Positions 1 to 64,000 of a stretch of DNA of 64,000 nt are shown piece by piece; within the stretch, counting starts at the first letter, position 1; every line of letters begins with the position of its first letter. This DNA is from an uncultured Flavobacteriaceae bacterium (GTDB lineage: Bacteria > Bacteroidota > Bacteroidia > Flavobacteriales > Flavobacteriaceae). The notes under the pieces were generated by a model. That model worked only from the letters and a program-made list of their open reading frames with translations. It was not told the DNA's origin and ran no database searches. The translations under genes and the position numbers were made by a program. The stretch is from NCBI GenBank assembly GCA_947500385.1, contig CANMSA010000001.1:1-64000 (forward strand), given 5' to 3'.

Positions 1-84
1 TTTGAGGTTTGAGGTTTGAGGTTTGAGGTTTGAGGTTTGAGGTTTGAGGTTTGAGGTTTGAGGTTTGAGGTTTGAGGTTTGAGG
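1..84. repeat. Tandem 7-bp repeat (TTTGAGG)n
   Basis: Twelve uninterrupted copies of the heptamer TTTGAGG run from the window edge to base 84, so the array may continue beyond the window. It has no spacers and no coding potential. It sits directly before the larger duplicated block at 83-472. Confidence 0.97.
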
Positions 85-472
85 AAAAAAATAAATTCAA
101 ATACAAATGTCAAACTCAAATTCAAACCTATAGTCTTTAATTAACTACTTAATACTGAATACTCATTACTGTCCATGGTTAATTGACCACTATTCTGCGA
201 AAGGATGTTGGATGTTGGATGTTGGAGGAAAAAATAAATTCAAATACAAATGTCAAACTCAAATTCAGGCCTCTGGTCTTTACTAACTACTGAATACCGA
301 TTACTGAATACTGATTACTCATTACTGTCCACTGTTAATCGACCACTATTCTGCGAAAGGATGTTGGATGCTGGAGGAAAAAATAAATTCAAATACAAAT
401 GTCAAACTCAAATTCAAACCTATAGTCTTTACTAACTACTGAATACTGATTACTGATTACTGATTACTGATT
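83..472. repeat. Three tandem copies of a ~146-bp non-coding unit
   Basis: The same block, starting GGAAAAAA and continuing through an AT-rich part, TAGTCTTT, TACTGAAT-type heptamers and a GGATGTTGGATG tail, begins at about 83, 227 and 376. The spacings are about 144 and 149 bp. The third copy is cut by the insertion element starting at 473. A 61-codon open frame inside (250-435) is a by-product of the repeat and is not called as a gene. Confidence 0.9.
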
Positions 473-514
473 TGTACGTCCCTGATATAGGTTGACCATA
501 TTTAATGGAAAACC

Positions 515-913
515 ATGAAAGCAAATTTAAGAAAGATCAGCAAGCGCCGTTATTTTTCGGACGATTACAAAAAGAGAATTGTCTCTGATTTTGAGAGTGG
601 CAAGTTCAGTGTGCTTGAGCTGACGCGATTGCACAAAATATCGGAAAGCGGTATTTATCGATGGATATATAAATTCTCTACCTTTAACGAACAAGGAATC
701 AGGGTTGTTGAAATGAAGGACAGTAGCACGAACAAGGTCAAGGAACTGGAGAATCGGATCAAAGAACTTGAAGCGGTTGTGGGCCGTAAGCAGATTATGA
801 TCGATTATCTGGAAACGATGATGGAGGTTGCCAAGGACGAACTTGATATCGATATCAAAAAAAACTACTCCACCCCACGATCGGGCGTTTTAAAGAAAGG
901 CGAGGAACAATGA
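515..913 (+). CDS. IS3-family transposase OrfA (helix-turn-helix)
   Basis: This 132-residue protein is the DNA-binding component of the insertion sequence. Residues about 10-55 resemble the helix-turn-helix region of IS3 OrfA proteins (SDDYKKRIVSDFESG, then a SESGIYRWIYKF recognition region). Residues about 70-110 look like a leucine-zipper coiled coil used for multimerisation. The stop overlaps the OrfB start (ATGA, 910-913). A run of eight A at 857-864 lies upstream of the overlap, and the OrfB frame is open from there, so -1 frameshifting could make an OrfAB fusion, as is common in the family. Confidence 0.9.
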   Translation: MKANLRKISKRRYFSDDYKKRIVSDFESGKFSVLELTRLHKISESGIYRWIYKFSTFNEQGIRVVEMKDSSTNKVKELENRIKELEAVVGRKQIMIDYLETMMEVAKDELDIDIKKNYSTPRSGVLKKGEEQ

Positions 914-1758
914 ACTATTCTTTGAATCAGCTGTACACCACGATCGGCATCACCAAACAGGCGGTACACCGGTATGCCGTGCGTCAGGCTATTTTTGATT
1001 CCAATATGGCCCGAACGGTCCGTGAAGCGGACGACCTTCGAAGGGACTTACCCGGTTGTGGGGTGGAGAAGATGTATGACATATTGCAGCCTGGTTTTAT
1101 CGGAAGGGACCGTTTCGTGGAAACGATGATGTCCCTAGGCTATGGACTTAAGCGAAAGAGGAATTACAGGCGTACGACATTTTCCTCAAGAACGGACTGT
1201 CCCAACTTGATCAAGGGGATGAAAGTCGCAAGGCCTTCAACGATATGGCAGTCCGACATTACCTATATACCTGTTGGGGGCAAACACTTCTACGCGGTAT
1301 TTATAATAGATGTATACACAAAGAAGATCGTAGGCCATGCCATCTCGGCGCATATGAGGGCCAGTGCCAATATCCGGGCACTGAAAATGGCCCTCAAATA
1401 CCATGACGCCCCTAAGATCCATCATTCGGACAGGGGAGCTCAGTACACCTATGGCAAGTATATAGAGCTATTGGAAAACCATGGATGCAAAGTAAGCATG
1501 GCGCGATCGGCCCAAGACAATGCCTATGCAGAGCGAATCAACAGGACCATAAAAAACGATTACATCGAATTATGGAAACCCGAAACGTTCGCTCAGCTAA
1601 AAACACAAATAAAAAAAGCGGTAAAGCATTACAATACCGTTAGGACACATGACAATATTGATAAAATGACACCTGTTCAATTTGAAAAAGAGTTTTCTTT
1701 GATGGCTAGCCATCAAAGAAAAACAATAACTATTTTTAACAATGAAGTATTAACCTAA
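910..1758 (+). CDS. IS3-family transposase OrfB (DDE integrase core)
   Basis: This 282-residue protein is the catalytic part of the transposase. An N-terminal HTH_21-like region is followed by an rve integrase core. The expected acidic residues are visible in WQSDITY, HHSDRG and NAYAERINRTIKNDY, the last carrying the glutamate. The C-terminal pattern HYNTVRTHDNIDKMTPVQFE is typical of the family. It cuts and joins the element ends. Length and motifs indicate an intact enzyme. Confidence 0.94.
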   Translation: MNYSLNQLYTTIGITKQAVHRYAVRQAIFDSNMARTVREADDLRRDLPGCGVEKMYDILQPGFIGRDRFVETMMSLGYGLKRKRNYRRTTFSSRTDCPNLIKGMKVARPSTIWQSDITYIPVGGKHFYAVFIIDVYTKKIVGHAISAHMRASANIRALKMALKYHDAPKIHHSDRGAQYTYGKYIELLENHGCKVSMARSAQDNAYAERINRTIKNDYIELWKPETFAQLKTQIKKAVKHYNTVRTHDNIDKMTPVQFEKEFSLMASHQRKTITIFNNEVLT

Positions 1759-1786
1759 AACGGTCAACCCTAATCAGGGAAGTACA

Positions 1787-1890
1787 ATTACTCATTACTG
1801 ATTACTCATTACCGATTACTGATTACTGACTACTGAATACTGATTACTCATTACTGAATACTGATTACTGATTACTGAATACCGATTACT
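1787..1890. repeat. TACTGAT/TACTGAA heptamer array
   Basis: Degenerate heptamers of the type TACTGAT, TACTGAA and TACTCAT run for about 100 bp directly after the insertion sequence. The same words end the repeat block on its left side (426-472). The array was therefore probably continuous before the insertion. Nothing coding is seen. Confidence 0.85.
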
Positions 1891-1908
1891 GATAATTGTT
1901 ATCGTGTA

Positions 1909-2742
1909 TCAACCTTCGCCCGATAGAAATGCATCGATCAACTCTGCACACTCCTTCGCTTTATCAAAAAACAAAAAGGCCCCTCCATTTTTAAGTACTT
2001 TTCTTTGGGCATTTGGAATAATGGTCAGGAGATTTTCTTGCTTGCTTACAAATTCGTCCTGCAATCCTTGTAACAGCAAAACAGGGGCTCGAATCCCTTC
2101 TAGGGCAGGTTGCCTGTCCCATTTTAAAACAGCATGATGCGCATCATAGGGTCGCATGCGCGCCATTACACTATTTAAATAAGGTCTTAGAATATCCGCT
2201 AACTCTGCTTCTGGCATATAGGCCACATATCGTTGCCAGGCCAACAACAGCGACGTACCATTTTTCTCTAGGTCTACCTTTTTCTTACTGGCCAATTTTT
2301 TCGAAAAGATCTGCTTTTCGGCAAAACTCTTTAGACCACTGGTGCCGGAAAGAATTACCTTTTCAGTTCGCTTGGGAAAGCGATGGGCAAAGTTCATGCT
2401 AATCAACGCTCCACCATGATGGCCTAAAATACTGCACTTGGAAATCTGTAAATGTTCCAATACGGCTACGGCGGCCTGGGTAAACTCCTCCACTCCCGGT
2501 TCATCTGAAGGGTCTTCCGACATTCCGTGTCCGGGCAAGTCGAATAGTACCAACCTATATTTTGCAGCCAAAAAAGGGACCATGGCCGCATATTCCTCCA
2601 TAGAAGAGGAAGACTGATGCACCAGCAGCAATACGGGCCCTCCTCCGGCCGTACCGAAATGCACTTGCCCCTGGGCCGTATTCACATATCCTTTTTTTAA
2701 AATGCCGTGAGCTGTTGTGCGAAACAGTTTTTTCTTTTTCAT
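1909..2742 (-). CDS. Alpha/beta hydrolase-fold protein with altered nucleophile elbow
   Basis: A 277-residue alpha/beta hydrolase of the small-ester/haloalkane type, cytoplasmic with no signal peptide. Visible elements are the oxyanion-side segment LLLVHQSSSSMEE, the strand FDLPGHGMSEDP and a late GLQDEFVS acid-residue region. The elbow, normally G-x-S-x-G, reads GHHGG (residues 107-111), placing His109 where the catalytic serine should be. It may be a non-hydrolytic family member. It is divergent from the PDH operon across a shared operator region (2830-2864), so the two may be co-regulated. The substrate cannot be told. Confidence 0.75.
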   Translation of the reverse strand: MKKKKLFRTTAHGILKKGYVNTAQGQVHFGTAGGGPVLLLVHQSSSSMEEYAAMVPFLAAKYRLVLFDLPGHGMSEDPSDEPGVEEFTQAAVAVLEHLQISKCSILGHHGGALISMNFAHRFPKRTEKVILSGTSGLKSFAEKQIFSKKLASKKKVDLEKNGTSLLLAWQRYVAYMPEAELADILRPYLNSVMARMRPYDAHHAVLKWDRQPALEGIRAPVLLLQGLQDEFVSKQENLLTIIPNAQRKVLKNGGAFLFFDKAKECAELIDAFLSGEG

Positions 2743-2829
2743 ACCGCTGTTTATTTATGTGTTGCCATTTAAAACCATTGCCATACCCGAAAAATACCTC
2801 TTTAAAAACGATTTATGACGAAATAAATT

Positions 2830-2864
2830 TAGTTAATAATATTAATGATTAATTAAATTAACTA
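2830..2864 (+). promoter_or_regulatory. Operator A: double overlapping palindrome before the aceE operon
   Basis: Two copies of TNNTTAA-N5-TTAANNA lie at 2830-2848 (TAGTTAA / TTAATGA) and 2846-2864 (TGATTAA / TTAACTA), overlapping by 3 bp. They are followed at once by TAATTTTAAG, which resembles a Bacteroidota -7 promoter box. The coding start is 47 bp downstream. The minus side also ends in TTAACTAAATTT, so the divergent hydrolase could share the site. The same architecture recurs at eight other places in the window. Confidence 0.75.
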
Positions 2865-2911
2865 ATTTTAAGTACATTAGTACAGTCTTAACAGAATACA
2901 ATTGCGCTACT

Positions 2912-5590
2912 ATGAACGATTTAGCTACTCAAACCGGGGAGGATTGGAAACTTGAACTAAATGAATGGTTGGCTTCTATGGAAGAAGTGATTCAGGACCA
3001 AGGCGATAAACGTGCCGCTGATCTAATCCGTGAACTGCGAGCCCTGGCGATTCGCAAGGGCGTTATGTTAGGGGGAGAGGCCTTGAATTCTCCCTACATC
3101 AATACCATCAATGCCAAACACCAACCCCCTTATCCGGGAAACACGGTCTTAGAGACCAAGATCGAAAACATCAATCGGTGGAATGCCATGGCCATGGTGC
3201 TACAAGGATATGATAGTGGTGAGGGCGTTGGAGGCCACATTGCTACTTATGCCTCCGCGGCAAGCATGTACGAAGTAGGTTTTAATCATTTCTTTCGAAA
3301 AAAATCTGCGGAATACGGGGGAGATTTGGTCTCATTGCAACCGCATGCAGCTCCCGGGGTCTACGCACGTGCTATGTTAGAAGGACGGTTGACCGAGGCG
3401 CATTTGAAAAATTTCAGGCGTGAATTGAAATCCGAAGGTGGTCTACCCTCCTACCCACACCCAAGACGTTTGCCCGAATTTTGGGAAATTCCCTCGGCCT
3501 CCATGGGGTTGATCGGGGTGAGTGCGATTTATCAGGCACGTTTTAAAAAATACTTGGAAAATAGAGGTCTGAAAGAAAACAAAGGGGGTAAAATCTGGGC
3601 ATTCGTCGGGGATGGGGAAATGGACGAACCCGAAACGCTGGGTACATTGAACATTGCGGTTCGGGAAGAATTGGACAATTTGGTATTGGTGGTTAACTGC
3701 AATTTACAACGTTTGGACGGCCCCGTTCGCGGCAATGGGAAGGTAATCCAAGAACTGGAACGCAGTTTCTTAGGGGCCGGTTGGAATGTCACCAAGGTGA
3801 TTTGGGGCAGCGAATGGGACGCACTTTTGGAACGGGATCAGAAGGGAATTTTAGTCGATCGCATGAACAAGGCCCTCGACGGTGATTATCAACTTTACTC
3901 GGTGCTCCCGGGCGATGAAGTACGGCGCCATTGGGTCAAGGACAACCCGGAATTGGAACAGTTGATGCATTCGCTCTCCGATGAAGAGATCCGAACCATC
4001 AAACGGGGTGGCCATGATTACAAAAAAATATACGCAGCCTTCGATAAAGCCGCCAAACCGAATGGCAAGCCAAGTGTAATTTTAATGAAAACGCTTAAAG
4101 GTTACGGCATGGGGGATTCTGGCGAAGGCAAGAATACGACCCATCAAAAGAAAAACATGAACGCCGAAGAGCGCGTTGCCGCGGCGAAACGCTTCGGAAT
4201 ACCGCTAAGCGAGGAAGATGCGGCCAAAGCCACATTTTATGTTCCCGCATCCGACAGCCCCGAAATACGGTACATGAAAGAACGCAGAATGGCCCTTGGT
4301 GGGTACTTGCCGGAAAGGAAAGATGAGAGCCCCGTTATTAATACGCCGGGGGACGATCTTTGGGGAGAATTTTATACCGGTACGGAAGAACGCTCGGTGT
4401 CTACAACCATGGTATTGGTCCGTATTGTTACCAAGCTTTTGCGCCATGAGAGCATTAAAAAGTATGTGGTGCCGATTATTCCGGATGAGGCAAGAACCTT
4501 CGGGTTGGACGGGCTTTTCCGTTATGCCGGTATCTATCAACCAAAAGGGCAATTATATAAACCCGTGGATGCGGATAGCATCTCGTATTATAGAGAAAGT
4601 GTGGACGGGCAAATCCTCCAAGAGGGTATTTGCGAGGCGGGCGCCATTGCATCCTTTATGGCGGCCGGCTCTGCCTATTCGATGCATGGCCTACCGATGA
4701 TTCCCTTTTATGTGTTCTACTCTATTTTTGGCTTTCAGCGGGTAGGAGATATGATCTGGGCCTGTGGCGACATGATGTGCAAAGGGTTCTTAATAGGCGG
4801 TACATCGGGCAGGACTACCTTGAACGGCGAAGGGGTTCAGCACCAAGACGGGCATTCCCATATTCTATCGAGCATCGTTCCGAATATGAAAAGCTACGAT
4901 CCCTCGTTTGCGTACGAATTGGCCTTGATCGTCAAAGACGGTATCTATAAAATGTATGAGCTGCAGGAGAAAATCTTCTATTACATTACGGTGACCAATG
5001 AGAACTACCCGATGCCTATTATGCCCGAGGGTGTTGAAGAGGGGGTCATCAAAGGCATGTATCGGTACGAGAAATCCACTAAAAAAATAAAAAATAACAG
5101 AAAAGCGCACCTGATGGGCAGCGGTTCTATTATGATGCAAGTCATCGAAGCAAAGAAAATCCTGGAAGAATTGGGTATCACTACCGATATATGGAGCGTC
5201 ACCAGCTATACAGAACTTCAGCGCGATGCGCAAAATGTGGAACGAGAGCAGTTACTAGCGGCAGACGGGGAACGGCCCAAGGCGTATATTGAAGCGCTCT
5301 TGGAAAAAGAAACGGGAGTGTTCGTTTCGGTGTCCGACTATGTAAAACAATGGGGCCATGGTATTTCCAAATGGATGCCCAAAGCATATCATGTTTTAGG
5401 AACCGATGGGTATGGGCTAAGTGAGGCGCGCAATGATCTAAGGGATTATTTTGAAATAAGTCCAAAATACATAGCATTGGCCGCTTTGCAATTACTACGA
5501 AAAGAGGATGCGGTTACCGGAAAAGAAGTGAATGATTTTATAAAAAAATATGAAATAGATCGCAAGAAAGTGAATCCGGCGAACGAATAG
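2912..5590 (+). CDS. aceE: Pyruvate dehydrogenase E1 component, homodimeric type
   Basis: An 892-residue thiamine-diphosphate enzyme that decarboxylates pyruvate (or a related 2-oxo acid) and acetylates the E2 lipoyl group. Length and motifs fit the AceE type rather than the split PdhA/PdhB type: GGHIATYASAASMYEVGFNHF near the substrate/TPP site, and the TPP/Mg motif GDGEMDEPETLGTLNIA followed by NCNLQRLDGP. Cytoplasmic. It heads an operon with the E2 gene 23 bp downstream and lies behind operator A. No E3 gene is nearby, so a housekeeping lipoamide dehydrogenase would be shared. Within this regulon it probably handles pyruvate released by the HpaI-type aldolase (inference). Confidence 0.95.
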   Translation: MNDLATQTGEDWKLELNEWLASMEEVIQDQGDKRAADLIRELRALAIRKGVMLGGEALNSPYINTINAKHQPPYPGNTVLETKIENINRWNAMAMVLQGYDSGEGVGGHIATYASAASMYEVGFNHFFRKKSAEYGGDLVSLQPHAAPGVYARAMLEGRLTEAHLKNFRRELKSEGGLPSYPHPRRLPEFWEIPSASMGLIGVSAIYQARFKKYLENRGLKENKGGKIWAFVGDGEMDEPETLGTLNIAVREELDNLVLVVNCNLQRLDGPVRGNGKVIQELERSFLGAGWNVTKVIWGSEWDALLERDQKGILVDRMNKALDGDYQLYSVLPGDEVRRHWVKDNPELEQLMHSLSDEEIRTIKRGGHDYKKIYAAFDKAAKPNGKPSVILMKTLKGYGMGDSGEGKNTTHQKKNMNAEERVAAAKRFGIPLSEEDAAKATFYVPASDSPEIRYMKERRMALGGYLPERKDESPVINTPGDDLWGEFYTGTEERSVSTTMVLVRIVTKLLRHESIKKYVVPIIPDEARTFGLDGLFRYAGIYQPKGQLYKPVDADSISYYRESVDGQILQEGICEAGAIASFMAAGSAYSMHGLPMIPFYVFYSIFGFQRVGDMIWACGDMMCKGFLIGGTSGRTTLNGEGVQHQDGHSHILSSIVPNMKSYDPSFAYELALIVKDGIYKMYELQEKIFYYITVTNENYPMPIMPEGVEEGVIKGMYRYEKSTKKIKNNRKAHLMGSGSIMMQVIEAKKILEELGITTDIWSVTSYTELQRDAQNVEREQLLAADGERPKAYIEALLEKETGVFVSVSDYVKQWGHGISKWMPKAYHVLGTDGYGLSEARNDLRDYFEISPKYIALAALQLLRKEDAVTGKEVNDFIKKYEIDRKKVNPANE

Positions 5591-5613
5591 CGAACGATTT
5601 TAATCCAAACAAA

Positions 5614-7230
5614 ATGACCGAGTTAAAATTACCCGAATTGGGAGAAGGCATTGAAAGTGGTACCGTAATCACGATTATGGTACGGGTTGGCGACACTGTC
5701 AAAATGGAGCAATCCCTATTGGAAGTCGAGACAGACAAGGTCGTAGTAGAGGTACCCTGCGATGCCGAGGGAGTCATTACCGAAATTCTGGTAAACACGG
5801 GCGATCAGGTATCCCGTGGCATGCCCATACTTCGCTTAGAGGATAGCACCGTCCCCGCTGAAAGTCGACCCGTAAAAATAGAGGAAGCAACCCCCGAACC
5901 TACGGCCATGTCCGAGGTCAAGGAACCCCATGCACCAAAAGAGATGGTTCAGAAACCCGTCTTATCAGGCCCATCGGTCTCTGAAGTGACCTTGCCCTCT
6001 TTGGGTGAGGGGATCGAAAAGGGTACCATCATCGCCATCCATATCGCGGAAGGTGACCTTATTGTCGCCGAACAAACCCTTATCGAGGTGGAAACCGATA
6101 AAGTGGTGGTCGAGGTACCGGCAGATTTCGGAGGGACCATCACCAAGGTTTTGGTGAAAGTTGGCGATGAAATTCAGGAAGGGGCACCGATCGTCTCTTT
6201 GGAAAATGGTGTGGCCCATGCAGCTAGTACTCCTATCGCGGTGAAACCCACAGAAGCATCCCAAGAGGACGTTCAACAAACCATTCCCGTTCAAGAAACT
6301 GAAAAAGTGCAAACAACCGCGAAAACAGTACGCAGCGGAAAATTCAGGGCATCGCCTCTTGCGAAAAAAATAGCTCGGGAAATAGGGATCGATATAGCGA
6401 CCATGCCCCTTACGGCCGGCAGCAATCGAATTTCGGTCAAAGATGTAAAGAACCATGCAAAGGCCCTAAATCAGAACCGATCCGCCACTGGCGGAGGCAT
6501 GCCCATGGCTACTTTGCCCGATTTAAGTAAATGGGGCAATATCCGCAGTGAGGCCATGACGGGAATCATGCAGGCCACGAGTAAAAACATGACGACCTCC
6601 TGGAGTCAAATTCCACATGCGTGGTTACAGGAAAAAGTGGATATCACCTACTTGGAACAACAACGGCAAGCACACAAGGCCTCCTTTAAAGCTAAAGGAA
6701 GTTCCCTAACCATTACGGGGATTCTGGTAAAAGTGGTCGCCAAAGCCCTGGAAGAGTTTCCTATTTTCAATGCCAGTATCGACACCCAAAATTCGGCCAT
6801 TGTATTCAAAGACTACATCAATATTGGTGTAGCGGTAGATGGCGATAGAGGATTGATGGTGCCCGTATTAAAACACGCCGACCAAAAGAACATTACGGAA
6901 ATTGCGTTTGAGTTGGGAGCCCTAGCGGCAAAGGTAAAAGATAGGAAAATAGCCATGACCGAACTGGACGGGGCGACCTTCACTATTTCCAATTTAGGAG
7001 GTATTGGCACAAGTGCCATATTTCCCTTGGTCAGTTTTCCACAGGTCGCCATTTTAGGGGTTGCCGGAAGTCAGACCGAAGCGGTTTATGTGAACGGCCA
7101 GTTTCAGCCTAGGCTAATCATGCCCCTGACCATTGGGTTTGATCATCGTATTATCAATGGTGCCGATGCCGCTCGATTTCTAAAACATATCAAAATGTTA
7201 TTGGAAGATTGGTTTGTATGGAATTTATAG
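5614..7230 (+). CDS. Dihydrolipoamide acyltransferase (E2), two lipoyl domains
   Basis: A 538-residue E2 core subunit partnering the E1 gene just upstream. Two lipoyl domains carry the modified lysine in ETDKVVVEVP (Lys42 and Lys163). They are joined by Pro/Glu-rich linkers to a peripheral-subunit-binding domain (about 246-285, FRASPLAKKIAREIG) and a chloramphenicol-acetyltransferase-like catalytic domain (about 310-538). The active-site segment reads GFDHRIINGADAARF, keeping the His and Asp of the usual DHRxxxGAxxA motif. It transfers the acyl group to CoA. Acyl specificity cannot be read, but the AceE partner favours acetyl. Confidence 0.94.
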   Translation: MTELKLPELGEGIESGTVITIMVRVGDTVKMEQSLLEVETDKVVVEVPCDAEGVITEILVNTGDQVSRGMPILRLEDSTVPAESRPVKIEEATPEPTAMSEVKEPHAPKEMVQKPVLSGPSVSEVTLPSLGEGIEKGTIIAIHIAEGDLIVAEQTLIEVETDKVVVEVPADFGGTITKVLVKVGDEIQEGAPIVSLENGVAHAASTPIAVKPTEASQEDVQQTIPVQETEKVQTTAKTVRSGKFRASPLAKKIAREIGIDIATMPLTAGSNRISVKDVKNHAKALNQNRSATGGGMPMATLPDLSKWGNIRSEAMTGIMQATSKNMTTSWSQIPHAWLQEKVDITYLEQQRQAHKASFKAKGSSLTITGILVKVVAKALEEFPIFNASIDTQNSAIVFKDYINIGVAVDGDRGLMVPVLKHADQKNITEIAFELGALAAKVKDRKIAMTELDGATFTISNLGGIGTSAIFPLVSFPQVAILGVAGSQTEAVYVNGQFQPRLIMPLTIGFDHRIINGADAARFLKHIKMLLEDWFVWNL

Positions 7231-7250
7231 TTCACTGTTAAAAAACCGCT

Positions 7251-7916
7251 ATGAGTGTATATCTTTTTTTGAAACTACTACATGTGTTACTGTTCGCTTT
7301 TTGGCTCGGTACCGATATGGGCACCTACTATTCCAGCAAGTTCGTGGTAAACCCAAAATTGACCCCCGGGCAGCGTACGACGGCACTGAACATATTGCTA
7401 GGATGCGATCTAGGGCCTCGAATCGCAATGCCATTGGTAACCCCGACCGGTTTACATATGGCGAGTTTAATGGGTATTGCAAAAATAGGAAGCAGCGGTT
7501 TAGTGGGTATTTGGATTATTAGCATACTGTGGTTGATATTGGTTTTAGCAGCTCACTTTAGCAAGAACGAACCCTTGAAAAAAAACTTGAAAAATATTGA
7601 TTTTTGGATTCGTCCCATACTGGTAATCGGTATAGGAGCTGTGGCCATCTACAATCTGATATACCCCACCCATTTGATAGCTCCATTTTTAAATTATAAA
7701 TTGTTGGTACTTTGCGGATTGATATTATGTGGTTTGGGGATTCGTCAGCAATTAGCAAAATTCACCCCCGCTTTTATAGATCTAGTAAGCGGAAATGAAA
7801 CCCCGGACACCAATGCCATTATGAAAAAAAGGATGGACAATTGTATGCCATACGTTTATGGTATTTGGACTGGAACCATTGCATGTGCCGCCCTGGGCCT
7901 TCACTTGATAGGATAA
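7251..7916 (+). CDS. Integral membrane protein, CopD/DUF2269-like
   Basis: A 221-residue protein with about five hydrophobic segments, beginning with LFLKLLHVLLFAFWLGTDMGTYY. Conserved-looking histidines sit in the first and second helices (LLHVL, TGLHMA). The arrangement recalls small CopD/DUF2269-type membrane proteins, some of which bind haem or copper; that assignment is tentative. It lies 20 bp after E2 and 1 bp before the next gene, so it is in the same operon. A role in electron transfer or transport is possible but not shown. Confidence 0.6.
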   Translation: MSVYLFLKLLHVLLFAFWLGTDMGTYYSSKFVVNPKLTPGQRTTALNILLGCDLGPRIAMPLVTPTGLHMASLMGIAKIGSSGLVGIWIISILWLILVLAAHFSKNEPLKKNLKNIDFWIRPILVIGIGAVAIYNLIYPTHLIAPFLNYKLLVLCGLILCGLGIRQQLAKFTPAFIDLVSGNETPDTNAIMKKRMDNCMPYVYGIWTGTIACAALGLHLIG

Positions 7917-7917
7917 T

Positions 7918-8640
7918 ATGAAACACAAGACCATACGAGGATATATTCGGTATACAAGTAAAAAACCGGAACGTTTGGACCAAGAACGGGGACGGGAATT
8001 TTTTACCCTCACAACGCAATCAGATCATACATTGGTAATGCAGGCGCATTGTGAAATAGACGACGAACCCAATGTTATACGAGATGTAGTACATGCCATG
8101 CATTTGAATGGCTCTCCGATCGATTGTAATGTGCGGCTAACAGTGGGGGATCAATATGAAGGTACCGGCTGGTTTCGCTTTGAAGAGGACCTTGCAACCT
8201 GCGAAATGCACAATCGAAAAGACGGGCGGATCTCGCAGCGGATCATCACAAAAGGAACCATCCCTTGGTTGCAATCGCATCCCATCGTAGGGGATGGTTT
8301 GTTGATGAAACTATACGACCTCTCAAAGGGAATAGGGAAACAAATGATCAAAGATTTTATGTTGACCTCACCGGATCATCGTGGTGCTACGGGCCCCATG
8401 CTCTTCAAAATGGCCCAGATGAGCATTGAATACTTGGGAGAAGAACAAATTACTATTGCCGCAGGATCCTTTAATGCGAGGCATTTTGCGGTGGGGGATA
8501 CCGCTGGCAGTCTGTTGGAAGAACATCCGCCCTATCATGTTTGGGTAACCGCAGACGACGATTACCTATTCCTAAAGGCAGGGGCCGCAGGGTACATGCA
8601 AACGCATTACGAACTAGAAAGTGTTTCCTATTATACATAA
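7918..8640 (+). CDS. Conserved hypothetical protein, operon member
   Basis: A 240-residue soluble protein with no signal peptide or transmembrane segment, and no family I recognise with confidence. It has many short charged beta-like segments and ends in a hydrophobic/aromatic stretch (HVWVTADDDYLFLKAGAAGYMQTHYELESV). The start codon is 1 bp after the previous stop, so translation is probably coupled to the membrane protein. Its place in the regulon suggests a role tied to the unknown pathway. Confidence 0.7.
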   Translation: MKHKTIRGYIRYTSKKPERLDQERGREFFTLTTQSDHTLVMQAHCEIDDEPNVIRDVVHAMHLNGSPIDCNVRLTVGDQYEGTGWFRFEEDLATCEMHNRKDGRISQRIITKGTIPWLQSHPIVGDGLLMKLYDLSKGIGKQMIKDFMLTSPDHRGATGPMLFKMAQMSIEYLGEEQITIAAGSFNARHFAVGDTAGSLLEEHPPYHVWVTADDDYLFLKAGAAGYMQTHYELESVSYYT

Positions 8641-8651
8641 TAAAGCGGTTC

Positions 8652-9650
8652 ATGAAGTTCTTACTGAGTAAAATATGGTTCGGTTCATTCGTGTTGATTT
8701 TTTCATTCACAATGGGTTCTTGCAGTACTTCAATTTCCCAAAAAGTAGCACCTATCCATCTCGATGACATTCACATTATCGCAACGAATGAGGAAGCAAC
8801 GGTCGCTTTTTTTGAAAAGCATTTTGGAGCTAGGGAAATGGCACATCCGGGAGAGCGATTCGATTTGGTACGTTTTCTTTCTTTAAAGTGGCAAGGGCCA
8901 ACAATTACTATCACTCCAATTGGTCCATATGACGACTTACCGGCTGAACGCAATCAACGTTGGATCGACGCAAAGATAATTTTGCCTAAGTCTGAAAAAA
9001 CACATCCGGTTTATGGTATAAAATGGTTGGCAGTAGCAACTCCTTCTTTAAAAAAAGCGCGTTTGGAACTGCTGGAAGGTGGTATCAAAATCTCTGAAAA
9101 TGCTGTTTCGTTACCCTTAGAACCAACTATACCGGCTTTTAGCGTTTTCGGACCTGATGGGATTGAAATTCTTATCGTGGAACGACCTGAGTTCGAATTT
9201 GACGATGCAAAATATGCTATTGATCATGTCCAATTTCTTGTAAAAGATGTAAAGATCACTCAAAAGTTGTTTGAAGAAGTATTCGCTGCCAAACCTTTTC
9301 AGTATGAAACAAAAAGTATAGGTATGCAAGTCGCGGATGCCAAGCTGATTTTATCTGAACCTGAAGCATTTGGTATGAATCAAAAAGAGGTCTCCCCCCG
9401 GCGGGCCGAAGGTACTATTAGAATTGGTTTCGATCACCTAGGTTTTCTTTTTAGGGATGTAAAAGCTGCAGTTGTTCAAGCAGAAACAAAAGGTTATGCA
9501 CCTATTTTTCAACCCACAAGATATATTTATAAAAATAAACCTACAGTATATACATTTACGGCATTTTCATTACCTGAAGAGTTCAATATTGAAATGGTTC
9601 AGGCCGAGGGTCGTATCGGGCCGCATTCGTATTATATAGACCAGAATTAA
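8652..9650 (+). CDS. Secreted lipoprotein with two VOC domains
   Basis: About 332 residues starting at ATG 8652 (MKFLLSKIW). This start gives a clean lipoprotein signal ending in MGSC, whereas the longer frame runs back into the previous gene. Two vicinal-oxygen-chelate (glyoxalase/extradiol dioxygenase fold) modules follow, the first starting HLDDIHIIATNEEATVAFFEKHFGA and the second YAIDHVQFLVKDVKITQKLFEEVF. Base composition is visibly more AT-rich than its neighbours, suggesting separate acquisition. It is the last gene of the aceE operon and converges on the minus-strand operon. Substrate unknown; VOC proteins can be dioxygenases, isomerases or binding proteins. Confidence 0.8.
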   Translation: MKFLLSKIWFGSFVLIFSFTMGSCSTSISQKVAPIHLDDIHIIATNEEATVAFFEKHFGAREMAHPGERFDLVRFLSLKWQGPTITITPIGPYDDLPAERNQRWIDAKIILPKSEKTHPVYGIKWLAVATPSLKKARLELLEGGIKISENAVSLPLEPTIPAFSVFGPDGIEILIVERPEFEFDDAKYAIDHVQFLVKDVKITQKLFEEVFAAKPFQYETKSIGMQVADAKLILSEPEAFGMNQKEVSPRRAEGTIRIGFDHLGFLFRDVKAAVVQAETKGYAPIFQPTRYIYKNKPTVYTFTAFSLPEEFNIEMVQAEGRIGPHSYYIDQN

Positions 9651-9677
9651 CATTCCACTGCAAGCATACTTCCCATA

Positions 9678-10679
9678 TCACAATTGCACCACCACCTTGC
9701 CACAACTGTTTCCTTCCAGTAGGTATCGGGAAGCGTCCGCTATCGATTCAATACCCTCGAAAGCGGTCGGGTCCACTTTTACCTTCAATACCCCTTTTTG
9801 GTACTGATCAAATAGGTAGGCCCTTCCTTCCGGCTGTTGTTCCCGAAATAGATGGTTCATAAAACAGCGTACGGAACCTCCCTTCCAATAAATGGTTTCA
9901 TACACCCTGGATGCGGTAATTTGTTCAAATTGAGGCGCCGAAAGTTCAGTGGCCAAACCACTTACGACAAGGCGACCAAGCGGCGCCAAATTTCCTAAAA
10001 ATGCATCGAACATATGCCGACCGACCGAGTCGAAACCAACATCAATTTTATTGGGATATTCCTCTCCCAACACCTCGGCGACATCTTCCTCCCGGTAATT
10101 GATAATACGATCGCATGCATCCAAATCTTGTAACAACTTAACTTTCTCTTGTTTGCCACAAATAGCAACCACATGGCATTTTTTCTGTTTTGCCAATTGC
10201 ACTACGATATGCCCCAACCCGCCAGCAGCCGCCGAAACAACAATGGTTTCCCCTTCCTTTAATTCCGCCGTATTTTTGAGAGCCAAATAGGCCGAGACCC
10301 CAGTCGGATTCAAGGTAAGATAGGCCGCGGTCGCCTCGGGAATTGTTATGATGTCTTTCGCTTCAATGAGTTGGTACTCCTGATAGGCCGTACCTACTTT
10401 TACCGTTGAAACCGCTTGGCCCATTTGCACGTCTTTGACCTTGTTTCCCATAGCTACTACTTCCCCGACCGCTTCCACCCCAAAAACGTAGGGAAACTGC
10501 ACATTGATATAGGGAACACGTCCGCGATACAGCTCGCGATCATACAAGGCGTTGATTCCTATACAAGTGTTCTTTATCAAAAGTTGTGAATCTCCTGGAA
10601 TCGGCACGTCGGTTTCGACGATACGGGTCGCCCCGTGCAGGGTTTCTGCAAATTTCGAAATGACGAGTTGCTTATTCAT
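9678..10679 (-). CDS. Quinone-oxidoreductase-like MDR family NADPH-dependent reductase
   Basis: About 333 residues of the medium-chain dehydrogenase/reductase superfamily, close to zeta-crystallin/quinone oxidoreductases. It shows an N-terminal GroES-like domain (LLIKNTCIGINALYDRELYRG) and a Rossmann domain with VVSAAAGGLGHIVVQLAK. Zinc-ligand cysteines are not evident, as expected for the zinc-free Qor branch. Such enzymes reduce alpha,beta-unsaturated carbonyls or quinones with NADPH. The ATG at 10679 is preferred over an earlier ATG (10688) because GAGGAGG-like sequence precedes it; it overlaps the upstream stop. Last gene of the minus operon starting at 14719. Confidence 0.85.
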   Translation of the reverse strand: MNKQLVISKFAETLHGATRIVETDVPIPGDSQLLIKNTCIGINALYDRELYRGRVPYINVQFPYVFGVEAVGEVVAMGNKVKDVQMGQAVSTVKVGTAYQEYQLIEAKDIITIPEATAAYLTLNPTGVSAYLALKNTAELKEGETIVVSAAAGGLGHIVVQLAKQKKCHVVAICGKQEKVKLLQDLDACDRIINYREEDVAEVLGEEYPNKIDVGFDSVGRHMFDAFLGNLAPLGRLVVSGLATELSAPQFEQITASRVYETIYWKGGSVRCFMNHLFREQQPEGRAYLFDQYQKGVLKVKVDPTAFEGIESIADASRYLLEGNSCGKVVVQL

Positions 10680-11436
10680 CCTCCTCACCTTTTAAAACGA
10701 ACAAGGCATCGGCCAGTTCCTCATTCACCTCAAAATCGGTCCAAAAAACCTCATTGGCCAGGGTACCATCATAGAACAATTCTACACGGCCCGATTGCAA
10801 CCACGAGTACCCATCTTTGGAGAAGAATTCGGAGTACTCGCGGTGATGCCAACCGCGCGGGGTTTGAAATGCTACTTTGACGATTTTAAAATCTTCTTTG
10901 TCAATCCCGAAAAAAGTCTCGCCCTTATTGGGGTCTACGACCATTATCGTATATGCTGGCCTTGTTTTGACCGTGTCATCTGCGACCAACTTTAGCGTAT
11001 AGCCATCATCCAAAGCATGGCGAATGGCCCCATAGCCAAAATTTGATGCCCAGCGGGCATCCGCATCCGACGGGTCTTGCTTTCCCCTAAGATCATAGGT
11101 GTTCGTACCATCGAAGGTTACCACAAAAACGGGTATTGAGTCTTTAAAGGATTCGATACGCACCTTTCCATTGGCGACGTGGGCATCATCTTTGGTACGT
11201 TCAAATACGCGCCACATATTGTGGGTTTCATGTTTGCTCGCTTTTCCATCCCGATAAAAAATAGCATGGCCTTTCATGCTTAGACTTTTGGGTTTCTGCC
11301 AAAATGCACCGCCGGCTTTCTCATGTGCTTTTTGCATGATCTGGGCGGCGCTAAGTGCTTCTTTCTTTTTGTTCTCTTTGCAACTAAATAACAATAAGAA
11401 CACGAATATGGTAAATACGGTTACTTGTTTTATCAT
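10672..11436 (-). CDS. Putative outer-membrane lipoprotein, LolA-like beta protein
   Basis: A 254-residue protein with a lipoprotein signal (Cys19 in LLLFSCK). The body begins AAQIMQKAHEKAGGAFWQKPKSLSMKGHAIFY and resembles the LolA/outer-membrane lipoprotein-sorting fold often seen in secreted proteins of Bacteroidota (tentative). It ends in an acidic tail. It overlaps both the CpcT-like gene upstream (4 bp) and the reductase downstream, indicating tight translational coupling in the MFS operon. It may bind a hydrophobic ligand in the periplasm; function unknown. Confidence 0.7.
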   Translation of the reverse strand: MIKQVTVFTIFVFLLLFSCKENKKKEALSAAQIMQKAHEKAGGAFWQKPKSLSMKGHAIFYRDGKASKHETHNMWRVFERTKDDAHVANGKVRIESFKDSIPVFVVTFDGTNTYDLRGKQDPSDADARWASNFGYGAIRHALDDGYTLKLVADDTVKTRPAYTIMVVDPNKGETFFGIDKEDFKIVKVAFQTPRGWHHREYSEFFSKDGYSWLQSGRVELFYDGTLANEVFWTDFEVNEELADALFVLKGEEDE

Positions 11437-12182
11437 CTGTTTATGTATTCGTTACACGGGGTTTCTTTTAGGTTGATAGTGGGGCCCTTGTCGGCCACAC
11501 CGAATACCAGTTTGCCATCGGCATCGGTTGCCATATCATCTAACAACAGTGCATCTCTTCGAAGAACCAGCGTTTCATTTAGGTACACCTGCGTTTCAAA
11601 TCTATCGGAATAGTAGTTACAAGCATTTTCTTTAAGATACCCTTTGAACACAGCTCCTTCTCGTTTCCAGAAAACATCACAACCCGGCTTTAGGAAAAAA
11701 TCATCTGGTTGAAGCGTACCAAATACCGCTGAATTCAAATGTCCATTTTTAAGTTTGCTCGGGTCTTTGGGGGTATAGATCCGTAACCGAATTGCCTGTT
11801 CGGTTTCATCGATCTCAAAAGCATAAATTCTTTGTCGATACAGATCATCCAAATCGTAATGTTGGGATTGCTGCGCATATAAGATACGACCAGGAATGAA
11901 ATCCAATTCAACCGCATGGAATATATGATGCGTTTGCCGGTGCCTCCTTTCTTTGGGAATATTTTCAACGGCTTCTCGATAGACTTGTTGATGGTTATCG
12001 TATTCCCCCGGAAACCATTCTAAGAGCACTTTAAGATCTTTTTCAAGACGTTCCTTGGATGCTGTCGTAGCAACCTCTTTTTCAACAAACGGGCGTGCAT
12101 CATTTTTTACTGAAAAATGCACTGCCAGGGGAATACTAAATAGTAGAAAGAGTACCGGTATGTGGCATAGTTTATACATCAT
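11433..12182 (-). CDS. Secreted CpcT/CpeT-like (phycobiliprotein-lyase fold) protein
   Basis: About 249 residues. The start at 12182 overlaps the MFS stop (ATGA) and gives a signal peptide (MMYKLCHIPVLFLLFSIPLAV). The mature part has landmarks of the CpcT/CpeT family: WFPGEYDNHQQVYREA near the start, then ILYAQQS, YRQRIYAFEID, KPGCDVFWKREGAVFKG and a late ADKGPTINLKETPCN. The family is a lipocalin-like beta barrel that binds and attaches bilins in cyanobacteria, but no phycobilisome gene is present here. It probably acts as an extracytoplasmic ligand binder. One of four clear paralogues in the window. Confidence 0.75.
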   Translation of the reverse strand: MMYKLCHIPVLFLLFSIPLAVHFSVKNDARPFVEKEVATTASKERLEKDLKVLLEWFPGEYDNHQQVYREAVENIPKERRHRQTHHIFHAVELDFIPGRILYAQQSQHYDLDDLYRQRIYAFEIDETEQAIRLRIYTPKDPSKLKNGHLNSAVFGTLQPDDFFLKPGCDVFWKREGAVFKGYLKENACNYYSDRFETQVYLNETLVLRRDALLLDDMATDADGKLVFGVADKGPTINLKETPCNEYINR

Positions 12183-13444
12183 TTCATTTTTCTGGTTAAG
12201 GGGACTGGTCGTATTTTCGGAATAAAAATCATAATGATCCAGGCGGATAATACATGTAAAAAGGCTACGATGACAAACACGGGAGAATAGGAAAATGTGT
12301 CGACCAGCCAGCCGATCAATGGAGTGAACAACATAGCGCCAAAGCTTCCGGTCGAACCTGAAATACCCCAAACAGATGCTGCGTCTTCCTTCGGAAACAA
12401 ATCAATGGGCAGTGTAAAGAGCGATGATTGTTTGAATTGAGTAGCGAAGAGCGAGAAGCTAATTAAAGCAATAGCCCAGTAAGGCGATTCGATATACAAA
12501 CACCCCAATACGGGAATCACCAGGAAGGCCCCGACCCAAAGCACCCATTTTCGGGAAGCATCCAATGAAAAGCCATGCTGCATCAAACGACTCCCTGTCC
12601 AACCTCCCACAAAGCTTCCCAAGTCGGAAAGAAGGAAAGGAATCCATGCGAACATTCCTATTTCCATGAGACTAAACCCTTTTTCATCGGCCAGCCAAGA
12701 AGGAAGCCAGAAAACAAAAAAATAGAACGCTCCGTCGGAAACAAACCGAGAAAGTGCCAGCCCCCATACCTCCTTATGTTTAAAATAATGTAGCCAAGGT
12801 AGTTTGTTTCGGTTCTCCGCTTCTAGTTGTCCGCTCTGAATATAGGTCAGTTCCTCCGCACTAACACGCGGGTGCTCATTCGGTTCATAGTAAACCCATC
12901 GCCAAAGCAACAACCAAAAAAATCCCAAGGCTCCCGTTACCACAAAAGCCATTTTCCATCCCACGGTAAGAATCAACCAAGCCATTAGCGGCGGGGCTAT
13001 GATGGCGCCCATTCCGGGGCCCATATTCAATATGCCCACTGCCTTACTACGTTCTTCCTTCGGAAACCATTCAGAAATAGCCTTCATGGCCGCAGGGTAG
13101 TTACCCGCTTCCCCTATCCCCAATAAAAATCGAAAAGCGCCTAAACTGAACAACCCCTTACCAAAAGCATGCAGCATATTTGCAATTGACCACCATATGA
13201 CGGCCAAAGAGAAGCCTTTTTTTGTTCCAAGAATATCGACCAACCTTCCGGAAACGATTTGCATAATGGCATAGGAGAGCAAGAATGCACTAACAATATA
13301 CCCATATTGCTCGTTTGACAGACCGAGGTCTTCCCTGATAACGGGAGCAGCTACCGACAATGCTTGCCGGTCTATGTAGTTGATGGTGGTAGCCAAAAAA
13401 ATAGTCCCGGCGATGCCCCAACGAATGTTTCTGCCCCTATGCAT
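12179..13444 (-). CDS. MFS transporter, anion:cation symporter (ACS) type
   Basis: A 421-residue inner-membrane carrier with about twelve membrane spans. The N-terminus (RWGIAGTIFLATTINYIDRQALSVAAPVIREDLGLSNEQYG in pieces) and the motif GRLVDILGTKKGF after helix 2 are typical of the hexuronate/organic-acid ACS branch. Members usually import small carboxylates with protons or sodium. It follows a second MFS gene by 3 bp and overlaps the CpcT-like gene, so it is probably the uptake carrier for an acid produced outside the cytoplasm (inference). Confidence 0.88.
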   Translation of the reverse strand: MHRGRNIRWGIAGTIFLATTINYIDRQALSVAAPVIREDLGLSNEQYGYIVSAFLLSYAIMQIVSGRLVDILGTKKGFSLAVIWWSIANMLHAFGKGLFSLGAFRFLLGIGEAGNYPAAMKAISEWFPKEERSKAVGILNMGPGMGAIIAPPLMAWLILTVGWKMAFVVTGALGFFWLLLWRWVYYEPNEHPRVSAEELTYIQSGQLEAENRNKLPWLHYFKHKEVWGLALSRFVSDGAFYFFVFWLPSWLADEKGFSLMEIGMFAWIPFLLSDLGSFVGGWTGSRLMQHGFSLDASRKWVLWVGAFLVIPVLGCLYIESPYWAIALISFSLFATQFKQSSLFTLPIDLFPKEDAASVWGISGSTGSFGAMLFTPLIGWLVDTFSYSPVFVIVAFLHVLSAWIIMIFIPKIRPVPLTRKMK

Positions 13445-13447
13445 CCG

Positions 13448-14719
13448 TTATGCGCCTTCGGTGGCAGGTTCAGGTCCAAAAGTGCGATACTTTCCTAAAA
13501 AGAGCAGCGGTATGGCCCCCAGTACAAAGGCAAAGGCAGCATATAGCAATATTGAATCATAGCTACCGGTCCTAGTAAAAGACCTGCTAAATATATACGG
13601 ACCAAAACCGGCTCCGAGGGCGAAAAAACTATACAGCATTCCATAAATGGTCGAATAGTACTTCATTCCAAAATATTTAGACACTAGAAATCCAAGAATA
13701 TCATACTCCACGCCTGCTGCAAACCCAAGAATACAAATTGCGATCAGTGCCATGGAATAACTTACCTCTGGTTGAAAAAGCAGGTAACAGGAAATGGCCG
13801 GGGCACATAACAGGATAAAAGAAATCAAAGGCGCCCAAAAGCGATCGATGAGATAACCGCCTATTACACGGCCCAGTAAAACGGAATAGCCCAAAAAACT
13901 GGCAAGGATTACAGCTTGGTTGAAGTCGAATCCTTTTGCACTCAACATTTTTTCCAGATTGGGGATAGGACCACCTATTGCGAACGAAATAGGGATAAAG
14001 GCCAGTGCCAACAACCAAAACTTCTTGTCCTTGAAGGCCTCCCCCAGGCTCATACCATAGGTTTCGGTAGTCACCAAATCCGGGAATTCCGCTTTTAAAT
14101 CAGCCGCTCTTTTTGCGACTCTTTTATCATGAATGTCCCGAAACCAAACAAAGGCGATGGGCAGAGCGATCAATAACGGCAATGCGCCCATGCCTAGATA
14201 CGCCATTTTCCATCCATAATTTTCAATGAGATAAGAGGCATATAATTTGGCCGCCGCACCGAACAGACCCGTTCCCATAAGGGTAACTCCAAGGGCCAAA
14301 CCACGGTTTTTATGAAACCAATTGTTCACCGCTCGCGTCCATGTCATGGGCAAGGTTCCAGCTCCCGTAATGGAGAGGAGCGCCCATAAGGCAAGGTATA
14401 GCCCTTTGCTTCCGGTATTTAAGGCAAATGCTACAAAAGTGAGTCCGAACAACAGCACCGCACCCAAGACCGTCTTACGTACTCCATATTTATCCGCTAC
14501 CAAACCGATCAACGGACTCATAATAATGGCGGCAATGGTGAAAATTGGTAGTCCAAGCATCACATCGTCCATGCCCCACCCGAATTGTTTCGTTAGCGGG
14601 ATGGCAAAAACCCCTATAGTATAAAAAGGCAAGGGAGACATTCCCAATCCGATACCAATTGCAGAAGAAAGGACCACTCGCCAGCCGTGTTTAAATTCGC
14701 TTAAGTTCGAAAAATTCAT
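13448..14719 (-). CDS. MFS transporter, oxalate/formate-antiporter-like
   Basis: A 423-residue carrier with about twelve hydrophobic spans. The N-terminus HGWRVVLSSAIGIGLGMSPLPFYTIGVFAIPLTKQFGW and the motif VADKYGVRKTV fit the OFA/monocarboxylate-type MFS group. It is the first gene of a five-gene minus-strand operon and is divergent from the hydro-lyase operon across operator B. A carboxylate substrate is likely but unidentified. A second, distant carrier of this kind is at 35442. Confidence 0.87.
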   Translation of the reverse strand: MNFSNLSEFKHGWRVVLSSAIGIGLGMSPLPFYTIGVFAIPLTKQFGWGMDDVMLGLPIFTIAAIIMSPLIGLVADKYGVRKTVLGAVLLFGLTFVAFALNTGSKGLYLALWALLSITGAGTLPMTWTRAVNNWFHKNRGLALGVTLMGTGLFGAAAKLYASYLIENYGWKMAYLGMGALPLLIALPIAFVWFRDIHDKRVAKRAADLKAEFPDLVTTETYGMSLGEAFKDKKFWLLALAFIPISFAIGGPIPNLEKMLSAKGFDFNQAVILASFLGYSVLLGRVIGGYLIDRFWAPLISFILLCAPAISCYLLFQPEVSYSMALIAICILGFAAGVEYDILGFLVSKYFGMKYYSTIYGMLYSFFALGAGFGPYIFSRSFTRTGSYDSILLYAAFAFVLGAIPLLFLGKYRTFGPEPATEGA

Positions 14720-14870
14720 AGTATATATTGTTTGTCTGGTTGGAAATTTCTTTTAAAATTAGACTCAAAACCAAGGTTTTAAGGCCCTTTTAGGTAAAAT
14801 ACGATTGAAAAAATCCTTTTAAAACTATTGATTTTATTAGGATATGACCCGAAATTATTCATAAATTTAA

Positions 14871-14905
14871 TGATTAATCATATTAATAGTTAATTAAATT
14901 AACTA
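14871..14905 (+). promoter_or_regulatory. Operator B: double overlapping palindrome, divergent promoter region
   Basis: Copies at 14871-14889 (TGATTAA / TTAATAG) and 14887-14905 (TAGTTAA / TTAACTA) share 3 bp and are followed by TATTTTTAAG, a promoter-like box. The site lies 46 bp before the plus-strand operon at 14952 and about 150 bp before the minus-strand MFS operon starting at 14719, so it may control both. Confidence 0.75.
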
Positions 14906-14951
14906 TTTTTAAGCATCAAAAGAGAAAAGTAACCATTTTTAGTAAACAAAC

Positions 14952-15470
14952 ATGAGCAGGCCCGAATTAAAATTATTTCCCAAGCATGAAGGCATTTGGG
15001 AAGGAACATACAAAAGAATAGGAGCGGATGGCAAACTGATTGACGAATGGAAGAGTCGCCTAACCTGTGTCCTACTCCCCGGCAACAAATACCATCAAGT
15101 AAATGAATATACCTGGGACGACGGATTTAAAGAGTGCCTCGACTTTGGTGTGTGCCCGTTCAATGAAAAAAATGAATTGATTTTCGAAAACCCTCGCCTT
15201 AGCGGTAAAGCCTGGGAAACAGGGCGAAGCGTTGTCCTGATCTGGGAATACAAACATCGCCCCGGTATGATGTTGTTCGAACAAATTGATCTCATTGGTA
15301 ATGATGACCATCGCATCCGGGTTTGGAAATGGTCTGAAGGAGATACCTTCAACGGCATTACGATGATCGAAGAACGAAAGGTTTGTGGCAAGGAAGGCAT
15401 TGACCCCCAATTTTGGATCGATCTGCCAAAGAATAGAACCAACGGTCAGGCATCGAGATCCGATAGCTAA
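14952..15470 (+). CDS. Calycin-like small protein (DUF3598-like)
   Basis: A 172-residue cytoplasmic protein. The start (LKLFPKHEGIWEGTYKRIGADGKLIDEWKSRL, in parts) has the H-x-G-x-W-x-G-x(4)-D-G pattern of lipocalin-like proteins such as cyanobacterial DUF3598. Later beta strands contain WEYKHRPGMMLFEQIDLIG and MIEERKVCGKEGIDPQFW. This fold binds small hydrophobic ligands and is related to bilin lyases, which matters given the CpcT-like paralogues here. Family assignment is by eye and moderate. First gene of the LeuC/oxidase/LeuD operon behind operator B. Confidence 0.6.
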   Translation: MSRPELKLFPKHEGIWEGTYKRIGADGKLIDEWKSRLTCVLLPGNKYHQVNEYTWDDGFKECLDFGVCPFNEKNELIFENPRLSGKAWETGRSVVLIWEYKHRPGMMLFEQIDLIGNDDHRIRVWKWSEGDTFNGITMIEERKVCGKEGIDPQFWIDLPKNRTNGQASRSDS

Positions 15471-15503
15471 CAGACCCCACAATATTAATACAACCACCAG
15501 CAT

Positions 15504-16772
15504 ATGGGAATGACCATTACAGAGAAGATTATGGCCCGCAATAGCGGCCGTGAAAAAGTAGTACCCGGTCAATTGGTATGGACAGACGTGCATACGGTAA
15601 TGACAATGGATTATTTGGGAAAAACCTGTTTTGACAAATTTAGATCCTTGGGAAAAACCGAGGTCTTTGATAAAAATCGGGTAATATGTGTATCCGATCA
15701 CTTGGTTCCGCCTCCCAATCAGAAATTTGCCACCATGTTGAACGAGTGGCGCGAGGTGGTAAAGCAGCATGATATTACAAACTTCTATGACCTCGGTAGA
15801 CAAGGAATCGCACATCAAATCATGGTGGAACAAGGGCATGTACTCCCGGGAAAAATAAGTATCGGCACCGATTCACATGCCAACACTTATGGTGCTGTAG
15901 GAGCCATGGGAAACGCCATCGGGGTCACCGATGCCGCCGTTGCGATGGCCACTGGCAAGGCTTGGTTTCGAATTCCACAATCGGTCAAGTTTAATATTAC
16001 GGGAACATGGCAACCATGGGTCATGGCCAAAGACCTGAGTCTTCATATCATGGGGATGATGCATTGGAACGGACATTTGTTGTATAAAGCATTGGAATTT
16101 ACAGGGCCCGCGATCAAAAGCCTTAGTATGGCGGGTCGCATGACCTTGTGCAATATGACCGTGGACCTAGGAGCCAAAAATGGGATTGTAGCCCCGGATG
16201 TTATTACCGAACGTTATTTGAGAAACAGAACCTCCGACCCATGGGAAATGCTTGCAAGCGATGAAGATGCCGTTTATGACCAGGTATACGATATTGATAT
16301 TTCCGATTTGGGGCCCACAATTGCCCTGCCGGGAAAATTAGATGATACGGTACCGATCGACAAATTGATAGGCACCAAATTCAACAAGGCCTTTGTCGGC
16401 ACTTGCACCAATGGAAGGCTGGAAGATTTTGCGGCAATGGCCGAGATTATGAAAGGCAAACAGGTGCATAGCGATGTAAATATGATTCTCGTACCCGCAA
16501 GCCAAACGGTGTATTTGGAAGCGTTGCGCGCAGGGTATATCGAAACCTTGGTAGAGGCAGGCGCTGCCGTTGACACACCAAGTTGTGCCGCCTGTGCCGG
16601 TATCCATACCGGAGTGGCAGGTGATGGTGATATCGTATTGAGCGCTGGGAATCGAAATATGACCGGGCGTATGGGCAGCCGAAAGGCTGAAATCTATCTG
16701 ACCTCCCCTAGCGTGGTGGCAGCCTCCTCGATACGAGGTGAAATTACCGACCCAAGAACCTTTGATATTTAG
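15504..16772 (+). CDS. Aconitase-superfamily hydro-lyase large subunit (LeuC/DmdA-like)
   Basis: A 422-residue [4Fe-4S] enzyme subunit. The cluster cysteines are visible as GTCTNG (Cys301) and SCAACAG (Cys361, Cys364); GTDSHANTYGAVGAMG and SDH are further family signatures. The length matches the short LeuC/homoaconitase/dimethylmaleate-hydratase branch rather than the ~466-residue leucine-pathway LeuC. It would add or remove water on a substituted maleate/malate with the small subunit at 18146. No other leuABCD gene is present, and the catabolic context argues against leucine synthesis. The exact substrate is not deducible. Confidence 0.88.
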   Translation: MGMTITEKIMARNSGREKVVPGQLVWTDVHTVMTMDYLGKTCFDKFRSLGKTEVFDKNRVICVSDHLVPPPNQKFATMLNEWREVVKQHDITNFYDLGRQGIAHQIMVEQGHVLPGKISIGTDSHANTYGAVGAMGNAIGVTDAAVAMATGKAWFRIPQSVKFNITGTWQPWVMAKDLSLHIMGMMHWNGHLLYKALEFTGPAIKSLSMAGRMTLCNMTVDLGAKNGIVAPDVITERYLRNRTSDPWEMLASDEDAVYDQVYDIDISDLGPTIALPGKLDDTVPIDKLIGTKFNKAFVGTCTNGRLEDFAAMAEIMKGKQVHSDVNMILVPASQTVYLEALRAGYIETLVEAGAAVDTPSCAACAGIHTGVAGDGDIVLSAGNRNMTGRMGSRKAEIYLTSPSVVAASSIRGEITDPRTFDI

Positions 16773-16787
16773 TCAAATCACAGGTAC

Positions 16788-18134
16788 ATGAAAAGAAGAA
16801 CGTTTATTCGGAATACGACAGCGGCGGGTTTGGCCTTGGGCCTTGCTCCCATTGCATGTGCAACGCCTTCCCTTGATACTGAAATAGTGATTTTAGGGGG
16901 CGGACTTTCTGGATTGTATCTCGCGTATCTGCTCGAAAAAGCGGGGAAAGAGTATATTCTTTTGGAGGGGAGTAATCGTTTGGGCGGCCGAATGTTTACT
17001 AGAAAGGACATCGATCGCGATGTGGGAGGAAGAGGCATTGGCGATAAATATACAGAAGTAATGAAACTCATCGAGGAGTTCAATACCGAGATGATCGACA
17101 TTACGGACTATATGCGTTCCCCGACCGCTATCTACCTCGATGGGCAGTTGTATGATAAATGGCCCGATCCGGCGACCAATCCTGCCTACTTACAGTTTTC
17201 CGCTTTTGGAAAATCGCCTCAATTAACGGCCCTTGACCAATGGTACCAAAAACCGGAGTTGGATGAGGTATACAGCACACTTTTAAAAAGAAATGGACTT
17301 ACAGAAGCACAAATAGATTTGGCAAATATCAGTGCCAATTACAACGACATCCGCAAAACATCGGCCATTAACGCTTATCATAGTTCCGCTTTTAGAAAAT
17401 TCAATGGTTCCGAACGAATCCTAAACTTCAAGGGGGGTACTGCTAATTTTATAGATGCCATTGCCAATAGCCTTAAAAAACAGGTATTTACAGATAAAAT
17501 GGTTACAAAAATAGCGGACCAAAACGAAAAGATAGAGGTACATTGTAAAGACGGCAGTACGTATAGTGGCAAGAAAGTAGTAAGCACATTGCCATTCTCG
17601 ACCCTGCGGGATGTGCAAATGAACAGCACTTTTAACACCAATCAAAAGAAAGCCATTCAACAGCTGGACTATACCAACATTACGCAAATACACCTGGAAC
17701 ATTCGGAAGCGTTTTGGGAAGAAGATGGACTGCCGGTAGACATGTGGACGGATACACCCTTGGAGCGAATCATGAACATGAGTTCCTCCCCAACAGAAAA
17801 ACAGTTGGCATGTTGGGTTAACGGTACCGGAACCGCATTTTTTGACACGATGAATGAGGCGGAAATTGCAGCTTATACCATTAAAAAAATCAATGAAATA
17901 CGACCGGCCTCCGAGGGCAAAATCGAATACTTGGGTATTCAGAACTGGGGACAATATGAATATAACAAAGGGGCCTATGCCGAATTTGGTCCTGGACAAG
18001 CGGCTTGGTTTTTAGATATGATCGAACCGGCGGGAAATATGCATTTTGCAGGAGAACATACCGCACACGAATCACGCGGTATGGAAGGGGCCGCAGAATC
18101 GGCCAAACGCGTTTTTAACGAATTAATGAACTAA
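16788..18134 (+). CDS. Tat-exported flavin amine oxidase-family lipoprotein
   Basis: A 448-residue FAD oxidoreductase of the amine oxidase/phytoene desaturase/protoporphyrinogen oxidase superfamily. The N-terminus has a twin-arginine pattern (KRRTFIRN, Arg3-Arg4) and a Cys24 lipobox, implying folded export and lipid anchoring. The dinucleotide motif ILGGGLSGLYLAYLLEKAG, the NRLGGRM segment and the C-terminal FAGEHTAHESRGMEGAAES are intact. It sits between the two hydro-lyase subunit genes, 15 and 11 bp away. Substrate unknown; two paralogues lie at 46224 and 49777. Confidence 0.87.
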   Translation: MKRRTFIRNTTAAGLALGLAPIACATPSLDTEIVILGGGLSGLYLAYLLEKAGKEYILLEGSNRLGGRMFTRKDIDRDVGGRGIGDKYTEVMKLIEEFNTEMIDITDYMRSPTAIYLDGQLYDKWPDPATNPAYLQFSAFGKSPQLTALDQWYQKPELDEVYSTLLKRNGLTEAQIDLANISANYNDIRKTSAINAYHSSAFRKFNGSERILNFKGGTANFIDAIANSLKKQVFTDKMVTKIADQNEKIEVHCKDGSTYSGKKVVSTLPFSTLRDVQMNSTFNTNQKKAIQQLDYTNITQIHLEHSEAFWEEDGLPVDMWTDTPLERIMNMSSSPTEKQLACWVNGTGTAFFDTMNEAEIAAYTIKKINEIRPASEGKIEYLGIQNWGQYEYNKGAYAEFGPGQAAWFLDMIEPAGNMHFAGEHTAHESRGMEGAAESAKRVFNELMN

Positions 18135-18145
18135 ACACGTATACG

Positions 18146-18670
18146 ATGATAAAAGGAACATGTTGGGTAGCCGACGATTATGTAATGGCGTATGACATTA
18201 TCATTCAAGAATATTGGACTTCGGCTATTGATGCCACTGAGAATAGCAAATGGGTAATGGCCGGGGTAAAAGAAGAATTCAATAAAGAAAATGCTTTTAA
18301 GGACCAAGGACACACATTCATTGTGGCCGCACATAACTTTGCCGGCGGGGGCAAATCGATCGAGCATGTGATTACAGGGCTCATGGGAGCCGGTATCCAA
18401 GCCGTGTTTGCTACCAGTTTTGCCCGGTTGCAATTTAGGAATGCCATTAACTACGGTTTACCTTTTGTAACCTGTGATAGCATCAGCGAAGGCTGTGACA
18501 CGGGGGATGAGTTGGAGTACGATCCGGAAAGTGGTTTGATTCGTAACCTTACAAAAGAAACGGAGTTTCAATCGGTACCGGCCGCTCCTTTTGTGGCCGA
18601 AGTCGGTGAGGCGGGGGGCTTGATGAACTACATTCGTGAAAAAATAGCGCAAGGCGAAGCGATCGAATAG
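18146..18670 (+). CDS. Aconitase-superfamily hydro-lyase small subunit (LeuD-like), altered active-site loop
   Basis: A 174-residue swivel-domain subunit expected to pair with the LeuC-like protein at 15504. The core ATSFARLQFRNAINYGLPFV is clear LeuD/IPMI signature. The catalytic loop, normally G-S-S-R-E-H, reads GKSIEH (residues 69-74), so the first serine and the arginine are replaced by Lys70 and Ile72. In aconitase these positions act as base and substrate-carboxylate ligand, so either the substrate differs or chemistry is shifted. The DNA reading of the loop is unambiguous and the frame is intact. Confidence 0.82.
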   Translation: MIKGTCWVADDYVMAYDIIIQEYWTSAIDATENSKWVMAGVKEEFNKENAFKDQGHTFIVAAHNFAGGGKSIEHVITGLMGAGIQAVFATSFARLQFRNAINYGLPFVTCDSISEGCDTGDELEYDPESGLIRNLTKETEFQSVPAAPFVAEVGEAGGLMNYIREKIAQGEAIE

Positions 18671-18817
18671 GTATGACAATTCATTGTTGAATATGCTTAC
18701 CGTGTTTTCGGTCTCGCATTAAAATCCCGACAAAGGAAACTAATCGCTATAAAGCGTATCTTCATTGAAATTTTCTTAAAGTAAGAAATCAAATCCTTCA
18801 ATTTGCCCAATTTTTAA

Positions 18818-18852
18818 TGATTAACCATGTTAATTATTAATTATATTAACTA
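18818..18852 (+). promoter_or_regulatory. Operator C: double overlapping palindrome before the aldolase operon
   Basis: Copies at 18818-18836 (TGATTAA / TTAATTA) and 18834-18852 (TTATTAA / TTAACTA) share 3 bp and run into TATTTTTAG, then AGTACATTGTAC. Operator A is followed by the closely similar AGTACATTAGTAC. The coding start is about 120 bp downstream, leaving a longer leader than at the other sites. Confidence 0.72.
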
Positions 18853-18872
18853 TTTTTAGTACATTGTACCTG

Positions 18873-18899
18873 TCCGGTAATCCGATACGTATCGCCGGA
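18873..18899 (+). promoter_or_regulatory. Leader inverted repeat (possible hairpin)
   Basis: A perfect 12-bp palindrome CGATACGTATCG (18883-18894) is enclosed by TCCGG (18873-18877) and CCGGA (18895-18899), with a five-base bulge on one side. It lies in the presumed 5' leader between operator C and the aldolase start. It could be an RNA hairpin or a second protein site; there is no T-run to make it a terminator. Confidence 0.4.
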
Positions 18900-18973
18900 G
18901 AAAATCAGTTGCTTGGTTCGCAAAAAATCTCTGATCGTATTTTTAGAACTTGAAGCACATCTATCGAGAGACT

Positions 18974-19735
18974 ATGAGAGAAAATCAACTAAAGAAGAGA
19001 ATACAAGCAGGAAAAGCCGGTTTAGGGGTAATTTCCCCGACCATTGACCCTACCATTTGCGAATACATAGGGCTCCTAGGCATGGATTTCTATATGATCG
19101 ACGGGGAACATGGGGCAATTACCGCTTCGGATGTCACCAATATGGTTCGTGCGTGCGAATTAAGAAACACCACTCCCCTAGCCCGTATCAGAAGTGTTGA
19201 CACCAAACTCATTTTACAATATATGGATGCGGGAATCATGGGGGTTATGATGCCAACGGTGGACAATGCAGACGATGTAAAAACCTTGGTTGAAGCCATT
19301 AAATACCCCCCATTCGGAAAAAGAGGATTGGGTCCGGTACGCGCATCCGACTATATGCAGGGGCCAATGAGCCAAGCCGAGTATGTGACCTTCGCAAATG
19401 AGCAAACGCTGGTAATGCCGCAAATAGAATCTATGGAATGCGTAAAAAACCTTCCTGAACTTTGTAAAATCGAGGGGGTTGACGGTTTTATCATTGGTCC
19501 ACGAGACCTGGCCATGTCAATGGGTTTTTATGACGGTCCGGCCCATGATGAGGTTAAAAAAGTCTTGGACGATATTTTTGCCACGATCTTGGATTCCGGC
19601 AAATGGTTCGGGACGGTAGCGGGCAACGCTGCCGGTGCAGAGGCCCTTATTGAAAAAGGTGCCTCAATGATCATGAATTCTGTTCAAGGATTGATCAAAG
19701 CATCTGGGAATGCCTTTCTACAAGCAAGAAACTAA
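18974..19735 (+). CDS. HpcH/HpaI family class II aldolase
   Basis: About 253 residues from ATG 18974; an upstream TTG at 18950 is a weaker alternative. HpaI-type enzymes reversibly cleave 4-hydroxy-2-oxo acids to pyruvate and an aldehyde, with a divalent metal. Expected active-site residues are present: His46 in DGEHG, Arg71 in LARIRS, metal ligands Glu152 (MPQIES) and Asp178 (GPRDLA). KRGLGPVRASDYM is also typical. First gene of an operon with the HapK-like protein, SDR and probably HyuA. It likely performs the carbon-carbon cleavage of the pathway (inference). Confidence 0.88.
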   Translation: MRENQLKKRIQAGKAGLGVISPTIDPTICEYIGLLGMDFYMIDGEHGAITASDVTNMVRACELRNTTPLARIRSVDTKLILQYMDAGIMGVMMPTVDNADDVKTLVEAIKYPPFGKRGLGPVRASDYMQGPMSQAEYVTFANEQTLVMPQIESMECVKNLPELCKIEGVDGFIIGPRDLAMSMGFYDGPAHDEVKKVLDDIFATILDSGKWFGTVAGNAAGAEALIEKGASMIMNSVQGLIKASGNAFLQARN

Positions 19736-19761
19736 CTATACGAAACGTAAAAATAAAAACT

Positions 19762-20073
19762 ATGTCAGCACTCGTCGTATTATTCAACCTTAAGGATCAA
19801 AGCGCCAAGGAGGCATATGAGCAATGGGCCAAAACCACCGATGTACCCACCGCCTCTAAAATGAGCTGTGTGGATGATTTTAAAGTCTTTAGACTCGGTA
19901 ATGTAATGGGCACGGAACAACCCGCTCCCTATCAGTATTGCGAGGTATTACAGATCAATGACATGAACAAGCTTGGAGAAGAAGCCGGTTCAGAGGCCAT
20001 GCAAAAAGTAGCCGCCCAATTTCAGTCGTTTGCAGACAATCCCATGTTTATCATCTCCGAACAAATAGCCTAA
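19762..20073 (+). CDS. HapK/REDY-like small protein
   Basis: A 103-residue soluble protein resembling the REDY-like HapK family, named from prodigiosin (tripyrrole) biosynthesis clusters; the fold is a dimeric alpha/beta-barrel-type ferredoxin-like domain. Characteristic stretches are ALVVLFNLKDQSAKEAYEQWA, DDFKVFRLG and a final FADNPMFIISEQIA. The catalytic role of the family is not established. It lies between aldolase and SDR (26 and 2 bp), so it belongs to the same pathway. Confidence 0.7.
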   Translation: MSALVVLFNLKDQSAKEAYEQWAKTTDVPTASKMSCVDDFKVFRLGNVMGTEQPAPYQYCEVLQINDMNKLGEEAGSEAMQKVAAQFQSFADNPMFIISEQIA

Positions 20074-20075
20074 AC

Positions 20076-20909
20076 ATGTACAATCTAAAAGGAAAAACAG
20101 CTATCGTAACCGGTTCCGGAAGAATTGATGGTATTGGGGAGGCAATTGTATTGAAGCTGGCCGAGCAGGGCTGTAATGTGGTCATTTCAGATATTGGTGT
20201 CGCTCAGGGCGAAAACTTTAGCGAAGAACACATTGGCACTACCGCCGATATGGAAACCATCGTACAGAAAGCAAAGGACAAAGGTGTGAATGCTACCGCT
20301 ATCGTATGTGACATTCGCTTTGAGGATCAGGTGGCCAAGTTGGTCGAAAAAACAAAAGAGGCGTTTGGCAGTGTAGATATTCTGGTGAACAATGCAGGTG
20401 TAGGTTATATCATGGAGCCCTTTACCGAATTCAAAGAAGAAAGCTGGGACGCCGTACTCGATGTGAACCTCAAAGGGGCATTTTTATGTTCCAAGCATGC
20501 CGCCCTTCAAATGATCGAACAAGGCCACGGAGGGGCCATTATCAACATCGCCAGCCAAGCTGCCAAGTCGGGTTTTCCCTTTGCGGCGGCCTACACGGCC
20601 TCAAAGCACGGAATGATCGGTCTTACCCGTTCCAATGCCGTAGAACTGGGCGCCTACAAGATACGGGTGAACGCTGTGTGCCCCAACCATATTACCACAG
20701 GTCTGGGACATTGGCAAAATAAATTCTTTAGCGATAAGCTTGGATTGGAATATGACGACTACCTACAAGCCATTGTAGATAAAAACCCTTTGAAACGAAC
20801 AGGCTTGGTAGAGGATATCGCCAAAGCAGTCGCTTTTTTGGCCTCTGATCAAGCAGATTACATAACAGGAGAGGCCATGAACGTATCGGGTGGGGAAGAA
20901 TATCATTAA
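20076..20909 (+). CDS. Short-chain dehydrogenase/reductase
   Basis: A 277-residue NAD(P)-dependent classical SDR. The cofactor segment is TGSGRIDGIGEA; NNAG is present; the catalytic Ser160 (NIASQ), Tyr173 and Lys177 (YTASKHG) are in place. It ends GEAMNVSGGEEYH, typical of the family. It would oxidise a secondary alcohol or reduce a ketone of a pathway intermediate. It is translationally close to the HapK-like gene (2-bp gap). Substrate unknown. Confidence 0.9.
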   Translation: MYNLKGKTAIVTGSGRIDGIGEAIVLKLAEQGCNVVISDIGVAQGENFSEEHIGTTADMETIVQKAKDKGVNATAIVCDIRFEDQVAKLVEKTKEAFGSVDILVNNAGVGYIMEPFTEFKEESWDAVLDVNLKGAFLCSKHAALQMIEQGHGGAIINIASQAAKSGFPFAAAYTASKHGMIGLTRSNAVELGAYKIRVNAVCPNHITTGLGHWQNKFFSDKLGLEYDDYLQAIVDKNPLKRTGLVEDIAKAVAFLASDQADYITGEAMNVSGGEEYH

Positions 20910-20914
20910 AGAAG

Positions 20915-21160
20915 TACGAATCTAAAAGTACAAAGTATGGGGTACAAAGTAGGAAGTATGGAAGTAAAACAGCTTTTAAAGTACTAGCTGAAAATAACTA
21001 GTTGGAAGTAGCAGTAAACAGTTATTAGGGAGCTAAACTCGTACCAAAGCAAATTAATAGCTTCAAAAAGAAATACAAAAAAGAAGAAGAGCCAAGAGAC
21101 AAGAGGTTTTTATGATTTGCAGAAACTTGAACTTGAAACTTGTGCTTGAACTTGAACATG
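20915..21160. repeat. Intergenic region of repeated short words
   Basis: The 257-bp gap between the SDR and HyuA carries no gene. It is built of recurring words: AAGTAC, ACAAAGTATGG and GGAAGTATGG near 20925-20970, and repeated AACTTGAA/TTGAACTTGAA near 21122-21155, immediately before the hyuA start. No copy of the shared operator was found here. Similar word-repeat DNA fills the left edge of the window. Confidence 0.7.
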
Positions 21161-21166
21161 ACATAA

Positions 21167-23239
21167 ATGAAACTAGGAATAGACATAGGCGGAACCTTTA
21201 CAGACTTCGTATTGTTCGATGATCGCAGTAATCAATTGTATTTCGCAAAAACCTTGACCACCTACCCCGATCCCACCGTAGGTATTTTTAACGGGGTCAA
21301 GGAACTCGAAGAGAAATTTGGTTTCCCAGTGAAAGAAATGAGCGGTATTGTTCATGGGACTACTCTGGTAACCAATGCGGTAATCGAACGCAAAGGGGCA
21401 AAAACCGCCTTCATTACTACCAAGGGTTTTGAGGACGTGCTTGAAATAGGCCGGGAAATGCGCTACGACATCTATGATATATTTCTAACCATGCCCAAAC
21501 CTTTGGTGCCACGAAATTTACGCATGGGAGTTAGCGAACGGGTCGATATCCAAGGCAACGTGGTAACCCCTTTGGACGAAAGTGCCCTACAATCTTTAAC
21601 GACTACCTTACAAGAAAACGGCATTGAGGCCGTTGGTATTTGTCTTTTGAACTCCTTTGCAAATACCGCACATGAAAAAACGGTAGGGGAATACTTGTCG
21701 GCACACGCCCCCAACATGTACTACAGCCTATCTTCAGAAATTATGCCGGAAATCAGGGAGTACGAGCGCAGTTCCGCTACTGCCATGAACGCCTATGTAC
21801 AACCTATCACCGATAAATATTTAAAAGATTTTGAGACCCAATTACGGGTCGCCGGTTTTGAAGGGAACATCAATATCATGATTTCCAGTGGGAAGCTTAC
21901 CACCATAGACGGCGCACGAAAATCCCCCATTCACTTATTGGAATCTGGTCCGGCCGGTGGTGCCATGGCAGGGGTTTTTTACGGCAAACACCTACAAGAA
22001 GAAAACCTGTTGTGCTTTGATATGGGCGGTACCACGGCAAAAGCCTGTGTAATCTATGAGGGAGAACCCGAAATTACAAATCATTTTGAAGCAGGTCGCG
22101 TAAAGCGATTTAAAAAAGGGAGTGGGCTACCGGTTCGTATCCCTGTAATCGATTTGATCGAAATCGGCGCCGGTGGTGGCAGCATTGCGCGTGTAAATAC
22201 GATTGGCCTTTTAACCGTGGGCCCCGATAGCGCCTCCTCGACCCCTGGTCCGGCTTGCTATAACCTCGGAGGAGAAGATCCCACCGTGACCGACGCCGAT
22301 CTGGTGTTGGGTTATTTAAATGCTGATTATTTCCTCGGCGGAGAAATGAAACTAAATGTTGCGGCAGCTCGCACAGCCATAGAAACCAAATTGGCAAAAC
22401 CTTTGGGTATTTCAATCGAGGACGCTGCCATGGGCATACACAAAATCGTAAACGAAAACATGGCCAATGCGGCAAGGGTGCATGTTCTTGAAAAAGGAAT
22501 GGACCCCAGACATTTTAATATGATCGGTTTTGGTGGTGCCGGACCGGTGCATGCCTTTGGGGTTGCAAAATTGTTGAATACAAAACGGCTCATTATTCCC
22601 GTGGGTGCCGGGGTTACCTCAGCACTCGGATTTTTGGTTTCTCCTGTGGCGAGTGAAAAAATACACAGCCATATCTCAGAATTGAGGGCGCTCAATTGGG
22701 AGGAGACCAATGCCTTTTTAAGGGATATGGAAAATGACGGGTATCAATTTTTGGCCCAATCTGGAATCCAAAAAAAGGACGCTACGGTACAACGTGTCGT
22801 AGAGATGCGTTACTACGGGCAAGGACATGAAATTACGATCGAACTACCCGAAGGTCCCTTAGATGCCGAGACAATCCCTGAAATTGAAAAGCGTTTTATC
22901 AAGGAATATGAATTTAGATACAATCGCGCTATCGAGGGGATGCAGATGGAAATGGTGACTTGGCGTGTCGTGGTGCAAGGCCCTGTCCCGGAAATGGAGG
23001 TGAAACAATTCTCTACTACTGGTAGTGACGCTCAGGCGTACAAGGGAACCCGCAAAGTGTTTTTCGAAGAAACCGGCTATTTAGATTGCCCAGTATATGA
23101 CCGCTATGCCCTAAAACCGGACGAAAGGTTCGATGGTCCAGCGATTATTGAAGAAACGGAAAGCACCACAGTAATCGGTATTAACAGTACGGTTCAAGTA
23201 GACAAAGACAAAAATATCCTAATCGATTTGCAGTATTAA
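21167..23239 (+). CDS. hyuA: Hydantoinase/oxoprolinase family protein, subunit A
   Basis: A 690-residue ATPase-fold subunit of the HyuA/5-oxoprolinase/acetone-carboxylase family. The N-terminal phosphate-binding segment GIDIGGTFTDFVLFD and the second motif DMGGTTAKACVI are intact, as are HGTTLVTNA and GFGGAGPVHAF. With HyuB it usually couples ATP hydrolysis to opening a cyclic amide (N-methylhydantoin, 5-oxoproline, caprolactam) or carboxylating a ketone. The FAD enzyme starts 1 bp after its stop. HyuB is encoded beyond that gene, behind its own operator. Cytoplasmic. A lactam or imide substrate is plausible; not proven. Confidence 0.9.
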   Translation: MKLGIDIGGTFTDFVLFDDRSNQLYFAKTLTTYPDPTVGIFNGVKELEEKFGFPVKEMSGIVHGTTLVTNAVIERKGAKTAFITTKGFEDVLEIGREMRYDIYDIFLTMPKPLVPRNLRMGVSERVDIQGNVVTPLDESALQSLTTTLQENGIEAVGICLLNSFANTAHEKTVGEYLSAHAPNMYYSLSSEIMPEIREYERSSATAMNAYVQPITDKYLKDFETQLRVAGFEGNINIMISSGKLTTIDGARKSPIHLLESGPAGGAMAGVFYGKHLQEENLLCFDMGGTTAKACVIYEGEPEITNHFEAGRVKRFKKGSGLPVRIPVIDLIEIGAGGGSIARVNTIGLLTVGPDSASSTPGPACYNLGGEDPTVTDADLVLGYLNADYFLGGEMKLNVAAARTAIETKLAKPLGISIEDAAMGIHKIVNENMANAARVHVLEKGMDPRHFNMIGFGGAGPVHAFGVAKLLNTKRLIIPVGAGVTSALGFLVSPVASEKIHSHISELRALNWEETNAFLRDMENDGYQFLAQSGIQKKDATVQRVVEMRYYGQGHEITIELPEGPLDAETIPEIEKRFIKEYEFRYNRAIEGMQMEMVTWRVVVQGPVPEMEVKQFSTTGSDAQAYKGTRKVFFEETGYLDCPVYDRYALKPDERFDGPAIIEETESTTVIGINSTVQVDKDKNILIDLQY

Positions 23240-23240
23240 G

Positions 23241-24668
23241 ATGATGTATGATATTCTGATAGTAGGAGCCGGTACAGCCGGTATGAGCTGCGCGATCACG
23301 GCCGCCCAGAAAGGTTTGAAAGTTGGTGTCGTCGAAAAATCGGATATTCCAGGTGGGGCCCTGCATTGGTCGGGAGGCCATATGAGCGCTGGGGGAACCC
23401 ACCTTCAAAGAGAAAAGGGTATTGAAGACAGTCCAGAAAAACACTTGGCCGATATTTATCGCATTAACCGGAAATCGGGAGATTTGGACCTGATCGAAAT
23501 GGCGGTACAAGAGGCCCCAAAAACGATTGCATGGTTGAACGATATTGGAATGGAGTGGGCACCGGAATGTCCGCGCATCATCTATGGCCATGTAGCCTAT
23601 GATACCGCGCGTACCATTTACGGTCCCGAAAAGGCTTTGAGTATCTATAAAGTACTACTTCCTCTTTGGGACCAACAAATTGCCAATGGAAACATCACCT
23701 GTTACTACGAACATACTTTCGTCGGACTTGATACATCTGGTAATCGTTTTGATACGGTGGTATGCGAATCCGAAAAAGGGCTGTCTCGACATACCGGAAA
23801 AAACATTGTGATTACCTCCGGTGGGTATGGCAGCAATCCTGCTTACTTCCAACAAAAACATCCAGGAATTCCCTTGGTAAGCTCTTGTTATCCGACCGCA
23901 ACGGCAGATGGGCATGTGATTCTAGAAAAGCATGGCGCCCGCTTTCAGTTTGGAGAATTTCATTTGCCCAGCTTGGGAGGAATGGAGGAAGAAGAAGGCA
24001 GTGGCCGTGTCGACTTTAATAAGGCATGGGCCATGGTTTTGACATCGGTCTATAGACAACCTCGGGATATTTATGTCAACGCACATGGCAAACGTTTTAT
24101 TAAAGAGGATGAAGCAAGCCCAGAAACCCGTGAATTAATTACCATGCAGCAACCAAATTGGTGTTTTTGGGTAATTTTTGACGAAACTGCTTTGAATTCT
24201 CCTGACGAAAATGGGAATCACAATCCGATCATTATTGGGCGAACCATAGCAGAAATGAAGGCTGAAGCCAAAAAAGAAAATGCCCTTTGCATGGCCAACT
24301 CCATAGAGGCATTGGCGGTTAAAACCGGGCTTCCCAAAGAACAACTTACCGAAACAATAAGCCAATATAATGAAATGGTGGTATCCAAATCGGACCTCGA
24401 TTTTGGTCGCACCTATTTGGAAGACCCCATCTGCACCGCTCCTTTTTATGCTCTGAAGGTACACGCATCGGTGCTGGTAACCTTCGGAGGTATTAAAGTA
24501 AATAAACATTTGCAGGTATTGGATGCAGATGGGCAACCAATGCCGGGAATATATGCCGCCGGGGAAGTCCTCGGTTTGGGCGCTACCAGCGGTAGTTCTT
24601 TTTGCAGCGGAATGGCGATTACCCCAGCCTTGGGCTTTGGAAGACTGTTGGGAAAAACCCTGTCATAA
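23241..24668 (+). CDS. FAD-dependent oxidoreductase, fumarate reductase/KSTD-like
   Basis: A 475-residue flavoprotein of the succinate dehydrogenase/fumarate reductase/3-ketosteroid-dehydrogenase family. N-terminal ILIVGAGTAGMSCAITAAQ and GGALHWSGGHMSAGG bind FAD; the C-terminal GGIKVNKHLQV, GIYAAGEVLG and GSSFCSGMAITPALGFGR close the FAD domain. Such enzymes introduce or reduce a C=C bond next to a carbonyl or carboxylate. No signal peptide. It lies between HyuA and HyuB and probably makes or removes the double bond used by the hydro-lyase or hydrolase (inference). Confidence 0.87.
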   Translation: MMYDILIVGAGTAGMSCAITAAQKGLKVGVVEKSDIPGGALHWSGGHMSAGGTHLQREKGIEDSPEKHLADIYRINRKSGDLDLIEMAVQEAPKTIAWLNDIGMEWAPECPRIIYGHVAYDTARTIYGPEKALSIYKVLLPLWDQQIANGNITCYYEHTFVGLDTSGNRFDTVVCESEKGLSRHTGKNIVITSGGYGSNPAYFQQKHPGIPLVSSCYPTATADGHVILEKHGARFQFGEFHLPSLGGMEEEEGSGRVDFNKAWAMVLTSVYRQPRDIYVNAHGKRFIKEDEASPETRELITMQQPNWCFWVIFDETALNSPDENGNHNPIIIGRTIAEMKAEAKKENALCMANSIEALAVKTGLPKEQLTETISQYNEMVVSKSDLDFGRTYLEDPICTAPFYALKVHASVLVTFGGIKVNKHLQVLDADGQPMPGIYAAGEVLGLGATSGSSFCSGMAITPALGFGRLLGKTLS

Positions 24669-24718
24669 AAACCAAATCAGACTAGTTTTTGTGTCACTGA
24701 ACGATTTTTGGGAAACAA

Positions 24719-24733
24719 GCCTTGTTGCAAGGC
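24719..24733 (+). terminator. Possible intrinsic terminator after the FAD gene
   Basis: GCCTTG-TTG-CAAGGC forms a 6-bp stem with a 3-base loop, followed by AACATTTTT. It lies 50 bp after the FAD-enzyme stop and just before operator D, so it would separate the two transcription units. The stem is short. Confidence 0.4.
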
Positions 24734-24771
24734 AACATTTTTGGGCAGAAAGTTCGTTTACACACAAAAAT

Positions 24772-24790
24772 TAGTTAACTTAGTTAACTA
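24772..24790 (+). promoter_or_regulatory. Operator D: perfect palindrome abutting the hyuB start
   Basis: TAGTTAA-CTTAG-TTAACTA is a perfect inverted repeat; with flanking bases the arms are 9 bp (TTAGTTAAC / GTTAACTAA, 24771-24791). It is followed by TTTTAAGCT and the hyuB ATG at 24801, only 10 bp away. If the TAATTTTA box is the promoter -7 element, the transcript would be nearly leaderless. Single copy, like site I. Confidence 0.78.
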
Positions 24791-24800
24791 ATTTTAAGCT

Positions 24801-26420
24801 ATGCAGCAAACAGCTACTACTTTCGATCCGATAGCCCTTAGCATACTATGGTCTAGATTAATCAGCATTGTTGATGAAGCAGGTACTACTTTGCAACGAA
24901 CCTCCTTTTCGACCGTTACTAGGGAGAGTAATGATTTTGCAGTTGTTTTAATGGATAGAAAGGGTAGGTCAATAGCCCAATCAAGCGTCTCCGTACCTTC
25001 GTTTTTAGGTGTTTTACCCATCCTTACGAAAGCATTGTTGAAGGACTATTTCCCTTTGGAGACTTGGAAAGAAGGCGACGTAGTAATGACCAACGACCCT
25101 TGGCTATGTGCGGGTCATAAACCCGATATCGGCATCGTATCCCCAATATTTTTTGAAGAAAAATTGATAGGTTTTATTGGTACCATCGCCCATTCACCAG
25201 ATATGGGAGGACAACTCTGGGGAGCCGGCACCCGTGATGTGTATGAAGAAGGGCTCATGGTGCCGCCCACCAAATTGCTATCCGAAGGGAAACCCAATGA
25301 AACCCTTTTCAATATACTAATGCACAACGTTCGCGCCGCCGACCAGACAGTAGGTGATATTCGCGCCCAAGTAGCGGCCAACGATCAAGGCATCAAATCC
25401 TTATTAAAATTAATGGAGGAGAATAACTTGGACGATCTTCAAGAATTAGCGGATGCGGTCATAAATGCATCCGAAAAGGCAATGCGCGAAGCATTGTTGG
25501 CAGCACCCGATGGCAGTTACCAATATTCGTATGATACGGATGGTGATGGATTAGGCACGGGCTGTCATTTTGAAATTACAATTACCATCAAAGGCGATGA
25601 AATCGTTGCAGACTATACCGGTACCTCCGGAGCGCACTACATGAGCATCAATGCCGTATTAAATTACACTTTTGCCTATACGGCCTACCCGATTAAATGT
25701 GCTTTCAGTCCAGACGTGCCCAATAATGATGGGTCTTTTTACCCCATTACGGTCACTGCACCTGAAGGATGTTTGGTGAATGCACAAAAACCTTCCCCGC
25801 TCGGGGCTAGGAATGTCACGGGAAATATGCTACATTCCGTTGTCTTTGGAGCGCTGGCCAAGGCAGTACCGAATCAAGTACAGGCCGATTGTGGAAGCGC
25901 TTGCTGGTGTATCGTACTGAATGGAGAGCATAAAGGAAAAGAATTCGTAGAATACTTCTTTTTGAACGGAGGCTATGGTGCGCGGCCAAACATGGATGGG
26001 GAACACGTATTGAGTTTCCCGACAAATGTCGCCAATGTACCCATCGAAGTATTGGAGACCGATGTGGCGGTAATGGTAACCGAAAAGTCGCTCTTGCCAA
26101 ATTCCGCAGGAGAAGGGGAATTTAGGGGCGGACTCGGCCAACGGTTCAGTTTTAAGAACATAGGTGAAAAACCGATCAATGTTTCCATGATATCGGAAAA
26201 GACCCAAACGGTCGCCAAAGGAATTTTAGAGGGAGGGGATGGACAAATGGGTTCCGTACAAATACTTCCAGAACGAAAGTTCCCGCCCAAAGGATTGGAT
26301 AAACTGTTTCCTGGGGAGGAATTGATTCTAACACTCCCCGGAGGTGCAGGTTATGGAAATCCTGCCGATCGAGATAAGGAGGCAATAGCAACGGACCGAA
26401 TTTTAGGATATATCAGTTAA
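24801..26420 (+). CDS. hyuB: Hydantoinase/oxoprolinase family protein, subunit B
   Basis: A 539-residue HyuB-type subunit. The beginning (FDPIALSILWSRLISIVDEAGTTLQRTSFS) aligns with the usual HyuB start, supporting ATG 24801 despite its closeness to the operator. GDVVMTNDPWLCAGHKPD, PDMGGQ and the C-terminal LPGGAGYGNP are family signatures. It partners HyuA (21167) in ATP-dependent opening of cyclic amides or a related reaction. It leads an operon with a methyltransferase and three small genes. Confidence 0.9.
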   Translation: MQQTATTFDPIALSILWSRLISIVDEAGTTLQRTSFSTVTRESNDFAVVLMDRKGRSIAQSSVSVPSFLGVLPILTKALLKDYFPLETWKEGDVVMTNDPWLCAGHKPDIGIVSPIFFEEKLIGFIGTIAHSPDMGGQLWGAGTRDVYEEGLMVPPTKLLSEGKPNETLFNILMHNVRAADQTVGDIRAQVAANDQGIKSLLKLMEENNLDDLQELADAVINASEKAMREALLAAPDGSYQYSYDTDGDGLGTGCHFEITITIKGDEIVADYTGTSGAHYMSINAVLNYTFAYTAYPIKCAFSPDVPNNDGSFYPITVTAPEGCLVNAQKPSPLGARNVTGNMLHSVVFGALAKAVPNQVQADCGSACWCIVLNGEHKGKEFVEYFFLNGGYGARPNMDGEHVLSFPTNVANVPIEVLETDVAVMVTEKSLLPNSAGEGEFRGGLGQRFSFKNIGEKPINVSMISEKTQTVAKGILEGGDGQMGSVQILPERKFPPKGLDKLFPGEELILTLPGGAGYGNPADRDKEAIATDRILGYIS

Positions 26421-26431
26421 AAAAAGAAACT

Positions 26432-27619
26432 ATGAGTGCACGTAACTTACCTCCTGTTTATAACAAGATAGCACAGCATGCTGTTTTTCCGGAAATGAAT
26501 CATGACGAGCGCGCTAGGTATAATTTTCTAGCAAGCTTGAACAAGCATTTGGCGCATGTATCTATGGGCAATAAAGTTGCTTTTGAAAATCGGGTGGCAC
26601 CCCAATTCGAGAAAGAACACGGTAGAGAAATCGCTTCTACCGAGGAATTAAAGGAAGCCATCAGCAAAGATGCCCATTATCAGGTATGGTCGGCCCTACG
26701 AAGAAGTACCATGGAGATGAGACAGCAGGCTGGCCGTTCCCTTGTCTTGCGACAGGCAGCAGCATTGCGCGATAAGGTAAGGGCCTTGAATGAAGGCAAA
26801 GATTCTTTGGTGCTCGACGATACGGTAGCGGTACCGCCCTATTTATTGGCCTGTGATAATCATATTATGCCGGGCAGTTATCATACCGAACTTATTGAAG
26901 ACGATGTGACACCTGCCGCAAATTACGACACCGGACTTTTTGTTACCACGGCCGGACTCTTAGGTCGCTACAGCGATGGTGGCGGAAAAGCGATTGTGAG
27001 TTGGGTAAAGAAAACATATCCTGATTTTAGTCCGAAGCGTATCTTGGACATTGGATGTGGTATGGGGCATAATGTATTACCCATCGCCAAGGCATTCCCC
27101 GATGCAGAGGTTATCGGAATAGATACCGGGGCGCCGATGTTGCGTTATGCACATGCCCGCGCAATGGATTTGGGCTACTCCAACGTCAAATTCATGCAGA
27201 TGGACGCTGCCAAAACTAGCTTCGAAAATGAATCTTTTGATTGGGTACAGTCGACCATGTTCTTTCATGAAACTGGTGGGAAATCTATATACAACATTAT
27301 GAACGAGGTGTATCGCGTGTTAAAACCGGGCGGACTAACACTTCACATTGAACAACCACAATATACAGAAGATATGAGCTTGTTTGAAAAGTTCATTCGT
27401 GACTGGGACGCCTTGAATAATTCGGAACCCTATTGGTCAAAAATGCATGATATAGCGCCATTGGATTTAATGAAATCATCTGGATTTCGGGAAGAAGACT
27501 TTATGCAAATCGGTGCCAAGGCAGAAAACGATTTGGATGACGGTTCGCAAAAAGCGGATGAACCGGAAGACCACGGTCGTTCCCCTATTTGGAATGTATT
27601 TGGCGCTTTTAAAAACTAG
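26432..27619 (+). CDS. Class I SAM-dependent methyltransferase
   Basis: A 395-residue protein with an N-terminal helical region of about 150 residues that I do not recognise and a C-terminal Rossmann methyltransferase domain. Motif I is ILDIGCGMGHNVLPIAK, followed by the acidic VIGIDTGAPMLRYA, QMDAA and VYRVLKPGGL, as in ubiquinone/UbiE-type enzymes. In a catabolic operon it may methylate, or in reverse help demethylate, an intermediate. Target unknown. It starts 11 bp after hyuB. Confidence 0.85.
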   Translation: MSARNLPPVYNKIAQHAVFPEMNHDERARYNFLASLNKHLAHVSMGNKVAFENRVAPQFEKEHGREIASTEELKEAISKDAHYQVWSALRRSTMEMRQQAGRSLVLRQAAALRDKVRALNEGKDSLVLDDTVAVPPYLLACDNHIMPGSYHTELIEDDVTPAANYDTGLFVTTAGLLGRYSDGGGKAIVSWVKKTYPDFSPKRILDIGCGMGHNVLPIAKAFPDAEVIGIDTGAPMLRYAHARAMDLGYSNVKFMQMDAAKTSFENESFDWVQSTMFFHETGGKSIYNIMNEVYRVLKPGGLTLHIEQPQYTEDMSLFEKFIRDWDALNNSEPYWSKMHDIAPLDLMKSSGFREEDFMQIGAKAENDLDDGSQKADEPEDHGRSPIWNVFGAFKN

Positions 27620-27660
27620 TGGATTTCCCACTTCTCGGAAATGAAAACAGAACTTATAAA

Positions 27661-28023
27661 ATGGAAGAAAAAATAGATTATATAAAGTTAGCTTCGAACA
27701 AGCCTAAAGGAAAGCGCCCATATTTTCATGACGACCCGGCCGTAGAACGGGTCCTGAATATTACGATGGCGATTGCGGGGGAACTGGCCGTAATGCGTGA
27801 GCGTATGGATAGCATTGAGCGCTTGTTGGAGAAAAAGGGAACGGTTACTCGGGAGGAAATCGAAACCTTTGTTCCTGAAACCAAGGAACAAGAGGAGCAA
27901 CGGCAAACATGGCATGCAGAATACATAGGGCGTGTGTTGCGTATTGTACAACAAGAACAGGAAGAACTCGAAAATCCCGATAAATCTATAGAAGAGATCG
28001 CGAACGACATCAACGAAATGTAA
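27661..28023 (+). CDS. Small hypothetical protein, charged helical
   Basis: A 120-residue acidic protein read from ATG 27661; a GTG at 27619, overlapping the previous stop, would add 14 residues. It is rich in Glu, Lys and Gln with predicted helices (MAIAGELAVMRERMDSIERLLEKKG; QEQEELENPDKSIEEIANDINEM) that could be coiled coil. No family recognised. Its stop overlaps the next start (TAATG), so it may be an accessory subunit of the methyltransferase or SnoaL-like protein. Confidence 0.7.
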   Translation: MEEKIDYIKLASNKPKGKRPYFHDDPAVERVLNITMAIAGELAVMRERMDSIERLLEKKGTVTREEIETFVPETKEQEEQRQTWHAEYIGRVLRIVQQEQEELENPDKSIEEIANDINEM

Positions 28024-28445
28024 TGGAATTACAAAAACGCATACGCAAATTTTGGAATGCCATATCGGAACGCGACATGGAGGAAATTAGAAAAGGGTAT
28101 TGCCCAGACGAGAATACCTATGTTGTTCTAGAGGGCCCGCGTTTGGCGACCAAAGGTTTCAGCATGATCATGAAAGGGTGGGGAGACTTCGTTACCTCCT
28201 CGATTTCGTTGGACAAAATTATCTGGACGGAAGGGCCCTATGAAGAAATCGTAGGCGACATGGGATGGATCGGTGGCGTCACCGATTTGTATATTTCCAT
28301 AGGTGACAAAGAAATCATGACGACGTTCCGCTCCTCCTTTGTAATGAAGAAAGTAGATGGCGATTGGAAAATTCGTCACGAACACGTATCCGCTGCGCAT
28401 CCCGATCCCTATGGGGTGGGCGATTGGCTAAAAAAAGATGAATAA
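28023..28445 (+). CDS. SnoaL/NTF2-like domain protein
   Basis: A 140-residue cone-shaped alpha+beta protein of the DUF4440/SnoaL_3 type. It begins with the helix LQKRIRKFWNAISERDMEEIRKGY and carries the later strands MTTFRSSFVMKKVDGDWKIRHEHVSAAHP, the usual family ending. Members act as small isomerases, cyclases, hydrolases or binding domains. The start overlaps the stop of the preceding gene. Specific role unknown. Confidence 0.78.
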   Translation: MELQKRIRKFWNAISERDMEEIRKGYCPDENTYVVLEGPRLATKGFSMIMKGWGDFVTSSISLDKIIWTEGPYEEIVGDMGWIGGVTDLYISIGDKEIMTTFRSSFVMKKVDGDWKIRHEHVSAAHPDPYGVGDWLKKDE

Positions 28446-28461
28446 CCAAAACCGATACATA

Positions 28462-29562
28462 ATGAAACCCATCAAGCAAACAGTGATATCCCTGATTTTT
28501 TTGATGGGTTTTTTAATGGGGCTCGCCCAGGAGAAGGAAAAAACCCTGGCAAGTTCCCCGGCGATGGGAGCCACTTCAAAGACCACCAATAAAAGACTTG
28601 CAAGCACCGTGGAGCCTGATCGAAAATTTTCGTATGCGGAGCGGGAGCTCGACTACCTCAGCCATATTTGGGAAGGGGAATATGATAATGTGGAACAACT
28701 CGATTTTGATAAGATTCAAGCCAAAGAAAACGCCAAAGGAAAACCACACGAACGGGTGCATGTTTCCGTTCGGCAATTTCAGAACTCCAATTTCGGGGTT
28801 GGCAGCGTTTACATCGAGGAATATCGGAATAACGACCCGTCGCTGCTCACCCGGCAGTGCATCTATCAATTGATACCCGATGATACTGAAAAGGCCATTC
28901 GTGTGAAGGTCTTCCATTTTAAAAATAGCACACCCATTTTAGCAGCGGGCAAAAGTTTCGAAAGTGTTTCGGTCTTGACCCCTGCATCTGAACAGCTAAT
29001 AGAAGGGTGTCCACTGATCTTGCGTCGAGAAGGCGCCGGTTTTCTTGCTGAAACAGTAGATAAAAAATGCGTTAAGAGTCCAAAAAATAACCAACAGACC
29101 ATTGATTATCAATTTGGCGTTTCTGAAGCGGGTTTCACCTTTCAGGAAATCCTGTATGCGGCCGATATGCGTTTGGCGGATACGCAGCAGACCAGTGCGT
29201 ATACTTTGGAAAAAGCCCGGTGTTTTAGCTGTATGATCGATTTTCCCAACGACACGAACGGACGACCAACGGTGACCAACTACTATATTGATATTTTAGA
29301 CCAGGGCGGCAGTTTTAAATTTACCTACCCAGATGGCCGAAACATGACTTTTGGAATGCGGAATACTTGGTCTTTTGGAATGCATAGAGAAACGTTTGTC
29401 ATCTATCTAGTGGATGATGTAACCAAAAAAACCCTCATCTATTCATGGGGAAGTCCCGGTGCAGATCGCATTGGTTTTAATCCCGGTTGGATCCGTGCGC
29501 AATGCGACCTCAAGACCGCTAGGAACGTAAAACTGCAAAAGGAGTTACGACCCGGTTCTTAG
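28462..29562 (+). CDS. Secreted CpcT/CpeT-like protein with C-terminal extension
   Basis: About 366 residues from ATG 28462, giving a clear signal peptide (MKPIKQTVISLIFLMGFLMGLAQ). An ATG at 28438 overlapping the previous stop is possible. Residues about 55-220 carry CpcT/CpeT landmarks: IWEGEYDNVEQLDF, VYIEEYRNNDPSLLTRQCIYQLIPDD, EGCPLILRREGAGFLAETVDKKC. The remaining ~150 residues are a second beta-rich region (FSCMIDFPNDTNGRPT onward) not found in the shorter paralogues. Likely extracytoplasmic ligand binding. Last gene of the hyuB operon. Confidence 0.72.
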   Translation: MKPIKQTVISLIFLMGFLMGLAQEKEKTLASSPAMGATSKTTNKRLASTVEPDRKFSYAERELDYLSHIWEGEYDNVEQLDFDKIQAKENAKGKPHERVHVSVRQFQNSNFGVGSVYIEEYRNNDPSLLTRQCIYQLIPDDTEKAIRVKVFHFKNSTPILAAGKSFESVSVLTPASEQLIEGCPLILRREGAGFLAETVDKKCVKSPKNNQQTIDYQFGVSEAGFTFQEILYAADMRLADTQQTSAYTLEKARCFSCMIDFPNDTNGRPTVTNYYIDILDQGGSFKFTYPDGRNMTFGMRNTWSFGMHRETFVIYLVDDVTKKTLIYSWGSPGADRIGFNPGWIRAQCDLKTARNVKLQKELRPGS

Positions 29563-29668
29563 TAATGCCTTTTGTGCTATCTCCCTATTTCATGCCCTTG
29601 TGCTATCTTTTTCAAAAATAACATGTCATTCTTACTGATCTCGGTACAACCTTTAGGTAAGAGGGTAT

Positions 29669-29703
29669 TTATTAACCTAATTAATAGTTAACTATATTAA
29701 CTA
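29669..29703 (+). promoter_or_regulatory. Operator E: double overlapping palindrome before VOC/DUF1838 operon
   Basis: Copies at 29669-29687 (TTATTAA / TTAATAG) and 29685-29703 (TAGTTAA / TTAACTA) share 3 bp. They run into TAATTTTG (29702-29709), an exact match to the Bacteroidota -7 consensus TAnnTTTG. The start codon is 32 bp downstream. This site shows best that the operator abuts the promoter core. Confidence 0.8.
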
Positions 29704-29735
29704 ATTTTGTATCTTGTTCGAATAACGCAATTCCC

Positions 29736-30692
29736 ATGTTCACCCTTAAAACCATCTTGGAAGTGCTCTATAGCGTAGGTGACCTGGAAAAAGTGACGCA
29801 CTTTTTCTGTGACTATGGTGGGTTGCGCTCGGTTGGGGAGTATCATACAGATCGATCGGTGCTCGACTTCTGGAACCTCGATTCGGACACCTCGGCCACT
29901 GAGAGACTCATTCAATTCGATGCGCATCCCTCGGGCCGTTTACGCTTGGTAAAATATCATGGCGTGCAGCAAAAACATATCCGTTCTTCCCAAAACCCAT
30001 GGGATATCGGCGGCATCATGGATATCAACCTTCGCGTACCCGAAGTAGCACAAACTTTTGATGAAATTCGCGATTTAGGTTGGCATGGTCTAAGCGACCC
30101 CTTGTTGCAAAAAATGGGGCCCTTTGAGTTGTATGACATCCTTATGAAAGGCTATGATGATATCATCATTGCTTTTACACACCGGGTGCAGCCGCCATTG
30201 GAACTGCCAGAAGGGTACAAGATTCCTTCCCATGTATACAATTCATCCCTTACCGTCACAGATTTGGCGGCCACGCAAGATTTCTATGTGAACAAGTTAG
30301 GGTTTACCATCTTGAATGAATATGAAGTAAAGAAAGACGCGCCCATTGAGAATATGTTCAACATCCCCATGAACATGATTGAAGATGTTAGCTGCAAAGC
30401 CACTATTTTTTCTTTGGACGGGACGCGCGACGTTATGTTTCAGGCCTGCGAGTTTGAAGGCATTGTAGGGAAAGACTTTTCGGCCCTTGCCGTTCCTCCC
30501 AATCGAGGGCTGCTACTCTATCGCTGCGCTGTTGAAAACATACAATCCTATTATGAAACACTGCTAGGAAAAGGAATTCAAATGCATCGTACCTTACAAG
30601 AAATTATCATTGAACCATATGGCAAAGTGAACTGCTTTGCGCTACTAAGTCCCGACGGGGTTTGGTGGGAGTTTTTAGAAACCACTAATTAA
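29736..30692 (+). CDS. Cytoplasmic double-VOC domain protein
   Basis: A 318-residue protein with two vicinal-oxygen-chelate modules, the first starting near ILEVLYSVGDLEKVTHFF and the second near YNSSLTVTDLAATQDFYVNKLGF. It is clearly homologous to the 332-residue protein at 45202: both have W-D-I/T-G-G-I-M/F-D-x-N, a GW-N/H-G-x-SDPL segment, LMKG and a late PPNxGxLxYR. No signal peptide. VOC folds house extradiol dioxygenases, epimerases and binding proteins; metal ligands cannot be assigned with certainty. First gene of the operon behind operator E. Confidence 0.82.
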   Translation: MFTLKTILEVLYSVGDLEKVTHFFCDYGGLRSVGEYHTDRSVLDFWNLDSDTSATERLIQFDAHPSGRLRLVKYHGVQQKHIRSSQNPWDIGGIMDINLRVPEVAQTFDEIRDLGWHGLSDPLLQKMGPFELYDILMKGYDDIIIAFTHRVQPPLELPEGYKIPSHVYNSSLTVTDLAATQDFYVNKLGFTILNEYEVKKDAPIENMFNIPMNMIEDVSCKATIFSLDGTRDVMFQACEFEGIVGKDFSALAVPPNRGLLLYRCAVENIQSYYETLLGKGIQMHRTLQEIIIEPYGKVNCFALLSPDGVWWEFLETTN

Positions 30693-30702
30693 TACTAAAA
30701 AA

Positions 30703-31596
30703 ATGAAAACAAAAATTACGCTCTTATGCAGCTTGATCTTCGCAATGACTTTACAAGCGCAGGAAATGAAATTCGAAGGTGAAAAAGCCCTTGAAATACG
30801 CCAAAAGACTACCTGTAATACCCTTGAAGAAGGGAAACCTGTATACGGCATGTGGGAAGGTAGAATCTATAGTAGGGTGCAGGGTGAAAAGGATCGTCAT
30901 TTATTCAATGTGGTAGGTATCAATGTGCGTCATTGCGACTGCGTAGAAGACCCTGTAAGAGGCAAAGGTTTTAGAAGTGTCGGACGTGAAATTATGATGT
31001 ACTTAGATCCCAAGACCAATGAAATTATGGATACCTGGGAAAACCCATGGACCGGTGAAACCGTTGACGTGGTACATGTGGCAAACGACCCTGTAAACAT
31101 GCGAGGATATGTATACGAAAAAGATGAAGATGGCAAGGTAAGCGCAAAAACCAGTTTTAGAAAATATGGTGATGTAGCGGTGACTTCCTACGAAATCCCC
31201 TTGTTCTACAACAACCCCTTATCTGGAGACTATCAAAAATATGTTGGTGGCACCTATCATGCAATGGAAATTTTCAACACCTACTACAAGGCGGAGGAAC
31301 TAACCAATTCGAAAATTAAAGATTTGAGTCAATCCAATATTTCTTGGTCCAGAATTTCCCAATGGTTGCCATGGATGGAAATGGGTAGCAGACCGGGTTG
31401 GATCATCGCGAACGCCACCGGGGAAAGTATTTTGGATCAAGGCGCCGTTTGGCCACGTATTCAAAAGATTCTTGATGAGCGCTACCCAACTTACAATACA
31501 CCTCCGGCAAGAGATGACAAACGGCCCAATGAAACCTCCTGGACCGTTTTTAAGAAATTTTTGGCCGATAAAGCGGAAACGGAAGTCAAAAAATAA
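30703..31596 (+). CDS. Secreted DUF1838 protein
   Basis: A 297-residue protein with a Sec signal peptide (MKTKITLLCSLIFAMTLQAQ). The body matches DUF1838 by its pattern: YGMWEGRIYSRVQGEKDRHLF, REIMMYLDPKTNEIMDTWENPWTGETVDVVHVANDPVN in pieces, and a late FNTYYKAEEL and MGSRPGWIIANATG. The function of the family is undescribed; the fold looks beta-rich and ligand-binding. A paralogue is at 47779. In both places it travels with a double-VOC gene and a CpcT-like gene. Confidence 0.78.
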   Translation: MKTKITLLCSLIFAMTLQAQEMKFEGEKALEIRQKTTCNTLEEGKPVYGMWEGRIYSRVQGEKDRHLFNVVGINVRHCDCVEDPVRGKGFRSVGREIMMYLDPKTNEIMDTWENPWTGETVDVVHVANDPVNMRGYVYEKDEDGKVSAKTSFRKYGDVAVTSYEIPLFYNNPLSGDYQKYVGGTYHAMEIFNTYYKAEELTNSKIKDLSQSNISWSRISQWLPWMEMGSRPGWIIANATGESILDQGAVWPRIQKILDERYPTYNTPPARDDKRPNETSWTVFKKFLADKAETEVKK

Positions 31597-31680
31597 TGCC
31601 CCGACACATTCGAGCGGAGTCTGGAATTTTTGAAAGAAGCTTCTTGACAACGCCCGATATGATTCTAAAACAGTACTGAT

Positions 31681-32148
31681 ATGACGAAACTAGCAGCAGG
31701 CCAAAAGGCACCAGATTTTAAACTGACAGGTACCGATTTACAACCGATTCATTTAACTGATTTCAAAGGTAAAAACCTCATTTTGCATTTCTTTCCTTTG
31801 GCGTTCACCAGTGTTTGTACGGAGCAATTATGTACCGCCAACGGACCCGAAAATGATTATGCGTCCTTGAATGCCGCCGTGGTGGGGGTTTCTGTTGATT
31901 CCCCTTTCGTACTTGACAAATTCGCAAAGGAAAACGGCTTAAACTTCCCTTTGGGGTCTGATTTCAACAGAACGGTAAGCGCTGATTATGGTGTTTTGTT
32001 CGATGGGGATTTTGCCGGTATGACCGGATTTTCGATGCGATCCGCATTTGTAATCGACGGAGAAGGCATTGTTCGCTACGCGGAAACTACGGATGGAAAG
32101 ACACTGCCCAGTTTCGAAAAGATACAGAATACCTTGAAAGCTATTTGA
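31681..32148 (+). CDS. Peroxiredoxin (AhpE/BCP type)
   Basis: A 155-residue thiol peroxidase. The active-site motif FTSVCTEQLC has the peroxidatic Cys46 preceded by Thr43, with Cys51 as possible resolving residue. It reduces peroxides with a thioredoxin-type donor; cytoplasmic. Its place inside the regulon suggests protection against peroxide formed by flavin oxidases or oxygen-using enzymes of the pathway (inference). Confidence 0.9.
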   Translation: MTKLAAGQKAPDFKLTGTDLQPIHLTDFKGKNLILHFFPLAFTSVCTEQLCTANGPENDYASLNAAVVGVSVDSPFVLDKFAKENGLNFPLGSDFNRTVSADYGVLFDGDFAGMTGFSMRSAFVIDGEGIVRYAETTDGKTLPSFEKIQNTLKAI

Positions 32149-32170
32149 TTTTTTTGCTAAACCCCTTCCT

Positions 32171-33121
32171 ATGAAAAAAGTATCGATTGCCATCGTTGCT
32201 GCAATCTTACCGCTGTTGTTTGCTGGCAAAGACCCTATACAGGAGCTACCTGCTACTTTTACCGATTGTGAAAACTGCCCTGAAATGGTGGTAATCCCGG
32301 CAGGCAGTGTTTATATAGGCTCCTATGAGGAAGAAATAGGGAGAAAAAAAGGAGAGCGCAAACGGGTCAAAGCAACGATTGCCTCTCCCTTTGCCATGGC
32401 CAAAAATGAGGTGACCCTAGCCCAATATCGGGTATTCATGGAGGAAACCCAGTACAAATCAAAGGAAGCCTTTTACAAAGGGGAACCATTGGTCGGTTGC
32501 AATTATTTTGACGGAAAAAGTTATGGCTATGTTGCGGAGCACAATTGGAAAAACCCCGGATATCCACAACGCGAAACCGATCCGGTTGTTTGTGTAAGCT
32601 GGAGCGACGCCGATGCCTATGCGCAATGGTTGAGTACGAAAACGGGACGTGCGTATCGTGTTCCCTCTACCGTCGAATTTGAATATGCCTCACGAGCTGG
32701 TAGTAGCAGCCCATGGTTTTGGGGTACGAATCCCGAGGACGCATGCGACTATGCCAATGTGGGCGACAGGGCATTTGCGGATAAATTTCCTACTAGAGCT
32801 TCTTTTCCTTGTACAGATGGCTATGTATTTACCACCCGGGTAGGGAGGTTCAAACCCAACAAGTTTGGCCTCTATGACATGATCGGGAACGCTTGGGAAT
32901 GGACGAACGATTGTTTTCATAGCGATTTGACCAATGCGCCTATAGATGGGTCATCCTTTACGGATAATACGGACGATGCCTGCACTTGGCGAACGCCCAA
33001 AGGAGGTAGTTGGATCAGCGGCATTGCATGGAGCAGAGCGGCGGTGCGGTCCCGCGATGGTGCCGATTATAGAAGTTTTATGCTCGGCTTTCGGGTTGCG
33101 GCAGCAGTAGAAAAACAATAA
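32171..33121 (+). CDS. Secreted SUMF1/formylglycine-generating-enzyme-like protein without the catalytic cysteines
   Basis: A 316-residue protein with a hydrophobic N-terminal signal (MKKVSIAIVAAILPLLFAG) and a full SUMF1 domain: VVIPAGSVYIGS, KNEVTLAQYRVFME, VCVSWSDADAYAQWLSTKTGRAYRVPSTVEFEYASRAG in parts, GNAWEWTND and LGFRVA. The C-terminal region where true FGE enzymes carry two catalytic cysteines reads WSRAAVRSRDGADYRSFMLG, so sulfatase activation is unlikely, and no sulfatase gene is nearby. Other SUMF1 members are oxygenases or binding proteins. Confidence 0.82.
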   Translation: MKKVSIAIVAAILPLLFAGKDPIQELPATFTDCENCPEMVVIPAGSVYIGSYEEEIGRKKGERKRVKATIASPFAMAKNEVTLAQYRVFMEETQYKSKEAFYKGEPLVGCNYFDGKSYGYVAEHNWKNPGYPQRETDPVVCVSWSDADAYAQWLSTKTGRAYRVPSTVEFEYASRAGSSSPWFWGTNPEDACDYANVGDRAFADKFPTRASFPCTDGYVFTTRVGRFKPNKFGLYDMIGNAWEWTNDCFHSDLTNAPIDGSSFTDNTDDACTWRTPKGGSWISGIAWSRAAVRSRDGADYRSFMLGFRVAAAVEKQ

Positions 33122-33139
33122 GAAATTAAAATTATAGAA

Positions 33140-33859
33140 ATGAAAATCTTATCTCAAAAACAAGCCTTTGCAATGGTTGCATTGATTTTTTTTACAGCTT
33201 GTAAAGAAGTAAAAAAGGCAGAAGTGGATACCCAGGAAGTAATCGAGAAAATTGCGACTACCCCCGAAGAACAATTAGCGGAAATCATGAAATTTTGGCC
33301 TGGAAAATATAATAACGATAAGCAAATCGCAGAGGCCAAAGCTGCCGGCGAGGCTGTTTGGCAATTAGATGATACAGGGAAAGACGGATGGTTGCAGATC
33401 GAATCACATTATATAAAAATTGATAATCCAGCTATAGGTGAAAACGTTTTGTATGTGGAGGAATATCGCGACCATCAACCAGATAGTATTTACAGACAAC
33501 GTATATACACCTTGGACATTGACTCAACACAGACCATACGGGTAAAAATGTGGCCTTTTAAGGACAAGAAAAAATTTATAGGGGCCTGGAAAAACCCTCA
33601 AATGCTCGATAGTCTTACTGTCGAAGAGATTAGTGCCTATCCCGCTATCTGTGATTTAATCGTGCAAAAAGAAGGCAACGCTTATAACATGAATATGAAT
33701 GGCAAAGATTGTGCTTTTGGCAATAGTGTTTTCAATTACCAAGTTAGGTTGACCAAAGATGTATTCGCGTATCGCGATAAAATCACTACCCTTGATACAG
33801 GGGAAATCATATCTACGGCGGCAGGGTACGCCTACCATAATTTAGATAGAATAGAATAA
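33140..33859 (+). CDS. CpcT/CpeT-like lipoprotein
   Basis: A 239-residue protein with a lipoprotein-type signal (FFTACKE). Landmarks of the CpcT/CpeT fold: FWPGKYNNDKQIAEAKA, VLYVEEYRDHQPDSIYRQRIYTLDID, AICDLIVQKEGNAYNMNMNGKDCAFG. It lacks the C-terminal extension of the 28462 paralogue. Probably an extracytoplasmic, membrane-anchored binder of the pathway substrate. It is in the operator E operon, 18 bp after the SUMF1 gene. Confidence 0.75.
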   Translation: MKILSQKQAFAMVALIFFTACKEVKKAEVDTQEVIEKIATTPEEQLAEIMKFWPGKYNNDKQIAEAKAAGEAVWQLDDTGKDGWLQIESHYIKIDNPAIGENVLYVEEYRDHQPDSIYRQRIYTLDIDSTQTIRVKMWPFKDKKKFIGAWKNPQMLDSLTVEEISAYPAICDLIVQKEGNAYNMNMNGKDCAFGNSVFNYQVRLTKDVFAYRDKITTLDTGEIISTAAGYAYHNLDRIE

Positions 33860-33869
33860 AAAAGCGAGC

Positions 33870-34871
33870 ATGCAAAAAACAACATTAAATATTCCCAACG
33901 GAATTGGCGAAGGTGCCTTAACAGGCTATATACATACGGCCACCATTTGCACGGTAGATTTAAAAACCTACCAGCACTTTTACGGGGAGGTCATGAAAAT
34001 GAATTTTGATGCTGTACCTCTAACCGGAGAAGATAAAAATGCCCAACGTTCGTTTTGGCACATCCCAGAGGATATCGATTACGATATGTATCATTGCTAT
34101 AGACCAACGGTACCGAGTTTGATACAGTTGCGAATTATTCATTTAAAAACAGCCACACCACAAATTCACAAGAGCTATAGTTCCTATGAGACCGGCTCTT
34201 TTTCATTAGGGTTCCCTACCGCTGATGCGAAGGGAATGGACAAACGAATGCAGGATTATGGAGTAAAAGCCATGGCGCCGATGCAATTGGGGGATATAGT
34301 ACGGGCAAACGGTGATAAAGGCCATTATTTGGAAACCATTTACCAAGGCCCTGATTATTTACATTGCGTGGGAATTGAGCGTGTAAACTACCCGCAACTG
34401 GCACCTTGTGACCCTGCGGATGGTTTTGGGGGTCCCGGTTATTCTGCATTTGTGGCCAAAGATTCCGATGCGGAGGTCGCTTTTTTTACCGATGTTTTAG
34501 AACATTATATTCTTTTTGATTCCGTTTGGGAGGCCGCCCAAGACGGTGCCTTGGGAGTGAATCCGGGAACTCCGTTCCGATTTTGTGGAATTTATGCCCA
34601 GAAAGCGGCACAGAACCACTACTTATTGCTAGATTTTAAAGATGGCAATATGATCGATACGGGCGTGCAAAGCTGTATTCCAAATCAAGGTTTGGGGATG
34701 TACTCCTTTCACACAAGCGATATTGACAAAGTAATGCAGAATGCGAAAAAAATGGGGGTACAGGTGAAATCAGAAATTCAAGAAGTATCCGATTATATCT
34801 TGGGAGATGGAAAGGGATGCCTGTTGGAAACCCCGAACGGATTTTATGTAGAACTATTTGAAAAAGCGTAA
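33870..34871 (+). CDS. Double-VOC domain protein
   Basis: A 333-residue cytoplasmic protein of two VOC-like modules. The first starts TGYIHTATICTVDLKTYQHFYGEVMKM, the second GGPGYSAFVAKDSDAEVAFFTDVLEHYILF. It ends with KGCLLETPNGFYVELFEKA, a usual VOC close. It is more distant from the 29736/45202 pair than those are from each other. Its stop overlaps the next start (TAATG). Role uncertain: metal-dependent oxygenase, lyase or binding protein. Confidence 0.78.
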   Translation: MQKTTLNIPNGIGEGALTGYIHTATICTVDLKTYQHFYGEVMKMNFDAVPLTGEDKNAQRSFWHIPEDIDYDMYHCYRPTVPSLIQLRIIHLKTATPQIHKSYSSYETGSFSLGFPTADAKGMDKRMQDYGVKAMAPMQLGDIVRANGDKGHYLETIYQGPDYLHCVGIERVNYPQLAPCDPADGFGGPGYSAFVAKDSDAEVAFFTDVLEHYILFDSVWEAAQDGALGVNPGTPFRFCGIYAQKAAQNHYLLLDFKDGNMIDTGVQSCIPNQGLGMYSFHTSDIDKVMQNAKKMGVQVKSEIQEVSDYILGDGKGCLLETPNGFYVELFEKA

Positions 34872-35452
34872 TGGACACTATTCTTAAAAACTTCACGGAA
34901 ATTCTCTGCGGCACCCTCGACAATCAAGCGCAAATAGATGCTGAACGAGCAGCAGGAAAGCAATTGCACCCCTATGCCAAACATGTGACCGATATCTGTG
35001 ATGATATTATCATGAATCGACCACCCGATCATGAGGGTATCTATATTTTGGAAGAGAGTTACTACCGCTATCCAGATGTGGAAACGATGGAATTAAAACC
35101 GCTGTTGTTCTATGTGAGATCGGACGGGGACTCAAAAGCCCTCTTGCAATCCGTGCAAATTCCGGAGCATATTTCGAAAGAAGAAGCCACCAACGCCAAT
35201 GAGTCCTTGATATTCGATTGGAACCAGCTCACCTTCCGGAATTTTGGCGTGGCCGAATACACCTGGTATGAATCCGAACAGTGTTTCAAAGTAGACCATG
35301 AGGCCGATATGGGAAATGGCATCACTTTTCGATTGATCGAAACGCTCAACAGAGAAGGGCTTCAAGTCATGGAACTTGTTCATAAAAATGGGGTGAAAAT
35401 CACTCCGTACGATACCCCTATTCACTATAAACCCGTCACTATTGGAAGCTAA
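34871..35452 (+). CDS. Hypothetical protein, distant CpcT/CpeT-like
   Basis: A 193-residue cytoplasmic protein. The beginning ILKNFTEILCGTLDNQAQIDAERAAGKQLHPYAKH and GIYILEESYYRYPD echo the G-x-x-D/N-N-x-x-Q and E-E-x-Y positions of the CpcT-like paralogues, but no signal peptide is present and the late cysteine motifs are missing. The assignment is therefore weak. Starts and stops overlap both neighbours, implying coupled expression with VOC and MFS genes. Confidence 0.6.
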   Translation: MDTILKNFTEILCGTLDNQAQIDAERAAGKQLHPYAKHVTDICDDIIMNRPPDHEGIYILEESYYRYPDVETMELKPLLFYVRSDGDSKALLQSVQIPEHISKEEATNANESLIFDWNQLTFRNFGVAEYTWYESEQCFKVDHEADMGNGITFRLIETLNREGLQVMELVHKNGVKITPYDTPIHYKPVTIGS

Positions 35453-36686
35453 AGACCAAACTTTTGGAAAATTACTAGGAATCGCCATATTAGGCACTAT
35501 TACGCTTATCGTTACCAATGGTATGACCATTTCGGGAATCACCGTATTCGATGATGCCATCCTCACGGATTTCGGATGGACCAAATCAGAGTTGAAGTTC
35601 AGGGATCTTATCAATCTCGTTTCTTCATCCTTGATCATGCCCTTTGTCGGTGTTATTATCGATAAATATGGGGTAAAGCGTTTTATGATTATGGGACTTC
35701 TGATGATTTCCGCCTTATACTATCTATATTCCCAAATCGAGACCACTTGGCAGATGTATGCGATTCACTTAGGCTTCGCCTTCGCAGTTTCCGGTGCAGG
35801 AACCTTGGCAACCATCATCATGGTATCACAACGGGTCGTAAAAAACCGGGGCACTGCAATCGGAATTGCGCTTGCGGGTACGTCCTTAGGTGGGATCATC
35901 ATCCCCCAAATTGGAAGACCTCTGTTGGAAGCGTATGGCTGGCGAACCGCTTTCCAATATGAAGCGATCATACCCCTGCTTATTTTGGTCGCCTTAGTGA
36001 TCTTTCTAAAACCGGTAGTTTATAAGAAAAAAGCTGCGGCAAAGGCCACGGCAAAAGATGAGGAAACGGGACTTACCGAACTAAAGTTTACTGCCGCTTT
36101 GAAATCTCCTGTTTTTTGGGCCATCTCCTTTACAGGAGTGTTTTGCTTTTATAGCATATTGGGCATCATCAGCAATTTGTTTCTCTATTTAAAAGAATTG
36201 AATTTTTCCAATGCGGAAGCTGCCAATGCCTTTAGTATCTTCTTCGCCATTATGCTCATTGCAAAATTAAGTTCCGGTGTCGTTACAGATTTTATCAACC
36301 AATACAAACTCTTTCGAATACAACTGGCCATTATGGCGCTCGGAGTTGTCGGCCTGGCGCTGCACTCAGAAAGTCTTGTATGGCCTTCCCTTGTGGCCAT
36401 CGGCCTCGGTTGGGGCGGCCTGTATACCTTGCTTAACTACATCATTATTACCACCTTTGGGGTGAAGTCCGCCGGAAAAATCGGTGGGGTCATCTCATTT
36501 TTTGAGGGAGTCGGTTCCGGATTGGGTATGTGGCTTACGGCAGTAATTGCCGATCAAACAGGTTCCTATAGCACCAGTTTTTGGGTAATCGTGGCATTGC
36601 TGGGAATTGCGTTGGTAATTTCCTTTTTTATTCGGCCTATTCTTGCTGAAAAACCGCAAGAAACAGTATCACAATCATCGAGCTAA
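35442..36686 (+). CDS. MFS transporter, OFA/monocarboxylate-like
   Basis: A 414-residue carrier with about twelve membrane spans. Landmarks include VIIDKYGVKRFMIMGLLMIS after helix 2, RGTAIGIALAGTSLGGIIIPQIGRPLLEAYGWR in parts, and a second-half FNFSNAEAANAFS-like loop region. It overlaps the preceding gene by 11 bp and ends the operator E operon. It resembles the MFS at 13448 more than the ACS-type one at 12179. A carboxylate or small organic substrate is likely. Confidence 0.87.
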   Translation: MEAKDQTFGKLLGIAILGTITLIVTNGMTISGITVFDDAILTDFGWTKSELKFRDLINLVSSSLIMPFVGVIIDKYGVKRFMIMGLLMISALYYLYSQIETTWQMYAIHLGFAFAVSGAGTLATIIMVSQRVVKNRGTAIGIALAGTSLGGIIIPQIGRPLLEAYGWRTAFQYEAIIPLLILVALVIFLKPVVYKKKAAAKATAKDEETGLTELKFTAALKSPVFWAISFTGVFCFYSILGIISNLFLYLKELNFSNAEAANAFSIFFAIMLIAKLSSGVVTDFINQYKLFRIQLAIMALGVVGLALHSESLVWPSLVAIGLGWGGLYTLLNYIIITTFGVKSAGKIGGVISFFEGVGSGLGMWLTAVIADQTGSYSTSFWVIVALLGIALVISFFIRPILAEKPQETVSQSSS

Positions 36687-36724
36687 TACCTTCTCATAAT
36701 CAATCTTGCATCTGCGAACATTCG

Positions 36725-36853
36725 CTAATCCGACAGGTATATTTTTGAAATAGCATCGACCAAATCATGGGTATAAACACCGGAAAGGTTTAGGTGCAAT
36801 ACAATCGCCAAGTCATCTTTAGGGTAAATGGCAAATGCTGCCCCCCCTATTCG
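36725..36853 (-). pseudogene. C-terminal remnant of a serine hydrolase (beta-lactamase family)
   Basis: Read on the minus strand in a frame different from the adjacent gene, this stretch gives RIGGAAFAIYPKDDLAIVL then HLNLSGVYTHDLVDAISKIY and a stop (TAG complement at 36725). That is the usual last strand and helix of class C beta-lactamase-like hydrolases. No start or catalytic part exists. It joins directly to the truncated end of the next gene, so a deletion probably fused two unrelated genes. Confidence 0.6.
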
Positions 36854-36859
36854 GCAGCA
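36836..36859 (-). terminator. Hairpin at the 3' end of the GIN-domain gene
   Basis: TGCTGCC (36836-36842) and GGCAGCA (36853-36859) form a perfect 7-bp stem around the stop codon of the minus-strand gene. On that strand it is followed by TTTGCCATTT, a poor T-run, so termination is possible but weak. It also lies exactly at the deletion junction. Confidence 0.3.
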
Positions 36860-37410
36860 CTTAAACTTCTGTTTGTGAACGTCCCGTTTTCATTTCTTGA
36901 AAAAATGTTTTGCTTTCTAGCAGTACCACTCAAACGAAGGTCGGCACTATCTTTCATCCATAAATCTAATTGATTTACATCTAACTCCAATACGGCATTC
37001 GACCTATCTTGTACGGTAATCTGTAAGGTTGCGGTTCTAATGGTATTTTCACTGAATAGCTCCGCAGCATCTTTTACCACTATTGCATTAACTTGATCAT
37101 ACGCAACGTAAATCTTAACAGACTCCCCACTATAGTTGATCGGAGTGCTAATAGACAATACCCCGTTTTCAACTTTACATTTCACTTCTTCGATCGGCAT
37201 TCCCGCCACCTCCAAGACAACATTTGGTTCAGCACCCTGTTTTATATATACCTGGGCGAGTCCGGAAACCTCAATGGCATGGAAAGTCGGCAATTTCATT
37301 TCTTTATTTACAGGTACTTTAGAAATGGTGGTCTCTTGGGCATACATCCCCAAAGTTAAAATCAAAGCAAATAACAGGAAGGTCGAATTGGCATGTCTAC
37401 TAATTTTCAT
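36847..37410 (-). CDS. Head GIN (DUF2807) domain secreted protein, C-terminally truncated
   Basis: About 187 residues from ATG 37410 (MKISRHANSTF); an upstream ATG at 37440 is less likely because it delays the signal peptide. After the signal comes FHAIEVSGLAQVYIKQGAEPNVVLEVAG, the start of the beta-helical GIN domain common in Bacteroidota envelope proteins. The repeat pattern stops abruptly at NENGTFTNRSLSAAE, where family members continue, and a serine-hydrolase remnant follows. It is probably a broken gene. Confidence 0.65.
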   Translation of the reverse strand: MKISRHANSTFLLFALILTLGMYAQETTISKVPVNKEMKLPTFHAIEVSGLAQVYIKQGAEPNVVLEVAGMPIEEVKCKVENGVLSISTPINYSGESVKIYVAYDQVNAIVVKDAAELFSENTIRTATLQITVQDRSNAVLELDVNQLDLWMKDSADLRLSGTARKQNIFSRNENGTFTNRSLSAAE

Positions 37411-37450
37411 AAACGTATATTTAAGTGTTGTTATGTTCAATACATTACTG

Positions 37451-37464
37451 TAAACTGCAGTTTA
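37451..37464. promoter_or_regulatory. Perfect 14-bp palindrome upstream of the GIN-domain gene
   Basis: TAAACTG-CAGTTTA is a perfect inverted repeat 40 bp upstream of the minus-strand start at 37410. It could be a regulator site. It is unlike the shared regulon operator. Confidence 0.35.
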
Positions 37465-37570
37465 TAAAAAAGGTTACAAGATTTCCGGTCAAATTGAAAA
37501 ACACTGGATAATAGGGCCTTCAAAAGAAGAGAAGGCTGCAATTGAAAAAATAAGTTCAACTAAAAAATGA
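37454..37570 (+). pseudogene. Possible 3' fragment of a lost gene
   Basis: A 38-codon frame without a start, preceded in frame by a stop at 37451, reads TAVYKKGYKISGQ, IEKHWIIGPSKEEKAAIE and KISSTKK. Its TGA overlaps the ATG of the next small gene (ATGA), an arrangement typical of coupled operon genes. It may be the tail of a deleted upstream gene. Composition-based judgement only. Confidence 0.35.
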
Positions 37571-37734
37571 AAACAATAATTAAATATAGAATTCTTGACA
37601 TATTGATATTTACGGGTATCGCGTATGCCATTTCGTACTTTACCTCTGTAAACATGGTGCCATACACCATCGGCTTTTTTATTGGGTATCTCGTATTTGT
37701 AATAGGCCCCATCGTCTATAAAATAAAAGTGTAA
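37567..37734 (+). CDS. Small membrane protein (55 aa)
   Basis: A 55-residue protein starting MKTIIKYRILDILIFTG and containing two hydrophobic segments (ILIFTGIAYAISYF and YTIGFFIGYLVFVIGPIVY). No family identified. It overlaps the tail of the preceding fragment by 4 bp. Short length and lack of homologue recognition keep confidence moderate. Confidence 0.5.
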   Translation: MKTIIKYRILDILIFTGIAYAISYFTSVNMVPYTIGFFIGYLVFVIGPIVYKIKV

Positions 37735-37813
37735 GACCGGCCATATCTCCATAGGGAAACATTACTATACCAACCAACTTCAAGTAATTACAAATGAAAG
37801 AAAAAGCAATCGC

Positions 37814-38254
37814 ATGATCAAAGATTCTTCAAACTGCTTTACCACCATAGAACTTCCAGTGCAATGGGGTGATATGGATGCCGCGCAACACGTAAACAAT
37901 ACGGTGTACCTGCGTTGGATTGAATCGGCCCGTATCGCCATGTTCCAAAAAATAAACGGAGGTGCATTCAAGTTTCGGAATATAGTGCCGATACTGGCCT
38001 GGCAAGACTGTAAATATATATTTCCGGTGACCTTTCCCGATCAGATCAGTGTAGCGGTCAACGTTTTGGAACTGTTAGAAGACCGGGTACTTTGTGAAGG
38101 GAAAATCTACAGTAAAACCCATGACCGCATCGTGGCCATTTCTAAATTCACCTTAATGGCCTACGACATGGTAGCCCTAAAAAAACACCCTTTTCTACCG
38201 ACTTGGAGAAAAGCGTTTGTAGATTTTTATGGGGAACGAATTTTAAGCAAGTAG
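37814..38254 (+). CDS. Acyl-CoA thioesterase, 4HBT family
   Basis: A 146-residue hotdog-fold thioesterase. The signature VQWGDMDAAQHVNNTVYLRWIESAR (in parts) has the catalytic-type Asp and the H-V-N-N-x-x-Y-L pattern of 4-hydroxybenzoyl-CoA thioesterase-like proteins. It hydrolyses acyl-CoA to free acid; cytoplasmic. It is flanked by non-regulon genes and no shared operator precedes it, so a housekeeping role is likely. Confidence 0.88.
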   Translation: MIKDSSNCFTTIELPVQWGDMDAAQHVNNTVYLRWIESARIAMFQKINGGAFKFRNIVPILAWQDCKYIFPVTFPDQISVAVNVLELLEDRVLCEGKIYSKTHDRIVAISKFTLMAYDMVALKKHPFLPTWRKAFVDFYGERILSK

Positions 38255-38573
38255 CTTTATATAGAAAACGCTCGGCCTTCCACTATATCGAATAACATAT
38301 TGACTTTTATCTGATAATGTATTAGGCGGGGATGGGTCCCGGAGTTTTTATAGGTGCTATAGAAGTTCTTTAGAATGTGTAACATTATTTTATTCCATTC
38401 ATCATAAACAGTAGGTTGATTAAATCAACCAAAGCAGCGCTGGCTTTCACAAAAAATAAAATTCTTATTGGAGAATTTAACGCTTATGAGCCATAATTTA
38501 TTCTGTAAATTCAGTATATTCTAAAATTTACTTTCCCCTTTACCGGATAAATTCCAATAAAATATAGAACAGC
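38255..38573. other. Intergenic region, 319 bp
   Basis: No gene, RNA or regulon operator was recognised between the thioesterase and the next gene. The only structure noted is the inverted repeat at 38414-38430. The rest is AT-rich leader sequence. Confidence 0.6.
38414..38430. promoter_or_regulatory. 17-bp inverted repeat
   Basis: GGTTGAT-TAA-ATCAACC is a perfect 7-bp inverted repeat with a 3-bp spacer, about 140 bp before the 38574 gene. It could be a regulator site. No T-run follows, so it is not a convincing terminator. Confidence 0.35.
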
Positions 38574-40181
38574 ATGTCAAGGAACTACTTTTTCATACTC
38601 TTTCTTTTGATAACCGTCGTTGGATTTTCTCAAAAGGAAGAATATATTTTTGGTCAATTGGTCGATTCCACTAAGAATGAAGCTATTGCCTTTGCGAGTA
38701 TCATATTAAAGAACAAGGCGTTGGGCACCATTACGAATATTGACGGTACATTTAAGATTCCACTACGCTTAAAGGAGTTGGGGGAAGTAATCGAGATTTC
38801 CTCGATGGGTTACAAGAGCAAAGAGCTTTTGCTCGAAGACCTGGGAATTGAAAAGGGAAATATTATTATTCTTGAACCAGCACTTTTTGAACTGAATGAA
38901 GCGGTGGTATCTGCCAATATCAAAAGCCTAAGTGCCAAACAAATCGTTCGGATAGCGGTCAATAGTATTCCTCAAAACCATCCTCCCGAAGCGTTTGGTA
39001 TTATTGGGTATTATCGCGATTATCAAGTAAAAAATAGTAATTACACAAATTTGAATGAAGCGATTATCAAAATGACGGATAAAGGATCCAGTGCAACCGA
39101 TATTCTTGATAACCAGTATCAAATCTACTCTTACAATCAAAATACCGATTTTGAACTGGATGATTTCGCAAGTCAACCCTATGACTATGATGGTTTTAAC
39201 AAAGTAATTCCGAACGCAAAACTGAAGAATGATGGTGGTAATGAGTTTATTACCTTGCAAATGCATGACGCCATACGAAATTATGGCATGAAATCATTCT
39301 CGTTCGTAGACGATATGGATTCCGACTTTATAAACAACCACCGGTTTCGACTAAAGGGAAAAACAAGTTATGGAGAAGAAACGGTATACGAAATTCATCT
39401 ATCCTATAGAAACGACAAATACCGAGCGGAGGGCAAAATATTCGTTAATACCGATGATTACGCCATTCATAACTTAGACTATGCCGTGTTTAAACGCAAG
39501 CAACCAGGAAATCAGCGTACCGCTGTGAACGAAAAAGAAAGATATACCGACGGTTTTAAAAAAATGAATAGCGAACTACTCTATCTCATTCGAATCGAAT
39601 ATGTCAGAGGATCTCGTAATAGTATGTATCTGAATTATATTTCCTTTTACAATAAAGTACTCATACAAAGGCCTGCAGAATTTAAGTCTAAGTTCATTCT
39701 TAATTTAGACGATAGATCATTTAGAGTACGTATGAACAAAATTCCCGTGCGGCTGGACAAGATTAAGGAACGAGATTTTGAAGTTTACTATAAAGACCAA
39801 ATCATACCTATTAAGGAGTTTTATTTCTTAGAGTATGAAAAAACCTTTGTGGTGTGCCCTTATCTTGACAAAGGAAAATCAAAGGCCGTCACAGACCATA
39901 TTTTTACCCAATCCCCTAACATGGAAATATCGGATATCAAATACTCCTATAACAATATGGAAGACGACCTTGGCAACGAGCTAGATGAACGAAAATTAGA
40001 GTATGTGCATCAATATCGCGAGTTTTTTAGTCAAGAGTTCCAGTTAATGGGTAGTATAATAGATAGCACTCACCTTATGAATAAGACACTACCGTTGGAT
40101 GACCCTTTGCAGCCTGTAGCTACAGAAGAGCTTAAAAACAGGAATTGGAAAAATACACCGCTACCCAACTTAAAAGACTAA
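38574..40181 (+). CDS. Secreted carboxypeptidase-like regulatory domain protein
   Basis: A 535-residue protein with a Sec signal peptide (FFILFLLITVVGFSQ). Residues about 24-105 form a CarboxypepD_reg-like beta sandwich (GQLVDSTKNEAIAFASIILKN, GTFKIPLRL, EISSMGYKSKELLL). The remainder resembles the large beta-rich part of similar Bacteroidota surface proteins (SLSAKQIVRIAVNSIPQNHP; GKTSYGEETVYEIHLSYR). No TonB plug or barrel domain is present. Function unknown; envelope-associated. Confidence 0.8.
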   Translation: MSRNYFFILFLLITVVGFSQKEEYIFGQLVDSTKNEAIAFASIILKNKALGTITNIDGTFKIPLRLKELGEVIEISSMGYKSKELLLEDLGIEKGNIIILEPALFELNEAVVSANIKSLSAKQIVRIAVNSIPQNHPPEAFGIIGYYRDYQVKNSNYTNLNEAIIKMTDKGSSATDILDNQYQIYSYNQNTDFELDDFASQPYDYDGFNKVIPNAKLKNDGGNEFITLQMHDAIRNYGMKSFSFVDDMDSDFINNHRFRLKGKTSYGEETVYEIHLSYRNDKYRAEGKIFVNTDDYAIHNLDYAVFKRKQPGNQRTAVNEKERYTDGFKKMNSELLYLIRIEYVRGSRNSMYLNYISFYNKVLIQRPAEFKSKFILNLDDRSFRVRMNKIPVRLDKIKERDFEVYYKDQIIPIKEFYFLEYEKTFVVCPYLDKGKSKAVTDHIFTQSPNMEISDIKYSYNNMEDDLGNELDERKLEYVHQYREFFSQEFQLMGSIIDSTHLMNKTLPLDDPLQPVATEELKNRNWKNTPLPNLKD

Positions 40182-40304
40182 GGATATGGCAAAGTTTACT
40201 ACTGAATAAAATCAAACAAAGAGGTTCAAAAAACCTTAAAATTCAACAGTCATAGGCAATATATGGGCATTGTTCTAAGGCAAATGTCTGTAAAAATTAA
40301 ATAA

Positions 40305-40724
40305 ATGAAACAGCGAATAGCCCACATCGCCTTGGTAGTCAAAGATTACGACGAAGCCATTGATTTTTACACTCAAAAGCTCGGTTTTGAGGTGTTGGAA
40401 GATACTACGATCGATGCATTGAAACGATGGGTGGTGATTGCTCCGCCGGGAGCAAAAGAATGTTGTCTTTTATTGGCACGAGCAGCTGACGAAAAACAAC
40501 TGGCCAGTGTAGGAAACCAAACCGGAGGGAGGGTTTTTCTATTCCTTTTTACCGATGACTTTTGGCGCGATTATCACAAAATGGTCGAGCGGAAAGTCAA
40601 CTTTGTACGTCCTCCCAAAAAAGAACCGTATGGCATGGTGGCCGTTTTCGAAGATCTATATGGAAACCTCTGGGATTTATTGGAACCGAACGAACGCAAT
40701 AAAGGGGTCATTAAAAATGAATGA
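40305..40724 (+). CDS. Single-domain VOC family protein
   Basis: A 139-residue glyoxalase/bleomycin-resistance-fold protein. It begins RIAHIALVVKDYDEAIDFYTQKLGFEVLEDT and ends MVAVFEDLYGNLWDLLEP, the two halves of a classical VOC module with His and Glu metal-ligand positions. Such proteins dimerise to form metal sites. It is outside the operator-bearing operons and probably unrelated to the regulon. Confidence 0.88.
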   Translation: MKQRIAHIALVVKDYDEAIDFYTQKLGFEVLEDTTIDALKRWVVIAPPGAKECCLLLARAADEKQLASVGNQTGGRVFLFLFTDDFWRDYHKMVERKVNFVRPPKKEPYGMVAVFEDLYGNLWDLLEPNERNKGVIKNE

Positions 40725-40786
40725 AATTCAAAGTCGGCACTGGACCATTTGACTAAGTTTCTATAAAAATCAACTAAAAACATACT

Positions 40787-40957
40787 ATGGATAAAAATGA
40801 AAACAATGGCGCAAAATTTGCTGCCGCCCTAGGAACAATCGGTCTAATTGCCGGGGTATTTTTGATATTCTCTGGAGATACTTTTATAGGTATTGCCGGC
40901 TCGGTAGCAAGTGCAGGAATAGCATACAAAGGTTTTAATGACTTAAAAAAGAGGTGA
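40787..40957 (+). CDS. Small hydrophobic protein (56 aa)
   Basis: A 56-residue protein, starting MDKNENNGAKFAAALG. It contains one glycine-rich hydrophobic stretch (TIGLIAGVFLIFSGD, then FIGIAGSVASAGIAYKGF) and ends DLKKR. Codon use looks like that of neighbours. Likely a small membrane protein of unknown function. Confidence 0.5.
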   Translation: MDKNENNGAKFAAALGTIGLIAGVFLIFSGDTFIGIAGSVASAGIAYKGFNDLKKR

Positions 40958-40976
40958 AAGTTCAAGACCCTATCTT

Positions 40977-42083
40977 TTAATATTTTTCTTTCTCAAAATA
41001 ATTCCATAATTCATTGCCGAGACTAGCGCCATTATCTGAATTGGCAAATAGGACGTAGCCCCATTTTTTCTTAGTATCCAACAAGTACCAGCTGGTAAAG
41101 CCCTCATTGTCACCGTCATGGATATAGGTTGTACTATAGTCTTGATCAGGGTTTAGAAACCCCAAGGTATAGTAGATATTCATACCTGTACTGGTCGTTG
41201 CGGTCAACGAATGATGCTTTAGCAAATTTGCATAGCTTGCTTCAGACAAGCCATCATTATTCATAATCGCCATCATCCATTTTGAAAAATCGATCGGTTC
41301 GGTATGCAAAGAAGAAGGCGCTACAAAGGTGCCTTTGTCTTTTTTATGCCAATAGCCATTTTCCCAATCAATTTTTGCCCCATTGCTATTGTAGGGCTCA
41401 GCCTTGTTTTGCATCACAGCCTCCGATGGGATATAACTTGAATGTTTCATCTGTAGCGGGATGGCGACCTTTTTTTGAAAAGCGGTTTCCAATCCGTCCC
41501 AGTCGGTAGTATCAAGGTGTTTCAAAACCATGGCCAGGTATTGGTACCCCTCCCAGGAATATTCGTAATCACTATCAGGTTCAAATTTTATTTTGAGTTT
41601 TTTGTCTGGCTCATTTTCCCGCCAATTAGGGAAGCCTGAGCGATGACTTAATACCATACGGGCAGTAATCTTCTTATAGCGTTCGTCATGTGCAATATCC
41701 GGAAAAGGTAGATATTCGTACAAGGGTCTATCCAAATCTAACTTTCCCTCATCCACATATTTCATCACAAAAAAAGCAAAAACAGATTTTGACAAAGAGG
41801 CTGCCTCAAAAATTGTTTTGTCGGTAACTGGAATCTTATTTTCTACATCAGAATAGCCAAAGGTATTGTGATATACAACTTGCCCCCTACTCATTACTGC
41901 TATTGAAAGCCCAGGAATATGAAGCTCTTTCATTTTAGCGCTAAGAAAGCTGTCGAGAGAATCCCTTGGCACCTCTACCCCTACATATGAAATTAGTTTG
42001 GTATCATTTTGCGCCGAACACCCTAATAAGAACGTCATTGCGGCCATTATTGGAAAAGTCTTGAATCCTCTAAATTTCTTCAT
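40977..42083 (-). CDS. Serine hydrolase lipoprotein, beta-lactamase family
   Basis: A 368-residue protein with a lipoprotein signal (Cys22 in LLGCSAQ). The SxxK motif is Ser96-Leu-Ser-Lys99 (FEAASLSKS), within the class C beta-lactamase/DD-peptidase/esterase fold; GLSIAVMSRGQVVYHNTFGYSDVE precedes it. It ends in the usual VLFANSDNGASLG region. It probably hydrolyses an ester or peptide in the periplasm. Not in an operator-bearing unit. Confidence 0.87.
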   Translation of the reverse strand: MKKFRGFKTFPIMAAMTFLLGCSAQNDTKLISYVGVEVPRDSLDSFLSAKMKELHIPGLSIAVMSRGQVVYHNTFGYSDVENKIPVTDKTIFEAASLSKSVFAFFVMKYVDEGKLDLDRPLYEYLPFPDIAHDERYKKITARMVLSHRSGFPNWRENEPDKKLKIKFEPDSDYEYSWEGYQYLAMVLKHLDTTDWDGLETAFQKKVAIPLQMKHSSYIPSEAVMQNKAEPYNSNGAKIDWENGYWHKKDKGTFVAPSSLHTEPIDFSKWMMAIMNNDGLSEASYANLLKHHSLTATTSTGMNIYYTLGFLNPDQDYSTTYIHDGDNEGFTSWYLLDTKKKWGYVLFANSDNGASLGNELWNYFEKEKY

Positions 42084-42146
42084 TTATATTATTTACCATT
42101 CGTTGTAAGCAAACTACAAAATTTCTATTGTTTCAACAACGTATTG

Positions 42147-42332
42147 CTATTCGGTTCGTAAACTCTTTACCGGGTTTGCCAAAGCGACTTTTATTGCGTG
42201 AAAGCTCACCGTTAAGAGGGCAACCACAGCGACCAGTGCCCCTACCCCTAGAAAAGTGAACGGGTTTATATCTATTCGATATTGGTACCCTTGTGTCCAA
42301 CTTTGTATCGCAAACCAAGCATGGGGCGGCAA
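42147..42332 (-). pseudogene. C-terminal remnant of an ABC-transporter FtsX/MacB-type permease
   Basis: The minus-strand frame ends with SWTQGYQYRIDINPFTFLG, then VVALLTVSFHAIKVALANP and VKSLRTE followed by a stop. This is the last transmembrane helix and tail of FtsX-like permeases. The part upstream (to 42437) does not resemble the family and the remaining ~340 residues of a permease are missing. Nothing ABC-related is nearby. Confidence 0.7.
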
Positions 42333-42425
42333 TGAAAAGACTGATTCCACTGATCTTTTAAAAATGATTTTCGCTTCAAGGTCGGAACAAGTGTAACAGC
42401 TGGTTTTGAAAATCATCTTTGTTGT

Positions 42426-43502
42426 ATGAAAAAACAATTACTAATTGCCCTACTCTATTTCGCGACCATCGGTGTGAGCGCTCAAATAAAAAAAGAAATC
42501 TTTGAATTTGAGTATAAAAACACGGTGATCAATGGCGTATTAAACATGCCCTCAAACAAGCCCCCCAAAGGCCTGGTACTCATTGTGCATGGCTCCGGGC
42601 AAACAAATGCGGTCGCCCAAGAATGGCACTATGACATACGAGCCCAATTTGTAAAATCGGGCTATGCCGTTTATATGTGGGATAAAATGGGATGTGGTGA
42701 AAGCGGTGGCACGTTCGACTACAACCAATCGGTTCAAAGCAGCGCGGAGGAGGGTATTGCCGCAATCAACGCTTTAAAGGAAAAACAAATACCGGGTTCG
42801 GATGAAATTGGACTGTGGGGCATTAGCAGAGGCGGTTGGATCAACCCATTGATTATTAACCAGTATGATGGGATCAAGTTTTGGGTATCGGTAAGCGGAG
42901 TAGATGAAAAGGAAAATTTTAAATACTTACTAGCAGAAAATCTTAGAATAAATGGACATCCCAAAGATTCGATACGTTTGCTGGTGGACGAATGGCAGGC
43001 CGGTGTACGCCTGACGTATGCAGGAGAAACGTATGAGACGTATATGGCAGCCACCCAAAACATCAGAAATAACAAATTCATCACCAGGTTTAACAACGGT
43101 GCTAGCAGTACTAAGGAAGGCTACTATACCTATCAAAAATCGTTTATGAAAGAGACCTTGGACGAAGCGACCGGATTGGTTGTATACATCGAAAATTTCG
43201 AGACCCTGCTATCAAAGGTCAATTGCCCGGTTCTAGCCCTATTTGGGGAGAAGGACATGAACGTCGATTGGACGAAGACAAAATCACTGTACGAAAGTAC
43301 ACTTGGTAAAAACACCGATTTAACAATTGCATCATTCCCGGATTGCAATCATAACCTATTTAAATGCCAAACGGGTGGTTTCTATGAAATACAAGACAAT
43401 AATTTGCCCTGGGACCGCTGTGATGGCTTTCTTGATACCATGGCCGAATGGTTAGTGGACATAGAACCCAGCCGTAAGAATTCATCAAAAAAACGCGAAT
43501 AA
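42426..43502 (+). CDS. Secreted alpha/beta hydrolase
   Basis: A 358-residue protein with a Sec signal peptide (MKKQLLIALLYFATIGVSAQ). The oxyanion region VLIVHGSGQTNAVAQEWHYD, strand MWDKMGCGESGG and nucleophile motif GISRGG (Ser134) are present, followed by ALFGEKDMNVDW and SFPDCNHNLF for acid and His. It resembles exported dienelactone-hydrolase/acyl-esterase-like enzymes of Bacteroidota. Substrate unknown. Confidence 0.88.
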   Translation: MKKQLLIALLYFATIGVSAQIKKEIFEFEYKNTVINGVLNMPSNKPPKGLVLIVHGSGQTNAVAQEWHYDIRAQFVKSGYAVYMWDKMGCGESGGTFDYNQSVQSSAEEGIAAINALKEKQIPGSDEIGLWGISRGGWINPLIINQYDGIKFWVSVSGVDEKENFKYLLAENLRINGHPKDSIRLLVDEWQAGVRLTYAGETYETYMAATQNIRNNKFITRFNNGASSTKEGYYTYQKSFMKETLDEATGLVVYIENFETLLSKVNCPVLALFGEKDMNVDWTKTKSLYESTLGKNTDLTIASFPDCNHNLFKCQTGGFYEIQDNNLPWDRCDGFLDTMAEWLVDIEPSRKNSSKKRE

Positions 43503-43577
43503 CTTCACATCACACGAATGCCATGATGCGTTTAGGTGATCATGCATCGCCCAAAATGAGCATTTCAAGGAAGGAAT

Positions 43578-43991
43578 CTAAATACCTTCATCGATAGAAA
43601 GCTTCCCAGCCCCATTCAATAAAAGAAAAAGGCTCATCGCCAGCATTACCGTAGCGGGCATGGTTTTACTGATCCCATGTGCCGCAGGTACATGATACAC
43701 AAATACCGCTACCGAGAAATAAATCACCAAGGGAACTGCCGCAAGCCGCACCTTCCAACCCAAGGTTACCAAGATATATGCGATAAAAACACTCCATGAA
43801 GCCAGATATGCAAAGAACAAAGGAAAAGGAAAGCCCATTCCTCCGAGATTCTCCGAAAACTTCTCAACGTTGCTTGGCAAGTATACTTGCGCCTTTACAG
43901 CCAAAATCAGGTACAAAAAAAAGATAAAGCGAATGCATATGGGGGCATACTGTTTGAACCGGGCCAGTTTGTCAAGGGTTTTAAAAATCAT
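43578..43991 (-). CDS. DoxX-like membrane protein
   Basis: A 137-residue protein with about four hydrophobic helices (ICIRFIFFLYLILAVKAQVYLP; FFAYLASWSVFIAYILVTLGWK; a third around AAVPLVIYFSVAVFVY; a fourth MPATVMLAMSLFLLLNGAGK), as in the DoxX/DUF6041-like group. Often a quinone- or redox-associated small membrane subunit. It may be the last gene of the minus-strand operon from 51829, but 87 bp separates it from the VOC gene. Confidence 0.75.
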   Translation of the reverse strand: MIFKTLDKLARFKQYAPICIRFIFFLYLILAVKAQVYLPSNVEKFSENLGGMGFPFPLFFAYLASWSVFIAYILVTLGWKVRLAAVPLVIYFSVAVFVYHVPAAHGISKTMPATVMLAMSLFLLLNGAGKLSIDEGI

Positions 43992-44078
43992 ATCAGTAGG
44001 TATTGGTGATGCCCTGCCCTAGTATTCGGTTGCCGCAATTGACACCTTTGCATACACCGCTCTAGGCTTTGGGCACTG

Positions 44079-44681
44079 TTACAAATCATCTAACAACTTA
44101 TTGAATTCTACGATGAATCCGTCGGCATCATAAAACTTACTGACCATTACGCGCGTAGATGCCTTCCCATCGTAAGAGGGGTATTCGACCAGGGTAGGCT
44201 CTCCTAATATCTCAATATTGGGTACCTTCCTGATTTTTTCGAACTGCTCCGCCTGGTTTTTACTATTGAACAACAACACGATATTCTGTGGGGTGAAACC
44301 TTCCTTTCGAATGGGTTTGGCTACCTTAAATTCACTTTCATAATCATATTCCAACAAACCAAGCACGCCAGAAAATTGGGTAGTCGCTTTCAAAAACACC
44401 AAACGCAATACCTGTTCTCTTTCTGGTGCGTCGGGATGGGGTCTTTTGATCAAATTATCATAAATGACCTCCATACCAATGGCATCGCGGTAGAGCTTTA
44501 AAGATTCTTTTACATTACGAACTATCAAGGTAGTCCTGCGAAAGATCAACGGAAAATCCTTTGGTTGTACCGGTTCCTTCAATTCGGTTTTTTCCACTGC
44601 TTCCTCGGTTTTATTCGATTGTGCGTTGCAAACGGGAAGCAGCAGCAGGAACAATACGCTTGTTACCAATGTATATTTCAT
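44079..44681 (-). CDS. Secreted VOC domain protein
   Basis: A 200-residue protein with a signal peptide (MKYTLVTSVLFLLLLPVCNAQ) and one VOC module: FRRTTLIVRNVKESLKLYRDAIGMEVIYDN at its start, then FYDADGFIVEFNKLLDDL. Export of a VOC protein fits the extracytoplasmic stage proposed for this operon. It is homologous to the cytoplasmic VOC gene directly upstream (45185). Confidence 0.82.
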   Translation of the reverse strand: MKYTLVTSVLFLLLLPVCNAQSNKTEEAVEKTELKEPVQPKDFPLIFRRTTLIVRNVKESLKLYRDAIGMEVIYDNLIKRPHPDAPEREQVLRLVFLKATTQFSGVLGLLEYDYESEFKVAKPIRKEGFTPQNIVLLFNSKNQAEQFEKIRKVPNIEILGEPTLVEYPSYDGKASTRVMVSKFYDADGFIVEFNKLLDDL

Positions 44682-44750
44682 TTATTGTGATTTACATGCG
44701 TTACTAAAAAAGATAAGACGGGCGGTGCTGCCAGCCTTTGGTGAAAGGGA

Positions 44751-45185
44751 TCAGGTATCGAGCATTTGATAGAGCACTACAAGGTGTCCATCAAAATCGG
44801 TAAAAGCCTGTTCTATAAAAGCGGCATACTCATTTTCGTCTTTCTTGATATCCGTGGTATCCAGTCCTAGTGCCTTGATTTTTTCGATTACCCCTTTCAA
44901 ATCATCTACCTTGATGACAGAAGCCGCCATTTTGATGCCCTCTTGCTTGGGCAAGGGCACTCCACGTACTTCCGTAAGCGCAAAAGTGCGTTCTTGAGAA
45001 GGACTGTCCATCGTGGCGAAATTCAACTTTGCCTCTTTGGGAATATTGAATACGGGATACGAGAAAGAATCTTCTGCGGAAGGTTCTATATAATTGATTG
45101 TGAACCCTAAGATATCACGATATATTTTCAAGGACCTTTCCAAATCTGCCACCACTAGGGTGACTCTTTTATACAATACAGACAT
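44751..45185 (-). CDS. VOC domain protein
   Basis: A 144-residue protein starting at ATG 45185 (MSVLYKRVTLVVADLERSLKIYRDILG, in parts); the longer frame to 45326 runs through the upstream gene and is rejected. The close (EQAFTDFDGHLVVLYQMLD) is a standard VOC end. No signal peptide. It follows the double-VOC gene by 16 bp, giving three consecutive VOC genes. Confidence 0.82.
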   Translation of the reverse strand: MSVLYKRVTLVVADLERSLKIYRDILGFTINYIEPSAEDSFSYPVFNIPKEAKLNFATMDSPSQERTFALTEVRGVPLPKQEGIKMAASVIKVDDLKGVIEKIKALGLDTTDIKKDENEYAAFIEQAFTDFDGHLVVLYQMLDT

Positions 45186-45201
45186 ACGAATCGTATTAGT
45201 G

Positions 45202-46200
45202 TTATTCGTTATTGACAATTTCGATAAACTCGATCCAAACCCCGTCCGGGGAGCGAACAGAGAATATTTGGAGAGCTCCATACGGTGGGACATGTACCGT
45301 GCGGATATTAGAATTGATTTCAACACCCCGTTCTACCAATGTTTCTGCGTAAGCTGCCGCATTTCTTACCGGAAAACGATACATTAAAATTCCCAGATTG
45401 GGAGGTATTGCCAAATCGGAGCAGTCCTTGCCGTTCAATTCATTGGTCTTGATATACTCTATTGAACCGAAATTGTTGATATCGGGGCGTACTATGTCTA
45501 TTGGAACGGTAATATCCTGATTTACATTGGGAGGAATTCCAATAACGTTATGCCCCGTTTTCCGATCCAGACCGGGCGTTTGAAAAAACATCTCAAATCC
45601 CAATTTCGTAACAAAAAAATCATAGGAATATTTCATGTCTCGAATGATGACCGAAGAATTAAAAACCCGGCTGGTCTTTTTCATATGATCGAAACCTTCC
45701 AAAGGTGGTGCATAGCGCTGCATAAAGGCTATTACAATGCCATCGGGACCTTTCATTAATACTTCTGAGACATCGTACATGCCGAATGTATAGCGCAGGG
45801 GATCCGAAAACCCGTTCCACCCTTCCGCTTGCAGCGTTGGGTAAAGTTCATCCATATCATGGGTGCGCATGTTCACATCAAAAATACCGCCCGTATCCCA
45901 AATATGGGCAGCCGAGCGTATTTGGCGCTGTTCCACATTCTGGAATTGCACCAAGCGTACAAACCCTTCATGGTCTCCGGCATTTTGCAAAAGGGCCTCC
46001 TCAATTTCGACCTCATCCGGTAAATGCCATAATTTTTTTAAGTTCGAATCGCTTTTTTCACGGCTAACGGTTATCCATCCACAAACTCGCTCAAAAAAAT
46101 CAATGGTACGGGCGATATTGGAAACACTGAATACGACTTCCTGAAAGCCCTTCATGCTGGGATCTTCAGCCGAAAAATGTAGATTGTGTTTGAATTCCAT
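45202..46200 (-). CDS. Double-VOC domain protein, paralogue of 29736
   Basis: A 332-residue cytoplasmic protein; an internal ATG after 15 codons (MKGFQEVVFSVSN) is a possible alternative start. Module 1 begins EVVFSVSNIARTIDFFERVCGW; module 2 begins SSVIIRDMKYSYDFFVTKLGFEMFF. It shares with the 29736 protein the segments W-D-T/I-G-G-I-F/M-D-V/I-N, GW-N/H-G-x-SDPL, LMKG and PPNxGxLMYR. Both copies sit with DUF1838 and CpcT-like genes, so they probably do the same job in parallel modules. Confidence 0.84.
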   Translation of the reverse strand: MEFKHNLHFSAEDPSMKGFQEVVFSVSNIARTIDFFERVCGWITVSREKSDSNLKKLWHLPDEVEIEEALLQNAGDHEGFVRLVQFQNVEQRQIRSAAHIWDTGGIFDVNMRTHDMDELYPTLQAEGWNGFSDPLRYTFGMYDVSEVLMKGPDGIVIAFMQRYAPPLEGFDHMKKTSRVFNSSVIIRDMKYSYDFFVTKLGFEMFFQTPGLDRKTGHNVIGIPPNVNQDITVPIDIVRPDINNFGSIEYIKTNELNGKDCSDLAIPPNLGILMYRFPVRNAAAYAETLVERGVEINSNIRTVHVPPYGALQIFSVRSPDGVWIEFIEIVNNE

Positions 46201-46223
46201 TTATGCAAGCATTGTGTTTTAAT

Positions 46224-47720
46224 TTATCCTAACAGATCCATTATCTCAAAAGCGGCTCGTTCCCCTGATTCCATGGCTCCTTCCATCCCGCGATTCACAA
46301 GGGCCGTGTGCTCCCCGGCGAAATGAATCCTACCATTTGGTTTTGCCATATGATTCGCAAATTCGGTAATCTGGCCCGGTTTCCAGTAGGCATACGCCCC
46401 GCCGGCATAGGGGTTATCGACCCATGTCCAATAATAGGTAAACTTCAAAGCTCCCTTAAGACTTGGGCGCATGGTCTCAAGGGTCTTGGTTACGGCCGCA
46501 ATCGCCTCTTTTTGTTCCATTTTGTCAATTTCAAGCGCCACATTGCTATTGAGGTATGCGACGCAACTAGTCACCTTATCGGGATCCTGTGGGTCATTTT
46601 TCAAGGCCATGAACCGGCCTGCAAGCGTATCGCTCCACATACTTGGGGGTAACCCATCGGCTTCCCAGTACTTTCTTGTGGGTACGAAATGAATTTGCAC
46701 GCAAGGGGTATACGACAATTCTTGAAAGGCCTTGTTTTGAATGGCTTCGGGATTGGGAGACATTTCGATTCTTCTAAGAGCCGATGCCGGGAGGGTACAA
46801 AGTACGTATCGCGCCCTTAACTTTTTGTCGTTTTTCAATTGAAGTGTAACCCCGTCGAGAGCGCCCTCAATGCGCTTTACCGGAGATTCGAAAAGGACAT
46901 CTTGTTTGAAGGCAGCACCCATTGCCTCAGGAATGCGCTGATTGCCCCCTACGGCAGCACCGCCTTGCCCATTAAAGGCACTTTGTTGGACTATAAAATT
47001 TAAAATCTGAAAGTACATTAAAACGGAAATACTCTTGCCATCTACCCCATAACTTGAATTGGTAGCAACGGCCAGTTTGATGGCTTCATCCGAAAAACCT
47101 TCTTCTTTTAATACCTCGTAAACCGAGCGATCCCATTTGTGAAATTCCGGGGTACGCCATGCCGTAAGATCGTTTTTTGGCAATGGGTTTAACTTCCCGT
47201 ATACAGACCAAGCAGAGGAAGTGGGGGATCCTGTTCGATATCCCTCCGGATGCGGATTGGCTGCATGCCCTTCCCATTGCTCCGGTAGAATCAGATTATT
47301 ACGTACGGCATACAAGATTTCCCCTTTTCTAGGTTCCGTTCTGGGGCGGTAGTCCCCTATTTCAACGCCATATTTCTGGGCCGCGTTTAACAATCTAGCA
47401 TACCCTCCCCCGATTCCATTGGCCCCCAGTTCAGGGTGCCCGGGAACATTTTCTTCTTTTGCGGTATGTACCCTACCTCCGAACCGATCGGTAGCCTCTA
47501 CAATTTTGACCGTAAAACCTGCTTCCTCGAGCAATAAGGCAGCGTTGAGACCTGAAAGACCTGCCCCAACAATGATTACATCGGCATCAAACGATTCCTT
47601 ACCGGTATTCACACAGGAATTAAGTCCAAAATAAAAAGGGGCAGCGGCGAGCAGCAAACCACTTTTTTTAAGCATCGCGCGACGATCTAACTGCGATGGG
47701 TTCGTTTTTTTTGTTTTCAT
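46224..47720 (-). CDS. Tat-exported flavin amine oxidase-family lipoprotein
   Basis: A 498-residue FAD oxidoreductase. The signal has twin arginines (DRRAMLKKSG, Arg13-Arg14) and a Cys36 lipobox. The Rossmann motif is VIIVGAGLSGLNAALLLEEAGF, then DRFGGRVHTA, and the C-terminal FAGEHTALVNRGMEGAMESGERA, all intact. Compared with bacterial monoamine oxidases it is complete. Paralogues are at 16788 and 49777. It oxidises an unknown substrate outside the inner membrane, with oxygen or a cytochrome as acceptor. Confidence 0.87.
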   Translation of the reverse strand: MKTKKTNPSQLDRRAMLKKSGLLLAAAPFYFGLNSCVNTGKESFDADVIIVGAGLSGLNAALLLEEAGFTVKIVEATDRFGGRVHTAKEENVPGHPELGANGIGGGYARLLNAAQKYGVEIGDYRPRTEPRKGEILYAVRNNLILPEQWEGHAANPHPEGYRTGSPTSSAWSVYGKLNPLPKNDLTAWRTPEFHKWDRSVYEVLKEEGFSDEAIKLAVATNSSYGVDGKSISVLMYFQILNFIVQQSAFNGQGGAAVGGNQRIPEAMGAAFKQDVLFESPVKRIEGALDGVTLQLKNDKKLRARYVLCTLPASALRRIEMSPNPEAIQNKAFQELSYTPCVQIHFVPTRKYWEADGLPPSMWSDTLAGRFMALKNDPQDPDKVTSCVAYLNSNVALEIDKMEQKEAIAAVTKTLETMRPSLKGALKFTYYWTWVDNPYAGGAYAYWKPGQITEFANHMAKPNGRIHFAGEHTALVNRGMEGAMESGERAAFEIMDLLG

Positions 47721-47778
47721 ATGACGCTACATTTGAATTAAGTGGGTGTACGCACTAAGGAACACGCGATACATGGGG

Positions 47779-48699
47779 TTACTCTTCATCCCACTGCAGG
47801 GGCTCGGCAAAAACATCGGGTTGTTTTGCTTCCGTTGCCGCAATAAAGTCATCCGGTAAATCCTCCTTGTCAAAAAAAGTACTCCCGCTTGAGGTCCATA
47901 TCATATGCCCGGGAGTGCCTGCCATTTTCAAGATAGACAACCACGAGGTCTGGCTCGTCCAATGATATACTGCCGGAATATGCGTATATGTCCTATCATA
48001 CAGGTACTTCTTGTCCACATCGTAAGTATCCAAGGTCATCTCGGTGCGCCAGGTCTGTGATTTTTTCTCAAACCATTTGGTAAAGGCATGCCGAGTAATA
48101 TGCATTTTGTCGCCCATATCCGTAAAAACCAAATCGAGCGGTGCCCCAATTGCCGTGCTTTCCATGGTAAAACTTGCGTTTACTTCCGGGCCCTTCGGGG
48201 TCATAATCCCCCCGCGTATACCGGCCCTGAAAGGAGGAACTTCTACTTCCTCCCCTGTATACGGATTGGTCATTTCACTTAAAAATTCTCCCGTTTTGGG
48301 GTCTCGATACAACAACCATCCCTTCGATTTGGTTTCCACATTGCCATTTTTTAACAACCGCATAATTTTCATACCACAACCGGAATAACGAAACACTTCT
48401 TTTCCAAAAACATTGAGACTATCGGGTTTATCGGGACGTATTCCAAAGACGCGCCCTTCGGAATACGAATAGGTCATTTTACCGGAAAGGTCTCCCTGTA
48501 TTTTTTCAAAAATCAACAATTTATCTTTTGGGTCGGTAAGATCGTAAGCAATTGTTTCGTTTGCCGAAGTACCGTCTTCCACCGAGGTTGTTGGTTTTGT
48601 AGACTTATCTTCCATACAGCCGAAAGAAACTAAGAAAATCAAAACCATCAATAAAGGTGCTATTGACGAGTGCTTAAAGGTGTTGTAGCCGTTTTTCAT
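47779..48699 (-). CDS. DUF1838 lipoprotein
   Basis: A 306-residue protein with a lipoprotein signal (VSFGCMED). The DUF1838 pattern is clear: EKIQGDLSGKMTYSYSEGRVFGI, GWLLYRDPKTGEFLSEMTNPYTGEEVEVPP in parts, and a late WTSQTSWLSILKMAGTPGHMIWTSSG. It is a divergent paralogue of the protein at 30703, here lipid-anchored rather than simply secreted. The family has no known activity. It lies between CpcT-like and amine oxidase genes. Confidence 0.8.
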   Translation of the reverse strand: MKNGYNTFKHSSIAPLLMVLIFLVSFGCMEDKSTKPTTSVEDGTSANETIAYDLTDPKDKLLIFEKIQGDLSGKMTYSYSEGRVFGIRPDKPDSLNVFGKEVFRYSGCGMKIMRLLKNGNVETKSKGWLLYRDPKTGEFLSEMTNPYTGEEVEVPPFRAGIRGGIMTPKGPEVNASFTMESTAIGAPLDLVFTDMGDKMHITRHAFTKWFEKKSQTWRTEMTLDTYDVDKKYLYDRTYTHIPAVYHWTSQTSWLSILKMAGTPGHMIWTSSGSTFFDKEDLPDDFIAATEAKQPDVFAEPLQWDEE

Positions 48700-48728
48700 T
48701 TTAAAATTGCCTTATGATTTTTAAAAGT

Positions 48729-49772
48729 TCACTTTTCACATTCACAAATTGCGGAAGCCCAGTTCATTTGAAACCCGATCGTCTTGGCCTTCGGTTCCGC
48801 AAAGCCCAACGCCACGGATTCCTGTTGTCCTTTTTCCTTTAGTCTAAGAAAGAAGAAATCGGCATCTTCCAACGCATAAAATGGGTACTCTTTGTTTCGT
48901 AATTGAATGAAATATGTTTTACCGTCCACAGGGTTTTCCACATAGGCGGTACCACCCTGATCGTGTACCCGTAGGTTTTTGTACTTTTTATCTTTCTCTC
49001 CCGGCAAGTAATAGGCCTTTTCATAAAAAGACACTTCACAATTATAAAAGTTTACTTTGCGCATTTTATGTGGTTCAGCATTCGGATGCCCCTTGTAGAA
49101 AGAATCGTCACTCGTTAAAAAAGTACGGTCTACACGCCAGTATTGCTTTTCGGAAACAATCATATCATGTACGGAATAGCGTCTTTTATCTCCTTCCCCA
49201 AACTGACAGGCTTTCTCCGCCATGCTGCCATGATACTGATCTCCGACCCGTTGAAAAATAACATCGCAACCATCGAGCCCAAAAAGGGAGGTCAACGAAA
49301 CATTTTGAATCAGTTGCGCATGTGTCTCGGACGCAAGCAGGTACTTCTTGGCATCTTTTAGGAAATAAATTTTCATTCGAATACCCGGGGTCTCTCCTTC
49401 ACTGTGGAAAGACACGATTCGCTGTCGTCCCACCTGCTCCGGGTCATTGTTAACATATTCTTCAATGTAGAATACATAGGGACCAATACTATCGGCCTTG
49501 ATTCTTTTATGGACAGCGTGAATTTGGTCATGTTTTTCATCGGCCGTTCCCCACCAATCACTCCTACCTTCGACCCATATCTGCTCGTCATTATCAAACG
49601 CGCCTTCAAACCACTTCGTCAACAGCTGTAAATCTCTAACATTCGGGTCGGCGGCTTCTAAACCCGTTGTTGCATCCACCTTTGAGGTTTTGGCAAGAAG
49701 GAATAGTTGCGGGATTAATAAGCATACAATAAAGCCTACTTTTTTTAAGTGTACCGTAGTCATATATACCAT
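48729..49772 (-). CDS. Secreted CpcT/CpeT-like protein with C-terminal extension
   Basis: A 347-residue protein with a signal peptide (VGFIVCLLIPQLFLLAKTS); an ATG three codons later (49763) is equally possible. CpcT/CpeT landmarks are LTKWFEGAFDNDEQIWVEG, VFYIEEYVNNDPEQVGRQRIV, GLDGCDVIFQRVGDQYHGSM, AEKACQFGEG. As in the 28462 paralogue there is an extra ~140-residue C-terminal beta-rich region (FYNCEVSFYEKAYYLP onward). It starts 4 bp after the amine oxidase stop. Confidence 0.75.
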   Translation of the reverse strand: MVYMTTVHLKKVGFIVCLLIPQLFLLAKTSKVDATTGLEAADPNVRDLQLLTKWFEGAFDNDEQIWVEGRSDWWGTADEKHDQIHAVHKRIKADSIGPYVFYIEEYVNNDPEQVGRQRIVSFHSEGETPGIRMKIYFLKDAKKYLLASETHAQLIQNVSLTSLFGLDGCDVIFQRVGDQYHGSMAEKACQFGEGDKRRYSVHDMIVSEKQYWRVDRTFLTSDDSFYKGHPNAEPHKMRKVNFYNCEVSFYEKAYYLPGEKDKKYKNLRVHDQGGTAYVENPVDGKTYFIQLRNKEYPFYALEDADFFFLRLKEKGQQESVALGFAEPKAKTIGFQMNWASAICECEK

Positions 49773-49776
49773 GTAT

Positions 49777-51282
49777 TTAGGCGTTTAGGATAATATCCAG
49801 CGCAGCTCGTTCCCCCGATTCAAAAGCGCCTTCCATACCGCGTTCCATTATCGCGGTATGTTCCCCACAGAAATGGATATTACCGTGGTTTTTACGCATA
49901 TGATTGGCAAACTTTTTAACCTGTCCGGGTTGCCAATATACCCAGTCTCCCGCCCCGTGAATATCGCGTTCGCACGACTGGATCATTAACCGTTCTAATT
50001 TGCCTTTGGTCGAAGGCCGTAATTCGGCCAACTTATTTTCAACATAGGTAAACACTTGATCATCGCTCATTAATCGAAACTTGAGCGATTCGGGACCGTT
50101 TATAAATGCCAGGCCGGATTCAGGATCATTTTTATTGCGCTTCGTGCGTACTGCAAAACGCTCTAGGAGGCCATCGGTCCACATATTCGCATCCATACCA
50201 TCCTGTTCCCAGAACGGTTCTTTGATCAAAAAGTGCGCTTGTACCGACAGGCCATAGTCCATTTGATCGATCGCCTCTTTGGTAATACCTGTTATATAAG
50301 GTTCAAACGTTACATTGCGCAATACGGAAATGGGTATACTACAAACAACTTGCTTGGCGGTGTATTCACTGCCGTCGGCGCAACTTACCTGTACCACACC
50401 ATCTTGTTCCTTAAACCCAACCACCGTTCTGCCCAGTTGCACTTTATTTTTCATACTTCCCGCCATGGCCTCCGGTAGTAACGAATTGCCGCCCTTGATC
50501 ATTTTCCAACTGGTACCGTCCGGAAAAGACAACTTCCCATCACTAAAATTCATCACATGATAACGTCGTAGCTCATTCATTGCAGAAGTATTGTGTATGC
50601 CCCCCGCATGAATCACCACATTCATCAAGTTGATCGTCTCCTCGTTCACTCCCTTGGCCCGTAAATATTGGTCGTGCGGTATATCGTATTTATGATACTC
50701 GGGTTCTAACCACGCATTCAAAGGTTTCCCTTGTAAGGGATTGTCTCGATGTGATATGGTCGATAAAAATCGGTGTGGTAACAAGCGACGGTCCTCCCCC
50801 TCTAAGGGATTCAACTGATGCGATTCCCAATTTTCAGCGTTGATATATTGTCCTTGAATGTTATACAACCAAGGTCTGTTGGGGCCACCACCCACATCGG
50901 GATTGTGCATTTCTAATCCCAGTTTGTTTACGGTATTGATCATACGCGCGTAGTTGGCTCCGATATATTCCCCGGCAGCTTCTGGTTTTCCAGGTACATC
51001 TTGTAAGGTATATACGCGCCCGCCCAACCGTTGTCTTCCTTCGATCACTTGAACATCATAGCCCGATTCTTCCAATAACATGGCCGCATGAAGCCCGGAG
51101 AGTCCCGCACCGACCACCACCACATCGTGGCTTGCCTTAACGGGTTTGTTTTTTATGTGCACGGACGGGGCGGTACTTTCAGTGGTTTCCTCTTTCGTAC
51201 CGGGAGCACACCCGATCGGCAAAACAAGTCCGGCAGAGGCACCGGCAAGTCCTCGGATAAATTTGCGTCTATTTGTTTTCAT
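49777..51282 (-). CDS. Tat-exported flavin amine oxidase-family lipoprotein
   Basis: A 501-residue FAD oxidoreductase with Tat signal (NRRKFIRG, Arg5-Arg6) and Cys25 lipobox. FAD motifs VVVVGAGLSGLHAAMLLEESGY, QRLGGRVYTL and FCGEHTAIMERGMEGAFESGERA are intact. It lies 13 bp downstream of a cytochrome c gene in the same operon, which suggests electrons go to that cytochrome (inference). Its substrate is unknown; the closest local relative is the 46224 protein. Confidence 0.88.
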   Translation of the reverse strand: MKTNRRKFIRGLAGASAGLVLPIGCAPGTKEETTESTAPSVHIKNKPVKASHDVVVVGAGLSGLHAAMLLEESGYDVQVIEGRQRLGGRVYTLQDVPGKPEAAGEYIGANYARMINTVNKLGLEMHNPDVGGGPNRPWLYNIQGQYINAENWESHQLNPLEGEDRRLLPHRFLSTISHRDNPLQGKPLNAWLEPEYHKYDIPHDQYLRAKGVNEETINLMNVVIHAGGIHNTSAMNELRRYHVMNFSDGKLSFPDGTSWKMIKGGNSLLPEAMAGSMKNKVQLGRTVVGFKEQDGVVQVSCADGSEYTAKQVVCSIPISVLRNVTFEPYITGITKEAIDQMDYGLSVQAHFLIKEPFWEQDGMDANMWTDGLLERFAVRTKRNKNDPESGLAFINGPESLKFRLMSDDQVFTYVENKLAELRPSTKGKLERLMIQSCERDIHGAGDWVYWQPGQVKKFANHMRKNHGNIHFCGEHTAIMERGMEGAFESGERAALDIILNA

Positions 51283-51295
51283 AGCTTCCTAATAA

Positions 51296-51829
51296 TTACT
51301 CTTTTGTGACCTCTTTAAGATATGCGATCAAGGCGTCTTGCTGTTCTTTCTTTTTAACCCCAACAAACGCCATTTTTGTTCCAGGAACATAACTAGCGGG
51401 ATTTTCCAGCCATTCGCGAATGGTCTCCTCGCTCCATACAATCCCCTTGTTCTTCAATTCTTCCGAATACACAAAATCGGCTTTCATTCCGGCTTTTTGA
51501 CCGAAAAAACCATTCAGGTTGGGACCTACCTTATGGGGTTCTCCCTTCACTACGTTATGACAGGCGGCACATAAGAGAAATACACGTCTCCCAAGTTTGT
51601 TATCCGATTCGGGTATGGTCGCGGCGACGGCCGGCGCCTTTTGCCCGGTCTCCACAGGCTTGGTATTGAATTCTGATTTCGATTTATCCTCTTGTTTTTT
51701 GGCGGTATTCCCACAGGAAGCCATGCCTAAAATGAAACCCATTAGTACAAACAAAGAAAGGAGGCTCCATCCCTTTTTTAAGCTATTTTTTATCTCAGTC
51801 AAAGAACTAAAAACCGACTCACTTTTCAT
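51296..51829 (-). CDS. Class I cytochrome c lipoprotein
   Basis: A 177-residue lipoprotein (Cys39 in GMASCG) carrying one c-type haem site, Cys87-Ala-Ala-Cys90-His91, with a probable Met ligand in GTKMAFVG and the KVGPNLNGFFGQKAG loop typical of mitochondrial-type cytochrome c. It probably carries electrons from the adjacent oxidases at the outer face of the inner membrane. First gene of the minus-strand operon; its ATG is only 11 bp from operator F. Confidence 0.9.
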   Translation of the reverse strand: MKSESVFSSLTEIKNSLKKGWSLLSLFVLMGFILGMASCGNTAKKQEDKSKSEFNTKPVETGQKAPAVAATIPESDNKLGRRVFLLCAACHNVVKGEPHKVGPNLNGFFGQKAGMKADFVYSEELKNKGIVWSEETIREWLENPASYVPGTKMAFVGVKKKEQQDALIAYLKEVTKE

Positions 51830-51840
51830 TATTCAAAAAT

Positions 51841-51875
51841 TAGTTTACTTAATTAATAGTTAATAAAGTTAACTA
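51841..51875 (-). promoter_or_regulatory. Operator F: double overlapping palindrome before the cytochrome c operon
   Basis: In plus coordinates, 51841-51859 (TAGTTTA / TTAATAG) and 51857-51875 (TAGTTAA / TTAACTA) share 3 bp. Read towards the minus-strand operon, the array ends AACTAATTTTTGAATA and the ATG follows 11 bp from the last palindrome base. The first copy has one arm mismatch (TAAACTA). Confidence 0.77.
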
Positions 51876-52399
51876 ATTATTTGACATATTGACACAAAAC
51901 CAGCAAAAAGTTAGTGATAAAACGAAAAAGTTAAAAGAATATAGCATCCATTTGTACAAGGGCTATTTATCATGTGCGGGAAACACTTGTTAAAACAAAC
52001 ACCTACGCGTACCCTTGGGAAAACACCTTTTCTTGAATAAAACTATCATTTCCCATGGGCCTTATTTCAATCAGATGTTTTTTTTAAGAAGGTCTTTGGT
52101 ACTATTTACTTAAGACAACGTAGCGTACTCCACAACACAACCAAGACGGAAGTATTACGAAAGATAGAAAGACGTCGAATTTTAACGATAAGAAGTGGCA
52201 TATACCCCCGCTTTCGTAAATTTAAACTTCCTATGTTGGTTTGCTTAACAACTTTAAAGTCAAAATGAGTGGATACGGCACCACTGTTAATATGCACCAT
52301 GTTGTAAGCGCAAGGTGGTTAAAAAGCATCGATGTAATTTTAATTCAATATTTTTGAGGGACCCAACAGCAGTCAAACCCCATAACATTAATAGGCCGC
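51876..52399. other. Intergenic region with regulator promoter
   Basis: About 520 bp between operator F and the regulator gene contain no convincing gene. TATTTTTG at 52348-52355 matches the Bacteroidota -7 consensus TAnnTTTG and lies 44 bp before the regulator start; a -33 element was not confidently seen. The shared operator is absent, so the regulator does not look autoregulated through it. Confidence 0.5.
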
Positions 52400-53452
52400 A
52401 TGGCATTATCCACTATTGAACATATACAGGTCGACGTAGACTCGAGAATTCCCAAGTACAAACAAATTATTGATGCGATTATTGGTGCAATTAACCGAGG
52501 GAGTTTACAAATGGGGGAAAAAATACCATCGATCAACGAAGTAAGCGAGCAATGCCTTTTATCAAGAGACACCGTTGAAAAAGCATACGCACAACTGAAA
52601 TCCCAAAATATTATCGAATCTGTTAAGGGGAAGGGCTACTACGTTACGCGTACCGATTTATCCTCTAAAATAAAAGTGCTCTTTTTAATCAACAAACTGA
52701 GCACTTATAAAATGAGAATCTTTAATTCTTTCGTGCATCACCTCGGTACAAATGCCAATGTTGATTTGGATATTTACCATTGCGAACCCTCTGTTTTCAT
52801 TGGTATTTTAGAAAAGAAGTTAGGCCATTACGACCAGTATGCGATTATGCCACACTTCAAAAATGAAGCCTTACAGCACATGGTATGTACCGATGAGATT
52901 CTTGCCATAATCCGGCAAATTCCGGAAGAAAAACTAATTATCCTGGATCGCAACCTCTTGAGTTTGTCGATGAAAGTTGGGCGTGTTTATCAAGATTTCA
53001 ATAAAGATATCTTTAATGCGTTGACCATCGGGTTGGACAAAGTGAAGCGCTATAAAAAAGTAATTTTGGTGTATCCTAGTAAGTCGGTCTACCCCTATCC
53101 TAAAGGAATCGTTACCGGGTTTAGAAAATTTTGTGTAAAGTACGGTTTTGATCATGAAATACTCGATGAAATCTATGACGGTATGGAACTACAGAACAAA
53201 GATCTTTTTATCACCATTGAAGAAACCGATTTGGTCAACTTGGTAAAACAAGTGCGGGACCGTCATTACAAACTCGGGGAAGACATTGGTATTATATCCT
53301 ATAACGATACCCCTTTAAAAGAGTTGCTTGGTATTACCGTGATCAGTACCGATTTCAAAAAAATGGGAGAAGAAGCGGCCCGCATGATTCTTAATAATAA
53401 TAAATTGACCCTTAAAAATAGTTTTCATTTCATAGACCGCCATTCGGTCTGA
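52400..53452 (+). CDS. GntR-family regulator with LacI-type ligand-binding domain
   Basis: A 350-residue transcription factor. Residues about 8-78 form a GntR winged helix (IPKYKQIIDAIIGAINRGSLQ, then GEKIPSINEVSEQCLLSRDT, VEKAYAQLKSQ, IIESVKGKGYYV). Residues about 90-345 look like a periplasmic-binding-protein/LacI fold (KVLFLINKLSTYKMRIFN; DIGIISYNDTPLKELLGITVIST in parts). Such hybrids repress sugar or other catabolic genes until the inducer binds. It is the only regulator in the window and is central among the nine operators, so it is the leading candidate for the regulon (inference). Confidence 0.88.
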   Translation: MALSTIEHIQVDVDSRIPKYKQIIDAIIGAINRGSLQMGEKIPSINEVSEQCLLSRDTVEKAYAQLKSQNIIESVKGKGYYVTRTDLSSKIKVLFLINKLSTYKMRIFNSFVHHLGTNANVDLDIYHCEPSVFIGILEKKLGHYDQYAIMPHFKNEALQHMVCTDEILAIIRQIPEEKLIILDRNLLSLSMKVGRVYQDFNKDIFNALTIGLDKVKRYKKVILVYPSKSVYPYPKGIVTGFRKFCVKYGFDHEILDEIYDGMELQNKDLFITIEETDLVNLVKQVRDRHYKLGEDIGIISYNDTPLKELLGITVISTDFKKMGEEAARMILNNNKLTLKNSFHFIDRHSV

Positions 53453-53566
53453 TTTCTACTCTTTTTGGCGCTTTTGATTCGCGATTTAGCTGGTTGGTCA
53501 AAGTAAATCTCCATACGCCATTGGACCGTAGATCCGCTGGCAGCACTGTAAAAACTACGATACCAA

Positions 53567-55027
53567 TCAATTCATTTTTCTAAGCTTGTCAAGTTTTGCT
53601 GCGAGCGCCTCCTGATCGTGCAGCGTCCCCTCTTTTATCACCGCATGTATTCGGATAGTATTCCGAATGTTGTTCAATGGATCGGCATCTAAGATCACCA
53701 AATCTGCCCGCATGCCTTCCGCTATGGTCCCCAAGGTATCATCCAACCCGAAATACCGTGCCGGATTAATGGTAGCTGATTTTAAGGCTTCTAATGGAGA
53801 AAGGCCCGCTTTGACCAAGGCCGCCAATTCTTCGTGAAGACTCAACCCGGGTGTCAGAAACGCAATGGGTGTATCGGTGCCGGCCATGATCGGAATCCCT
53901 TTTTCATGTACTTTCGCTACCATCATATAGTTCCATTTGTCGTAGGCCTTTCTAAAGTCAGAAACGGGGTACGCTTTCAGGGCGATAGAGCGTTCTTTCC
54001 AATACCGACCAATGGAATCTGGAACAAACTCGTAGCTTTCTTGGTAGCTTTCCCTTGCGTAGTATTTTCCGGAAAAAAAGGTATTCAAAGCCAAGGTGGG
54101 TATTTGCCAAGTATCGTTCTTTTTTAAAACAGACAGGACCTGATCGGCTATTTGGGCATCAAAATTTGCAATAGCGGTTTCTTGCTGCGCTTTATGAACC
54201 TTCGCTCGCAAGTCTGCCCCCGATTCACCTACCCCTGTACGGAGCAGCTCTTGTCTTTCCTGTAATAAATCATCGGCATTTGCCACACAGGATAACTCCA
54301 AGTTTCGAAGATGTTCCATACTGTTCATTCCTGCATTGGAAGCGCTGATCACGTCCATACTCAAAGGCACATGCCCGGTAACTTTTAGCCCATTCTTCTT
54401 AGCAAGCTCAAGTATTTTTTTGAATTGATCGGGACTAAGCATCTCATAGGCCTTTAAAAAGTCCACCTCCTTGGAAATAAGTTTTTCTATGTTTTCAACT
54501 ACGGCATCGACGGAATTGAGACGTACCGAAAGTTCAGGGTGCCGGGCATCGCCCCCATCGTATACATTTGGTTCCCCGTCGAGCAAAGGTCCGGCCATCA
54601 TTACCCTCGGTGCATCCGTCGGGTTTGCCAGTGCCCGGTCTTTCCACGCTTTCACAAAATCTACGTTCCCACCGGTATCACGCACACTGGTCACCCCATG
54701 TGCCAAAAACAAGTCGAACATTCGGGGCGCCAGTTCTTCTACATAAGCAAAGTGTACATGAGCGTCCCATAAGCCCGGAATCAAATACTTTCCACGCCCA
54801 TCGATTATGGTATTCTCAGGGGATAAGGGCAACGTAGCGGTGTCCCCTACCCTCAGGATCTTACCGTTCTTTATGATTACGGTCTGGTAGTCCTTTCTAC
54901 CATCAACGGGGTCGATTACCGTAATGTTTTCGATACAGATGGCCTCTTCGAACAAACTATATTCCGGTTTACAGGAGGTAGTGGTCAGTACACCTACTAT
55001 TATTAAAAATGCGGCAATATGTTTCAT
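53567..55027 (-). CDS. Secreted amidohydrolase lipoprotein
   Basis: A 486-residue metal-dependent amidohydrolase of the imidazolonepropionase-like/prolidase group, with lipoprotein signal (Cys19 in TTTSCKPE). Metal-site features: DAHVHF (His90, His92), GHVPLS, MNSMEHLRN and AGTDTPIAF; the end NPARYFGLDDTLGTIAEGMRADLVILDADPL (in parts) is typical. It would hydrolyse cyclic or linear amides in the periplasm. Operator G lies 64 bp upstream, linking it to the regulon. Confidence 0.9.
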   Translation of the reverse strand: MKHIAAFLIIVGVLTTTSCKPEYSLFEEAICIENITVIDPVDGRKDYQTVIIKNGKILRVGDTATLPLSPENTIIDGRGKYLIPGLWDAHVHFAYVEELAPRMFDLFLAHGVTSVRDTGGNVDFVKAWKDRALANPTDAPRVMMAGPLLDGEPNVYDGGDARHPELSVRLNSVDAVVENIEKLISKEVDFLKAYEMLSPDQFKKILELAKKNGLKVTGHVPLSMDVISASNAGMNSMEHLRNLELSCVANADDLLQERQELLRTGVGESGADLRAKVHKAQQETAIANFDAQIADQVLSVLKKNDTWQIPTLALNTFFSGKYYARESYQESYEFVPDSIGRYWKERSIALKAYPVSDFRKAYDKWNYMMVAKVHEKGIPIMAGTDTPIAFLTPGLSLHEELAALVKAGLSPLEALKSATINPARYFGLDDTLGTIAEGMRADLVILDADPLNNIRNTIRIHAVIKEGTLHDQEALAAKLDKLRKMN

Positions 55028-55091
55028 CTTCTACAATTTGAACACCTTTAAACCAACCAAATTCACATAAAATATGGTGTGGTTTCGAAAT

Positions 55092-55126
55092 TAGTTAATT
55101 TATTTAATTATTAACCGCATTAACTA
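55092..55126 (-). promoter_or_regulatory. Operator G: double overlapping palindrome before the amidohydrolase gene
   Basis: Copies at 55092-55110 (TAGTTAA / TTAATTA) and 55108-55126 (TTATTAA / TTAACTA) share 3 bp. Read towards the minus-strand gene the array runs into CTAATTTCG. It lies 64 bp from the amidohydrolase start and 378 bp from the plus-strand gene at 55505, so the former is the likely target. Confidence 0.73.
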
Positions 55127-55504
55127 ATTAAAATTTGACCGATGTTGCTGTTTTTTATGGCACCCCATTTTCTAGAAACCCCAATGCTAGAATCAAAATA
55201 AAGTGAACGGAAGTCGCTATTTACGTACTTACTATCCCATCGCCACGAAAGTATTTTCTTTCATTATCAATCATTTTTATGCATTTCATCGATCTTTAGA
55301 AGCATTTCAACCTAGTTTCACGAGGGTATCTTACTTTCGTATTCAACTGTTGCACTTTTTAGGGAATGCAGAATGCATCTTGGTACCTTCGGGTAATTCT
55401 TACCTTAACTTCCTAAACCTGCACCTTGCGGCCACGACCAAACTGCCATGATAGAAAGCAAAAACGCTCGTTTTTGTTTGACTTAATTCTATTATTGGTT
55501 GTTC
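55127..55504. other. Intergenic region, no gene recognised
   Basis: The interval between operator G and the DUF1800 gene is AT-rich. An 82-codon open frame at 55203-55451 has no recognisable domain and is not called. No terminator or second operator was seen. The promoter of the DUF1800 operon presumably lies here. Confidence 0.5.
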
Positions 55505-57301
55505 ATGAAAAAAATTTACGTTCTATTCGCGCTTTTTAGCGGTTATCTGCTTACGGGCCAAGTATATGATGATTATTATGGTGCGGGCCATAATCTGGGT
55601 ATGAACATTTCCGGGTCCGGTACTACCAACAACGATGGTCCCGACGCTCCCGAAAATTCCGTTAGCGGCGCAACGGATGAACTTACACTCTCCGAAGCTT
55701 CTAGATTTCTTGCACAGGCCGCATTGGGCTATTCCTATGAGCAAATAGAGGCGGTACGCAACACGGGGCTTGAGGCATGGGTAACGGAACAAATCGATAT
55801 GGCCATTCCCCGCACCTTTCAATCTAGGGTAGCGGAAACGTACGAGCAGATGCTCACCATTCAAAACAACGAAAATCCTGATAGACATATTTCCGATTTC
55901 GCCTTCTATCAAATGACATTTGATCAGAAAGATCTGCTACGTCAGCGAATGGCGTTTGCTTGGTCACAAATAATTGTGGTAACCGTACCCCAAGGTACCA
56001 TTGATGAGCAATTGGGTTTTGCGCGTTACTATGATATTCTTTATGGAAATGCTTTCGGCAATTTTAGGGACATGCTCTACGACATTACCATGAGCGTGCC
56101 CATGGGTCTTTATCTTAGTAGCTACAATAATCGAAAGTTCAATCCAGGAAATGGTTCCGAGCCCGATGAGAATTTTGCAAGGGAAATCATGCAACTGTTT
56201 AGTATCGGCGTGCACGAACTGGAAATAAATGGGAATGTCAGGATAGACCCGAACAGCGGAAATCCTATAGAGACCTATGATATTCAAGATGTTGCGGAAC
56301 TGGCAAAGGTTTTTACCGGGCTATCGGCCAGTCAAAAAAGAGATGGCAGTCCTAATGGAGAGAATCTCATATCGCGTTTTGAAGCTGATTGGACCAAACC
56401 CATGAAGATGGTACAGGAGTTTCATGAAGAGGGACCAAAAAACTTCATGGACAAAAGCATCCCGCCAGGGCAATCTGGAATGCAGGACATCAACGATGCC
56501 ATCGATTATTTGTTCAATCACCCCAATACGGGTCCTTTCCTTTCAAAAAGACTAATCCAACACATGGTGAAATCGAATCCGTCTCCCGCCTACGTGGCCA
56601 GGGTCGCCCGCGTATTCAATAACAATGGGAATGGCACTAGGGGAGACTTGGAAGCAGTTACCAAAGCTATCTTGTTCGATCCCGAGGCGCGCGAATGCGA
56701 TTTTATCCAGGCTGCCGACAATGGCAAGCTGATTCAGCCAATGGAACGATTTATTGCACTCTTTAAGGCCTTCAACATTTCAACCCCTTCCGGAAAGTTT
56801 TTTCTAAACGACACGCGACAGTATTTCAACAAAACACGGCAAGCTTTTAATGCTTCTCCAAGCGTTTTTAACTTTTTTCAATTTGATTATCGGGAAGAAA
56901 AAAATGTGGCGCCGAACGATCTGGTTTCCCCCGAATTTCAAATTTTTAATTCAAACACCTCGATCGCCTACATCAATGAACTGGAAAACGCCCTAAAACG
57001 CTATCCCTTTAACAATAGAACGGGAAGCGGTGGCGAACAAGTACTTATTAATGACGACGATAGGCCTGTTCTCGATTTTTCCGATGAATTGGAAATCTAT
57101 CGAGATAGCGGAATCACGGGCCTCCTAGATCGCTTGAACATATTATTGTGCCGGGGACAATTAACATCCGAAGTTCGCGACCTTATCATCGCCACCATAA
57201 ATGAAAATATCGCCATGGTGAATAATTATGAGGATTTAGATGTTGTTCATGACTGCATCTACTACATAATGGTTTCACCCGATTATATGATTCAACTTTA
57301 A
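55505..57301 (+). CDS. DUF1800 secreted protein
   Basis: About 598 residues from ATG 55505 (a TTG at 55499 is less likely), with signal peptide MKKIYVLFALFSGYLLTGQ. DUF1800 hallmarks: ASRFLAQAALGYSYEQIEAVRNTG, QRMAFAWSQIIVV, NFAREIMQLFSIGVHEL, DVAELAKVFTGLS, and a C-terminal MVSPDYMIQL. These proteins are almost always paired with DUF1501 and exported; their activity is not firmly known. The DUF1501 gene follows 4 bp later. Confidence 0.88.
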   Translation: MKKIYVLFALFSGYLLTGQVYDDYYGAGHNLGMNISGSGTTNNDGPDAPENSVSGATDELTLSEASRFLAQAALGYSYEQIEAVRNTGLEAWVTEQIDMAIPRTFQSRVAETYEQMLTIQNNENPDRHISDFAFYQMTFDQKDLLRQRMAFAWSQIIVVTVPQGTIDEQLGFARYYDILYGNAFGNFRDMLYDITMSVPMGLYLSSYNNRKFNPGNGSEPDENFAREIMQLFSIGVHELEINGNVRIDPNSGNPIETYDIQDVAELAKVFTGLSASQKRDGSPNGENLISRFEADWTKPMKMVQEFHEEGPKNFMDKSIPPGQSGMQDINDAIDYLFNHPNTGPFLSKRLIQHMVKSNPSPAYVARVARVFNNNGNGTRGDLEAVTKAILFDPEARECDFIQAADNGKLIQPMERFIALFKAFNISTPSGKFFLNDTRQYFNKTRQAFNASPSVFNFFQFDYREEKNVAPNDLVSPEFQIFNSNTSIAYINELENALKRYPFNNRTGSGGEQVLINDDDRPVLDFSDELEIYRDSGITGLLDRLNILLCRGQLTSEVRDLIIATINENIAMVNNYEDLDVVHDCIYYIMVSPDYMIQL

Positions 57302-57305
57302 AAAT

Positions 57306-58730
57306 ATGTCCAACAAAAAACTTAGTAGAAGAACCTTTATTGAAAATCTGGGATTGGGATGTGCCCATCTTGGGGCTACCAGCCTATTGTCGGGCATTAC
57401 CAATTTAGGGCTAATGAATGCCGCAGCGGCGGCCAATCGTCCATTGATACCTGCACCTTCGTATATGGATTATAAAGCACTGGTATGTATTTACCTAGCG
57501 GGAGGAAACGACAGTTATAATATGTTGGTCCCTACGGATGATGGGCCTTATACCGATTATATGGCATCACGAACCAATATGGCCATCCCAAAAGCGAACC
57601 TGTTACCCATCAACCCTACCAACACAAACGGTAGAAAATTTGGTATACACCCCAATTTACCCAAGCTACAAGGGCATTTTAACAATGGAAACGCGGCCTT
57701 TGTAGCAAATTGCGGTGTATTACAGCAACCCACTACTTTAGAGAATTATGACAACGGTTTAAATCTGCCTATCGGTCTTTTTTCCCATTCGCATCAAGCA
57801 GATCGTTGGCAGACTTCCTTACCAATGGACGCCGCTCAGAATATTGGTTGGGGAGGGCGCTTGGCCGATGTATTGCGTGAGAACAACAGCAATCAAAACA
57901 TCTCGATGAACATTTCTTTGAACGGCACCAATACCTTTCAAACGGGCAACGATGTGCAAGTCTACGCCATCAAAAATTCAGGAAATGGGAGTACGCTGAT
58001 CAATGGTGCCCAAAACAATGGGTTTTACCAACAATTAAAGCGGGCTTCCTTAGATGATATTTTAGAAGTAAGACATCAAAATATCTTAAAAACCGCTTAT
58101 TCTGATGTGGTATCCGGTTCAAAGGACCGTTCATTTGAGTTCGACGCCGCCTTGGCGGGAGCCGCCACCATCAGCACCGTATTCCCAGATAGTAGCTTGG
58201 GCGAAAACCTTAAAATGGTAGCTCGAACAATGTCGGCAAAAGATGCTCTGAACATGAATCATCAAACCTTTTTCGTATCCCTTGGCGGGTTCGACAACCA
58301 TGACAATAATTTAGCGGAGCATGGCGACCTTATGAAAATCCTTGACGACGCCTTGGATGCGTTTTACGCCGCCTTAAACGAGTTAAACCTGTTGAACAAC
58401 GTAACCTTATACACCATGTCCGATTTCGGAAGAAAACTAATCACCAATGGCGATGGTACCGATCACGCATGGGGAGGACATACACTGGTAATGGGAGGTG
58501 CGGTTAACGGACAAAAAATTTATGGTCAATATCCGGAGGTATACCTAGGAAATCCCCTTGATACCGGAGGGGGACGGTATATCCCAACAACCTCCGCAGA
58601 TGAATACTTCGCCGAACTGTCCCTTTGGTTTGGGGCTTCCTCCTCGGACTTGGACTATATTTTACCGAACATCAACAATTTTTGGGATCCGGCATCCGGA
58701 ACAAATCCCCTAGGATTTTTAAACTATTAG
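57306..58730 (+). CDS. DUF1501 Tat-exported protein
   Basis: A 474-residue protein of the DUF1501/sulfatase-like alkaline-phosphatase-fold group. A twin-arginine signal (LSRRTFIENLG, Arg8-Arg9) opens it. Landmarks: YKALVCIYLAGGNDSYNMLVP, GIHPNLPKLQGHFN, FSHSHQADRWQT, and the late TMSDFGRKLITNGDGTDHAWGGH. Partner of the DUF1800 protein upstream. Exported to the periplasm or surface; enzymatic role not established. Confidence 0.9.
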   Translation: MSNKKLSRRTFIENLGLGCAHLGATSLLSGITNLGLMNAAAAANRPLIPAPSYMDYKALVCIYLAGGNDSYNMLVPTDDGPYTDYMASRTNMAIPKANLLPINPTNTNGRKFGIHPNLPKLQGHFNNGNAAFVANCGVLQQPTTLENYDNGLNLPIGLFSHSHQADRWQTSLPMDAAQNIGWGGRLADVLRENNSNQNISMNISLNGTNTFQTGNDVQVYAIKNSGNGSTLINGAQNNGFYQQLKRASLDDILEVRHQNILKTAYSDVVSGSKDRSFEFDAALAGAATISTVFPDSSLGENLKMVARTMSAKDALNMNHQTFFVSLGGFDNHDNNLAEHGDLMKILDDALDAFYAALNELNLLNNVTLYTMSDFGRKLITNGDGTDHAWGGHTLVMGGAVNGQKIYGQYPEVYLGNPLDTGGGRYIPTTSADEYFAELSLWFGASSSDLDYILPNINNFWDPASGTNPLGFLNY

Positions 58731-58772
58731 AAGCGACAGTACGTCAATACCCAAATAAAAGAACAAAAACAT

Positions 58773-60068
58773 ATGCAAAATAGAATACCACCGGCCATAG
58801 CGCTATTATTCCTATGTCTATTTGGATCAACACCTTTTGCGACTGCTCAATGTTCCACGGATGAGAATTACTGGGACGAAAGTTGGAGTGCCTGTACCAA
58901 AACCACCAATCCAAATCCCGGGAGGGGCACTTCTTTTTGGATTTTATACGAGTTTACCGAACCCATAGGAATCGGTAAAACCCATATTTGGAACGCCAAT
59001 AAAAAAAATAAAAGTACCTCCGGACTAAAGAATGTGTTCATCGATGTTAGTGTGGACGGGGCCAACTGGCAACAGGTCGGCGATACCGCTTTAGAGTGGG
59101 AAAAAGCCCCTGAAACGGATGATTATGAAGGTTTCGAGGGACCTACACTCTCTAATTACGGGCAAATCAGTAAGTTGTTGATTACCGTTGAGAGTACCCA
59201 TGGTGACCTGTGTGCTTCCCTTGCCGAGATACGGTTCGAGGTCGATAAAAACGCATGTGCAGGACAGCTGGATGCCTGTGGCGTATGCGACGGACCGGGA
59301 ACGCTTACCTTTTATTTGGATGCCGATGGGGATGGACAGGGAAATCAGAACACCTTTATCCAGGCATGCGAACTACCCGAGCAGGGGTATGTAGAAAACA
59401 ACAATGACACGTGTGATACCGGTGGTTGGGAACAGATCGGTACGATCTTCGAAGCAAATTCCTGCACGGGTTGCCACAATCAAAATGGTGAAGGAGGTCT
59501 TGATCTTACCAGCTATGAGGGATTCCTAAAAGGAGGAGACAAATGCGGTACCAATATTCACAATGGAAACACACTATTACAAATTATACAAATAGACGGA
59601 TACGATGAATGCGGAGAGGCCATTACCGGGCTTCGTATGAACAGTCGGGTAAACAATCAACTCGATGCTCTTGAAATTGCCGCGATTCAGGCTTGGATCG
59701 ATGCCGGGGCACCCGAAGGCAATGCCTGTCAAGACCGTATAGAGGACCGACCAAAAGAGGAAGAAGAAGTGACTGAAGAGGAAGAAGAAGTGACAGAGGA
59801 ACCCACCGATTATGATGGTATCACCCGCTTGTATCCCAATCCGTCAAACGGCCCCATAAACATTAAAACCGCTACCGAAAATTACGTGCTTGGCATCGAC
59901 GTGTACGATATGAACGGTAAAATAATTTACCAGCAATACAAAGATGATAAAACAATCAGCTCTTTTGATCTTGGGCACTTGAATCAACAAGGAGTCTACA
60001 TGGTACGCTTAACCGGAAGGTTTGAAAAGGGTGCCGTCGAATCCATACATAAGATTCTCGTAGAGTAA
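58773..60068 (+). CDS. T9SS-sorted multidomain protein with a cytochrome-c-like site
   Basis: A 431-residue secreted protein: signal peptide (to about residue 25), a discoidin-like beta domain (about 30-160), a cysteine-rich ACGVCDGPG element, a cytochrome-like region with one CTGCH haem-binding motif (about 230-315), an acidic linker of Glu/Val/Thr repeats, and a type IX sorting domain (LYPNPSNGPINI to IHKILVE). The whole points to a cell-surface redox protein. It follows DUF1501 by 42 bp, a common trio. No shared operator directly precedes it. Confidence 0.85.
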   Translation: MQNRIPPAIALLFLCLFGSTPFATAQCSTDENYWDESWSACTKTTNPNPGRGTSFWILYEFTEPIGIGKTHIWNANKKNKSTSGLKNVFIDVSVDGANWQQVGDTALEWEKAPETDDYEGFEGPTLSNYGQISKLLITVESTHGDLCASLAEIRFEVDKNACAGQLDACGVCDGPGTLTFYLDADGDGQGNQNTFIQACELPEQGYVENNNDTCDTGGWEQIGTIFEANSCTGCHNQNGEGGLDLTSYEGFLKGGDKCGTNIHNGNTLLQIIQIDGYDECGEAITGLRMNSRVNNQLDALEIAAIQAWIDAGAPEGNACQDRIEDRPKEEEEVTEEEEEVTEEPTDYDGITRLYPNPSNGPINIKTATENYVLGIDVYDMNGKIIYQQYKDDKTISSFDLGHLNQQGVYMVRLTGRFEKGAVESIHKILVE

Positions 60069-60153
60069 CAACCAGGCCACCCATCCCCTCTACCCCACTT
60101 CAAGTTCCAGAAAAGTTGAATGGTTCTTTGTAATGCCCCCTAATACCCTTTAT

Positions 60154-60172
60154 CTATTGGGGTGCCCAATAG
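60154..60172 (+). terminator. Perfect 8-bp hairpin downstream of the T9SS gene
   Basis: CTATTGGG-GTG-CCCAATAG is a perfect 8-bp stem with a 3-base loop, 85 bp after the stop. No T-run follows, so it is an imperfect intrinsic terminator or a transcript-stabilising hairpin. Confidence 0.4.
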
Positions 60173-60253
60173 CGTAGACAAGCCATACATCTATAAAAGC
60201 GCGTATCCATTTTTCAATTTTCATGGCTAAAATGTCGCTTTCACATTTCAAAT

Positions 60254-60288
60254 TAGTTAATTTATTTAATCATTAACTATATTAATTA
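60254..60288 (+). promoter_or_regulatory. Operator H: double overlapping palindrome before the MDR reductase gene
   Basis: Copies at 60254-60272 (TAGTTAA / TTAATCA) and 60270-60288 (TCATTAA / TTAATTA) share 3 bp and are followed by TTATTTTAGG. The start codon is 77 bp downstream. The second right arm departs from TTAACTA by one base. Confidence 0.7.
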
Positions 60289-60365
60289 TTATTTTAGGGG
60301 ATGAAATTCGAAGTGTAGGAAGCGGTTCTTCCGGTATTGTCATCACAACGAATAAAGAAAATCTT

Positions 60366-61376
60366 ATGAAAAATAATCGTTTAGTGTTGGCCGCACGCCC
60401 CAAAAATCGGGTTAATATATCTGATTTTAAAATGGAAACTGTAGAAATACCTCCCCTTCAAGAAGGAACTTTTTTGATTAAGGTGCACTACTTGTCGGTA
60501 GCCCCGGTTATGAAATTCTACATGTTAGATGGTGCGGGAATCGAGAATATACTGGAAATAGGTGAAGTGATGCGCGGCAGGGGCGTAGGAGAGGTAATAG
60601 AAAGCAAGCATTCGGATTTTAAGGTGGGAGACATCGTTCAAGGCAAATGCGGATGGCAAGAATATGTAGTATGTGACGGGAGTCCTTATTATATGATGTA
60701 TAAGGTACAACAACGGGGATTGTCTTATTCTACCGCTTTGGGCATTTTAGGAATGACAGGTTTTACGTCCTATTTTGGTTTGTATGATGTAGGGGAGCTA
60801 AAGGGAGGAGATGCAGTGTTGGTATCGGCAGCAGCTGGCGGTGTTGGCTCTAACCTTGGGCAATTGGCAAAAATAAAGGGAGCGCGGGCCATTGGTCTGG
60901 CCAGTACCGATGAAAAATGTAAACTGCTCACTGAAAAACTCGGATACCATGCTTCGATAAACTATACTACAGAAGATGTCTCAGCGCGAATCGATTACTA
61001 TTTTCCGGACGGTATCGACGTTTATTTCGATAATGTCGGTGCAAAAGTCCTCGATATTGCGTTGAGCAAACTGCGTAGGTATGCCAGAGTGGTTTGTTGT
61101 GGCAGAATTTCACAATACGATGACGTTCAAAACTCAGATTACAATCTTACCAACTGGCATAAGGTTGGCGCAAATTGCGCCAAAATGCAAGGTTTTTTCA
61201 TTTACGATTACGAGCGGCAGTTTCCAAAAGCGGAAAAAGAAATGGCTCAATGGATCAAAGAGGGAAAATTGAGTTTCCAGGAAGATATCTTGGAAGGTCT
61301 TGAAAACATGCCAGTTGCATTAAATCGGTTGTTTGAACGTAAAAATATAGGAAAGCAGTTAGTAAAGATTAGTTAA
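60366..61376 (+). CDS. NADP-dependent MDR family reductase (leukotriene/curcumin reductase-like)
   Basis: A 336-residue medium-chain reductase of the PTGR/CurA branch. N-terminal LVLAARPKNRVNISDFKMET matches that branch; the Rossmann motif VLVSAAAGGVGSNLGQLAKI and the later VYFDNVGAKVLDIAL and RVVCCGRISQY are characteristic. It has no zinc ligands. It reduces the C=C of conjugated enones with NADPH. It stands alone behind operator H, suggesting a role on an unsaturated intermediate of the regulon pathway. Confidence 0.88.
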   Translation: MKNNRLVLAARPKNRVNISDFKMETVEIPPLQEGTFLIKVHYLSVAPVMKFYMLDGAGIENILEIGEVMRGRGVGEVIESKHSDFKVGDIVQGKCGWQEYVVCDGSPYYMMYKVQQRGLSYSTALGILGMTGFTSYFGLYDVGELKGGDAVLVSAAAGGVGSNLGQLAKIKGARAIGLASTDEKCKLLTEKLGYHASINYTTEDVSARIDYYFPDGIDVYFDNVGAKVLDIALSKLRRYARVVCCGRISQYDDVQNSDYNLTNWHKVGANCAKMQGFFIYDYERQFPKAEKEMAQWIKEGKLSFQEDILEGLENMPVALNRLFERKNIGKQLVKIS

Positions 61377-61435
61377 ACACTTTCCGTAACTTTCCGAACA
61401 GTCATATGATGAGAACTTTTCAAAGGCTTTCAAAT

Positions 61436-61454
61436 TAGTTAACATAGTTAACTA
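61436..61454 (+). promoter_or_regulatory. Operator I: perfect palindrome before the acyl-CoA carboxylase operon
   Basis: TAGTTAA-CATAG-TTAACTA, with 9-bp perfect arms when flanks are included (61435-61455), is nearly identical to operator D. It is followed by ATTTTTCAA, and the first start codon is 52 bp downstream. Only one copy is visible. Confidence 0.77.
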
Positions 61455-61506
61455 ATTTTTCAATACCTTTAGTTCCTAAATAAGAGTTATCCAATTTCAA
61501 AGGACT

Positions 61507-61983
61507 ATGAAATACCTAATTACCGTTGATGAAAAAGAAGTATCGGCAACTGAAAAAGACGCCGATGCCCTGGACTTAATTCCGATGGACGCGACCAATT
61601 TTCATCTATTGCAAAACAACAAGGCGTTCGCCGTTCAAGTCTTACATACCGATTTCCTGAACAAGAGCATGACTATTTCGGTCAATGGCAATTCTTATGA
61701 AATAGCCATAAAAGATGCGTTCGATCTACAGGTAAAGGAAATGGGATTACTATCAAATACTTCCCAAAAAGTAAACAGCATCAAAGCGCCGATGCCCGGG
61801 CTGATATTGGAGATAATGGTGGAAGTCGGGCAGGAAATAGCGCAGGGTACTCCCCTATTGGTACTTTCGGCAATGAAAATGGAAAACATTATTCTCTCCC
61901 AGGGTGCCGGAGTTGTAAAATCAATCGAAGTTTCGCAAAACGACGCCGTTGAAAAAGGACAGTTGATCATTAAGATGGAGTAA
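61507..61983 (+). CDS. Biotin carboxyl carrier protein of an acyl-CoA carboxylase
   Basis: A 158-residue carrier. The C-terminal biotinyl domain (about 88-158) has the acceptor lysine Lys124 in SAMKMEN; the N-terminal half is the small beta region typical of BCCPs of propionyl-CoA carboxylase/methylmalonyl-CoA decarboxylase-type complexes in Bacteroidota. It shuttles carboxybiotin between the biotin carboxylase and carboxyltransferase encoded next. It heads the operon behind operator I. Confidence 0.92.
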   Translation: MKYLITVDEKEVSATEKDADALDLIPMDATNFHLLQNNKAFAVQVLHTDFLNKSMTISVNGNSYEIAIKDAFDLQVKEMGLLSNTSQKVNSIKAPMPGLILEIMVEVGQEIAQGTPLLVLSAMKMENIILSQGAGVVKSIEVSQNDAVEKGQLIIKME

Positions 61984-62058
61984 ATACATGCGATAAAGCC
62001 GCCAAAAGAAAATATAAGTAGAAACAAATGGCCAATTCAAAAAAATAAATACAGATCC

Positions 62059-63531
62059 ATGAATAAAATCTTAGTTGCCAATCGTGGTGAAATAGCCTTG
62101 CGCATTATGAAGACGGCGCGAAAAATGGGAATAAAAACGGTGGCTGTTTACTCCGACGTCGACCGTCATTCGCCTCATGTAAAATATGCCGATGAAGCCG
62201 TTTTATTGGGCAATGCACCTTCTTCCGAATCCTACCTGGTCATGGAGAAAGTGATCGATGCCGCCAAGACTACCGGTGCAGAGGGTATCCATCCGGGCTA
62301 TGGCTTTCTAAGCGAAAATGCGGACTTCGCACAAATGGTCTCAGATAAGGGGCTGATTTTTATCGGTCCAAAACCGCATGCCATAAAAGTGATGGGAAAT
62401 AAGCTAGCGGCAAAAGAAACGGTAAAGGACTATAACATTCCAATGGTTCCGGGTATCGAGGAAGCTATTACCGATGTGGCCCTTGCCAAAAAAATAGCCA
62501 ATGAAATCGGGTTTCCCATCTTGATCAAAGCAGCCGCCGGTGGTGGCGGAAAAGGCATGCGCGTTGTTGACAAACAGGAGGAGTTGGCAGAACAAATGGA
62601 GCGTGCCATCAGTGAAGCGGTCGCCGCCTTTGGAGACGGTTCGGTCTTCATAGAAAAATATGTGGGCTCGCCAAGGCATATCGAAATTCAGGTTTTGGCG
62701 GATACCCATGGGAACATCGTACATCTTTTTGAACGGGAATGTAGCGTGCAACGCCGGCATCAAAAAGTAGTTGAAGAAGCTCCTTCGGCGGTACTCACCC
62801 CCGAAATACGACAAAAAATGGGCGAGGCTGCGGTGAAAGTGGCCAAGGCCTGCGACTATGTCGGTGCAGGTACGGTCGAATTTCTACTCGATGAAAACAA
62901 AAATTTTTACTTTTTGGAAATGAATACCCGCTTGCAAGTAGAGCATCCGGTCTCGGAACTTATTTCCGGAATTGATTTGGTAGAACAGCAAATTAAAGTG
63001 GCCAGGGGAGAAAAACTGCCATTCACCCAAAACGACCTAACGATTAAAGGCCATGCGCTAGAAGTGCGGGTGTATGCGGAAGACCCCTTGGAAAACTTTA
63101 TGCCGAGTATTGGGAAACTAGCTACCTATAAAAGACCGAAAGGCCAAGGCATTCGATTGGATGATGGGTTTGAAGAAGGCATGGAAGTCCCGATCTATTA
63201 CGATCCCATGTTGTCGAAATTGATTACCTATGGAAAAACAAGGGAAGAAGCCATTCAACTAATGATTACGGCCATAGACGATTATACCATCGAAGGGGTC
63301 TCGACTACCCTGCCATTTGGAAAGTTTGTTTGCGAACACCAAGCATTTAGGTCGGGGGATTTTGACACGCATTTTGTCAAAAACTATTACTCGCCGGAAA
63401 AAATAACAACCCAATATGAAACGGAAAAAGAAATTGCCGCCCTGGTAGGGTTACAACTCTATTTAGCGAACAAGAAAAAAATGAGTGACACGAAAGCAAC
63501 CGATTCAAACTGGCAAAACAACCGCCTTTAG
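62059..63531 (+). CDS. accC: Biotin carboxylase subunit of an acyl-CoA carboxylase
   Basis: A 490-residue ATP-grasp enzyme that carboxylates biotin on BCCP with bicarbonate and ATP. Signatures: NKILVANRGEIALRIMKTA, HPGYGFLSENADFA, the glycine loop AAGGGGKGMRVV, RHIEIQVLADTHGN, ERECSVQRRHQKV and EMNTRLQVEHPV. It carries an extra ~30-residue charged tail compared with AccC. It lies between BCCP and the carboxyltransferase, so this is a dedicated acyl-CoA (probably propionyl-CoA) carboxylase; the symbol is by family only. Confidence 0.95.
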   Translation: MNKILVANRGEIALRIMKTARKMGIKTVAVYSDVDRHSPHVKYADEAVLLGNAPSSESYLVMEKVIDAAKTTGAEGIHPGYGFLSENADFAQMVSDKGLIFIGPKPHAIKVMGNKLAAKETVKDYNIPMVPGIEEAITDVALAKKIANEIGFPILIKAAAGGGGKGMRVVDKQEELAEQMERAISEAVAAFGDGSVFIEKYVGSPRHIEIQVLADTHGNIVHLFERECSVQRRHQKVVEEAPSAVLTPEIRQKMGEAAVKVAKACDYVGAGTVEFLLDENKNFYFLEMNTRLQVEHPVSELISGIDLVEQQIKVARGEKLPFTQNDLTIKGHALEVRVYAEDPLENFMPSIGKLATYKRPKGQGIRLDDGFEEGMEVPIYYDPMLSKLITYGKTREEAIQLMITAIDDYTIEGVSTTLPFGKFVCEHQAFRSGDFDTHFVKNYYSPEKITTQYETEKEIAALVGLQLYLANKKKMSDTKATDSNWQNNRL

Positions 63532-63558
63532 GAAAGGCAATTTTAGTGAAAAGGAAGT

Positions 63559-64000
63559 ATGAAAGACAACAAACAATTATTGGAAAACAAGCGTGCCGAA
63601 GCCAATTTGGGTGGTGGTCAAGCACGTATTGATAAGCAGCATTCAAAAGGAAAGCTGACCGCCCGGGAACGTGTTCATTTTTTGTTAGACGAAGGTTCTT
63701 TTGAAGAAATGGGGGCCTTGGTTACCCACCGTACCAAAGATTTTGGAATGGAAAAACAGGTGTTCTATGGGGATGGCGTGGTCACGGGATACGGAACCAT
63801 TAACGGAAGACAAGTATGTGTTTTTGCCCAAGATTTTACCGTATTTGGGGGTGCTTTGTCTGAGACCCATGCCGAAAAAATTTGTAAAGTGATGGATATG
63901 GCCATGAAAATCGGGGTGCCCGTGATCGGTTTGAACGATAGTGGTGGCGCCCGTATTCAGGAGGGAGTACGCTCTTTGGGTGGCTATGCGGATATTTTTC
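63559..64000 (+). CDS. Acyl-CoA carboxylase carboxyltransferase subunit, partial at window end
   Basis: The first ~147 residues of a carboxyltransferase, preceded by a good AAGGAAG ribosome site. [36 protein letters not shown] and [25 protein letters not shown] (in parts) are typical of PccB/MmdA-type crotonase-fold subunits. It transfers the carboxyl group to propionyl-CoA or a similar acyl-CoA. The rest, including the specificity region, lies outside the window. Confidence 0.93.

Follow-up and report, generated by a model that had tools for sequence, protein, structure and literature searches.

The nine copies of an inverted repeat found in the window (the whole stretch of 64,000 nucleotides analysed, from the flavobacterial genome G000) are confirmed as real and far above chance. 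They are probably bound by a regulator of the MarR family whose gene lies at one end of a gene island, and sequence comparison predicts that this protein gates nearly every island operon. One small protein and one operator appear to control 75–95 kb and about 70 genes. The regulator assignment is corrected from GntR, proposed in the first-pass annotation, to MarR.

The sequence TNNTTAA-N5-TTAANNA is present at all nine positions at which it had been reported (Table 1). In the window this pattern matches 13 times against 0.24 expected (maximum 2 among 100 shuffles), and all 13 matches fall within the nine sites. At the genome scale the loose pattern is weak, with 57 sites versus 43 for the reversed control, whereas specificity is found with the stricter core TAGTTAA-N5-TTAACTA (9 versus 1 in the control), which corrects the motif originally put forward. 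The nine perfect cores of G000 are distributed among the window (5), contig C35 (3) and contig C27 (1). Specificity is lost again when two mismatches to the strict core are allowed (39 versus 91 in the control, genome-wide).

Seven sites had been described as two palindromes each. The doubles are real, although the pattern read strictly is present in only 13 of the 16 palindromes: the left one departs from it at the last base in three of the seven doubles (14871, 29669 and 51841), and that at 51841 additionally has TTTA instead of TTAA. The 16-bp offset is borne out by counts on both sides of 33 strong sites, where another TTAA-N5-TTAA core with no fewer than 7 of its 8 bases occurs 17 times at 16 bp, against a mean of 0.58 for other offsets. 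Offset 9 stands out too in the same count (16), and this peak is ascribed to TTAA recurring in the flanking sequence.

Table 1. Operator sites, regulator genes and conserved blocks; positions are those of the window unless a genome and contig are given.
Feature	Position	Strand	Context	Counterparts
Double operator	2830..2864		between divergent alpha/beta hydrolase (1909-2742, -) and PDH E1/E2-type operon (2912-, +)	G026:C1:1117999-1118033; G215:C1:1437095
Double operator, left palindrome weaker	14871..14905		between MFS transporter genes (13448-14719, -) and DUF3598-like/aconitase-family operon (14952-, +)	G026:C1:1107620; G215:C1:1424852 and 1427202
Double operator	18818..18852		before HpcH/HpaI aldolase (18950 or 18974-19735, +)	G215:C1:1421408; G026 without site of at least 12/14
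Single perfect operator	24772..24790		before HyuB operon (24801-, +)	G026:C1:1098191; G215:C1:1415525
Double operator, left palindrome weaker	29669..29703		before VOC/DUF1838 operon (29736-, +)	G026:C1:1092398; G215:C1:1410699
Double operator, left palindrome weaker	51841..51875		before cytochrome c/flavin amine oxidase operon (51296-51829 and on, -)	G215:C1:1394353; in G026 operon rearranged, its parts with sites at 1080846 and 1119897
Double operator	55092..55126		before amidohydrolase (53567-55027, -)	G026:C1:1079190-1079224; G215:C1:1392725-1392759
Double operator	60254..60288		before MDR reductase (60366-61376, +)	
Single perfect operator	61436..61454		before biotin carrier/biotin carboxylase/carboxyltransferase/methylmalonyl-CoA mutase operon (61507 to C1:68647, +)	G026:C1:1078108; G215:C1:1391681
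GntR-type regulator with periplasmic-binding-protein-like domain	52400..53452	+	PF00392, PF13377	
marR, 171-aa MarR protein	G000 C27:43490-44005		island edge, outside window; next gene after nitrilase-family C-N hydrolase, behind an operator	
First conserved island block	1909..36686			reciprocal best hits in G026 and/or G215
Second conserved block, minus-strand operons	44751..55027	-	interrupted by GntR gene	
Third conserved block	60366..63531	+	acyl-CoA carboxylase-type genes, methylmalonyl-CoA mutase subunits; continues to C1:68647 beyond window	

The G000 pieces, presumably in the order C27-C35-C1, align with an uninterrupted island of 75 kb that two further genera of flavobacteria carry, and 64 genes are common to G000, G026 and G215. 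Two ORFs of the first block (8652-9650 and 11433-12182) lack a reciprocal best hit. The stretch 36.8-43.5 kb, the genes at 55.5-60.1 kb and the GntR gene correspond to nothing in the islands of G026 and G215, save for a single 26% match. Sites are kept before orthologous operons in both genomes, where one common site serves the amidohydrolase and the MDR reductase. The stretches of the three genomes hold 48 sites matching at least 12 of the 14 core bases, 24 of them perfect and none inside a gene, versus nine for the reversed pattern, all 12/14, five inside genes and none perfect. The 48 sites fall into 43 clusters, and every cluster has one or more gene starts downstream of it; 10 clusters have no site better than 12/14, and six of these consist of one such site only.

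The proposal of one regulon spanning most of the window, marked by a single operator, holds for the window but is incomplete, as the regulon continues on C35, on C27 and on C1 up to 68647. A regulon spread genome-wide is not supported: at up to one mismatch, matches to the extended motif are island-only in G026 (8), G215 (14) and G000 (10), and there are none in two genomes of the same genus. The motif is concentrated in the island and kept in front of counterpart operons, so neither of the outcomes named beforehand as refuting one regulon (random occurrence at a similar rate elsewhere, or no conservation before orthologous operons) was seen. Across the order the extended pattern was found in 1 of 395 genomes, G000 itself, a listing that does not contain G026, G215 or G152 and carries little weight on spread.

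The marR gene lies at the island edge in three genomes. Its product matches PF12802 (1.3e-12) and PF01047 (7.8e-11), and fold matches of the model are MarR-family structures, DNA complexes included. Confidence in the AlphaFold model is modest, at a mean pLDDT of 66.9, with blocks of 85-91 across residues 81-110, and residues 64-106 are nearly unchanged in 28 aligned orthologs. MarR is judged to be the most likely regulator because its ortholog tracks the operators across genomes and because half-site and spacing resemble the operator of MexR. For DNA binding, dimer arrangement, repression rather than activation, and ligand, we infer the following scheme. A MarR dimer would sit on TAGTTAA-N5-TTAACTA with one half-site per subunit, and a double site would take two dimers 16 bp apart, about 1.5 helical turns, and so on opposite faces. 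By occupying the promoters of almost all island operons, bound dimers would shut the whole catabolic island, the marR operon likewise, and a substrate or intermediate would release them.

TAATTTT/TATTTTT abutting the sites had been read as a directional -7 box, and the exact TAATTTTG is indeed present at 29702. The abutting sequence is instead a symmetric flank of the operator: at one-directional sites TANNTTT abuts on the gene side in 10 of 18 cases and on the opposite side in 8 of 18, by which its reading as a -7 box is rejected. A -7 box 5-11 bases beyond the site is weakly supported, TANNTT[TG] beginning at this distance in 19 of 66 gene-facing flanks versus 1 of 22 others (a few doubles counted twice), while the exact TANNTTTG occurs in 0 of the 66 gene-facing flanks, counted in the same way.

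It is fairly unlikely that MarR binds the sites and activates transcription, or does both. Gene activation by a MarR protein is reported for RmaH (PMC13277315, as far as that account goes), and the -7 boxes match the consensus poorly. On the other side, many sites lie about 10-130 bp from the start codon, and the marR operon has an operator of its own in 25 of 26 loci: a site matching 12/14 or better precedes the nitrilase-type gene, at a distance of 1104-1151 bp from marR, and stays while its flanks vary. Sites near start codons together with an operator before the regulator's own operon are the usual picture of a repressor. In G152 no site of 12/14 was found upstream of marR in the examined flank, so autoregulation is not universal.

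A perfect core site occurs in 13 of 299 family genomes, and more than one only in G000 (9), G215 (8), G026 (7) and G152 (2). The MarR ortholog (E<=1e-25) is present in 4 of the 299, exactly the four with at least two perfect operators. Such an overlap would have a chance of about 1 in 3e8 for independent draws, which these genomes are not because the island travels as a unit. Searching named genomes for MarR yielded 26 loci (L064 and L076 being records of G026 and G152, and L070 that of the cultured Maribacter vaceletii), all of which carry a site of at least 13/14; the scan used short peptide patterns and captures only close relatives, so that distant operator-less MarR proteins would escape it. 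These loci contain 60 sites of at least 13/14 versus 0 for the reversed control (495,559 bases), and sites of exactly 12/14 show no excess (13 versus 13). The nine genomes with one perfect site each carry no MarR ortholog (0/9), none of their sites fits WTAGTTAAYNNNRTTAACTAWT by eye (0/9) and two of nine lie within long open frames, so the lone sites are taken as chance.

Co-occurrence alone does not separate MarR from other island genes; G152 does so in part. In its decayed island marR, the carboxylase/mutase operon and the operator of that operon are retained, no match to the imidase or to HyuB was found, and a further operator, at C10:164806, has no homologs of island genes around it. In a rival reading another regulator, encoded elsewhere, binds the sites and MarR is a passenger of the island; MarR binding is a prediction, and the regulator survey covered the island and its edges. 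We consider this reading unlikely, given that the ortholog follows the operators in four of four genomes out of 299 and in 26 of 26 loci, that marR stays with the operator in G152 after loss of imidase and HyuB, and that half-site and spacing are like a known MarR operator.

The GntR-type protein, suggested as the binding protein by the first-pass annotation, has a helix-turn-helix, and its gene lies 525 bp from one site in G000. It is nevertheless a very improbable candidate and is rejected: the islands of G026 and G215 lack the gene although they keep the operators, and its closest relative in G215 (C1:990033, 76%) is about 400 kb away. Homologs (E<=1e-25) are widespread without the operator, in 131 of 299 family genomes, at least 118 of which have no perfect site because only 13 of the 299 have one. 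The remaining reading, in which no specific protein is involved and the repeats are merely AT-rich sequence of promoters or of structural role, has an AT-rich motif and loose forms as frequent as controls genome-wide in its favour and is practically negligible in view of the counts of perfect cores (9 versus 1 genome-wide, 24 versus 0 reversed in the three stretches), their restriction to 13 of 299 genomes, and the persistence of sites while surrounding bases change.

Among known systems, MexR of Pseudomonas aeruginosa (MarR family) is described as binding inverted GTTGA half-sites with a 5-bp spacer in the operators PI and PII, which overlap the promoters of mexR and of the operon it controls (PMC9892617, as far as that account goes). 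The island operator is similar, with GTTAA at the same 5-bp spacing. MexR differs in guarding one efflux operon and its own gene, in contrast to 13-15 clusters per genome over about 70 genes, and the island has double palindromes at a 16-bp offset. Solved MarR structures are only distantly related by sequence (best YetL, 1.5e-8). With the aromatic acid regulators HpaR and HosA the winged-helix fold is common (HpaR-DNA 7el3 and ligand-bound HosA 8aga and 8xzu are among the matches), as is a regulator encoded beside catabolic genes, but identity is low (about 20%) and the island gene set is different and uncharacterised. Flavobacteriaceae also have GntR-type regulators with a LacI-like sensor domain, one of which lies among the sites in G000; these differ in being outside the conserved island and widespread without the operator.

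The gene families suggest that cyclic imides, which may derive from tetrapyrroles, are degraded towards propionyl-CoA. A complete single-switch pathway for tetrapyrrole pigments (bilins, chlorophyll or heme residues, e.g. algal phycobilins) is a tentative reading, and a doubtful one, drawn from these families, from a CpcT-phycocyanobilin fold match and from published end products of heme breakdown. Bilin-binding CpeT-like proteins, VOC proteins and flavin oxidases would cleave the pigment into substituted maleimides, from which two PuuE-type cyclic amide hydrolases and an isochorismatase-type amidase would yield dialkylmaleates; with these, LeuCD-type hydratases, a CoA transferase and HMG-CoA-lyase/HpcH-type lyases would give 2-oxo acids and propionyl-CoA; and the PDH-like pair, carboxylase and methylmalonyl-CoA mutase would lead into central metabolism, with MarR sensing an intermediate. 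One of the oxidative routes by which heme is broken down is described as ending in hematinic acid and methylvinylmaleimide (PMC10343206, as far as that account goes).

The protein at 33140 has CpcT with phycocyanobilin as best fold match (17% identity) and 4o4o as the only PDB sequence match (4.7e-5), and the CpeT-like protein 48732-49772 matches CpcT weakly (0.005, PDB sequence search). CpeT proteins occur also in 19 genomes without this MarR. Imidase, half-amidase, hydratase and lyase families are present, the imidases, amidase and CoA transferase scoring under every listed equivalog cut-off. Against the tetrapyrrole reading, no ring-opening enzyme was identified and CpeT proteins occur without the island; other imide- or lactam-bearing compounds would also fit. 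PDB sequence matches are monoamine oxidases for the protein at 49777 and fumarate/urocanate reductases for that at 23241, which does not fix either substrate, and the search gave no usable match for the protein at 33870.

The operators list the genes of the pathway and offer a handle on an uncharacterised degradation route, as the compound releasing MarR should be a substrate or intermediate. If tetrapyrroles are the substrate, this would be a bacterial route to the carbon and nitrogen of algal pigments. As far as searches of the open-licence literature go, the regulon is seemingly undescribed: by title, nothing concerned this operator for TAGTTAA with MarR, and among the matches listed none concerned a Maribacter or Croceitalea MarR regulon or genomic island, none was on point for phycobilin degradation in Flavobacteriaceae, and none described a hematinic acid or tetrapyrrole catabolic gene cluster; DUF1838 surfaced only in the context of a Streptomyces antibiotic cluster. 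Regarding an island residing on plasmids, the MarR protein had no match among 72,556 plasmid records at 1e-10. Carriers are sporadic in marine Flavobacteriaceae, the locus titles naming Maribacter, Croceitalea, Aquimarina, Muricauda and Flavobacteriaceae.

All nine operators reported in the first-pass annotation are present as described. The strict pattern TNNTTAA-N5-TTAANNA matches 13 times in the window, where shuffled sequence predicts 0.24, and every match falls within the nine sites, although not all double sites, i.e. two palindromes offset by 16 bp, fit it with both halves (Table). Across the whole genome, the loose pattern stands out poorly (57 sites vs 43 in the reversed control), and so does the core once two mismatches are allowed (39 vs 91), whereas the exact core TAGTTAA-N5-TTAACTA occurs nine times vs once in the control, with five copies in the window, three on contig C35 and one on C27. 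The consensus AAW-TAGTTAA-YWWWR-TTAACTA-WT was derived from 91 sites with at least 13 of the 14 fixed core bases, taken from three genomes and 25 of 26 loci in named genomes (L064, a copy of G026, was omitted); a T two bases beyond the core is found in all 91.

Among 299 family genomes, 13 carry a perfect core site and four carry more than one: the genome under study (9), G215 (8), G026 (7) and G152 (2). No perfect site was found in two genomes of the same genus. The extended motif with up to one mismatch is found 8 times in G026, 14 in G215 and 10 in this genome, all inside the island, and twice in G152; it is absent from the two same-genus genomes, and its reversed control gives 0 or 1 per genome. 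Regions of 100 kb surrounding the G026 and G215 sites were compared with the relevant parts of C27 and C35; in each of those two genomes the sites lie within one continuous 75-kb block. The regulon is an island that exceeds the window. The proposal of a single regulon was thus right, if understated, since the island continues past the window and sites are kept in front of orthologous operons.

Window sites have counterparts ahead of orthologous genes or operons in nine of nine cases in G215 and in eight of nine in G026, which lacks the aldolase site and has a rearranged cytochrome operon. Across the stretches of the three genomes, 48 sites with at least 12/14 matching bases were found (24 perfect, 9 at 13/14 and 15 at 12/14), none of them intragenic, vs nine for the reversed pattern, all at 12/14 and five intragenic; the noncoding share of the window and the G026 and G215 stretches is 7-10%. 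The 48 sites form 43 clusters, all with one or more gene starts downstream; one of these clusters shares 7 bp with the end of the gene before it. Because the best site is 12/14 in ten clusters, six of which consist of a single such site, a few of these may be chance occurrences. In both G026 and G215, amidohydrolase and MDR genes are served by one divergent common site. In this genome DUF1800, DUF1501 and secretion-tail protein genes stand between them, and each side has its own site, alike over ~44 bp; the pair may be a duplication that arose with the insertion.

A MarR protein of 171 aa at the block end is the sole DNA-binding protein found in all three islands, with 82 proteins of this genome covered by family scans (57 window ORFs and 25 on C35, C27 and C1) and the remaining ones, like the few proteins peculiar to G026 or G215, inspected by eye at most. 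It shares 92% and 82% identity with its counterparts in the G026 and G215 islands, and its gene comes after a C-N hydrolase gene and an operator. Of the 299 family genomes, those with the MarR ortholog are the same four that have two or more perfect sites, among them the previously unexamined G152. Scanning named genomes with the MarR alignment, which detects close relatives only, disclosed 26 loci, each of which has a site matching at 13/14 or better in its flank; independent loci are fewer, because L064 and L076 are the G026 and G152 records, while L058 and L059 match the query at 98-99% identity. These loci hold 60 sites of at least 13/14 vs none in the reversed control, and 13 vs 13 of exactly 12/14. 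In 25 of 26, the nitrilase-type gene has a site in front of it, at a distance of 1104-1151 bp from marR on the upstream side. In G152, imidase and HyuB gave no genome match at the limits used; a tblastn search for island genes in the 20 kb around marR recovered marR itself, five members of the carboxylase/mutase operon, which has an operator, and none of the others sought. The second G152 site lies between a cysteine desulfurase-like and a small lipoprotein-like gene, as judged by eye.

The GntR-type regulator suggested earlier is very likely wrong, since the islands of G026 and G215 are without it and homologs (E<=1e-25) are spread over 131 of 299 genomes; the closest one in G215 is ~400 kb away from the island. 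An AraC-type gene and a gene of DeoR type by eye have no counterpart in these two islands either.

MexR, a MarR protein, binds GTTGA half-sites with 5-bp spacing (PMC9892617). The MarR protein and its operator belong to a known regulator type; their unusual features are the operator number and the block size. One dimer would bind each palindrome, placing two dimers 1.5 turns apart on a double site, and would repress the flanking promoters and the marR operon, with a ligand releasing it. The -7 box said to abut the operator is present on both sides of the site and is more naturally explained as an element of the symmetric operator. A TANNTT[TG] box lying 5-11 bases farther out occurs in 19/66 gene-facing flanks vs 1/22 others, an enrichment that would put many operators directly upstream of a -7 box; the suggestion is weak, because these boxes do not satisfy the consensus TAnnTTTG, as quoted in PMC9723704.

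Coordinates of operators, genes and other segments
Feature	Contig	Position	Remark
Double operator	C1	2830	both palindromes fit strict pattern
Double operator	C1	18818	both palindromes fit strict pattern
Double operator	C1	55092	both palindromes fit strict pattern
Double operator	C1	60254	both palindromes fit strict pattern
Double operator	C1	14871	right palindrome alone fits
Double operator	C1	29669	right palindrome alone fits
Double operator	C1	51841	right palindrome alone fits
Second G152 site	C10 (G152)	164806	
marR	C27	43490-44005	
DeoR-type gene (by eye)	C27	42734	
AraC-type gene	C35	901-2061	
GntR-type gene	C1	52400-53452	
Segment between amidohydrolase and MDR genes	C1	55092-60288	DUF1800, DUF1501, secretion-tail protein
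Segment beginning in TTTGAGG tandem repeats	C1	1-1930	contig start; includes the IS3-type pair
TTTGAGG tandem repeats	C35		contig end (right end of L023)
IS3-type transposase pair	C1	515-1758	
Operator-free segment	C1	36847-43502	DUF2807, thioesterase, beta-lactamase-family, hydrolase
4707-aa open frame	C27	21612-35735	L051, L022
CpeT-family protein	C1	11433	
CpeT-family protein	C1	28438	
CpeT-family protein	C1	33140	
CpeT-family protein	C1	48729	

Genes were called with a simple ORF picker in place of an annotation pipeline. On this basis, of 88 genes in the compared stretches of this genome, 68 have reciprocal best hits in G026 and 65 in G215 (64 in both, 19 in neither), with median identities of 77% and 80%. 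Contigs C27, C35 and C1 succeed each other in the same direction along both blocks. This order is likely here as well, if unproven, because the C35 end and the C1 start carry the same TTTGAGG repeat. Within the island, the repeats are followed by an IS3-type transposase pair flanked by ATTACTG-like repeats, with none at that place in G026. Hardly any gene of the operator-free segment has a counterpart in the other islands, and the segment is probably a later insertion. Island gene order is permuted among carriers. The carboxylase/mutase operon adjoins marR in L067, L068, L070, L073, L074 and L076, unlike in this genome, G026 and G215. SusC/D-like genes separate the MarR end of the island from a very long open frame nearby, which is ketosynthase- and AMP-ligase-like by eye.

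As far as literature searches show, the pathway guarded by MarR is uncharacterised. One operon on C35 encodes a LeuCD-type hydratase, an HMG-CoA-lyase family protein, a class III CoA transferase and a pair of PuuE-type cyclic amide hydrolases. It also encodes an amidase of the isochorismatase family; among the PDB relatives of this amidase are N-carbamoylsarcosine amidohydrolase and 3uao, a maleamate amidase. Genes in the window contribute another aconitase-family pair, an HpcH/HpaI aldolase, HyuA/HyuB, flavin oxidases, and VOC, DUF1838 and CpeT proteins; those at the right end encode biotin carboxylase, carboxyltransferase and subunits of methylmalonyl-CoA mutase. Judging from family names, we hypothesize that an imide might be converted through half-amide, maleate and malate to propionyl-CoA and a 2-oxo acid, an order that matches the families. 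The imidases, amidase and transferase score under every equivalog cut-off listed, and no ring-opening enzyme was identified among the island gene families. Maleimides are named as end products of oxidative heme breakdown in PMC10343206. The best fold match of the CpeT-like protein at 33140 (model pLDDT 72) is CpcT with phycocyanobilin. Four diverged CpeT-family proteins are present in a heterotroph; 19 other family genomes have CpeT, each with one better-scoring copy.
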